The notes beneath the pieces were generated by a model. The model was not told the DNA's origin, ran no database searches, and saw nothing but the letters and a program-made list of their open reading frames with translations. The position numbers and the translations under genes are program-made. Below are positions 1 to 31,620 of a DNA stretch of 31,620 nt, piece after piece (position 1 is the first letter of the stretch; each line of letters opens with the position of its first letter). This stretch comes from a virus. The stretch is taken from the IMG/VR virus record IMGVR_UViG_3300043772_004566, positions 1 to 31,620 of that record; one strand, 5' to 3'.

Positions 1-35
1 AGTCGGCCTTTGGGTGGTTATTCAGTTGTATCCAG

Positions 36-76
36 TATGGTTTGGTTATAGGAAACCAGTCCGCAAACCAAACCAT
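36..76. repeat. 11-bp perfect inverted repeat
   Basis: The arms at 36-46 and 66-76 are perfectly complementary over 11 bases (ATGGTTTGGTT against AACCAAACCAT), with a loop of 19 bases. It lies about 20 bases past the stop of the minus-strand gene at 97-342, so it could stabilise or end that transcript. No U-rich tract follows on the minus strand, so an ordinary intrinsic terminator is not well supported. I see no gene in bases 1-96. Confidence 0.5.
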
Positions 77-96
77 CCTGGGGTTAAGGTTGGAGG

Positions 97-342
97 TTAG
101 ACCAGCTCGGCGCTGAGCACACGCTCCCAGCGAACGCTGCGCCATTCGGACTTCTGGGTGTCCCAAACAGCCTGCATCTGATCATTGCTGCGAGCAGCCT
201 TGGTGGCTTCCGTAGCCGGCATCTTGTCAGCCCGGAGGGTGGCGTGAATGTCACGAATCGTGCCATCAGCCTTCTGATACCGCAGGCAAACCACGCCTTC
301 CGTGAGCCGCGTCTGAACCATCTGCTTTTGAGTGTTTGTCAT
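97..342 (-). CDS. DUF2693-like small phage protein
   Basis: This is an 81-residue protein of unknown function. It starts with a helical stretch, then a beta-rich part (VVCLRYQKADGTIRD) and ends with the motif VWDTQKSEWRSVRWERV. This layout matches the DUF2693 type of small phage protein, thought to be an SH3-like barrel. A diverged paralogue with the same ending (VWDLELNQWRSFRWERL) is at 13146-13406, so the phage carries two copies. The start is supported by AAGGA eight bases upstream of the ATG. A good sigma70-type promoter precedes it (380-408), so early expression by host RNA polymerase is likely. The family name comes from memory of its pattern; the gene call itself is firm. Confidence 0.8.
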   Translation of the reverse strand: MTNTQKQMVQTRLTEGVVCLRYQKADGTIRDIHATLRADKMPATEATKAARSNDQMQAVWDTQKSEWRSVRWERVLSAELV

Positions 343-379
343 GTGTTTTTTCCTTAAAGGACGTTTTAACTACTCTACA

Positions 380-408
380 AGTCTAGCAACTGCCCTGGCT
401 GCCGTCAA
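380..408 (-). promoter_or_regulatory. sigma70-type early promoter
   Basis: On the minus strand the sequence reads TTGACG, 17 bases, TAGACT. This is one mismatch from the -35 consensus with ideal spacing. It points at the gene at 97-342, leaving a leader of about 30 bases with a Shine-Dalgarno site. The bases just before the -10 box are TTGC, as in the three other early promoters found here. Confidence 0.8.
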
Positions 409-437
409 CAAAATTTCTAAAAATTTTTGAATTTTGG

Positions 438-788
438 TTAAGCAGCATTTCCGTTAATGGTGTCGTCGGATCCTGGATTTTCGTCGCTCACTGCCAAGAT
501 TGCATCCACTTCCACTCGGCGTATCACCAGCTTTTCACCCGCAGGTTCAGTGAGCTCCACACCACGAGTCCAACGTCCATGCTCAATCAAAACATATTGG
601 CCCACAGTGATGTCCTTTTGTTCGTGGCCCACCGCGTATACCTTGGCCCACCGGGGTCTGATACCACTGCTGCGAGCGTCGTCGCCCAGCAGCACGATTC
701 CGCCCTGGGTGACTCTTTCACCAAAATGCATGTCCTGCACAATCACATGGTCGTGCAAGGCTTTGATATTTCCCTGAGTCTTAAACAT
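438..788 (-). CDS. groES: GroES-like co-chaperonin (gp31 type)
   Basis: This 116-residue protein has the GroES fold layout. An N-terminal strand (IKALHDHVIVQDM, residues 8-20) is followed by a loop ending in GGIVLLGDD (residues 29-37), where the mobile loop of GroES/gp31 contacts GroEL. Then come beta strands (WAKVYAVGHEQ, GQYVLIEHGRW) and the closing strand VEVDAILAV. In T4, gp31 replaces host GroES so that GroEL can fold the major capsid protein; the same role is inferred here. The C-terminal tail of about 18 residues (from SDENPG) is acidic and extra to GroES. The gene lies 3 bases after the stop of its upstream neighbour, so the two are probably co-transcribed. A GGAG lies about 15 bases before the ATG. 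Confidence 0.88.
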   Translation of the reverse strand: MFKTQGNIKALHDHVIVQDMHFGERVTQGGIVLLGDDARSSGIRPRWAKVYAVGHEQKDITVGQYVLIEHGRWTRGVELTEPAGEKLVIRRVEVDAILAVSDENPGSDDTINGNAA

Positions 789-791
789 GAG

Positions 792-1079
792 TTACTTTTT
801 TTCTCCAATTGGGGGTTTTGCATCTGCAGACACACTGACTTCCACCAAAGCACTGGATTTGCGACTTTTTTCTGGTGGTTTGGGCACAGTGCTATGCAGC
901 TTGTAGTATTCAGTCATTCTTTGATTGCGAGTTTTGGTAATTTTTCCAGTGGTGGGGCTGAGTTCGTCACCACGAGCATTGACTCTCATGTTTCCCACAG
1001 CCACAGTTTTTTCATTTTTAGATTTGAGTGCTTCCATATCAATCGGAACGCCATTTGAAGTTGTTACAATGTTTGCCAT
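792..1079 (-). CDS. conserved T4-like hypothetical protein
   Basis: A 95-residue protein of unknown function. The N-terminal part (VPIDMEALKSKNEKTVAVGN, then MRVNARGDELSP) is a pattern I recognise from small proteins of marine T4-like phages, often next to structural or replication genes. The C-terminal third is proline- and lysine-rich and looks disordered. There are no membrane segments or catalytic motifs. The start is well supported by AAAGGA seven bases before the ATG. It sits between the DnaE-like fragment and the co-chaperonin with almost no gaps, which suggests one transcript. Confidence 0.75.
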   Translation of the reverse strand: MANIVTTSNGVPIDMEALKSKNEKTVAVGNMRVNARGDELSPTTGKITKTRNQRMTEYYKLHSTVPKPPEKSRKSSALVEVSVSADAKPPIGEKK

Positions 1080-1097
1080 AGTTTTTCCTTTGTGTTT

Positions 1098-1607
1098 TTA
1101 TTTAAGAAATTCTGCGATATCCAGATCCCAATACAAACTGTTGATCTGATGTACTCCTATTTTGTAAAGTGCGAAGCTGGCTACACTGCTACCGCGTCCT
1201 ACTCCCATCACAATATCGTGTTGTTGAAACACTGTGACCATGTAATGAAGGTACCTCAACAGATCCAGTAGACCATAATCTAAATAAAGCAGCAGTTCCT
1301 GCCCCATGCGCTGGAGCTCTGCCTGGTCATTGCACCTACTGAGCAAAAGTTCAGCAATGTCCAGTTGTTGGAACTCCGTGGGCATCTGCCAGTTTGATTG
1401 CATTTTTTCGTGCATGTCAGCGGGATCAGCAGTCTCCAACCAAGCATGTACGATGTTTAAATCACTATATGTGTCAGTGACACCCAAATTGTGTTTGAGT
1501 GGATCCAGTACAAAAACTCCAGACAAATCCTTGTTGGGATCTGTACGGATTAAATCCAGCAGTTCAGCCTGAGACCAACCCACTTGGCCACACGCATTAA
1601 TCTTCAT
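1098..1607 (-). CDS. DnaE-like fragment without catalytic site
   Basis: The C-terminal half resembles the region just before the active site of bacterial DNA polymerase III alpha subunits. The stretch VGRGSSVASFALYKIGVHQI followed by LYWDLDIAEFLK aligns with the DnaE nucleotide-binding loop ([20 protein letters not shown], then FDLLFERFLN). In DnaE the catalytic PDFDVDF motif follows directly; here the protein ends at EFLK with a clean TAA and the next gene's ribosome site, so the aspartates are missing. It cannot polymerise DNA by this mechanism; a nucleotide- or clamp-related role is only a guess. I chose the ATG at 1607 (MKINACGQVGW), overlapping the upstream stop by 11 bases, over ATGs at 1625 and 1640, which would lengthen the overlap and lack ribosome sites. 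Confidence 0.7.
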   Translation of the reverse strand: MKINACGQVGWSQAELLDLIRTDPNKDLSGVFVLDPLKHNLGVTDTYSDLNIVHAWLETADPADMHEKMQSNWQMPTEFQQLDIAELLLSRCNDQAELQRMGQELLLYLDYGLLDLLRYLHYMVTVFQQHDIVMGVGRGSSVASFALYKIGVHQINSLYWDLDIAEFLK

Positions 1608-2277
1608 CAGTCTGTTTTCCGCCATTGAAAACTTCAGCATTAAATTTGGGAGATTTCCGACCCTTCTTGATATCTATTACTTCTGCTGCACGATCTGGAA
1701 TAAATTCATAAGTTTCTTCAGTTTCAGCAGTTTCCTCCCAACCCAGTTCTAGATCTTCCCAGGTAGTCACAGTGATGTCACCCACTGCATCAAATGTCAT
1801 AAGATCACTGCGATGCCACCAGGGGATTCGATTTTTACGTCGACCCTTTAATTTGGTTCCTTTGGCAAAAGGACCCATAGCGTCGCCGGCTTCAAATTCA
1901 TACCAAACCTGGTCACCAAATTTACTACTGATTCTTACTTTGTTACAGGTAATAGCATCTTCCAGAGCTGCATTGATTTTGCAGTACAGAGCAATGCCAA
2001 TCACCTGATCATAGGCTTCTTCTGGAAGCACTACCATTTTTTCTGGGTAGATATCAGTGAGTTTTTGCATCAGGGGATTATTATGACTTATGAAAATACT
2101 GTGAGCAAAAAGTTCATTCACAATCACTTTCATTCGTTCGAAAGCAATATTTTGATGGCGTGCATTTTCGCTTTTGGTCACCATGTGTAAATCTACTGAA
2201 AAATGATTGGGGAAAATTTTATCATCATAAGCACATATTCCCAAAAAATCACTGTGCCAATCCAATTTTACATTCAT
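1597..2277 (-). CDS. hypothetical protein
   Basis: A 226-residue soluble protein whose family I do not recognise with certainty. It has a central helical part (residues 40-110) and an acidic C-terminal third (EETAETEETYEF). Tryptophan and basic residues (GRRKNRIPWWHRSD) sit near residue 155. No catalytic motif, signal peptide or membrane segment is visible. Its start has AGGAA seven bases upstream. It overlaps the DnaE-like fragment by 11 bases and follows the 2287-2511 gene by 9 bases, so translational coupling along this run is likely. Confidence 0.7.
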   Translation of the reverse strand: MNVKLDWHSDFLGICAYDDKIFPNHFSVDLHMVTKSENARHQNIAFERMKVIVNELFAHSIFISHNNPLMQKLTDIYPEKMVVLPEEAYDQVIGIALYCKINAALEDAITCNKVRISSKFGDQVWYEFEAGDAMGPFAKGTKLKGRRKNRIPWWHRSDLMTFDAVGDITVTTWEDLELGWEETAETEETYEFIPDRAAEVIDIKKGRKSPKFNAEVFNGGKQTDED

Positions 2278-2286
2278 AATAGATTC

Positions 2287-2511
2287 CTAACTGATATCAA
2301 TCACATCTGATATCTTTTGATTTTTGCTGAGTTTTTCTAACAACGCCTGATTGCGTCGAATCTGTTCTGCTGCCAACGATTCACGAATCATGATAGCTTG
2401 TTGAACAACACTACCATTTCCATTACCACGCAATACCATATTTATTTTGGAGATACGTTCCTGCAACTCCTGATCAGTGAGAGTAGTGAGATCCTGGAGC
2501 AAAGGGTGCAT
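2287..2511 (-). CDS. small helical hypothetical protein
   Basis: A 74-residue, mostly helical protein without cysteines. The pattern QDLTTLTDQELQERISKIN and the later AAEQIRRNQALLEKLSK suggests a coiled coil. Similar short proteins occur in T4-like genomes, but the function is unknown. The start codon overlaps the stop of the MazG gene (TAATG), with GGGGGA just upstream, so it is translated together with MazG. Confidence 0.65.
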   Translation of the reverse strand: MHPLLQDLTTLTDQELQERISKINMVLRGNGNGSVVQQAIMIRESLAAEQIRRNQALLEKLSKNQKISDVIDIS

Positions 2512-2912
2512 TAAAGGTCCCCCGCCTTTCTGTTTTCACTGTAGTAAACATTAAATTTACCACCAGGATATCTGGACTGAAGTTTGTTGACATTTTCTGC
2601 AATCACCTGATTGGGGTCCAGACCCAATGCAATACAGGCTTGAATCCAGTACCACATGATGTCTCCCAATTCTCTCATAAGATGAAAATGAGTTTCAGGG
2701 TTAAATGATTTGCCCTGAAACATCACTTTCTTTAGTATTTCATTGAATTCGCCAGTTTCGCTGCTAAGACCAATTCCAGCAGTGAGCAGGCGGGGGACAT
2801 TAAAATTGCTGGCGTGTGCGGCCATTACATCATCCAAGTGGTCCTGGTTCTTACTGGGGTTACTGGTAACCCCATCTACAAATTGTTTGTAAGCGTTGAG
2901 ATCTACGTTCAT
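2511..2912 (-). CDS. mazG: MazG-like nucleotide pyrophosphohydrolase
   Basis: A 133-residue protein with the four-helix MazG/all-alpha NTP-PPase layout. The metal-binding helix pair is visible as GLSSETGEFNEILKKVMFQG (residues 50-69), with the ExxE pattern, and MRELGDIMWYWIQACIALGL (residues 80-99), with the ExxD pattern. These acidic residues bind Mg2+ in the family. The enzyme hydrolyses (d)NTPs or ppGpp-like nucleotides to the monophosphate; phage MazG proteins are proposed to adjust host nucleotide pools. No clear Shine-Dalgarno site is present; a weak late-promoter-like box (AGTAAATA) ends 5 bases before the ATG. The substrate cannot be told from sequence. Confidence 0.85.
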   Translation of the reverse strand: MNVDLNAYKQFVDGVTSNPSKNQDHLDDVMAAHASNFNVPRLLTAGIGLSSETGEFNEILKKVMFQGKSFNPETHFHLMRELGDIMWYWIQACIALGLDPNQVIAENVNKLQSRYPGGKFNVYYSENRKAGDL

Positions 2913-2917
2913 ATGTG

Positions 2918-2925
2918 TATTTACT
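2918..2925 (-). promoter_or_regulatory. weak late-promoter-like box
   Basis: AGTAAATA on the minus strand, with two mismatches to TATAAATA, ends 5 bases before the mazG ATG. The position matches the leaderless late genes of this window, but the sequence is poor, so this is tentative. Confidence 0.3.
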
Positions 2926-2955
2926 CAGCATAACACAGATCCCAGAAATATTCAA

Positions 2956-4005
2956 TTAGTAACCCAATTGTGTTGCTATTAAACTTGCGCCCTGAATCAC
3001 AGTAAAAGTGTTGCCACTGGTTTTGGAACTCACGCTCACTGTGACGTTACCAGTATGAGTAAATGTTCCAGTAATGCGAACAAACTTAGCACTGGTACTG
3101 CTGGTTGTGACTGTACTGCCAGTGCTGTCTGAAGTGATTGCTGTGTTTGCTGTGAATGCACTAGTGGGTCCAGCTTGTTGTTCCACCACATAGTAACAGG
3201 TTCCTGCGCTGAAATTCATTGCCAAACTATGAGTGTCTGTGCTTCCGTTGGAATGAATAATGGGCAAAGCTGCTTCAAACTTGTAGACTTTATTAGCCAA
3301 AGCAGTAAAAGACAATGTGCCCACTGTGGAATTTCCCACCACCACAAATGAATTGCCGGTTATTACTGCATTCGCAGTCAGATACTTCACAATGGGTTTG
3401 GGTTTGCTATCCACTTCTCGTACAGCAATGGCGCCGCCAGCATCAGCGGTATCAAAAACCAGATCATAATAACCAGTGCTGGGGAATGTGATCACACGGG
3501 TGGTGTGATCATAGTTGGACAGAGCTCGATCGTACAATGAGATAGCCGCTGGCAGGGTGATGGTGTGAGTCACGTTTGTTACATTAACTCTGAGTTTCAG
3601 TTCGCCGTACTTTCCACTGGGTGGTAGGTTGCTGAATGCCAAAGTGCTGGATACGCTAGACCCACTCAGTGTCACAGTCTGAAAACTACCATCAGAATAA
3701 TCAATAGTAAGGGTTCCAGCGGTAGTAACAGTACCTTTGGTAGCAGTGGTCAAGCTACAATCTTTAAATACCGCCCCTTCCAGGATTGCATCAGCTAAAT
3801 TGTTGCTAGTAGCTGATGGTGTGCTGCCGTAGGTTAACGGAGCTTTTACCACCACTTTGTCCATGAGATCATTGATTTCACGAGCGGTTACTGTAAAATT
3901 ATTCTTGATACTGGTGAAATTATCTCTGAATCCCTGGCTGTTGTTATCAACTCCAGCTACTGGATAATTCTGATTAATGCTATTGGGTGTGATTTGACTA
4001 GACAT
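2956..4005 (-). CDS. tail fibre or baseplate-associated structural protein
   Basis: A 349-residue beta-rich protein full of Thr, Ser, Val and Asn, with no enzyme motif. The N-terminal stretch YPVAGVDNNSQGFRDNFTS followed by IKNNF is the type of short helical motif found at the start of T4-like phage fibre and baseplate-wedge proteins. The neighbouring fibre has the related RLRDAFRIINENFTDLY. The rest predicts many beta strands, as in adhesins. The start overlaps the stop of the Ig-domain gene by 8 bases and has GAGGAA about 6 bases upstream. Its place at the end of a three-gene fibre cluster supports a virion tail role; the exact part of the tail is unknown. Confidence 0.72.
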   Translation of the reverse strand: MSSQITPNSINQNYPVAGVDNNSQGFRDNFTSIKNNFTVTAREINDLMDKVVVKAPLTYGSTPSATSNNLADAILEGAVFKDCSLTTATKGTVTTAGTLTIDYSDGSFQTVTLSGSSVSSTLAFSNLPPSGKYGELKLRVNVTNVTHTITLPAAISLYDRALSNYDHTTRVITFPSTGYYDLVFDTADAGGAIAVREVDSKPKPIVKYLTANAVITGNSFVVVGNSTVGTLSFTALANKVYKFEAALPIIHSNGSTDTHSLAMNFSAGTCYYVVEQQAGPTSAFTANTAITSDSTGSTVTTSSTSAKFVRITGTFTHTGNVTVSVSSKTSGNTFTVIQGASLIATQLGY

Positions 4006-7000
4006 CTACTATTCCTCTATCTATGATAGTGCTGTGAATGAACTTAATGTATTTAGTGCCTTGATCTGTTTCCAGGTATGTATCTGTGTTCTGATCAAAG
4101 AATTCTGTGGTTCTGTTATCAAAAACTGTGCCATCTGCCGCGTTCATCTGTGAGTCACGATTGATGAAACCCGGCACCGAATAACCAATCCCCAGTGTTG
4201 CTGGATCCACCAAACTCACAACCTGCCCGCCGTGGCGAACACCAGAGCGCACAATCACACTGTCAAATGTTTCGCCAGTGTAACCAAGTGACTGTTCAAA
4301 CCTCAAAGTGATAATGCCTGATTCATTTTCCAGCATTCTCCAGATACCAGCTCGCTGATACTGATCTTGTGGAGTGTCCAACAGCACAAAATAATCTGCC
4401 GGGAAAGAGGGTTCTGCGCTGTGTGCGTAGACACAAACATAATATGCTCCGTTGTAGCTCACTATGTCTCCCTGAGTATAAGATGAACCGCTGCTCCATA
4501 CTGTGTATGCTCCTGGTGTAGTAAATGTCAGTGTATCACCGTCATTTAATGTTTGTACACTATTGAGTGTGACAGCTCGGGTTACGGCATCTATGGAAGT
4601 CACAGTGGGCGATCCTGCGATAGTACCACCACTCACTGTTTGACCCACTGTGATCAAATATACAGAATCCAATATCACTGTTTGACTTGCGACAGTATTT
4701 CCAGTTACCACCGCGGTAACTGTTTGTGTTTTGGTAAGTTCAGTGTATCCCGGAATTATTCGATAGGTTTCGTAATTGTCACCGTACAGATCCACAAAAC
4801 TGACCTGCGTTCCAACGTCCAGTGTTTGCCCAACGTCCAGTGTTTGCACAACACTCAGTGTAACAGTGTTGAGAACCGTATCAACAGCAGTTACTACTGG
4901 TGCTCCGATTATGCCAGTGCCTTGTGCAGTCATTCCTTCACGAATTCTGTCCACGCTATCCACAGTAATAACGGTGTTTGAAGTCGTGGACGCAATCAAA
5001 GTCACCAGTTCAGTTTCATCAAAACTGGGATTGAGTCTTCCCCAACCATCGTAGTCGGGGAATTCTTCAATTTCCGAAGCAGCAAAATTTTCCTGTTTGT
5101 AAAATACCAAAGTCTTGTTGTGTAAGCTGCCACGAGCACCATCCACCACACCAGCAATTTGTAGATCTCGCATCAGTTTTCCATTGATCTGGCAGAATGG
5201 TGAATCCACAGCAAAGTCCACTTCTCCCACAATACGAATTGGCACATTGTCATCTATTATTATTTGATCCCAAGTAGTGGGTTGATTGTCTTTGAACTGA
5301 TCCAGATCTTTATCATAGTTTAGAGCCAATCCGTCGTCCCAAGCATAACGGTCAGTTACTGCACTAACAGTATTGACTTTTAGTACCTGCTGTAGTTTAT
5401 ACAAGGCCAGTTTTCCTGTGCCGGGTTTGAGATATACCAGGGGAACAGCCTGAACATAGTTCAAATATCTATTATTAGGTTGTCTGCTGGTCATCCAGCT
5501 GGGCAAAAATTTACGATTGTTGGGAGTCAACACTGTTCTAAATCTGCGTTGCATGTTGGGCAAGCTGGCAGGGTAAAGATCCAACAGTCTATCCTGACTC
5601 ACATCCAGTAGTTCGGTATCTGTGCTATCCAGAGCTGTATCAGTTGTAATCGGTATGTTTAGGCTTCTAACATCCACGGTACCAGTTATGGTGTTACCAG
5701 TACTGGTAGTGAGATTGTCCAGTGGGTCTACATAGATAACTTCGTATTCTACATTGCCGTTTGAATCCAAACTCTGTGCCCATCGAAGTTCACGAAAAAC
5801 ATATCTTTTGTTATAATGATATGCAGCTATGGCACTAATTACTTCAGCATCTTTGGCAGTGTCCAATCCATACCCCACCAACATGCGATATCTGTTCTGT
5901 CTTCCAAACCAATGATCATCTGGACGATATACGTTTTCATCTGGTATTATCAGGTCGTTGTATATAGCTCTGGAGATTTCATTACGATCACGCTCGTTGA
6001 GAGCAAATTCCAGATAAAAGTTGCTACTGGGTCGTGTTTTATAATCCAGAACACGGAATGTGAAAGTTTTGGTGCTGCTTATGAGTCTTTGAATAGGATC
6101 ATTCAAATATGTTTCAGCCACAACATTCACGGTATAGGTTCTATCAAAAGTGGTCTCTCCAGTGGATACGTCAAAGGTAGTTCTATCATTGAGAACAAAA
6201 TGCTGATGACTGATTCGGCCTTCAATTTCTCCGTTTTCAGAAATCCTCAAACCACGTGGAATATCTGTGCCGTCAAATCCCAGTGTAGTATTGTTACTTA
6301 TGGTTTGTGCAGAGCTCAGTCTCACTGTGCTGTTTGACTCATTGATCTCTAGCACCAAGGGATAGCCCACTATGCCTTCTCCACTCACAGTCATATTGAG
6401 CGCCAAATTATCCACGCTGTCCAGTCTGATATATTCAGATTGTGTGAAATTGCCCAGCACTGTTTTGAAGTTTTTTGACACAAACCGATATTTTACTTTG
6501 CTTCCGCCCTGATTCACAGCCTCCACGCGAAATTTACAAGGAACACCGCTCATGATATCACCCAAATCAGTATCAGTAACCCAGTTGAGCAAATAGTTGG
6601 CGCTGCTGCTTATAGTAATCTGCTTTTCCCACAATGTACTAGATGGGTTCACCAAATGATATTCTGTAAATGTTGGCACCGTTTGATTACTGGAGAAAGT
6701 CAGGGTGTCGCCGGCATATACTCCAGACCCAGTGGGCGCTGCACTCAGTGTCACAGTGGATAATGTATTATTGATACTGAGTACAGTGGTGCCTCCTGTT
6801 ATGTTGTTGCCAGTCACTGTGGCTCCCACCACAATTTCAGCTACACTATCCAAAATCATAGTATCAGTCACACTGTTAGATTGCACCACAGCAGTGGGGT
6901 CCCAGTTGCTTCCGGTCTGATACAATCTTTTTACACTGGGCTCGGAATAACTATCAGCATTGGTACCAGTAAATCTCTTGGCATACACAATGCTTCCCTG

Positions 7001-8629
7001 CTGAATCTCTTGAACAAACTCCAGCACATAATAACCAGGAGTAACTGATTCCACAAATTTCCACAAACCAGCTCGTTTATTCTGAATTGAACTGCTGGTA
7101 CTAGATGAACTCTCAGTCCACCCTGGAATAATTGTGCTGGTCTCATCAAACCACCCGTCTGCTTCAACGGTACTGGGATCTGTGGTATAAGTGGTTCCGT
7201 CTAAACCATCATAAGTCGCTGACATGTTTTCTTGTTGAAAAAACACAATGGTTTTATCAACAAAATTGGTGTAAGGAACATCTAGCCCCAGATTATCCAG
7301 AACAGCCTGTGTTTGGTTGTTTACAATACTAAACGGCAGAGTAGTTGCATAGTCAGTCTGGATGGCGATTTCACTGGCTTCGTGTTTCTTTTTGTATACT
7401 CTGACCCAAAAGTTATAGACTTTTTCGCCCTGTGATATGGGTTTCAGATAACCGTATAACCATCCAGTGTCTGTGTTGATTGCTAAATCTTCCGGAAGAA
7501 CTTCGTCCAGATCCTGCGTGATCAAATCACCATCAGTGTCATCAGGGTTTCTACTAGCAGTATATTCAATGGTTGGAGGAGTTAAAAAACCCAAAGTTTG
7601 TAATAGTGTGCCACTGACTTCCACTAACACAATACTGGGGTTTTCAGTGTAAATCAGCAAACGCCCGTTATTGACTTCGGCACTAACACCAGGCACGATT
7701 GCTCGATTGATGTCAGCAGCCAGATCCACCACAGTGGTTCCAGTGAGCACCACAGATTTCCCATCTATGCTGATCTCGTCATCCTGAGTCAGAACCGGGT
7801 CAACCACTGAACTTACCACAGTGGGCCTTCTCACAATGGGCAAAATTTCAAAACCAATATCATCGCCGTCAAAATCTCTGGCAGAAAATCTATAGTAAAA
7901 ATAATTTTCATCCAACACTGTGTCTATAGCTGTGCCACGATCCAACAATACTGGCGCTCGAAATGAAATACTGCTATCACTCAAGCTGCTGTCGGTGTAG
8001 ATTTCAACAGTATCGCTGGTGAGCAGATCACTTTGTACGATAATAATGTTGTAGGTGGCAATAACTGGAATTTTGCCATCAGTGATGTTTATATCAAAAT
8101 TATAAGTAACGCTGGGTTCAGTCACTGGCTCAGCATACCCAGTGATTCTGCCAGTGGAACTGAGTTCCAGTCCCAAAGGCAATCTACCGCCCACAACACG
8201 ATAAGTTAGTGTATCACCAGGATCACGATCCAGTGCGGTTACATCAACCTCTACCCAGGTGCCGTCAGCAAATGTTCCCAGATTTCGATTGGAGTAAGGT
8301 GCTGTTCTGGGCTCTGGTGGATCTTCACCAGTGACTATGATACTAAAAGTTCTGTCGCTGAGTTCTCCCAGATCATTGATGCAGCGAATCACAAACGTAA
8401 ACACTGTTTCTTCGTTTACATCCAGCGGAACTCCGCTGAGTTTCCCACTGGGATACCCTTTGATGTTTCCAGAAGGCGTTAAGATCAATCCGGGTGGCAA
8501 TCCGCCACTCACAATCTGAAATTCTGCGCGACTGTTTCCAGTGGACACTTGCAGTTCAAGTTCATAGGGTTTGAGTTCAACAGCAGTTCCCAAACTTCCT
8601 GCGTTAGTGATCCATTGAGGTGCAGCCAT
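3998..8629 (-). CDS. giant Ig-domain tail protein with repeated modules
   Basis: A 1543-residue virion protein. The N-terminal 180 residues hold two putative-Ig (He_PIG-type) domains, each with the signature GLPPGL or RLPLGLELSSTGRITGY. A unit of about 55 residues (VG-TV-G-I-G, a short spacer, VTLS-QTL-GDTLTF) occurs four times, near residues 595, 743, 1233 and 1330. A second module occurs twice, starting near residues 464 and 1180 (FQQENM / YKQENF, DGW, IPGWTE / IPGYTE, RAGLWK / RAGIWR). Between the late repeats lies a segment like a CBM5/12 carbohydrate-binding module (VWSSGSSYTQGDIVSYNGAY, near residue 1395). This suggests binding of surface polysaccharide. The start has AGGAG about 7 bases upstream; a late promoter lies at 8669-8676. 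Exact position in the tail is inferred. Confidence 0.8.
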   Translation of the reverse strand: MAAPQWITNAGSLGTAVELKPYELELQVSTGNSRAEFQIVSGGLPPGLILTPSGNIKGYPSGKLSGVPLDVNEETVFTFVIRCINDLGELSDRTFSIIVTGEDPPEPRTAPYSNRNLGTFADGTWVEVDVTALDRDPGDTLTYRVVGGRLPLGLELSSTGRITGYAEPVTEPSVTYNFDINITDGKIPVIATYNIIIVQSDLLTSDTVEIYTDSSLSDSSISFRAPVLLDRGTAIDTVLDENYFYYRFSARDFDGDDIGFEILPIVRRPTVVSSVVDPVLTQDDEISIDGKSVVLTGTTVVDLAADINRAIVPGVSAEVNNGRLLIYTENPSIVLVEVSGTLLQTLGFLTPPTIEYTASRNPDDTDGDLITQDLDEVLPEDLAINTDTGWLYGYLKPISQGEKVYNFWVRVYKKKHEASEIAIQTDYATTLPFSIVNNQTQAVLDNLGLDVPYTNFVDKTIVFFQQENMSATYDGLDGTTYTTDPSTVEADGWFDETSTIIPGWTESSSSTSSSIQNKRAGLWKFVESVTPGYYVLEFVQEIQQGSIVYAKRFTGTNADSYSEPSVKRLYQTGSNWDPTAVVQSNSVTDTMILDSVAEIVVGATVTGNNITGGTTVLSINNTLSTVTLSAAPTGSGVYAGDTLTFSSNQTVPTFTEYHLVNPSSTLWEKQITISSSANYLLNWVTDTDLGDIMSGVPCKFRVEAVNQGGSKVKYRFVSKNFKTVLGNFTQSEYIRLDSVDNLALNMTVSGEGIVGYPLVLEINESNSTVRLSSAQTISNNTTLGFDGTDIPRGLRISENGEIEGRISHQHFVLNDRTTFDVSTGETTFDRTYTVNVVAETYLNDPIQRLISSTKTFTFRVLDYKTRPSSNFYLEFALNERDRNEISRAIYNDLIIPDENVYRPDDHWFGRQNRYRMLVGYGLDTAKDAEVISAIAAYHYNKRYVFRELRWAQSLDSNGNVEYEVIYVDPLDNLTTSTGNTITGTVDVRSLNIPITTDTALDSTDTELLDVSQDRLLDLYPASLPNMQRRFRTVLTPNNRKFLPSWMTSRQPNNRYLNYVQAVPLVYLKPGTGKLALYKLQQVLKVNTVSAVTDRYAWDDGLALNYDKDLDQFKDNQPTTWDQIIIDDNVPIRIVGEVDFAVDSPFCQINGKLMRDLQIAGVVDGARGSLHNKTLVFYKQENFAASEIEEFPDYDGWGRLNPSFDETELVTLIASTTSNTVITVDSVDRIREGMTAQGTGIIGAPVVTAVDTVLNTVTLSVVQTLDVGQTLDVGTQVSFVDLYGDNYETYRIIPGYTELTKTQTVTAVVTGNTVASQTVILDSVYLITVGQTVSGGTIAGSPTVTSIDAVTRAVTLNSVQTLNDGDTLTFTTPGAYTVWSSGSSYTQGDIVSYNGAYYVCVYAHSAEPSFPADYFVLLDTPQDQYQRAGIWRMLENESGIITLRFEQSLGYTGETFDSVIVRSGVRHGGQVVSLVDPATLGIGYSVPGFINRDSQMNAADGTVFDNRTTEFFDQNTDTYLETDQGTKYIKFIHSTIIDRGIVDV

Positions 8630-8668
8630 AAAATTCTCCTATACAAATTACACAATGTCGTCAATTTG

Positions 8669-8676
8669 TATTTATT
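8669..8676 (-). promoter_or_regulatory. T4-type late promoter
   Basis: AATAAATA on the minus strand, one mismatch from TATAAATA. It lies 39 bases before the ATG of the Ig-domain gene, so this transcript would have a leader of about 34 bases carrying a strong AGGAG. It is the contrast case to the late genes whose box abuts the ATG. Confidence 0.65.
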
Positions 8677-8706
8677 GTTTGTGAGAGCAGTTTGATAGAT
8701 GCACCG

Positions 8707-11700
8707 TTATTTCTTCAATCGGTTAACTTCTTCTGTTAATTCCTGTATGGCTTTGACCAGCAATGGTATCAAACTCTGATACGCCATACCAAGATATTCA
8801 TGTCCTTGTTGAACTACGTCATCAACATAAACCTGATCTTTCAATACTTCTTTGACTTCCTGTGCTATAAAGCCAACATGAATGTTTTGACTTTTGTTGT
8901 ATTCTGGAACATAGTTAAATGAAACTGGTCTCAGTCGTTGTATCAGATCCAGACTGTTATCTAAACTGTTTACATTGGTCTTCAATCTCAGATCTGACCC
9001 GTTCACATATGCACCTGCACCCCAAACACCAGTACCGTTGCATTGTAAATTATAAGCACCTTGATCTGTTGTGCCGCCAACCAGAACTTCACCGTCAGAA
9101 TTCACATAAATTCTCTGTACTCCATCACCATCTGCAATAATAATTGTGTTTGATAGAGTTGCACCTAATCCTGTTACGTTGGCACCAATAATAGTATTAT
9201 TATCACCGGTTTCAATACCCGCGCCAGTATTATAACCCAAAGCAGTATTGTTTACTCCAGTGGTTACACCAGGTAAAGTACCCCACCCGATGGCAGTATT
9301 TTGTAATCCAGTAGTATTCACATTGAGTGCTTGGTATCCAACAGCAATATTAGTAGCAACAGCAGCATTGCCTAAACTTAAATTTAAATTGTTAAATGTG
9401 GCACCAGTAACGTTACCACCAACATTGAGGTTTCCCACAATTCCAACACCACCGGCTACCTTTAAAGCACCTGTGGTTGTGCTGGTGCTGTTAGTGTTTG
9501 CAGTAATATCAGTAACGCCTGTGGTTAACGACATCAAGTTGCCCAACTGAGTGATATTGGGTTGTGCTGCTGTGGTTATGTTGCCCACGATATTGGTAGC
9601 ACCAATGTTGCCCACATTGGCATTACCTGTTACGCTTAACCCTCCACCACTGCTGATGTTTCCAGCTGAGAGATTGCCAGTCACTGTGAGACTGCCCAGT
9701 GTCCCCACAGATGTGATATTGGGTTGTGCTGCTGTGGTAAGGTTGCCGCTCAGATTGCCGGCACTCACTGTGCCAGTCACTGTGAGAGTATCTGTTCCGT
9801 TCCAGGTTAAATTTGCACCAGTGTCGGTGATTGTTGAACCTGTGGTTGCATAATAACCCAACCGATTTGCTGTTCCGCCGCTTACAACGCCAGCAGCCAC
9901 CCAGCTGAGATTGCCTGCGCCGTCGGTTTTTAACACATAATCTGGGCTGCCTCCAGAAATTTTAATATTTGCTACATTACCCAAATTGGAGTTGTTGGTA
10001 ACCAACAGGTTACTGGTGTCTAGATTGCCGTTGCTGACCACGTTGCCGCCAGTGATGTTACCAGTGGCTGTGATCAAACCAGCAGTTCCCAGGTTGCCCA
10101 CATTGGCGTTAGCAGTTACGCTCAGCGTTCCGGTGAACACTGCATTGTTGGCGCCAACATTGCCCAGATTAGCGTTCCCAGTTACACTCAGTATTCCACT
10201 CACACTGTTGATGTTGCCCGCAGTGATATTGCTGGTCACAAACAAATTAGCTTGACCAGTGATATTACCCACCACAGTGAATGCATCATCATAGGTCAGA
10301 GCACCAACGCCAGCACGTCCCAGTTTATAATTGTTGGCATTACCGAACACAACATAAGCATTGGCTGCATCCTGACCACCTCTCAAACTCATGGTGTTGG
10401 TAATGTTAATGTCGCCAATCCAGATGTCATCTCCCACACGGTAATTGGTACCATTTCCGTTATTGTTGGTTATCACTAAATCCGCAGTGGCGTTGCCAGT
10501 GACGTTCAGGACACCACTCACACCGTTGATATTGCCAGCAGTGATGTTGCTGGTGATTGCTAGATTACTCTGTCCAATGACGTTTCCACTCACTGTGAGG
10601 CCAGTAAGAGTTCCCACCACAGTGATATTGGGTTGTGACGGTGTTTCCAAGTTACCTACAATGCTGCCAAAAACACCTCTGGTGGCACCAATGTTGCCCA
10701 CGTTGGCGTTGCCACTGGCGCTGATCGTGGTCACACCACTCAGTGAACCAGCCAGTACCGCTGCTGTGGCTCCAATGTTGCCCACGTTGGCGTTACCGCT
10801 CACGTTCAAAATACCACTGACTCCGTTGATATTTCCAAAAGTGGCATTGGCTGTTATTACTGCATTACCAGCGCCAATGTTGCCCACATTGGCATTGCCA
10901 GTTACACTCAGAATGCCACTCACACCGTTGATATTGCCAGCAGTGATGTTGCTGGTTATTGATAGATTGGATTGCCCAATAATGTCGCTGGTAAACACCC
11001 CCACCGCTGCGCCAATGTTGCCCACATTGGCATTACCGCTTACAGAAAGTATACCACTGACGCTGTTAATGTTGCCGAATGTGCCATTGGCTGTGATGAC
11101 TGAATTTGTGGCTCCAATATTGCCCACATTGACGTTGCCACTAGCATTGATTGTGGTCACGCCACTGAGTGGGCCAGCCAGTACCGCTGCATTTGCTCCA
11201 ATGTTTCCCACATTGGCGTTGCCAGTCACGCTCAACGTTCCTGTAAAAACCCCTGCGCCGGCGCCCAAATTACCCACATTGGCGTTGCCAGTGACGCTTA
11301 GTATGCCACTCACTGAGTTAATGTTGCCAGCACTGATGTTTGAACTAGCTGTGACGTTGCCAGCACTCAAAATACCAGCGGTAATCAAATTGCCACCAGT
11401 GATATTGGCTGTGGCTGTGATCAATCCGGTTGTTCCCAGGTTGCCCACATTGGCATTGCCAGTTACACTTAGTATGCCGCTCACTGAGTTGATGTTGCCA
11501 AAAGTGGCATTGCTGGTTACTGTGGCATTAGAGAACGTGCCCAGAGTGGCTGAAATGTTTCCAGTTATATTGACTAAACCAGTGGCGTCAATATTTCCTG
11601 CTACCAAGTTTCCAAACAAAACAATATTGCTGTCATTGGTTAGCAATGGCTGCCAACTGGCTCCATTGCTAAAATACATCAGATCTTCAGCCACGCTGTA

Positions 11701-11877
11701 TGCAGTGACACCAATGTTTTGTGTAGCATTTGGAAAACTCACCACATTAGCATAGTTGGTGATTCCGGCAGTGTATAAATCTGTGAAGTTTTCGTTTATG
11801 ATTCTGAAAGCGTCGCGAAGGCGAACACCAGTACCATCATTTGCTACGTTACCAATATTGATCAGTTGCTGACTCAT
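8707..11877 (-). CDS. repetitive tail fibre with S74-type chaperone end
   Basis: A 1056-residue fibre protein. Residues 1-40 (INIGNVANDGTGVRLRDAFR followed by IINENFTDLY) are the typical N-terminal attachment motif of T4-like fibre proteins. Residues about 130-570 consist of degenerate repeats built on GNINSVSGILSVTGNANVGN and related short units. The last 110 residues are an S74-type intramolecular chaperone: GSDLRLKTNVNSL, then RPVSFNYVPEY, GFIAQEVKEVL and a C-terminal coiled coil. In this family the chaperone trimerises the fibre and cuts itself off before the conserved serine (here the S of GSDLRLK). A role in host-surface recognition is therefore likely. It is the first gene of the fibre cluster, with a late promoter at 11897-11904 and AAGGG before the ATG. 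Confidence 0.88.
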   Translation of the reverse strand: MSQQLINIGNVANDGTGVRLRDAFRIINENFTDLYTAGITNYANVVSFPNATQNIGVTAYSVAEDLMYFSNGASWQPLLTNDSNIVLFGNLVAGNIDATGLVNITGNISATLGTFSNATVTSNATFGNINSVSGILSVTGNANVGNLGTTGLITATANITGGNLITAGILSAGNVTASSNISAGNINSVSGILSVTGNANVGNLGAGAGVFTGTLSVTGNANVGNIGANAAVLAGPLSGVTTINASGNVNVGNIGATNSVITANGTFGNINSVSGILSVSGNANVGNIGAAVGVFTSDIIGQSNLSITSNITAGNINGVSGILSVTGNANVGNIGAGNAVITANATFGNINGVSGILNVSGNANVGNIGATAAVLAGSLSGVTTISASGNANVGNIGATRGVFGSIVGNLETPSQPNITVVGTLTGLTVSGNVIGQSNLAITSNITAGNINGVSGVLNVTGNATADLVITNNNGNGTNYRVGDDIWIGDINITNTMSLRGGQDAANAYVVFGNANNYKLGRAGVGALTYDDAFTVVGNITGQANLFVTSNITAGNINSVSGILSVTGNANLGNVGANNAVFTGTLSVTANANVGNLGTAGLITATGNITGGNVVSNGNLDTSNLLVTNNSNLGNVANIKISGGSPDYVLKTDGAGNLSWVAAGVVSGGTANRLGYYATTGSTITDTGANLTWNGTDTLTVTGTVSAGNLSGNLTTAAQPNITSVGTLGSLTVTGNLSAGNISSGGGLSVTGNANVGNIGATNIVGNITTAAQPNITQLGNLMSLTTGVTDITANTNSTSTTTGALKVAGGVGIVGNLNVGGNVTGATFNNLNLSLGNAAVATNIAVGYQALNVNTTGLQNTAIGWGTLPGVTTGVNNTALGYNTGAGIETGDNNTIIGANVTGLGATLSNTIIIADGDGVQRIYVNSDGEVLVGGTTDQGAYNLQCNGTGVWGAGAYVNGSDLRLKTNVNSLDNSLDLIQRLRPVSFNYVPEYNKSQNIHVGFIAQEVKEVLKDQVYVDDVVQQGHEYLGMAYQSLIPLLVKAIQELTEEVNRLKK
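10130..11500 (-). repeat. internal repeats of the tail fibre gene
   Basis: Within the fibre gene the peptide GNIN(S/G)VSG(I/V)L(S/N)V(T/S)GNA occurs seven times, and NVGN(I/L)G many more times. The DNA units are similar enough (for example repeated TTGCCCACATTGGCATTGCC) to recombine. Gain or loss of units would change fibre length. The repeats also create long open frames on the opposite strand that are not genes. Confidence 0.85.
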
Positions 11878-11896
11878 TTGTTATACCCTTACTGGG

Positions 11897-11904
11897 TATT
11901 TAGC
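11897..11904 (-). promoter_or_regulatory. T4-type late promoter
   Basis: GCTAAATA on the minus strand lies 19 bases before the tail-fibre ATG. With T4 geometry the RNA would begin about 14 bases before the ATG and include AAGGG as ribosome site. Confidence 0.5.
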
Positions 11905-11913
11905 AACAAATGT

Positions 11914-12360
11914 TTAAACTTCCAATGGTTTAACCTCGATGTGATCAAATTCCAACTCAAAATCTGGAGTCACCGTTGGTAGTGGATTCAGATGTTGGGT
12001 ACTGTTCACAGTGACATGAGGAGTATATTCAGGCCAATCATGGCTAGCACCGTGCTTTTCTAACAGTTTAAAAATTTTATGTGCATCTGGACAATTAATC
12101 AAAACTGTACAGGCATGATCGCCAAGATTTTTCCATTCTGATATTTTTGCTTTAATACTCACAGATTTTTGAATAGCCACTGCCTGTGGCAGAGGTGTTC
12201 TGCTGTAACAAAGTGTGCAGTGGAATTCTTCAGCCGGGTCATGTGGTATGCCTTGTTGATCACACCAGTCAGCTAGCTGCTGTGCTGTTTGTGTGGTCAG
12301 TTTCAGTGACGCATAAGTGCCATTTTGGTGTTGGTGAACTGAAATTTCTGATACAGTCAT
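11914..12360 (-). CDS. acb1: Acb1-like 2H phosphoesterase (anti-CBASS candidate)
   Basis: A 148-residue protein with both 2H-phosphoesterase motifs: H47-C-T49 in EEFHCTLCYSR and H115-V-T117 in EYTPHVTVNS. Length, the N-terminal GTYASLKL strand and the pairing of HCTL-YS with PEY-PHVT fit T4 Acb1 (gp57B). That enzyme cleaves cyclic nucleotide signals of host CBASS defence, so the infected cell does not kill itself. LigT/ThpR-type 2H enzymes acting on RNA ends are the alternative. The start overlaps the SOD stop in ATGA, with AGAGG just before it, so the two are translationally coupled. The 2H fold is well supported; the anti-CBASS role rests on remembered similarity in size and motif spacing. 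Confidence 0.75.
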   Translation of the reverse strand: MTVSEISVHQHQNGTYASLKLTTQTAQQLADWCDQQGIPHDPAEEFHCTLCYSRTPLPQAVAIQKSVSIKAKISEWKNLGDHACTVLINCPDAHKIFKLLEKHGASHDWPEYTPHVTVNSTQHLNPLPTVTPDFELEFDHIEVKPLEV

Positions 12361-12905
12361 ACCAACCTCTGATTCACAACATCCCAGTTGATGATTTTCC
12401 AGATATTCTTAATGTAACGAGCTTTGTCTGGCTTGTTTTCTCCAACGGTCCAGCTGTGTTCCCAAAGATCCACCGCCAACACAATAGATTTGTTGTAGTT
12501 CTGATTGGCCAGCGTGCGAATATCACCAGCTCTGCTGAGATAACACCAACCAGATCCTTGCAGTGCCATTGCTGCTTCAATGAACTTTTCTTTAAAGTTT
12601 TCGTAGTCACCAAACTCTTTATTAATTTTGTCCAAGATCAATCCGGTGGGTTTGTTAGCACCACCAGGTGGTCGAAGCTGTGGCCAAAAAAGATTGTGCA
12701 ACATGGCTCCACCATAGTTAAAATCAGGGTCGCCCTCGCCCGCATTATAACGGTCCACGTATCCTCGACTCAGCTTGCCATAATGATATTCCACCGTGGC
12801 CTGACTCATCACGGGCTCAAGCTCATCAGTGCGATAAGGCAAAGAGACCAGACTGAGTTTGTCTGGTCTCTTCTCTGCTTCGAATAGTTTAATGTACTCT
12901 TTCAT
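12357..12905 (-). CDS. Fe/Mn superoxide dismutase with N-terminal extension
   Basis: A 182-residue Fe/Mn SOD, which turns superoxide into H2O2 and O2. All four metal ligands are visible: H41 (EYHYGK), H70 (GGAMLHNLFW), D146 and H150 (VDLWEHSW). Y49 matches the conserved active-site Tyr34 of E. coli FeSOD. The usual KHH at the substrate gateway is KLS here (residues 44-46), which may change activity. The core begins at SLPY, about 15 residues later than in E. coli. The extra head MKEYIKLFEAEKR resembles the capsid-targeting leader of T4 internal proteins (MKTYQEFIAEA), with a possible cut after LFE, so the enzyme may be packaged. A late promoter ends 6 bases before the ATG and there is no ribosome site. 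Fe or Mn use cannot be told. Confidence 0.93.
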   Translation of the reverse strand: MKEYIKLFEAEKRPDKLSLVSLPYRTDELEPVMSQATVEYHYGKLSRGYVDRYNAGEGDPDFNYGGAMLHNLFWPQLRPPGGANKPTGLILDKINKEFGDYENFKEKFIEAAMALQGSGWCYLSRAGDIRTLANQNYNKSIVLAVDLWEHSWTVGENKPDKARYIKNIWKIINWDVVNQRLV

Positions 12906-12911
12906 ATAGAG

Positions 12912-12919
12912 TATTTATG
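12912..12919 (-). promoter_or_regulatory. T4-type late promoter abutting SOD start
   Basis: CATAAATA on the minus strand, followed by CTCTAT and then the SOD ATG, a gap of 6 bases. With T4 spacing transcription would begin about one base before the start codon, giving an essentially leaderless mRNA. No Shine-Dalgarno site lies between. Confidence 0.7.
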
Positions 12920-12920
12920 T

Positions 12921-13139
12921 TCACTTGACTCTATAAACAATTCTCGCTTTGGTGAGATCATAAGGACTGATTTCCAGATCCACAGTATCTCCCAGGATAA
13001 TCCTGATTTTGGCTTTGCGCATTTTTCCGCTCATGTACGCCAATACACTGTGTTCTTCAGTAATCTGTACCCGGAAGGTTGTAGAGGGTAGAACATCCAC
13101 CACTACGCCGGTCATTCTAATACAATCGTCTTTTGACAT
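12921..13139 (-). CDS. infA: translation initiation factor IF-1
   Basis: A 72-residue protein, the same length as bacterial IF-1, and similar along its whole length. It has MSKDDCIRMTGVVVDVLPS followed by TTFRVQI (E. coli: MAKEDNIEMQGTVLETLPN, TMFRVEL), then SGKMRKAKIRIILGDTV and SPYDLTKARIVYR. These are the OB-fold strands and the SGKMRK-IRI and PYDL motifs of IF-1. IF-1 binds the 30S A site and, with IF-2 and IF-3, controls start-codon selection. A phage copy suggests that initiation is retuned during infection. A late promoter ends 7 bases before the ATG, within the stop of the upstream gene. It lies directly upstream of SOD. Identification is very safe; its effect on initiation is inferred. 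Confidence 0.95.
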   Translation of the reverse strand: MSKDDCIRMTGVVVDVLPSTTFRVQITEEHSVLAYMSGKMRKAKIRIILGDTVDLEISPYDLTKARIVYRVK

Positions 13140-13145
13140 CTGAAT

Positions 13146-13406
13146 TTATTTATCCGTTACCTCAATAAGTCTTTCCCAGCGAAATGATCGCCATTGATTA
13201 AGTTCCAGATCCCAAACCACTTGCAATTCATTATTGGGTGGTCCAGCATGACTGGTTGGGTCCTGAGAAGGAATCAGCTCGGAGCAACAAGTGCCAGTTA
13301 AACTCACTGTGCGTTTATTGCTGAGTTGAAACTTTAAAACCAGAACTGATTTTGTCAAACGCTCTCGAATCTGATTCTTTTGATCTTGTTTTGTGAAATC
13401 TATCAT
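13146..13406 (-). CDS. DUF2693-like protein, second copy
   Basis: An 86-residue paralogue of the protein at 97-342. It shares the beta strand SVLVLKFQLSNKRTV and the C-terminal signature VWDLELNQWRSFRWERL. The middle differs (two cysteines, CCSELIPSQD). Function is unknown; the family is probably a small SH3-like barrel. The start overlaps the stop of the upstream gene by 4 bases (ATGA), so it is coupled to it and not driven by its own promoter, unlike the other copy. Confidence 0.75.
   Translation of the reverse strand: MIDFTKQDQKNQIRERLTKSVLVLKFQLSNKRTVSLTGTCCSELIPSQDPTSHAGPPNNELQVVWDLELNQWRSFRWERLIEVTDK
13147..13154 (-). promoter_or_regulatory. T4-type late promoter abutting infA start
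   Basis: GATAAATA on the minus strand, overlapping the AAATAA end of the upstream gene and ending 7 bases before the infA ATG. No Shine-Dalgarno site is present in between. Confidence 0.6.
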
Positions 13407-13861
13407 GCGTTGTTTTCTAATGACAGTGTTATAGCTGATAGGTATTTTTCTCGAGTATCTTTAATCCAAGTAGAATCATACACGGATTCCACATGTTTGA
13501 TTAGTATTTCCATGAAACGTTCAGCAGTATCATGATAACTGGGAAACCACAGTGAATTGACTCCAGTTTCCTTGAGCTGACTAAAAAGCTCCAGTTGTTC
13601 AGGGGTATAATTACGAGTCAAGGGCTGCCCTGCTTCTGCTAACAGTTTAGCCAACTGTGTACTAAGATCCACAGCAGCAGCCAGCAACGCCACAGTGTCT
13701 GGTTCCACATGATATTTTCTACTCTGTCCATTTTTATTAACAGAGATCAGAGTGTGTCCCACGGGGATATTATGCGATAAATTGCCAGAAAATTCCACAT
13801 CATTTATCGATACCAGTTCAAAGGTACCATCATCCAGTTTGCGATAGAGATTATTCTTCAT
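13403..13861 (-). CDS. hypothetical protein
   Basis: A 152-residue soluble protein of unknown function. The first 50 residues look beta-rich (FELVSINDVEFSGN, GHTLISVNKNGQSRKYHVEP). The rest is helical, with the hydrophobic segment TVALLAAAVDLSTQLAKLLA and a C-terminal helix pair. No catalytic motif is visible. It overlaps the upstream gene by 11 bases and the downstream gene by 4, so the three form a coupled unit. Confidence 0.7.
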   Translation of the reverse strand: MKNNLYRKLDDGTFELVSINDVEFSGNLSHNIPVGHTLISVNKNGQSRKYHVEPDTVALLAAAVDLSTQLAKLLAEAGQPLTRNYTPEQLELFSQLKETGVNSLWFPSYHDTAERFMEILIKHVESVYDSTWIKDTREKYLSAITLSLENNA

Positions 13862-14273
13862 GGATTAATTTTGCCAACATTATTAACTGTTCATGAGATT
13901 TCTTGAGATTTTCAATTGCATTGTACCAGCCAATCACAGCATCTTTGATAGTGGGATTCTCCAGGTCCAGTTCTGATGGAAGTGCCAGAAATTTTTGATT
14001 TTCCAGGAGTTGTTTGATGCTGCCTAAACCCTTTATTTTGATGTCAGCTATTTCGATAACTCCTTGTTCACCCATGCCCCAAGGATCATTAAACCAAACA
14101 TTGTTGGTATACGGGTTACAAGAACTAGTGGTTGCGCATGTGGATGTGGTTGTGGTTGTGGATGTGGTTGTGGGAACGTGTATTCCCGTAGGGAGGGAGG
14201 TCGTGTAAGCCCAGCCTCCGCCGTTAGTATCGGTTATAAAATCTTCTAATTTAGGTATTAGATATGTGCTCAT
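13851..14273 (-). CDS. hypothetical protein with Thr-rich linker
   Basis: A 140-residue protein. The N-terminal peptide MSTYLIPKLEDFITD is followed by a threonine/serine-rich linker (residues 34-52) encoded by a hexanucleotide repeat. A helical domain then runs to the end (residues 75-140, with IKGLGSIKQLLENQ and NAIENLKKSHEQLIMLAKLI). Function is unknown; the linker suggests two separate modules. A late promoter ends 5 bases before the ATG and no ribosome site is visible. Confidence 0.7.
   Translation of the reverse strand: MSTYLIPKLEDFITDTNGGGWAYTTSLPTGIHVPTTTSTTTTTSTCATTSSCNPYTNNVWFNDPWGMGEQGVIEIADIKIKGLGSIKQLLENQKFLALPSELDLENPTIKDAVIGWYNAIENLKKSHEQLIMLAKLIHEE
14134..14174. repeat. GTGGAT/GTGGTT hexanucleotide repeat
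   Basis: Six to seven units of GTGG(A/T)T in tandem. On the coding (minus) strand they encode the Thr/Ser linker of the gene at 13851-14273. Units are 6 bases, so slippage would keep the reading frame and change only linker length. Confidence 0.8.
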
Positions 14274-14278
14274 GTTGC

Positions 14279-14286
14279 TATTTATT
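14279..14286 (-). promoter_or_regulatory. T4-type late promoter abutting a start codon
   Basis: AATAAATA on the minus strand, then GCAAC and the ATG of the 13851-14273 gene, a gap of 5 bases. It overlaps the stop codon of the upstream gene (AAATAA). No Shine-Dalgarno site is present. Confidence 0.65.
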
Positions 14287-15445
14287 TGTAGGCCTTGAGC
14301 AGCAGGAATTCTTCAGTGATGCGTCCGTTGAGTTTGCTTTCCACTGCTTTGATGTCTTCAAACCACTTCTTGCTGGCTGGTTTACCTGCTGCCATGAGCT
14401 CTTTAAGTTGAGCATCGGGCTTGCGCAGTGTCTTGCAGATGCTGCGAGTTTCGCTGTAGCCTAAAATCTTGCTGCCCTTGATGTACAAGGATCCCTGAGA
14501 ATCGTCCGCCAAGTAGATACCCAGCTTGCGCTTCTTCACGTTGTAAACCCAAAGTTCAGTGGCTTTGAGTATCTGCGTGGGGTCGATGCTCTGAATCTTG
14601 AGCTCCACATCTTTGTCCAAATACTTGAGCTTGCTCACCATTTTCTGCGGAGTTTGTCCTCTGCGAGTCTTGGGCTTGCGAGCAGCAGCCTTCATAGTAC
14701 CGTAGCTAAAAAGCTGTTCCAGAGCTTTGGTGCACCAATCCACCATGCGAGTGATCTGGCGCTTTCCGTATTGGCTGTATCCTTCAACTAGTTGAGGGTC
14801 GGCGCCTTTTTGTACTTCACGAAACTCAAGCAACTGCTTTTCCAGATCCGCAGTAAGATCTCGAACTCGAGCTTGTGGAATGTTGTACCGAATCAGGATG
14901 GGAAGCAGATTGGGTTCTGATTGACAGCCGCCAACAACAAAATCATCAAAATGACCCTGAATTTCACCACCACATTCGTATATCTTTTCCTGAAGATGAT
15001 CCTGAATTGTACGTTTCTTCACTGGAGCGACTGCGACAGATTTGGCTTGTTCAGCCATTTCAGCACGTTTTGCAATCACCATTTCGGTCAGTGCTGCCTG
15101 AATCTTGCGTAGATCCCGAATACGCAACACATACCCCATCTGAGCTGAACGACACAACCAACCCATAGTGGGTGACATATTTCCGTGCTTGCGCACAATC
15201 TGTGCCAGATCAGCACGTTTAGGGCTTTGGCTCAACCATTCAGCCACAAATTCGTTGGCACGCTTGGCGTCCTGAGTGATGTTGTACCAGCGAAATGCCG
15301 CACCCAAAGCGCAATTGCGCTGTTTGGGAGTCCAAATATATTGATCTTCAGCAGTAGGCCACGTGGGCTCCGTAGAACCCACTATGCTAGCGTCAACGCC
15401 ACGATAAACAAGACCGCGATTTTTTGCAGGCTGTGCTTTACTCAT
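14282..15445 (-). CDS. large early hypothetical protein
   Basis: A 387-residue, Lys/Arg-rich soluble protein. I do not recognise the family. The first 130 residues are helical and hold WTPKQRNCALGAAFRWYN and a Ser/Pro-Lys rich turn. A basic segment (APVKKRTIQDHL) follows near residue 145. A second basic stretch (RKPKTRRGQTPQKM) near residue 265 precedes a beta-rich part (ATELWVYNVKKRKLGIYLAD) and a helical end. The basic patches fit nucleic-acid binding, but no catalytic motif is visible. A near-perfect sigma70 promoter (15453-15481) has its -10 box 6 bases before the ATG and there is no ribosome site. It is therefore probably early and leaderless. Confidence 0.75.
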   Translation of the reverse strand: MSKAQPAKNRGLVYRGVDASIVGSTEPTWPTAEDQYIWTPKQRNCALGAAFRWYNITQDAKRANEFVAEWLSQSPKRADLAQIVRKHGNMSPTMGWLCRSAQMGYVLRIRDLRKIQAALTEMVIAKRAEMAEQAKSVAVAPVKKRTIQDHLQEKIYECGGEIQGHFDDFVVGGCQSEPNLLPILIRYNIPQARVRDLTADLEKQLLEFREVQKGADPQLVEGYSQYGKRQITRMVDWCTKALEQLFSYGTMKAAARKPKTRRGQTPQKMVSKLKYLDKDVELKIQSIDPTQILKATELWVYNVKKRKLGIYLADDSQGSLYIKGSKILGYSETRSICKTLRKPDAQLKELMAAGKPASKKWFEDIKAVESKLNGRITEEFLLLKAYK

Positions 15446-15452
15446 ATCACTA

Positions 15453-15481
15453 GTTTAGCAATCATTTTGCTGGTTGTCAAT
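15453..15481 (-). promoter_or_regulatory. sigma70-type early promoter, leaderless layout
   Basis: The minus strand reads TTGACA, 17 bases ending in TTGC, then TAAACT. The -10 box is followed by AGTGAT and directly by ATG. With usual sigma70 geometry (+1 seven bases after the -10 box) the A of the ATG is the first transcribed base. Confidence 0.82.
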
Positions 15482-15509
15482 ATTTTTTAACTGTTTTGAA
15501 ATCAACGGT

Positions 15510-16970
15510 TTAGCTGTATTTGAACGTCATTCGGCCTTTTTGTCCTGAGAACCAGTAGGATTTTTCAGAACTGATTTCCAGTTTACCAGTAAACTCCATG
15601 GGGAAAATCACTTCCCATTTGTCCAGAGTCAGCTTGCCTGTTGTTTTGTTGGCGTCTGGTCGAAATTTCGTATACATGTGCAGCTGAATCAGCGAAGAGC
15701 TGTTGAGCACGTCCAATGCTGCTCTGCTGAAATCCGGACCCTGATTGATTTTTTCAACCACAGCTTTGGCGACCATGGCCAGTGCATGAAACCCAATAGT
15801 GTAACCCACAGTTTGATTCTGATAAAACTCACTGTTCTGTATATCGGAAGCCAATTTCATGGGTCCCGAATCCAGTTGTGCTTTCAGCGGGTCAACAGAA
15901 CTATCAAATTTTCTACTGGCTTTGAGTTTTCTTTTCAGTTGGTCTCGCTCAAATCTGTTTTTCTCAAAGGAATCCCTGATGGCTTGCGCCTGATCTTGGG
16001 TAATCAAACCCATGGTTATGCCCAACGTCAGAGGGGATTCACGTGTTTTTTCTTTCACCAATATATCAATCAATTTTTCCAGTTTCTTCACATGAGCTTT
16101 CTTTAGTAAATCACTGTTCTGATCCCGTAAAGTTTCTATCCCATCATAGATGTTGGATACGCTGGCTGTTGCACCTTTGTTGCCTTTGCTGCTGATTCCA
16201 ATACGAACTCCGTCTGGGGTCACCAAATAACTGTCAACCAGGCCTGCATTCATAATGTTGGGAAATTCTATACTACAACTGTTCCAGGATTTACCCTTTA
16301 ACAACGCTCGTTTAGCAGCATCAGTCTGTGGTATTTTGTTCATCCACAACATAATGGGACCGATGATCTCGCCCAGATCGTCACGAATTGCTGCTGTTTT
16401 GGATGCAGGTATAGAAAATTCAAATTTGCCTGTGTTCACCAACGTTTCCAGGTCCTGATAAATCTGTTTGCCCTGATCAGCATTTTGTAAATTGGTTTTA
16501 AGTGCATTCAAAATCGCCCTGGGATTGGCAAATTTTGTCTGCGTGGGCAGCAGATTAGTGGGTTTGAATCCGCTGAGATTTTTGAGAGTTCTTCCACCCT
16601 GAAAAATAAAACCACCCAGTTCGTTATTGTCCCACTGCCCCAAAGAGTCTGGATCAATTTTGGTAATCCATTTAACAAATGCAATTTTTTTATCACTGTC
16701 AACGACATTGAAGACTGCAATAGCAAACGCTCGGTACATGTTCTTGTACTCGTTGATTTGAGTTATATCAGATACATTTTGATCTTTCAGATTATCCAGT
16801 GTCTTTTTGTACTGGTCCAGTAGCTCAGCAGTCTCAGCTTGGCCATATTTGGGAAATCTTATGATTTCTTCTAGTCTGATTTCCACACCATCTTCATTGC
16901 GCCATAGATCATCACGCTTCCTGAACAAAATACCGCGTGATGCTTCCCTTAACAGTTCTTCAATAAGCAT
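15510..16970 (-). CDS. unknown protein, nuclease-like motif, capsid-leader N-terminus
   Basis: A 486-residue protein from the ATG at 16970. A longer frame (start at 17051) would run 77 bases into the upstream gene; the 16970 start lies 5 bases after a late promoter and 4 bases after the upstream stop. The N-terminus MLIEELLREASRG resembles T4 capsid-targeting leaders, with a possible gp21-type cut after LRE. In the middle, GLVDSYLVTPDGVRIGISSK has the D...xSSK spacing seen in some PD-(D/E)XK nuclease variants; this is a weak similarity. The rest is mainly helical (QDQAQAIRDSFEKNRFERDQ). If packaged, it could act on host DNA right after injection, but the function is unproven. Confidence 0.7.
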   Translation of the reverse strand: MLIEELLREASRGILFRKRDDLWRNEDGVEIRLEEIIRFPKYGQAETAELLDQYKKTLDNLKDQNVSDITQINEYKNMYRAFAIAVFNVVDSDKKIAFVKWITKIDPDSLGQWDNNELGGFIFQGGRTLKNLSGFKPTNLLPTQTKFANPRAILNALKTNLQNADQGKQIYQDLETLVNTGKFEFSIPASKTAAIRDDLGEIIGPIMLWMNKIPQTDAAKRALLKGKSWNSCSIEFPNIMNAGLVDSYLVTPDGVRIGISSKGNKGATASVSNIYDGIETLRDQNSDLLKKAHVKKLEKLIDILVKEKTRESPLTLGITMGLITQDQAQAIRDSFEKNRFERDQLKRKLKASRKFDSSVDPLKAQLDSGPMKLASDIQNSEFYQNQTVGYTIGFHALAMVAKAVVEKINQGPDFSRAALDVLNSSSLIQLHMYTKFRPDANKTTGKLTLDKWEVIFPMEFTGKLEISSEKSYWFSGQKGRMTFKYS

Positions 16971-16974
16971 ACAA

Positions 16975-18252
16975 CTATTTATGAAAATTTCTGTACCAGC
17001 TGACCTGTCTGGCCAGTTGAACGCCTCGCTTGCGAGTTTCAGCATTGTCACTTTGTTTCATACGATTAGCACGACTCTTTAGTCGCTTGAGGTCACTGGC
17101 TGTGATTTTCTCATCTTTGCCTTTGCCAGCTTTACGCTTTAAACTGCCAGGTCTGCTGCCGGGTTTGGCACGCTGAGTGAAATCCTCGATCACATCTATA
17201 GTGAATTCCGTTACCTGTTTGTGTTCAATATCAGTTGATTTCAAGTACTGTTGTAGGTTTTTAACACCAGTTTTGAATGCCCATCTAAGTCGGTGATCCT
17301 CGTAGGGATCACCACCGCTTACGTGAGCGGCGCCAGTGTCGGGATCAATAAACAAAGGAACTACATATTCACCCATTTCTGGCAATTTTCTAGTCCAAAT
17401 AGCCACCGCCCCGGGCCAGTGTGTATCGTCACTGACTATAACCACATCCAACTCCTTGGACAACATTTGATAAATGTTAGCAGTTAAATTTTTACCACGG
17501 TAAGACGGATGGGTCCAGATTGTAGACGCCACCAGTGCTTTTTTATGATTCAGCATTTGTTCTGAAAAGCTAATACTCACTACGAACTCGTCTTCATCAT
17601 CCAAAACCACAGCACGACGCTGTTTAGAACCAGAAAGTGTGATATAAGTTACTGTAATGTCGGGGAATCCTGGAAGATCATAATTTTGAAATCGTTCATA
17701 TTTTAGCATTGATCGCAGCATTCTTTCCACACTGGGATTCATGAAGTCATCAGAATGACCACTATCAGCCATTTGTAAAATTTCATTTACTTGATCTTCA
17801 TCAATAGTTTTATTGGCGAATTTCAGCATCTGCTCCTGACTGGCTTGATTTGACAGCGTGGGTTTCAGACCTGGATGCAGTGGAGTAGGCCAATCCCCAT
17901 ACTCGACCCAACAAAATCCCTTTGATTCCCAATTTAGTTCAGGCTCAAATTCTTCATCAATCACTGCCAAAAAGATATAGTATTTGTGACCTCTCGTGGG
18001 TTCCACAAACACACTAATGGGGATCATTTCTGCTGGACCTGAGTATCCACTTTCTTCTGCCATTTCTCTCTTGGCTGCTGTTTGTGCATCCTCACCTGGG
18101 TCAATTTGTCCACCCCAACAGCCCCAGGTATTGGGATGACTAACATATTGGCTGCGATGGTTAAGACAAAACCTTCCAGTACTCTTGGCTACAATCAGGC
18201 AACCAGCAGCTTTGCGAATCTTGTTGGTATCAAACATTTCATTCAGTATCAT
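16975..18252 (-). CDS. Nudix hydrolase fused to GNAT-like domain
   Basis: A 425-residue fusion. Residues 13-140 are a Nudix hydrolase with a perfect box (G48-x5-E54-x7-R62-E63-x2-E66-E67-x-G69). Nudix enzymes cleave X-diphosphate-nucleosides; the substrate here is unknown. Residues about 200-300 look like a GNAT acetyltransferase (ASTIWTHPSYRGKNLTANIY with the P-x-YRGK-L acetyl-CoA loop). The last 60 residues are very basic (GSLKRKAGKGKDEKITASDL), as in DNA-binding tails. The N-terminus MILNEMFDTN resembles the start of T4 Alt (MELITELFDED), a packaged protein. AGAGGAA supports the start, which overlaps the upstream stop by 4 bases. A stress- or NAD-related injected enzyme is one reading. Confidence 0.85.
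   Translation of the reverse strand: MILNEMFDTNKIRKAAGCLIVAKSTGRFCLNHRSQYVSHPNTWGCWGGQIDPGEDAQTAAKREMAEESGYSGPAEMIPISVFVEPTRGHKYYIFLAVIDEEFEPELNWESKGFCWVEYGDWPTPLHPGLKPTLSNQASQEQMLKFANKTIDEDQVNEILQMADSGHSDDFMNPSVERMLRSMLKYERFQNYDLPGFPDITVTYITLSGSKQRRAVVLDDEDEFVVSISFSEQMLNHKKALVASTIWTHPSYRGKNLTANIYQMLSKELDVVIVSDDTHWPGAVAIWTRKLPEMGEYVVPLFIDPDTGAAHVSGGDPYEDHRLRWAFKTGVKNLQQYLKSTDIEHKQVTEFTIDVIEDFTQRAKPGSRPGSLKRKAGKGKDEKITASDLKRLKSRANRMKQSDNAETRKRGVQLARQVSWYRNFHK
16976..16983 (-). promoter_or_regulatory. T4-type late promoter abutting a start codon
   Basis: CATAAATA on the minus strand, then GTTGT and ATG, a gap of 5 bases. The box also encodes the last two codons and the stop (His-Lys-stop) of the upstream Nudix gene. 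Confidence 0.7.
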
Positions 18253-19904
18253 AACTGTTCCTCTAGATCACTAATTCTATTTTTGAAATCAAATGCTAGG
18301 ACCAAATGCTTGTTTGATGAGTTATACGCTGTTTTAGGGTCACCTTTGATGTATTTTTGTTTGTAATAATCAAATAATCTGGGGTTAATGCCAATTTTTT
18401 CCAATCCCGGAGTTCCGTCAGTTCTATACCATATAGATTTTCCTTCTGGTGTCTGCCCAAGGTCACTGGTTATGATAACTCCGTAGTGTTGTGCTACTTC
18501 TTTATAAATTCTAGCTCCTAGATTCAGGTTTCCATATTCAGGAGTTACGTGAACATTTTTAACTTGCCAGGATTTTCTTTTTACTTCAAATTTGACCCAA
18601 GCCACAATATCAATCTCGCCATGTACTTCATTGGTTGCTACTAATTCTTTAATCAGACCCTGGTCAATTATGTTCAGTTGGATGCCCTCGTGGCCACTTA
18701 ATGGCATAGTTTTGTGTGGGAACTTCAGCATGGATTTGAGTTTAGGCGATCTCAGAATAGAATGACGACCAACGGGATCTAACATATCAGTTTCACTCAG
18801 CTGTTTGTCGTTTGAATGAAAATATTCAGGATGTGTTTTGCCAAAGTCACGCATCAGAATTCCAGCAGCAGCATTGGCTTGGTTTTCATGTTCACTGCCA
18901 GTTTCACCGCTGTGATCTTCCAGTTCATTATTTAATCTTTGTACATAATGAACTAATTCATGAGCCAGTGTTCTCATGATGTCCATGGGATGTCTTTTAT
19001 CTAGCACTAACACAATATGATCAGTGTGTGGGTCAAAGTATCCAAAAGCAGTAGGGTGGCTGGTAGCAAAATTCTTTTGAAATTTAATTTTGGGCAATTG
19101 CTGTAACTCCAGTTTTTGTACTGCAAACTTTAGAAAATCCGTCAGTACCTGCCCACTCTGTACAGATTCCGAAACTATGTCAGAACTCTTTTTTTTAGGC
19201 TTGGATGTTTTAGTTATCATAACAGCAGTTTTTGTGAGGTTAGGTACCTTTTTAGCATCAAACCCTGGTCCCAATATACTAACCACGTACTCAATGAGTT
19301 CATTGCCGTCAAAACCCTTTTGGTAAATTCTGCCACCAGGTCTCAAAATCCAAACTGATCCGGGCTCATCTCCGGGTTCGAAATTTTTAGTTCGATCGAT
19401 ATCGTCTCGATATCCTCTAACACCAATAACAGCCATACCTCCAGTTTTGAGCAGTTTGCCAATGTGCTTTACTACTCTGTCTCGAATGTTCGGTGGCAAC
19501 ACGTTCAACACATTCAAACACACCACAGCGTCGTATTGTTCGGTAATCTCTGATGACTTTGTGAAAGTGGGCTTTGATTTGGCTCGTTTGGGTTCAGGCT
19601 CATAGGAATCAACTTGAGCAATATCTGTTAACACCGATCTCATGGCATTTGTGCCGGATCCCAGACCTGCACCATAATCCAGAACTCTGGCTCCTGGTTG
19701 GATAAGAGGCAACAATAGCGAAGCTGCTTTAGCGTAACTGGTTTTCGTGGCTTCTACTTGCGTGGTTTCTGACCCAGGTTGATGCTCAATATCCTCATCA
19801 TCTTCTTTTTTGGATTTTAACTTTTCCACATTCAGTAAAGATGGATCGTCCTTTTTGTTTGAACCTTCGCTAATGTTTACGCTTAAAAAATCCCGGAGTT
19901 TCAT
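18249..19904 (-). CDS. methyltransferase-metallopeptidase-GNAT fusion
   Basis: A 551-residue protein with three recognisable parts. Residues about 60-235 form a SAM-dependent methyltransferase: motif I VLDYGAGLGSGT, then YDAVVCLNVLNVLP and KTGGMAVIGV. Residues about 255-360 carry a zinc-metallopeptidase site, HELVHYVQ (near residue 312), with a downstream glutamate in SEHENQANAAA as likely third ligand. Residues about 425-520 look GNAT-like (NVHVTPEYGNLNLGARIY). The N-terminus MKLRDFLSVNISEG matches the capsid-leader pattern, with an I-S-E cleavage-like site followed by a disordered Lys/Asp/Glu linker. A late promoter ends 5 bases before the ATG, with no ribosome site. A methyltransferase plus peptidase plus acetyltransferase suggests modification of host proteins; the target is unknown. 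Confidence 0.82.
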   Translation of the reverse strand: MKLRDFLSVNISEGSNKKDDPSLLNVEKLKSKKEDDEDIEHQPGSETTQVEATKTSYAKAASLLLPLIQPGARVLDYGAGLGSGTNAMRSVLTDIAQVDSYEPEPKRAKSKPTFTKSSEITEQYDAVVCLNVLNVLPPNIRDRVVKHIGKLLKTGGMAVIGVRGYRDDIDRTKNFEPGDEPGSVWILRPGGRIYQKGFDGNELIEYVVSILGPGFDAKKVPNLTKTAVMITKTSKPKKKSSDIVSESVQSGQVLTDFLKFAVQKLELQQLPKIKFQKNFATSHPTAFGYFDPHTDHIVLVLDKRHPMDIMRTLAHELVHYVQRLNNELEDHSGETGSEHENQANAAAGILMRDFGKTHPEYFHSNDKQLSETDMLDPVGRHSILRSPKLKSMLKFPHKTMPLSGHEGIQLNIIDQGLIKELVATNEVHGEIDIVAWVKFEVKRKSWQVKNVHVTPEYGNLNLGARIYKEVAQHYGVIITSDLGQTPEGKSIWYRTDGTPGLEKIGINPRLFDYYKQKYIKGDPKTAYNSSNKHLVLAFDFKNRISDLEEQL

Positions 19905-19909
19905 GTGAT

Positions 19910-19917
19910 TATTTATC
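19910..19917 (-). promoter_or_regulatory. T4-type late promoter abutting a start codon
   Basis: GATAAATA on the minus strand, then ATCAC and ATG, a gap of 5 bases with no Shine-Dalgarno site. It drives the methyltransferase-peptidase gene and, through overlaps, the Nudix gene. Confidence 0.7.
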
Positions 19918-19928
19918 CATTTGTGTTT

Positions 19929-21545
19929 TTAAAAATCTCTATATACTTGTACTTCCGAAGGCATTGGACCATTCAGTGTTGATGCCCAAGCTCGGATCTT
20001 GTTGTCTCTGTCTGCATCTGTGCTATTGAAGCGATGCAGTATCCGGCCATTCGAATCCACTACTTTCCAGGAGTACTCTCCAGGTTTGGGTGCTTCGGGT
20101 TTTGTTTCAGGTGCAGTCTGAGGTTTAGATCTGAGTTGGGTTAGTTCTCTCTGTTGAATGATACCAGTCATTGCAGCTCTAAACTCTTCTTTGTTAATTT
20201 CACCTGCTAGCACTTGTGCAAACAGACTGCGAGTGGAGTCGTTGCCAGGCTTGATTATCTTGTAGAATTTTTTGAGGTATTCTTTTCTGTAAGCGTCTGG
20301 GTCCATGGCTGCGCTCAACGCCACAGTGTAACGATTTACCACAGCTAACAATTCCTCTATTGGCTTATCTAACCAATTATCACCAGGACTGCGGAATTCT
20401 ACCCTGTTATCATGTATGTTAATGCTGTCTATGTGGCGAGTCTTGCCTGTGTGTATATATTTAGATGTAATCTGAGTAAAATGCTTGCGCATTTGATTGA
20501 AAATTTGATCTGTATATGCAGAATCAAAAGCGGCAGACGAAGTTAAGTTAGCTGCTTTATTTTTAATTTCACGAGTCATGTTTCTGGAATAACTGTTAAA
20601 TTCTCTTTCAAACTGTTTCAGCACATACTCATCGCCGCTCAGTATAACCAGTTTAACATAATCAATTTTTGCCCGATCAAACGCAGGAAAACTCATGTTG
20701 ATATGCAATCCGGTTTCAGAATCAGTATAACAGTTACGTTGCCCCCAGTTATAAATCTTAGCGAATTCTCTCACAGCTTGTTCATATGGCAGAGGTGGTC
20801 CAATAATTTCCACTCCATGATCAGAGTTATTTGAGCTCAATGAGGAGTCCGGTTCCACGATGTAATAGTCACCGCCCCTGGCCACACCATGATAATCTTC
20901 ACTCCAAGTAGCATTACGACCAGTTACATTTTTTATTGTTTTTGATACTTCTCCAAATACAGATGCTTTCTTGATGCGTGGCCATTCAATTTCGCCCGAG
21001 TATCTATTATAGATATCACTGGCCATTGTTAAATCTTCGCTTGATAAAAAGTCTTCAAATGTATAATGATCGTCAAAATCTTGGAGATATTGTTCGTGAG
21101 CCATGTTATATTCATGGGTTTCATTTGATATTGCTTGCTCAACATGGTCTTCCAAATAGTCTAAGTCATACCCTTCGGTGTCTTTGATATCTGTGTTGTC
21201 AACTATCCATTCTCGAACATAATCAGTTTTTGCTGATTCCCAATCACGGTTAATTTGAACTGTTTTCCAATATTCAAAATCTTGATCTATGCTTCTCATG
21301 AAACGTCTAACTGCACGACTGGAATTTGGACCATCTAAAAAAAAGTCTTCAACATCGTCGTATGTTTTCATTTTTTCATCATAATCAAAATCTGGTTCTT
21401 CATCCAGATCATATATGTTACCGTCCACAAACATTTCCATTTCAAAACCCAGTGTGGGTCTCAATTTGGCTGCCTGTGTGCTGAGACTGCCCGGGGCCAT
21501 TTTGATTTCAGTCACATTTTGTTCTATTAGATCACGAAGTTTCAT
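19929..21545 (-). CDS. amidoligase-type (COOH-NH2 ligase) protein
   Basis: A 538-residue protein with the signature blocks of the amidoligase/glutamate-cysteine-ligase-like superfamily. These are LGFEMEMFV (residues 32-40), VEPDSSLSS followed by HGVEIIGPPLPYE, TGLHINMSFP and NRVEFRSPGD. These residues bind ATP-Mg2+ and the acyl phosphate in the family, which joins a carboxyl to an amine. A long acidic insert (residues 45-180) separates the first two blocks. A short C-terminal domain (SWKVVDSNGRILHRF, then ADRDNKIRAW) follows a Pro-rich linker. The N-terminus MKLRDLIEQNVTEIK resembles that of the downstream gene and fits the capsid-leader pattern (V-T-E). No promoter box lies before the ATG; it starts 4 bases after the upstream stop. 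Substrates are unknown. Confidence 0.8.
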   Translation of the reverse strand: MKLRDLIEQNVTEIKMAPGSLSTQAAKLRPTLGFEMEMFVDGNIYDLDEEPDFDYDEKMKTYDDVEDFFLDGPNSSRAVRRFMRSIDQDFEYWKTVQINRDWESAKTDYVREWIVDNTDIKDTEGYDLDYLEDHVEQAISNETHEYNMAHEQYLQDFDDHYTFEDFLSSEDLTMASDIYNRYSGEIEWPRIKKASVFGEVSKTIKNVTGRNATWSEDYHGVARGGDYYIVEPDSSLSSNNSDHGVEIIGPPLPYEQAVREFAKIYNWGQRNCYTDSETGLHINMSFPAFDRAKIDYVKLVILSGDEYVLKQFEREFNSYSRNMTREIKNKAANLTSSAAFDSAYTDQIFNQMRKHFTQITSKYIHTGKTRHIDSINIHDNRVEFRSPGDNWLDKPIEELLAVVNRYTVALSAAMDPDAYRKEYLKKFYKIIKPGNDSTRSLFAQVLAGEINKEEFRAAMTGIIQQRELTQLRSKPQTAPETKPEAPKPGEYSWKVVDSNGRILHRFNSTDADRDNKIRAWASTLNGPMPSEVQVYRDF

Positions 21546-21548
21546 AAA

Positions 21549-22316
21549 TTACAGCCCTTGTTCTCTCATGTAATCATGATTTTTTATAACAGGCATAGTT
21601 ACTGGCTCATTGATTTCATCCAGTGGCTCTGTTTCAACTGGTTCAGGTTCAATTGGTTCAGACTTGGCGGCAGAAACATGTGGCTGCCAGCTCATGTAAT
21701 CAGGTCTGGGTTCTTTGTTTTCCTGAACCTCAGCGCCAATCTTACGACGTCTGAGCAGCTGAGTCCAGGCAGCTTGATTTCTAGCAAATAGTTCAATGTG
21801 TTGTTGTGTTCTCTGGTCAGTGCGGATGTCTTTGCGATCTTGCATCACACAGGGCACAATTGCATCTGGTGGCACAGTGAATCCCATGTTGGTTGCAAAG
21901 TTCAATAGTAGCCCAGTGATTTGTTGAAAGCCGTCATCACTGCCGCTTATGATTGCACCAAATGTTTTGCCATACAGGGGATTGATAGCAGTCTTGATGG
22001 CAAAATCGTCATAGTAGCACATGCGTTCCATCAGGGCCTGGATCAGGCTGCTGTGTATTCCCCACCAGATGGGAGTGGAGAAAATCACACAATCAGCTCC
22101 CAGTACCTTGGCTAGTGCTTGAGTCATACCATCAGCGTTGCCGCTTTCAGTAACATTGCTTACACCAGGTTCGTACTGGATTTTTCTCAGATTGAACAAT
22201 TCAACTTCTTTGAAACCCCGTTCCAGTAGCTGCTTTTCCACTAATTTTGCAATATAAGCACTATTGCTGTCTGATTGTTTTTGCTTCAGTGATCCCAAAA
22301 ATATAATGGCTTTCAT
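21549..22316 (-). CDS. NAD(P)H-dependent FMN reductase / flavodoxin-like
   Basis: A 255-residue protein. Residues 1-190 have the flavodoxin-like fold of the NADPH-dependent FMN reductase family: strand KAIIFLGSLKQ with a Ser-rich FMN phosphate loop (SDSNSAYIAKLVE), then DCVIFSTPIWWGIHSSLIQA and the strand KTFGAIISGSDDG. It would reduce flavin or quinones with NAD(P)H in the cytoplasm. The last 60 residues are a Pro/Glu-rich, disordered tail (EPIEPEPVETEPLDEINEP) not found in typical members. The N-terminus goes straight into beta strand 1, so this gene lacks the putative capsid leader. A perfect TATAAATA ends 5 bases before the ATG. Confidence 0.85.
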   Translation of the reverse strand: MKAIIFLGSLKQKQSDSNSAYIAKLVEKQLLERGFKEVELFNLRKIQYEPGVSNVTESGNADGMTQALAKVLGADCVIFSTPIWWGIHSSLIQALMERMCYYDDFAIKTAINPLYGKTFGAIISGSDDGFQQITGLLLNFATNMGFTVPPDAIVPCVMQDRKDIRTDQRTQQHIELFARNQAAWTQLLRRRKIGAEVQENKEPRPDYMSWQPHVSAAKSEPIEPEPVETEPLDEINEPVTMPVIKNHDYMREQGL

Positions 22317-22321
22317 GCCGG

Positions 22322-22329
22322 TATTTATA
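22322..22329 (-). promoter_or_regulatory. T4-type late promoter, perfect TATAAATA
   Basis: A perfect consensus octamer on the minus strand, followed by CCGGC and the ATG of the FMN reductase gene, a gap of 5 bases. The first base of the ATG would be +1 with T4 spacing. Confidence 0.8.
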
Positions 22330-22341
22330 CAACAATGCTGA

Positions 22342-23505
22342 TCAGCGGTGCCACAACAGGAAGCTGGTAATTACATCTGGTCTGAATGCTGCACGATCGC
22401 CGTCGCCCTGAGTCACAATCACATGCCATCTGGGTTGATCACTCTGTGGTGTATCCAGCATCTGATCATAAGTGATGATGTCCTGCACAGGCACATGGTA
22501 GGTCTTGGCCAACTGTTGACGGAACGTGTTCAGGCTCTTGGCGTCCTTGAACTGAATGCGACCCTTGGCATCTTTAATAAGTGCATTGCCTTCGTGCTGG
22601 ATCAGATCCCAGAACATGCTCTGTGGCACAGTGATGGCCTGCTTGACAGTTTTACCAGCGTCTTTTGCTCGTTGAATCTGAATAACATCGCTGCGTTTGG
22701 CACCAGTGCTGAAGTTGATCAGGAAGTTACTGGGAAGATTTCCAACAGCGATATCAGCCACTTTGGTATAGGCATAAAACTGCACATCGGGGTTTGCTTT
22801 GGCCAGATCCAAAGCCATCTCCAGGTACTCTTTGCTGAAGAAGTCACCAGCGTCATGCCAACGAACCACCAGCTCTATGTCTTTCTTCTTGAGCTTTTTC
22901 TTGATTTTGTTAATTTCAGTGCTGATTAATCCAAAGTATCCAGCTGGGTCGTTCACCAAAAAGTTAAGAGCTCGGGCAGCACTCAGTGAGCTGGTAGGAA
23001 ACATCACATACCCACCACGTCGAGCATAGCAGTATTTCTGACATTCGCCAGCACTGGGGCAGGTTGTGATTTCCACAAACTCGCCAGTTTCTTCGTCCAC
23101 CACTATGCCTTTGAGTGCTGGTAAACTGATGTCATAGAGCACTTTGTCCTTGTCGCTGCTCTTGACCATCTTGGCACTGGGGGCACTCTTGACCATCTTG
23201 GTGTTGATGCCCATCAGCGTCAGCGGTCGCTTGGTGATTTTCTGTCGCAACTGATCCAGATCCCAAACGTCCTCAGCATCATCAGTCTTGGTGATGTTGC
23301 TGGCATGTATGTACGCACCCATGCGTTCTTTGGGAGTCTTGGTCTTGCTCTTGATTCTGCCAGCCATGGCTTGCATCTCGGGATCGGTAATTCTGCGCTG
23401 TCCTGGTGGGTTCAGCTTGAGAGCTTCATCCAGCTGGTCGTTGAGATCCAGTCTGTGGACTGTGAATCCACCCAATCGTTTTTCCATTAATTCTCTAGTG
23501 TTCAT
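22342..23505 (-). CDS. Gp88-like phage protein
   Basis: A 387-residue protein similar to the phage 'gene product 88' family of unknown function. The marker is the cysteine cluster TTCPSAGECQKYCYARRGGY (near residues 148-167), followed by ELVVRWHDAGDFFSKEYLEM and VQFYAYTKV. The cysteine spacing could bind a metal or iron-sulphur cluster, as proposed for such clusters, but this is untested. A further conserved stretch runs through residues 250-300 (NFLINFSTGAKRSD). The N-terminus MNTRELMEKRLGG is a weak match to the capsid-leader pattern. A late promoter ends 5 bases before the ATG; no ribosome site is visible. Confidence 0.78.
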   Translation of the reverse strand: MNTRELMEKRLGGFTVHRLDLNDQLDEALKLNPPGQRRITDPEMQAMAGRIKSKTKTPKERMGAYIHASNITKTDDAEDVWDLDQLRQKITKRPLTLMGINTKMVKSAPSAKMVKSSDKDKVLYDISLPALKGIVVDEETGEFVEITTCPSAGECQKYCYARRGGYVMFPTSSLSAARALNFLVNDPAGYFGLISTEINKIKKKLKKKDIELVVRWHDAGDFFSKEYLEMALDLAKANPDVQFYAYTKVADIAVGNLPSNFLINFSTGAKRSDVIQIQRAKDAGKTVKQAITVPQSMFWDLIQHEGNALIKDAKGRIQFKDAKSLNTFRQQLAKTYHVPVQDIITYDQMLDTPQSDQPRWHVIVTQGDGDRAAFRPDVITSFLLWHR

Positions 23506-23510
23506 GTCAT

Positions 23511-23518
23511 TATTTATG
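23511..23518 (-). promoter_or_regulatory. T4-type late promoter abutting a start codon
   Basis: CATAAATA on the minus strand, then ATGAC and ATG, a gap of 5 bases. A hairpin (23517-23535) lies directly upstream. The box reads His-Lys-stop in a possible gene remnant, just as the box at 16976-16983 does in an intact gene. Confidence 0.65.
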
Positions 23519-24006
23519 ATGTGCTACGCACATCAGCGTCTTCGCTTCCGCAGTCAGCTCGACGCGATTTTTAATGAACTTTTAAGATATCACTGCTATA
23601 GATTCAGCCACTCTTCGCCCGTCCGCGGGGCGAAGCGGAAAAGATCTGCTATGAGTTCTTGATCCAGTCAATACAGAAGTTTATGCGGAGGCGGTTGGCC
23701 TGTACCCCCTGCTTCTTCTTCGTTTCACACACGTTGGACCATAAGGGCAAACTCACTTAATCCTGCTCAACCTTCAAGCTAATGTGCGAAAACCAACGGA
23801 AACACACAGACACAGTATTGACATGCGTCAGTGTGTTTAGCGGTTGTATCTTTTTCACAGAGCCGCTATCATTTGTTTAGGTGCGTAACTCGCAAGATCC
23901 GTCCGCAATATCCGATGCTGACTCAATGCGGGTCGAGCTGCCTCGACCAAACAGTGTTACTATGAATGATTGGGCTGGATTTTGTCCAGCCCAGGCTTAA
24001 AACGAT
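23519..24006. other. 500-base gap with hairpins and possible gene remnants
   Basis: There is no convincing gene here on either strand. Four hairpins are visible: 23517-23535 (8-bp stem, 3-base loop), 23613-23635 (8 bp, 7-base loop), 23931-23948 (7 bp) and 23972-23992 (8 bp). Bases 23555-23563 (CAGCTCGAC) are complementary to 23932-23940 (GTCGAGCTG), which could close most of the region into one structure. Two short minus-strand frames look coding-like but lack starts: 23510-23581 (ends TLMCVAHHK) and 23652-23756 (ends INFCIDWIKNS). A structured RNA, or the worn remains of a deleted gene, are both possible. Confidence 0.5.
23972..23992 (-). terminator. hairpin after the OMP operon
   Basis: A perfect 8-bp stem (GGGCTGGA / TCCAGCCC) with a 5-base loop lies 15 bases past the stop of the outer-membrane protein gene at 24007. 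It probably ends or protects the operon transcript. The following minus-strand bases (AATCATTC) are only mildly U-rich. Confidence 0.55.
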
Positions 24007-24609
24007 TTACTTCTGAAATGCAACTCCAAAAGTCCAGACAGTGCGATGCAGATAACCACGTTGTAGTTCATAAGAAGTCACTACTGCAAGCCCCGGAGTA
24101 AGATTGTAACCCACACCCAGCTTTTTAATATTGTACTTGGTGTTACGATCATTAGTCAAACTTTTGCTGATTTCGTATCCAGCTCTGAGAGTCATTGCAC
24201 CCAGAGCATAACGAACACGTGGTTCAAAAATATAACCCGTATCGTTTACTCCATCAGGTCCAAACAACTGGCGAACTCCACCACGGGCACCAATCTCCAG
24301 ATCCTGTAACTTGATCAGATTGTTTTTCAACAGTGCAGCACTGGCTTGGCTGGGTGTATTCTGACGTTGTTGGAAAAACTGTACGTTTTGCCAGTACATG
24401 GGGGCATTGTAATTTCTGCTCTGCACTGACTCTAGGCGAATTTCTGCAGCCAGATTATCACCCGATAGCTTAATGGTATCAGTGATTCTGACTCCCTTGG
24501 CTAGGGATTGCACTTGGTGATCCTTCATGCTAACTGCTTCCAGCCTGATCTGATGATCCAGTGCTTGGCACTGAAACGCCAACATTGCAAAAAACAGTAT
24601 CTTTTTCAT
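24007..24609 (-). CDS. phage-encoded outer-membrane beta-barrel protein
   Basis: A 200-residue exported protein. The N-terminus MKKILFFAMLAFQCQALDHQ is a signal peptide with a likely cut after QCQA. The mature part shows alternating strands typical of small barrels (RVRYALGAMTLRAGYEIS, KLGVGYNLTPGLAVVTSYEL) and ends in the strand HRTVWTFGVAFQK. A longer frame (start 24732) overlaps ClpP; I chose 24609 because GGAG precedes it and the signal peptide begins there. Phage-encoded barrels can change host surface properties, for example blocking superinfection; this is inferred. It is the last gene of the operon that starts near 27772, 10 bases after clpP. Confidence 0.82.
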   Translation of the reverse strand: MKKILFFAMLAFQCQALDHQIRLEAVSMKDHQVQSLAKGVRITDTIKLSGDNLAAEIRLESVQSRNYNAPMYWQNVQFFQQRQNTPSQASAALLKNNLIKLQDLEIGARGGVRQLFGPDGVNDTGYIFEPRVRYALGAMTLRAGYEISKSLTNDRNTKYNIKKLGVGYNLTPGLAVVTSYELQRGYLHRTVWTFGVAFQK

Positions 24610-24619
24610 ATCAACTCCA

Positions 24620-25249
24620 TTATTTGTAGGGATAATAGGTAGCCACCCGGTCTGCAATCCCCAGTTTAATTGCATCACGAGCCTCCAAGTAAACATCACT
24701 GGGAGGAAGCAGGTACTGACGTATGTCAGCATCAGTTTTCAAACTGGTGCAGGTTTTAATATGATTTATTAAACGTCGTTCCAGCCTGGCGAGTTCAGAA
24801 GTTTGGGCCATTAGTTCATGAGCCTTGCCACCAGTATACCAACTGAATTGGTGGCTCATGATACTGGTGTTGGGCGTGACAGTGCGATGACCAGGTTCAC
24901 CAGCCATGAATGCAAACAGGGCACTGCTGGCTATGCTGCCAATACCCACGGTATGAATGGGAATACGGCTGCCTTTCATCACATCAATTAAACCAAAACA
25001 AGCACTTAAATCACCGCCATCACTCATGAACATCAGAGTAATGTGTTGTGGTTTTCGGTTTGCTGGGCTGTAATTTTTATTCAGTATAAATTTGATACAT
25101 CTGGCCACGCTGGAGGTGGTAAATTCCTCACTGAACAGATAAATCCCATTTCGATCCAGATTAGATGTGACATCTGAATCAAAATAGGATTGATCGTCTA
25201 GAAATTCTGATACTTCTGCACTGCCAGAATTTTTTTTGTTTTTTGACAT
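24620..25249 (-). CDS. clpP: ClpP-type serine protease
   Basis: A 209-residue ClpP/crotonase-fold protease. The catalytic triad is visible: Ser108 in GIGSIASSALFAF (ClpP: GQAASMGAFLL), His133 in SIMSHQFSW (ClpP: MIHQP) and Asp185 in PPSDVYLEARDAIKLGIAD. The substrate-strand motif MSDGGDLSACFGLIDVM is also present. The first 30 residues are polar and have no ClpP match. It could join the host ClpX/ClpA or act alone; no ATPase gene is nearby. The start at 25249 is chosen over 25420, which would swallow most of the upstream gene. Its place among membrane-protein genes, away from head genes, argues against a prohead protease, but does not rule it out. Confidence 0.9.
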   Translation of the reverse strand: MSKNKKNSGSAEVSEFLDDQSYFDSDVTSNLDRNGIYLFSEEFTTSSVARCIKFILNKNYSPANRKPQHITLMFMSDGGDLSACFGLIDVMKGSRIPIHTVGIGSIASSALFAFMAGEPGHRTVTPNTSIMSHQFSWYTGGKAHELMAQTSELARLERRLINHIKTCTSLKTDADIRQYLLPPSDVYLEARDAIKLGIADRVATYYPYK

Positions 25250-25253
25250 AGCG

Positions 25254-25598
25254 TTATATACAATCTGCACATTTGGTGTAAAGAAAACCGAAAATATTGC
25301 GAATCTCCGCAGGCACACCACCACAATCTTCACACACAAAGGAACTTCTGTTCTCGTATTCATTGGTGATGTCCCATAGGGTATCACTTGATTGATACAA
25401 GTAGACTCGCAAAGTTCCAAATTTTTGTTTTAGTTGTAGCAGTCTGCCATCCCAACCTGCTTGAAATAGTTTCTCAAACATTTCAGTCAGTAGATCATTC
25501 CAGCCAACACCCACATACCCTGATTGCAAAAATTTTTCCACAGAGTATGTTACAGGATTTGCCGGATATTCCAGATAGGTGATAACTTTATCAGTCAT
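25254..25598 (-). CDS. zinc-ribbon-like conserved phage protein
   Basis: A 114-residue protein from the ATG at 25598. It has the pattern KQKFGTLRVYLY, seen in a widespread phage family of unknown function, followed by two cysteine pairs near the C-terminus (VCEDCGG and KCADC) that could bind one Zn2+. The start codon overlaps the stop of the upstream gene (TAATG), and its stop lies 4 bases before clpP, so all are coupled. The longer frame from 25649 has no support. Confidence 0.72.
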   Translation of the reverse strand: MTDKVITYLEYPANPVTYSVEKFLQSGYVGVGWNDLLTEMFEKLFQAGWDGRLLQLKQKFGTLRVYLYQSSDTLWDITNEYENRSSFVCEDCGGVPAEIRNIFGFLYTKCADCI

Positions 25599-25858
25599 TA
25601 GTCCAACTTTAGAGTAATCCATACGTCTTTGGAGATTTCCATCTGACACTGGTCATCCTGAATTCTGGTGGGTTTACCACCAGTGCTTGCGATCACTGGG
25701 CAGACTTTGTTCACTGTTTGTGTGTGAGCTTCGCGAAATTTGCAAATTCTGAAGTACTCCCAAATCCCAAAACCAGCCACCAAGACAACCACCACAATAC
25801 TCATTGTGAGGTCATTAATATAACGATGCGAACCACTGACTTTACTTAAAGATGTCAT
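25598..25858 (-). CDS. small single-pass membrane protein
   Basis: An 86-residue protein with one membrane helix near the N-terminus (TMSIVVVVLVAGFGIWEYF, residues 18-36). A soluble C-terminal domain with two cysteines follows (VNKVCPVIA and DDQCQMEI). Function is unknown. AGAGAGGAA gives a strong ribosome site 5 bases before the ATG. Confidence 0.7.
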   Translation of the reverse strand: MTSLSKVSGSHRYINDLTMSIVVVVLVAGFGIWEYFRICKFREAHTQTVNKVCPVIASTGGKPTRIQDDQCQMEISKDVWITLKLD

Positions 25859-25867
25859 AATTCCTCT

Positions 25868-26191
25868 CTATAGATCAAACATGTTCATAACAAACCAAAT
25901 CAGTTTACAAAATATATGCAGGGCCTGATCTGTGTGAAAACCAATGTCTTCATTGCTTTTGTGGAAGTCTATTACCAAATGGGTTATGGTTTCGTAACTA
26001 GCCAATCTTAGACTGCCAGTCACCAGCAACACCAAGCTGCCATGCACCACGCTGTGGGCCAACAGACTCCAAAACCAGGGTATACCTGGTAAAGGATTTT
26101 TATGATTTTTGGATCGAGCCAAAAAATCATTTTGAAACACATAATCGCCAAAAAAATGACCTGCCAATAACCACCATAACACATTAAACAT
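25868..26191 (-). CDS. DUF3307-like integral membrane protein
   Basis: A 107-residue protein with two to three membrane helices. The first holds the family signature LLAGHFFGDYVFQNDFLARS; the second is SLLAHSVVHGSLVLLVTGSL; the HLVIDFHKS motif follows. These His/Asp residues in helices mark DUF3307 proteins (unknown function, found in bacteria and phages). The start codon lies inside the preceding small gene, an overlap of 8 bases. Confidence 0.8.
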   Translation of the reverse strand: MFNVLWWLLAGHFFGDYVFQNDFLARSKNHKNPLPGIPWFWSLLAHSVVHGSLVLLVTGSLRLASYETITHLVIDFHKSNEDIGFHTDQALHIFCKLIWFVMNMFDL

Positions 26192-26324
26192 TTTTACCCC
26201 TACGCAGGCATTGACGAATAAACATCACACCGGCACTTACAACAGGCACTATTACAGGCCATCTAGTAGGCGCAAACACACCGTGAACTGGACAAAACAA
26301 AAATTCTGTGATATCGTTTAGCAT
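26184..26324 (-). CDS. 46-residue membrane protein
   Basis: A short gene. The product MLNDITEFLFCPVHGVFAPT continues with one hydrophobic helix (WPVIVPVVSAGVMFI) and ends RQCLRRGKNV, so it fits a one-helix inner-membrane protein with a positive cytoplasmic end. It overlaps the DUF3307 gene by 8 bases, and AATAAATA ends 7 bases before the ATG. Function is unknown. Confidence 0.62.
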   Translation of the reverse strand: MLNDITEFLFCPVHGVFAPTRWPVIVPVVSAGVMFIRQCLRRGKNV

Positions 26325-26331
26325 GTCTTTG

Positions 26332-26339
26332 TATTTATT
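26332..26339 (-). promoter_or_regulatory. T4-type late promoter inside the operon
   Basis: AATAAATA on the minus strand overlaps the AAATAA end of the lipoprotein gene and ends 7 bases before the ATG of the 46-residue membrane protein. It would let the downstream half of the operon, including clpP and the barrel gene, also be made late. Confidence 0.5.
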
Positions 26340-26613
26340 TCTGCACTGACTGTTCCTGAATTATGTATTTTAGATAGCAGCGACCACTTATGTCGTAAAA
26401 TTTCATCTCCACAGTTTCTGACTGTTCATCCGGGTAGGCCTTGCGGGTCTCCACACTGACATTTGAAGACACTGGGTGAACAAAGGAAACCTTCTGTCCT
26501 GGCGGTAACTGAATGTGAGTGACGTGCGGATCAGTGGTGGTGTGAACTTCATTCTGTTGACGAATCCTGCAACTCATCAAAAAAACCATTAACAAAATCA
26601 TTGCGTAGCGCAT
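26335..26613 (-). CDS. small lipoprotein
   Basis: A 92-residue exported protein. The N-terminus MRYAMILLMVFLMSC is a type II signal peptide with a lipobox (FLMS-C), so Cys15 would be lipidated. The mature part is soluble (SFVHPVSSNVSVETRKAY and ending IIQEQSVQK) with no known domain. It could be anchored in the inner or outer membrane, perhaps acting on surface exclusion or lysis like Rz1, but no Rz partner is evident. GAGAGG lies about 6 bases before the ATG. Confidence 0.72.
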   Translation of the reverse strand: MRYAMILLMVFLMSCRIRQQNEVHTTTDPHVTHIQLPPGQKVSFVHPVSSNVSVETRKAYPDEQSETVEMKFYDISGRCYLKYIIQEQSVQK

Positions 26614-26622
26614 GGGTGCCTC

Positions 26623-26754
26623 TCAGATAAAGAAATACATCTCGATATTTTTCTTGTTTTTGCGTTTGTTGTGGGTGTGCCAATCCATTAATCGATGCAC
26701 CAGCATTATGGGCAACGGAATCAGTATCAGCAAAATAATCAATGTGAGAATCAT
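26623..26754 (-). CDS. 43-residue membrane protein
   Basis: A short gene. The product is one hydrophobic N-terminal helix (MILTLIILLILIPLPIMLVH) followed by a basic tail (HNKRKNKKNIEMYFFI). The start overlaps the upstream stop in ATGA, and the stop lies 9 bases before the lipoprotein gene. Function is unknown; the tight packing supports a real gene. Confidence 0.6.
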   Translation of the reverse strand: MILTLIILLILIPLPIMLVHRLMDWHTHNKRKNKKNIEMYFFI

Positions 26755-27071
26755 GTGGAAAGGATACGCCAAACTATCAGTTGTTCGAGGCTTGACATGT
26801 CTGCCACAGTTAACAGCGTCTCATTGGGGACAATTTTGTATCTATGCTTGATAGCCCGCTCACGATACTGATTGATGCGACCTGCCAAACATGGCTCCCA
26901 AATTTCAAAGCTCAATTTTTTGGTGTCGATGTGGCCAGTGATGTGAGCGCATTTAAACTCAATCCTGGAAGCATTGCCCATTATATCCTCGTAGAAGATT
27001 TTTTCAGAACTTAAAATCACAAGTGCTCTGAAAAATCCGCGATCATCTTGTGCTGCCCAAGCAATTCTCAT
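26751..27071 (-). CDS. hypothetical protein
   Basis: A 106-residue soluble protein from the ATG at 27071; the frame opens further to a TTG at 27104, which is less likely. It looks mixed alpha/beta (FFRALVILSSEKIFYED, KKLSFEIWEPCLAGRI) and has a helical end. No known motif was recognised. It lies 10 bases after the 27082-27345 gene. Confidence 0.62.
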   Translation of the reverse strand: MRIAWAAQDDRGFFRALVILSSEKIFYEDIMGNASRIEFKCAHITGHIDTKKLSFEIWEPCLAGRINQYRERAIKHRYKIVPNETLLTVADMSSLEQLIVWRILST

Positions 27072-27081
27072 TTGTGTATTC

Positions 27082-27345
27082 TTAGTATCCGTATTTGAGT
27101 ACAAAAAATGTTAGCAATTCGGGGTCATCAACTATCAACGTGGCATCACGGTATTCGTCTGCTCCTTTGAAGCCAGACAACCCCCATTCAGATTTCATCC
27201 ATTTGACAAAATTTTTTCTGCTGGCAGTTATAGAATATCCTTTTTGTGCGGTTCTCTCTCCATATGGGCCAAATTCTAAAGTCCAGGCAGCAACAAATGC
27301 TCGCTTGATGTGGTTGTTGTTTGGATCGCTGAGTTTAACAGTCAT
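27082..27345 (-). CDS. small hypothetical protein, tandem paralogue A
   Basis: An 87-residue protein related to its upstream neighbour (27347-27553). Both begin with a short strand and SDP (VKLSDPNNNH / IKTSDPEFRQ), share a W-containing middle (KWMKSEWGLS / TWLHKEWGID) and end alike (DDPELLTFFVLKYGY / DNPELLTFFLIKYAA). It looks like a duplicated gene pair. Function is unknown. Confidence 0.72.
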   Translation of the reverse strand: MTVKLSDPNNNHIKRAFVAAWTLEFGPYGERTAQKGYSITASRKNFVKWMKSEWGLSGFKGADEYRDATLIVDDPELLTFFVLKYGY

Positions 27346-27346
27346 G

Positions 27347-27553
27347 CTATGCTGCGTATTTGATTAGGAAGAATGTCAATAGCTCTGGGTTGTCAATTTT
27401 GATGTTATTTGTATCACTAATGTCAATACCCCATTCTTTATGCAACCAGGTGCTAAAAGAACCGGCACAGCCAGTACGCCACCAGTCAGTGACTGGACGA
27501 CGACATGCTGCATCTATCTGACGAAATTCTGGGTCACTAGTTTTAATAATCAT
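27347..27553 (-). CDS. small hypothetical protein, tandem paralogue B
   Basis: A 68-residue protein, shorter copy of the gene at 27082-27345; it lacks part of the middle. The shared C-terminal motif is NPELLTFFLIKYAA. The pair is separated by 1 base. No domain is recognised. Confidence 0.72.
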   Translation of the reverse strand: MIIKTSDPEFRQIDAACRRPVTDWWRTGCAGSFSTWLHKEWGIDISDTNNIKIDNPELLTFFLIKYAA

Positions 27554-27556
27554 ATT

Positions 27557-27772
27557 TTACGCCAGATTACCGTGGAAGTAGTACTTGCGGCGACTGGGGT
27601 CAGCAGGCGAGCCCAAATACTGAAACCCAGCATAGTTGCCGGTTTCGTGAAGCACGTTTTCCAGCACGCTGATCATAGCAAATCGTTCAGCGTCAGTGCA
27701 AGTGCTATGCTCCAAACGATAGTTGATGTTGATCACCAACTCCCTTACGCTGAATGTTTTTCTGTTTGCCAT
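27557..27772 (-). CDS. conserved small phage protein
   Basis: A 71-residue protein. The central pattern ERFAMISVLENVLHETGNYA is one I recognise from small early proteins of many phages, whose function is unknown. The ATG at 27772 is preferred over 27808 because a sigma70 -10 box lies just 6 bases before it. It is the first gene of the early operon running to 24007. Confidence 0.75.
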   Translation of the reverse strand: MANRKTFSVRELVININYRLEHSTCTDAERFAMISVLENVLHETGNYAGFQYLGSPADPSRRKYYFHGNLA

Positions 27773-27778
27773 ACTCTT

Positions 27779-27808
27779 ATGATAGCAAGACAACGTGAGC
27801 GATGTCAA
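27779..27808 (-). promoter_or_regulatory. sigma70-type early promoter, leaderless layout
   Basis: The minus strand reads TTGACA, 18 bases ending in TTGC, TATCAT, then AAGAGT and the ATG of the 27557-27772 gene. The gap of 6 bases places +1 at the ATG. It is the only strong promoter for the early operon. Confidence 0.8.
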
Positions 27809-27815
27809 TTCTTAG

Positions 27816-27823
27816 TATAAATA
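27816..27823 (+). promoter_or_regulatory. T4-type late promoter, perfect TATAAATA
   Basis: A perfect octamer on the plus strand, followed by ATTAC and the ATG of the Alt-like gene, a gap of 5 bases. It diverges from the early promoter at 27779-27808. Confidence 0.8.
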
Positions 27824-27828
27824 ATTAC

Positions 27829-28956
27829 ATGAGATTCAGGGAAATCAAACACTTCGTGATTGAGTCAACAGAAGATGCTGTGGATTTTTTGAGAAAATAT
27901 GTTAACGATCCCATGAACAGATGGATCAGTGCAGACCGATTTGACAACATTCTCAGCTATTTTCCCTATCAGGGTGGTAAGCTGTATCGCGGTATGAATT
28001 TTCTTGACCGGGAATCTTATGAAAAGTTTCTAGACGATATCAAAGATGGAGTGGTCAAAACACAATCAATCACCAGCTGGACCAGAGACTTGGACACTGC
28101 TTCACAGTTTGCAATCACCAGACCAACTTATTACTTTAACTCAGTGTTAGCATCTGCTGAATCGGCTCGACAAAAAAGTGGCGAACATATGGTTGGTTAC
28201 CGAGGAGTGATTCTGACCACAGTTGTTCCTGCAGAAGTTGGAGTGGATGTTAATCAATCTGGTGTGGGTGCTGAGGATGAAGTTATCTTACCGGCTGGAA
28301 ACTACAAAATTCAGATATTCAAAGAGTTTAAACCATTTGCCCAACAGGTCGCTGGACGAGATCCCAACGAACTCATTCAGTCTATTTCTCAAGAACAGTT
28401 TCGCTCTCAAGAGGAATATAAAAAATTGTTTTATTTCCTGCTCACAAACAACAAACCTGAAAGTTTCTCATCTGCCAGCAAACAACATATTTTTCGTTTA
28501 CTATACAGGAAACCCTACACTCCAGGTAACATTGCGTACGACGACCGTGTGAGTTACTTTGGATCTTTTGAAGTAACGCCCAGGTATAACTTCGCACCTT
28601 TTGGTCTCACAGAATACTTTTTGGACCAGGACCTAAAAAAACTGAGAAAAGACGCTGACCTCATGCTAAATGACGTGATGAAGACACTTAAACCCAAACT
28701 GGCTGAATTTGGAATCTCAGTGGTAGATGTTAAACTCACTATTCACCATATTGAATGGGTATTGAAGATGGCATCGCCGGGGGCAATTAGTAAGTACACA
28801 AAATTTATCAAATCAATTGTGGCACCAGAAAAGCAAAAGTTAGAACTCTCAGTCAGAGACATAAACAAAATCACTGACTCAAAACAAAAATCCAAAGCCA
28901 TCGACGAATACAAAGAAAAGATCACCAGATTGATTCGTTTTGCTTCACAGGTTTAG
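27829..28956 (+). CDS. alt: Alt-like ADP-ribosyltransferase
   Basis: A 375-residue protein from the ATG at 27829; the frame opens earlier (27802) but the late promoter ends 5 bases before 27829. It carries the R-S-E triad of arginine-specific ADP-ribosyltransferases: Arg in GKLYRGMNF, Ser in TQSITSWTRD and the E-x-E pair in GAEDEVILPAGNY. T4 Alt is such an enzyme; it is packaged in the head, injected, and modifies host RNA polymerase. The N-terminus MRFREIKHFVIESTED fits the capsid-leader pattern (cut after VIE). The C-terminal half (residues 190-375) is a separate helical region. It is one of two plus-strand genes in the window. Confidence 0.85.
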   Translation: MRFREIKHFVIESTEDAVDFLRKYVNDPMNRWISADRFDNILSYFPYQGGKLYRGMNFLDRESYEKFLDDIKDGVVKTQSITSWTRDLDTASQFAITRPTYYFNSVLASAESARQKSGEHMVGYRGVILTTVVPAEVGVDVNQSGVGAEDEVILPAGNYKIQIFKEFKPFAQQVAGRDPNELIQSISQEQFRSQEEYKKLFYFLLTNNKPESFSSASKQHIFRLLYRKPYTPGNIAYDDRVSYFGSFEVTPRYNFAPFGLTEYFLDQDLKKLRKDADLMLNDVMKTLKPKLAEFGISVVDVKLTIHHIEWVLKMASPGAISKYTKFIKSIVAPEKQKLELSVRDINKITDSKQKSKAIDEYKEKITRLIRFASQV

Positions 28957-29097
28957 TATTGCTGCTACATTTGATCATAAAAACGCATATAGAACAGGAT
29001 CTCCTATCCAAACAGTTACGATCTTACTGTCATGATTGTCTATTACAATGCTGTTCAGTGTTGTCATGCAGTTTGACTATCAAAGTGCCCACTGAAA

Positions 29098-29610
29098 TTA
29101 AAAATACCGATATCTTTCTGTTAGGTTTGATTTGTTTTCCACCAAACGATCGAACTGACCACTCTCGCCATCGATGTAAAAACCACTGGGATCCAGGATC
29201 CGACCACGTAGCTCTACCCAGCTGTGTGGTACCCACCGAAACTCTTCTTCCAGATTGTTTTGGTAGATATATGTTTTGCGATCTTTTCGCTTCTTGGGGT
29301 TTAGACCAGTTGATCTCATCTGTCTGATATCATGACTGGTTAAAGCATCCGGTGTTAGAACCGGGTGATCCAGATGAAACCAACCTTGTGCTTTGATTTG
29401 CTTTCCGTTTGTGGTAATTATGTAACCAATTGGTATTATTTCTGCAAAACCCGACAGCCCTTTTGTGTCCAAGAACTCTAAAAAATTCTGACTGGCCGAA
29501 ATGCATCCGTCAGTCGTAAAATACTGGTCAAGTTTATCCTGACTTTGTTGTCTCCAAAATTCAATTAACAAAGGATCAAATTTTTTGACCATTACCTCTG
29601 AGATAAACAT
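29098..29610 (-). CDS. hypothetical protein with Cys-His-Asp pattern
   Basis: A 170-residue protein. Candidate triad residues are Cys in DGCISASQNFLEFLD, His in VPHSWVELRGR and Asp in ILDPSGFYID. This order and spacing recall transglutaminase-like or papain-like cysteine enzymes, where Cys sits at the start of a helix and HxW-E and DP follow in strands. The match is by pattern only. The start at 29610 has a late-type box (ACTAAATA) 6 bases before it; an inner ATG at 29592 is less likely. It is convergent with the Alt-like gene. Confidence 0.65.
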   Translation of the reverse strand: MFISEVMVKKFDPLLIEFWRQQSQDKLDQYFTTDGCISASQNFLEFLDTKGLSGFAEIIPIGYIITTNGKQIKAQGWFHLDHPVLTPDALTSHDIRQMRSTGLNPKKRKDRKTYIYQNNLEEEFRWVPHSWVELRGRILDPSGFYIDGESGQFDRLVENKSNLTERYRYF

Positions 29611-29616
29611 ATAATC

Positions 29617-29624
29617 TATTTAGT
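29617..29624 (-). promoter_or_regulatory. late-promoter-like box
   Basis: ACTAAATA on the minus strand, two mismatches from consensus, ends 6 bases before the ATG of the 29098-29610 gene. Confidence 0.4.
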
Positions 29625-29662
29625 GATACACTGAAAAAGTCTATCACTAAGCCCAGTAATTT

Positions 29663-29748
29663 TGGTAGTCGGAGAGGGAGTCGAACCCTCATGTCTTGCG
29701 ACGTCAGTTCCTAAGACTGATGCGTATTCCTAATTTCGCCATCCGACC
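29663..29748 (-). tRNA. tRNA-Leu (anticodon UAG)
   Basis: 86 bases with encoded CCA. On the minus strand the acceptor GGTCGGA pairs with TCCGACT (one G-U at the end). The D stem is GCG/CGC, the anticodon arm TCAGT-CTTAGGA-ACTGA with anticodon TAG, then a class II variable arm (GTC-GCAA-GAC) and a T arm GAGGG-TTCGACT-CCCTC. It reads CUA and, by wobble, other CUN leucine codons. Confidence 0.95.
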
Positions 29749-29772
29749 ACATGAATTTTTGTATTTCGGCGG

Positions 29773-29790
29773 GAGCAACCTAAGTTGCTC
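29773..29790. terminator. hairpin near tRNA-Leu
   Basis: A 7-bp perfect stem (GAGCAAC / GTTGCTC) with a 4-base loop. On the plus strand it is followed by TTCTTTATTT, as in an intrinsic terminator; on the minus strand it lies in the leader of tRNA-Leu. The orientation is uncertain, as no plus-strand gene ends close by. Confidence 0.4.
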
Positions 29791-29949
29791 TTCTTTATTT
29801 ATTTATCTCTACCCTTGGGTGGAAGACCGAAAAAACTTGGTAGACCCTTTGAGCAAATTGCCCACTTTGAGTAATCTTTGCTAAATATATTTGTGGTTCG
29901 CGATATGCAACTATCCAACCACTCTATAACTTCTAGGGAGTCACAGCAA

Positions 29950-30633
29950 ATGTATTTATCTGATACCGAACACCTTCTAAAATGTCAGTATTGCGGAAGG
30001 CCTGCCAAAACAAAAAACTCAAACGCTCAACACGAAATTCGATGCCATCACAATCCAAACCCATCGAAAATAAAACCTTCTTACGGGATGTTAGGAAAGA
30101 AAGGGTCTAATCAACATATCAAATCCAAACAAACTGGAGAGGAATATGTTATCGCTGAGTCAACAAGAAAAAAGATTAGTGAAGCAAACAAAAAACGCAG
30201 AATGTCTCTAGAAGCTAGAGAAAATCACAAAAAATCTATGACAAGAGCAGTTGAAAATCATCCCGAATCACATCTTTATGGAAACTCACGTAGAACAAAA
30301 AGATATTATCATAATGATTTTATTTGTCAGGGTAAATGGGAACTTGATTTTTATAAATGGTGTTTAGAACAAAACCTCAAAGTTGAACGTGGAACTTCGT
30401 TTCCTTACTATTGGGAAGGTCAAACTAGGAAATATTTCCCTGACTTTTATCTTCCTGAACTAAATCTTTGGATTGAAGTAAAAGGTTTTGAAACTGAACG
30501 TGATCGAGCTAAGTGGAAAGAATTTCCGCATTGTTTGAAGATTGTTAAAGAACAAGAAATCAAAGCAATTAGAACCGGAAATTTTTTATTGGTGGACCTG
30601 GTTGGGATTGAACCAACGACCCTTCGGTTATGA
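29950..30633 (+). CDS. free-standing homing endonuclease (PD-(D/E)XK type)
   Basis: A 227-residue protein from the ATG at 29950, which has GGGAG 10 bases upstream; earlier starts at 29905 or 29878 (TTG) have none. The N-terminus holds a zinc finger (CQYCGRPAKT, later HEIRCHH). A NUMOD3-like segment follows (GKKGSNQHIKSKQTGEEYV, then STRKKISEANKK), a DNA-binding motif of phage homing nucleases. The catalytic core is PD-(D/E)XK: YFPDFYLPE, then LWIEVKGFE. The gene is AT-rich and stands on the opposite strand between two tRNA genes, as mobile endonuclease genes do. Its last codons (VGIEPTTLRL) read through the antisense of tRNA-Met, an overlap of 44 bases. Confidence 0.8.
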   Translation: MYLSDTEHLLKCQYCGRPAKTKNSNAQHEIRCHHNPNPSKIKPSYGMLGKKGSNQHIKSKQTGEEYVIAESTRKKISEANKKRRMSLEARENHKKSMTRAVENHPESHLYGNSRRTKRYYHNDFICQGKWELDFYKWCLEQNLKVERGTSFPYYWEGQTRKYFPDFYLPELNLWIEVKGFETERDRAKWKEFPHCLKIVKEQEIKAIRTGNFLLVDLVGIEPTTLRL

Positions 30634-30666
30634 GCCGATCGCTACTGACCACTGAGCTACAGGTCC
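30590..30666 (-). tRNA. tRNA-Met (anticodon CAU)
   Basis: 77 bases with encoded CCA. The acceptor GGACCTG pairs fully with CAGGTCC; anticodon loop CTCATAA; T arm TTGG-TTCAATC-CCAA. The G1-C72 pair and the lack of three G-C pairs at the base of the anticodon stem argue for an elongator, not the initiator. A tRNA-Ile2 with modified C34 reading AUA cannot be excluded. The 3' end overlaps the homing endonuclease on the other strand. Confidence 0.93.
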
Positions 30667-30669
30667 ACA

Positions 30670-30701
30670 TTTTGCCTTTAACTCCATTGAGCTACGGGTC
30701 C
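30670..30701 (-). pseudogene. 5' half of a tRNA (remnant)
   Basis: The minus strand reads GGACCCGTAGCTCAATGG and then AGTTAAAGGC, close to the first 20 bases of tRNA-Met (GGACCTGTAGCTCAGTGG). No anticodon arm, T arm or CCA follows; the intact tRNA-Met begins 3 bases later. It is a broken tRNA, probably left by recombination or deletion in the cluster. Confidence 0.7.
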
Positions 30702-30717
30702 ATACTCAGATTAAAAT

Positions 30718-30828
30718 CACAATGTAAACTCAACTACTTTATGGTCCCCGACTGCGAGGGTCATTTTAATGATCTAGTTCTAGTTCTAGTCTTTTCAAAA
30801 CAGTCTAGTTAGTTGAGTTCACACTGTG
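30718..30828 (-). ncRNA. structured RNA candidate, copy 1
   Basis: About 111 bases closed by a 19-bp stem (30718-30736 with 30810-30828). As minus-strand RNA all 19 positions pair (two as G-U); as plus-strand RNA two would be A-C mismatches, so the minus strand is favoured. Inside, in order, lie GACTG, an A-rich stretch, a hairpin with CTAG arms, ATTAAAAT, and a hairpin CCCT-CGCAGTC-GGGG. The loop CAGTC can pair with GACTG to form a pseudoknot. Copy 2 shares this core but not the stem sequences. Confidence 0.6.
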
Positions 30829-30838
30829 AAATTGTTAT

Positions 30839-30939
30839 GCAGATTAGCAAACTTCCTAACGGTGACCCTGACTGCGAGGGTTATTAATGGATGGATTATA
30901 AGTCCAACCTTTTTAAATACAGTCTGTTTGCTAATCTGC
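30839..30939 (-). ncRNA. structured RNA candidate, copy 2
   Basis: 101 bases closed by a perfect 14-bp stem (GCAGATTAGCAAAC / GTTTGCTAATCTGC). The interior has the same order as copy 1: GACTG, TTTAAAAAG, a hairpin (GGTTGGA / TCCATCC with one mismatch, loop CTTATAA), ATTAATA, and CCCT-CGCAGTC-AGGG with a loop that can pair with GACTG. It starts 10 bases after the stop of the 30950-31234 gene and lies upstream of tRNA-Met, so it would be part of that transcript. Confidence 0.62.
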
Positions 30940-30949
30940 AAAATCGTTG

Positions 30950-31234
30950 TTACGGCTTGTTGAAGAAGCCCCGCAGAATCTGCACCTTAACAGTGGGCTC
31001 GAACTGTTCCGCCAGCTTGTGAACAGCAGCTTCGTTGGCCTTCTTGCGGTTGTACGCATCCTTGTGGTAGGGCTTAACGGTGGCGACATCCATCACCTCA
31101 CCCTGCTCGCCCACCAGCACAGCGGTGGTGCTCATGCGATTCTGTGTGACCTGCCGACCACGCTGGAAAAACGTCACTGGAGCCAGCTGCCGATAAAACT
31201 CAATACTGCACTGCTTACCATTGATAACAACCAT
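30950..31234 (-). CDS. small early hypothetical protein
   Basis: A 94-residue protein. The first two thirds look beta-rich (MVVINGKQCSIEFYRQLAPV, VLVGEQGEVMDVATVKPY); a helical, Lys/Glu-rich part follows (RKKANEAAVHKLAEQFEP) and the end is VQILRGFFNKP. Function is unknown. AGAGGA lies about 8 bases before the ATG, and a strong early promoter is at 31299-31327. It is the first gene of the transcript that includes the two RNA elements and tRNA-Met. Confidence 0.75.
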   Translation of the reverse strand: MVVINGKQCSIEFYRQLAPVTFFQRGRQVTQNRMSTTAVLVGEQGEVMDVATVKPYHKDAYNRKKANEAAVHKLAEQFEPTVKVQILRGFFNKP

Positions 31235-31298
31235 TTTTTTATCCTCTGTGTGTTCTGTGTTTACTGCTAAATTTTGTTCTGTTTACTGCTACTCTTTA

Positions 31299-31327
31299 AG
31301 TATAGCAAATTGCTCAACTTTAGTCAA
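31299..31327 (-). promoter_or_regulatory. sigma70-type early promoter
   Basis: The minus strand reads TTGACT, 17 bases ending in TTGC, TATACT. It drives the 30950-31234 gene, with a leader of about 58 bases carrying a ribosome site, and probably the structured RNAs and tRNA-Met beyond. Confidence 0.83.
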
Positions 31328-31336
31328 ACAATTTGG

Positions 31337-31620
31337 TTACCATCTTTTATTGGGTTGTGGATGCAGGAATTGCACAATGCTGCCATCCAGATAATGCACA
31401 GTGTAATCACTGCTAATGTAGCCGCCGTCATTGGGGTTGGTATACCCATCACTCTCACTACATGGATGCCAGCGATCTCCACAGCATTCACAATCTTTGT
31501 TCTCTTCTACTCCGTTGAAATAAATGCCAATATCGCATGCACGACTGTTTGCATGTTCAGCATCAAATGCTTGAATGAACACATGGCAGTCAATACCCTG
31601 TTCTTCATCCACATCATAAC
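31337..31620 (-). CDS. partial hypothetical protein with cysteine pair
   Basis: The reading frame runs off the right edge, so the start is not in the window; a GTG at 31612 is only an internal codon. The visible 94 residues include CDIGIYFNGVEENKDCECCG and DRWHPCSE, a cysteine-rich part that could bind metal, and SDYTVHYLDGSIVQFLHPQ at the end. I recall similar short proteins in marine T4-like phages; function is unknown. Confidence 0.65.
   Translation of the reverse strand, partial: YDVDEEQGIDCHVFIQAFDAEHANSRACDIGIYFNGVEENKDCECCGDRWHPCSESDGYTNPNDGGYISSDYTVHYLDGSIVQFLHPQPNKRW

Follow-up and report, generated by a model that had tools for sequence, protein, structure and literature searches.

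Start-abutting promoters and candidate leaderless mRNAs in an uncultured group of T4-type jumbo phages

Results

Promoters and genes in the phage window

The DNA analysed, here called the window, is a stretch of 31,620 nucleotides that makes up positions 1 to 31,620 of the virus record IMGVR_UViG_3300043772_004566 in IMG/VR. Among its genes are an Fe/Mn superoxide dismutase (SOD) with an N-terminal extension (Pfam PF02777/PF00081) and a leaderless-type start, and a homolog of initiation factor IF-1. The promoter elements located in front of genes are collected in Table 1, where the gap is the number of bases between the element and the start codon. The original prediction had listed ten late boxes ending shortly before an ATG, and all of them were found with the gaps it gave (5 at six sites, 6 at two and 7 at two); an eleventh site, at 2912 on the minus strand, had been overlooked. 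The element common to these sites is the TAAATA core, whereas the full late box TATAAATA occurs in the window only twice. The two sigma70 promoters that had been placed 6 bases before an ATG are both present, with the coordinates corrected by one for the 15445 site.

Table 1. Promoter elements and their gaps to the start codon in the window. The last four rows are contrast cases with a distant box.
Element	Position	Strand	Gap	Start	Gene and remarks
TAAATA late box	2918..2923	-	5	ATG 2912	2511-2912, MazG-like
TAAATA late box	12912..12917	-	6	ATG 12905	12357..12905, Fe/Mn SOD
TAAATA late box	13147..13152	-	7	ATG 13139	12921..13139, IF-1 homolog
TAAATA late box	14279..14284	-	5	ATG 14273	13851-14273, unknown
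sigma70, TTGACA-17-TAAACT	15452..15480	-	6	ATG 15445	14282-15445, phrog_11903
TAAATA late box	16976..16981	-	5	ATG 16970	15510-16970, unknown; in-frame ATG and GTG upstream
TAAATA late box	19910..19915	-	5	ATG 19904	18249-19904, methyltransferase-domain protein
TATAAATA late box	22322..22329	-	5	ATG 22316	21549-22316, NADPH-dependent FMN reductase
TAAATA late box	23511..23516	-	5	ATG 23505	22342-23505, GP88-family protein
TAAATA late box	26332..26337	-	7	ATG 26324	26184-26324, 46-aa ORF
sigma70, TTGACA-18-TATCAT	27779..27808	-	6	ATG 27772	27557-27772, 71-aa ORF
TATAAATA late box	27816..27823	+	5	ATG 27829	27829-28956
TAAATA late box	29617..29622	-	6	ATG 29610	29098-29610, unknown
TAAATA, contrast	11897..11902	-	19	11877	8707-11877, tail fibre; SD-like leader
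TAAATA, contrast	8669..8674	-	39	8629	3998-8629; SD-like leader
TAAATA, contrast	4050..4055	-	44	4005	2956-4005; SD-like leader
TAAATA, contrast	1099..1104	-	19	1079	792-1079; SD-like leader

Eleven of 32 gene starts in the window, the 32 being our own choice, have TAAATA at a gap of 5-7 (test range 4-7), as compared with a mean of 0.076 and a maximum of 3 boxed starts in 20,000 circular shifts. When the two sigma70 sites are added, 12 of the 13 promoter-abutting starts are preceded by a pyrimidine at -1. The absence of Shine-Dalgarno (SD) sites noted in the original prediction for the ten late-box starts held for all 13, none of them having an SD-like tetramer (AAGG, AGGA, GGAG or GAGG) at -20 to -5. 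The gene at 27829 resembled an ADP-ribosyltransferase by eye, an assignment that gained no support from sequence searches of Pfam and PDB and was dropped.

Box-to-ATG distances in relatives and in named phages

The genome-wide tabulation of box-to-ATG distances that the original prediction had called for was run on six uncultured relatives. In these, 125 genes have TAAATA at gap 4-7 (G004 27, G005 20, G008 26, G012 32, G009 13, and G010 7, the latter covered over 160 of 231 kb), usually at gap 4 or 5. The control consisted of 14 anagram hexamers of the box per genome, and its means sum to about 20 (in the same order 5.3, 3.6, 4.1, 1.9, 4.3 and 1.2, with maxima of 15, 8, 11, 6, 8 and 5), so that about 20 of the 125 near cases may be due to chance. 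In G004, G005, G008 and G012 the highest-scoring control hexamer was AAATAT or ATAAAT, which share a five-letter overlap with the box. Beyond this near peak the counts fall into a trough at gap 8-15 (3, 5, 2, 1, 2 and 2 genes), after which a second, leadered class of boxes appears at gap 16-31. A broad distance distribution, the outcome named beforehand as speaking against the idea, was not found within this phage group, and the near peak, the trough and the leadered class support a leaderless layout as a probable regular mode of expression.

Sigma70 promoters at exactly gap 6 were found in front of 26 genes over the six relatives (G004 4, G005 5, G008 7, G009 6, G010 4, and none in G012). For G004, G005, G008 and G012 summed, 16 real cases at gap 6 compare with 0-2 for each of 12 scrambled sigma70 consensus pairs. 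The regular spacing claimed for two promoter classes thus recurs in the relatives, with the sigma70 class at an offset of its own.

Five named T4-type phages gave 8 genes at gap 4-7 against a control of about 10 (T4 0, S-PM2 0, PA5oct 3, Atu_ph07 4 over 400 of 490 kb, and Phosso 1 over 400 of 469 kb). Sigma70 promoters at gap 6 were found in none of T4, S-PM2, PA5oct and Atu_ph07, and at two genes in Phosso. Since the near class is absent at the gene level from these five phages, the near layout seems to belong to one phage group rather than to T4-type phages in general.

A phmmer search with T4 gp55 as query yielded homologs in all six relatives (3.3e-8 in G008, 1e-7 in G005, 2e-7 in G004, 2e-5 in G012, 1.7e-26 in G009 and 4.7e-9 in G010); the same search listed no match in S-PM2 or Atu_ph07 and is thus insensitive. 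As with the gp55/gp33/gp45-dependent late promoters of T4, the boxes of this group have a TAAATA core and occur together with gp55; a prohead protease (PF03420) is encoded in 10 of 16 relatives, and a leadered class with SD sites is also present. The large near class sets the group apart from both T4 and S-PM2.

Sequence features of near-class starts

Near and leadered genes were compared with genes without a box in G004, G005, G008 and G012, leaving out genes at gaps 0-3 and 8-11 and starts less than 40 bases from the end of a joined record. SD-like sites precede 2/105 near genes, 107/162 leadered genes and 524/1210 genes without a box, a scarcity in the near class that is partly trivial because the box occupies the SD position. 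A pyrimidine stands at -1 in 78/105 near and 96/162 leadered genes and in 456/936 ATG starts without a box; at gap 4 the fraction (25/43) is near the level of leadered genes. Gaps of 6-7, for which a leader of 1-3 bases would remain, account for 27/105 near genes, and the conserved Y-A-C-T before the ATG in the gap-7 class suggests that these transcripts start 3 bases upstream of it. The in-frame start codon at gap 4-7 is ATG in 105 cases, GTG in 4, TTG in 2 and CTG in 4.

The near boxes are poorer matches to the full TATAAATA, since an A before the TAAATA core is rarer in them (35/105 versus 63/137 leadered boxes), and no conservation is seen in the near class at the two positions preceding the core. 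Near starts showed neither an excess of A nor a clear lack of structure relative to leadered starts. The leadered promoters of the group have YR fractions of 0.39 at base 5, 0.31 at base 6 and 0.37 at base 8 (n=135), with no single clean +1; the YR step at the sixth base of leadered T4 promoters has a fraction of 0.54 (n=24).

Conservation among orthologs

TAAATA or TAAGTA was found at gap 4-7 in 40 of 43 non-redundant SOD orthologs, a conservation not fully independent because the loci often share the upstream end of the IF-1 gene. One of the 43 orthologs (L138), whose sequence is cut off 8 bases before the ATG and lacks the box region, was scored as a miss. One pool of loci excluded the three from this same phage (L024-L026). 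TAAGTA replaces TAAATA in 5/73 boxed SOD loci; as TAAATA was the search pattern, invariance of the core holds by construction. For most SOD orthologs the alignment begins at residue 1, with conservation of the residues that immediately follow the ATG. Ortholog pairs that are near in both genomes number 36 against 6.4 expected, and the layout is kept while the bases from box to ATG mostly differ. Scans of genome contigs named no host: P0009 found no relative, and P0008 found seven distant SODs from mixed phyla.

An (L/I/V/M)xE motif is present in the first 25 residues of 42/43 SOD orthologs. The related pattern (L/I/V)xE in residues 6-25 was seen in 5/7 near and 1/8 leadered genes of a 48.7 kb copy of this phage, in 5/27 near and 17/46 leadered genes of G004, and in 8/20 near and 14/66 leadered genes of G005. 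A capsid-targeting cassette, joining the box to a T4-like head-targeting N-terminus, was rejected, the motif enrichment not being general across genomes.

Initiation factors and bS21

The IF-1 homolog matches PF01176 with an E value of 4.2e-22 over model positions 2-64 of 64, and its residues 1-71 align to solved IF-1 among the IF-1 chains of the PDB (best E 1.3e-21). Its gene itself carries a late box in the near position (Table 1), and IF-1 is encoded by this phage and by 15/16 large relatives. IF-3 was found in none of the records of this phage and its relatives, many of which are fragments, as compared with 5/9 named T4-type phages. Ribosomal protein bS21 is present in 8/16 large relatives and in 3/5 named phages searched, a distribution that does not track the layout, and bS21 was set aside as its cause. 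A box-ATG match shortly before bS21 in three records proved out of frame by coordinate arithmetic and was dropped.

Discussion

We propose, with a probability of roughly 0.85, that this uncultured group of T4-type jumbo phages makes leaderless or nearly leaderless mRNAs from both gp55-type late promoters and sigma70 promoters. The promoters of the group would come in two layouts. In the usual one the distance from promoter to gene is mostly 16-31 bases, and an SD leader would usually be present on the mRNA. In the other the promoter abuts the gene, and transcription would begin at the first base of the start codon or no more than about three bases away, giving an mRNA with no leader or nearly none. 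This second layout appears to use late boxes 4-7 bases from the ATG, usually 4 or 5, as well as host-type sigma70 promoters with the -10 box usually exactly 6 bases from it. The T4 late box spans -13 to -6 according to the accessible part of PMC1524935, as the original prediction had assumed, and with a gap of 5 the predicted +1 therefore coincides with the first base of the ATG. A transcription start at the ATG or within about 3 bases of it is predicted from the spacing and from the pyrimidine-A step, and translation would then proceed without a leader. Near genes would likely be translated efficiently only when transcribed from their own promoter, and poorly from read-through transcripts, in which no ribosome site precedes the ATG.

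The AT-rich hexamer might instead be a translation signal, that is, an unstructured A/U-rich stretch serving SD-less initiation on longer transcripts, with no promoter involved. The box does take the place of the SD site, and 63/105 near genes are preceded by a gene on their own strand, which makes longer transcripts likely. However, hexamers of the same composition are clearly fewer at this position and the best of them overlaps the box, many genes with SD sites have the same core 16-31 bases ahead of them, sigma70 promoters complete with a -35 box repeat the layout at a different gap, and gp55 is encoded in the relatives. We regard this reading as improbable.

A still smaller chance is given to the boxes being late promoters of genes whose real start codons lie elsewhere, either downstream, leaving room for an ordinary leader, or upstream, which would make the box intragenic. 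Start codons are predictions, and in the window possible downstream starts with an SD-like site follow 2912 (75 bases on) and 27772 (36 bases on), while upstream in-frame starts, none of them with an SD-like site, exist at 16970, 27829 and 27772; should the in-frame ATG at 27802 be the start of the gene assigned to 27829, the late box falls within the gene. Against this, a downstream SD-like start within 30 codons is found in only 4/105 near genes, compared with 14/162 leadered genes and 160/1210 without a box, an upstream in-frame ATG that would place the box within the gene occurs in 10/105 near genes and never with an SD-like site, and the SOD orthologs mostly agree from their first residue.

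Equally slight is the prospect that the spacing is an inherited accident, a single functionless promoter-plus-start cassette copied to several genes, for although several near-class proteins start alike (MKLRD.., MRLHE..) and an N-terminal pattern tighter than the motif above occurs in 10/32 near genes versus 9/271 without a box in G012 and in 3/20 versus 8/290 in G005, it is much weaker in G004 (2/27 versus 11/328) and G008 (2/26 versus 14/321), the near genes for portal, SOD and IF-1 differ in their N-termini, orthologs keep the layout with mostly different bases between box and ATG, and sigma70 promoters show the same layout.

Leaderless transcription has precedents, among them the cI transcript of phage lambda. 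To our knowledge, the known phage cases concern individual genes or phages that use other polymerases. According to the accessible part of PMC5312081, phage transcripts "are often leaderless", and the late promoters of phiKZ consist of TATG, whose G is the transcription start. Those reported cases differ from the present one, where T4-type gp55 and sigma70 promoters would be set at class-specific gaps. Bacterial and archaeal leaderless genes, as in mycobacteria and Deinococcus, likewise lack an SD site, start with AUG and have their -10 box at a distance of about 10 bases from the start codon, and the in-silico criterion described in the accessible text of PMC3160421 resembles the one used here; the difference is that here a phage group would employ a phage-specific promoter class as well as a second one, beside an SD-leadered class. 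The near layout was not found for T4-type phages in the accessible literature, which takes in few subscription journals.

IF-1 binds the A site of the 30S subunit and stimulates initiation. Leaderless translation is described as stimulated by IF-1 and inhibited by IF-3 in the accessible part of a review. From the correlation between layout and gene content, the phage IF-1 may aid leaderless translation. A further and more tentative step, to which we give a modest chance only, is that the group, making leaderless late and sigma70 mRNAs and its own IF-1 but no IF-3, in contrast to several leader-using relatives, would tilt ribosomes towards 5'-terminal AUGs and so favour its own SD-less messages over those of the host. 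Huge phages encode IF1, IF3, S21 and S1 (PMC7162821, which in its accessible part also ties a possible phage S1 to rare SD sites), and bS21 phages are treated in PMC9723584; the word "leaderless" does not occur in the accessible main text of either paper. The present group resembles such phages in carrying genes aimed at initiation (IF-1, and bS21 in half of the large relatives), and differs from them in that IF-1, with no IF-3 detected, accompanies a leaderless promoter layout.

That leaderless phage transcripts are already known lessens the surprise; in this group roughly ten to thirty genes in each genome are apparently laid out in this way. For annotation, SD-less starts with promoters touching the gene may be wrongly placed by software that predicts genes or promoters. 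The layout would also offer a test of why phages carry IF-1, namely whether or not it biases initiation towards leaderless messages. If the proposal is true, leaderless translation would be a genome-scale strategy of a virus, served by two promoter classes beside a leadered class.

Promoter sites in the window

The genes under study had been predicted to be transcribed without leaders, from promoter boxes placed at a regular distance from the ATG. All late-box sites of this original prediction are present in the window, a virus record of 31,620 bases, each at the gap given there (the number of bases between the promoter box, i.e. the late box or the sigma70 -10, and the ATG). Their common core is TAAATA, and the exact TATAAATA occurs only twice. 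When 32 gene starts of the window were picked by hand, TAAATA was found at gap 4-7 in 11 of them; when the starts were shifted circularly 20,000 times, the mean was 0.076 and the maximum 3. Both sigma70 promoters claimed are also in place (see table). The genes had further been said to lack a Shine-Dalgarno (SD) site, and indeed none of 13 window starts has an SD-like tetramer (AAGG, AGGA, GGAG or GAGG) at -20 to -5, while 12 of the 13 near and sigma70 starts have a pyrimidine at -1. Four window genes with an SD-like leader have TAAATA 19-44 bases upstream. The window sites are repeated, and a few more added, in contigs of the same phage (48.7, 25.1 and 23.1 kb), recognised by a 100% identical query protein P0002.

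Several of the window genes with TAAATA at gap 4-7 (near class) are unknowns; the others encode an Fe/Mn superoxide dismutase (SOD), a GP88-family protein, an FMN reductase, a methyltransferase-domain protein, a MazG-like protein and an IF-1 homolog.

Starts and genes of the window with individual observations
Position	Strand	Feature	Observation
2912		Late-box site	Eleventh in the window, beyond the original list; possible alternative start downstream with SD-like site
11914-12360	-	Gene	Matches the Acb1 family of anti-CBASS proteins (PF23474, E 4.1e-22); PHROGs annotation RNA ligase
12357-12905	-	SOD	N-terminal extension
15445		Sigma70 start	Promoter ends 6 bases upstream of ATG
16970		Late-box start	In-frame starts upstream, without SD-like site
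19929-21545	-	Gene	No late box at gap 4-7, unlike the neighbour at 19904; protein 25% identical to an unnamed Atu_ph07 protein; N-terminus MKLRDLIEQN resembles MKLRDFLSVN of that neighbour
24007-24732	-	Gene	Weak, below-cut-off match to Gram-negative porin model (PF13609, E 0.00036)
27772		Sigma70 start	Promoter ends 6 bases upstream of ATG; possible alternative start downstream with SD-like site; in-frame starts upstream, without SD-like site
27829		Late-box start	In-frame starts upstream, without SD-like site

Late-box spacing in related phages

Scans of viral contigs gave 459 GP88 relatives and 195 SOD relatives, the best 80 of each being taken further. A T4-type prohead protease was present in 10 of 16 large group records, and a T4 gp55 query found a homolog in 6/6 relatives; this search is not a sensitive one, as it missed S-PM2 and Atu_ph07. 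At about 50% identity, the portals of Atu_ph07, Phosso and PA5oct came nearest to the portal of one relative. The group is thus one of T4-type jumbo phages, and no close cultured member of it was found in the phage collection searched.

The original prediction had proposed tabulating box-to-ATG distances over the full genome. Run on the relatives, with genes called by script and the first in-frame ATG downstream taken for each box, this tabulation was high at gap 4-7, low at 8-11 and again high at 16-31, where the leadered class lies; the known phages exhibit the leadered peak only.

Number of genes by late-box gap in uncultured relatives (G numbers) and known phages; controls are the other 14 anagrams of TAAATA
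Genome	Gap 4-7	Control mean, gap 4-7	Gap 8-11	Gap 16-31
G004	27	5.3	2	35
G005	20	3.6	2	55
G008	26	4.1	1	28
G012	32	1.9	1	12
G009	13	4.3
G010 (part)	7	1.2
T4	0
S-PM2	0
PA5oct	3
Atu_ph07	4
Phosso	1

The plain pattern TAAATA-N4-7-ATG had 461 matches in 16 group records against 203 for the reversed control, and 174 against 282 in ten named phages. When 77 GP88 loci (1.28 Mb) were pooled and ORFs of at least 150 codons taken, 56 ORFs were at gap 4-7, 11 at 8-11, 7 at 12-15 and 68 at 16-31, with controls of 4 to 29 at gap 4-7, the two highest of which (29 and 26) are hexamers overlapping the box.

Among the best 80 of the 195 SOD loci, an in-frame ATG is preceded at gap 4-7 by TAAATA or TAAGTA in 73, as it is in 40 of 43 non-redundant loci (proteins at least 90% alike removed, the window's own SOD included). 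Here an upstream in-frame ATG was allowed if the rule was met, and the end of the IF-1 gene lies upstream in many of the loci. The SODs (window and orthologs L104-L183) are extended at the N-terminus, and in 42 of the 43 this extension has an (L/I/V/M)xE motif similar to a T4 prohead-protease site. The record of the PA5oct SOD carries an ESI-MS/MS mark. Phage SODs may be packaged in the virion.

A second promoter class with its own gap

With the sigma70 pattern TTGACA-16 to 18-TATAAT, the -10 lies exactly 6 bases before the ATG in 16 genes of G004, G005 and G008, and in none of G012; twelve scrambled consensus pairs gave 0-2 at this gap. Other sigma70 gaps in the four genomes were one at 9-16, eight at 0-2, 5, 7 and 8, and the remainder over 17-58. 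Gap 6 was further found in G009 (6), G010 (4) and Phosso (2), and at exactly this gap none in T4, S-PM2, PA5oct or Atu_ph07. The late and sigma70 data therefore give each class its own gap. Judged from promoter sequence, each of these gaps would place the expected +1 on or beside the ATG, and this is the strongest argument against the spacing being a translation signal or an accident.

Sequence around the start codons

A pyrimidine at -1 is found in 78/105 near genes, 96/162 leadered genes and 456/936 ATG genes without a box (Fisher p 0.013 for near versus leadered and 5e-7 for near versus no box, related genomes not being independent). By gap, the near-class counts are 25/43 at 4, 30/35 at 5, 11/12 at 6 and 12/15 at 7. 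The gap-7 subclass of G004, G005, G008 and G012 keeps Y-A-C-T before the ATG, position 5 after the box being A in 13/15; this fits a start 3 bases upstream and may be a fixed 3-base leader. The pyrimidine-purine step in leadered promoters has its maximum at base 6 past the box in T4 (0.54, n=24), where this agrees with the published start position, S-PM2 (0.53, n=19), PA5oct (0.53, n=45) and Atu_ph07 (0.47, n=49), whereas in the group it is divided among bases 5, 6 and 8 (0.39, 0.31 and 0.37; n=135).

SD-like sites occur in 2/105 near genes, a figure partly forced by the box, in 107/162 leadered genes and in 524/1210 genes without a box. Among near genes, 4/105 have an alternative downstream start with an SD-like site and 10/105 an in-frame ATG upstream. 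By sequence, near boxes are not the better promoters, since A directly precedes the core less often (35/105) than in leadered boxes (63/137). Taken in silico, the leaderless interpretation is well supported for this phage and its group.

Translation factors

The IF-1 of the window aligned lengthwise with solved IF-1 structures. IF-1 is present in 15/16 large group records, in the 48.7 kb copy of the window phage and in one of nine named phages, Phosso; IF-3 was found in 5/9 named phages but in none of the 17 group records (16 large plus the 48.7 kb copy), some of them being no more than fragments. The sample is tilted toward IF-1 because 7 of the 16 records came via SOD, a gene often beside IF-1; among those found via GP88, 8/9 have IF-1. 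Ribosomal protein S21 is encoded in 8/16 large relatives (G004, G005, G006, G007, G013, G015, G016 and G019).

According to a review, leaderless translation in vitro is stimulated by IF1 and IF2, and IF3 at higher concentration is inhibitory, reports on the effects of IF2 and IF3 not being uniform (PMC9031893). A causal link between the IF-1/IF-3 pattern and the leaderless layout is rather unlikely, because shared descent could explain the entire pattern and two phages count against the link: G009 has the layout with IF-1 absent in the stretch covered, and Phosso has both factors yet no late near class.

Conservation of the layout

Several near-class proteins of G012 (L282-L295) have in common a GH...A start region together with a stretch resembling GIYFYPA; a YHGT/YHGR motif marks others, which by eye resemble ADP-ribosyltransferases.

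Among 891 reciprocal-best pairs between G004, G005, G008 and G012, both members have the near layout in 36, with 6.4 expected from the margins; where only one is near, the other is leadered in 33 pairs and without a box in 45. For the portal, G004 and G012 use the near layout and G005 and G008 the leadered one. Layout is thus partly conserved and partly switchable.
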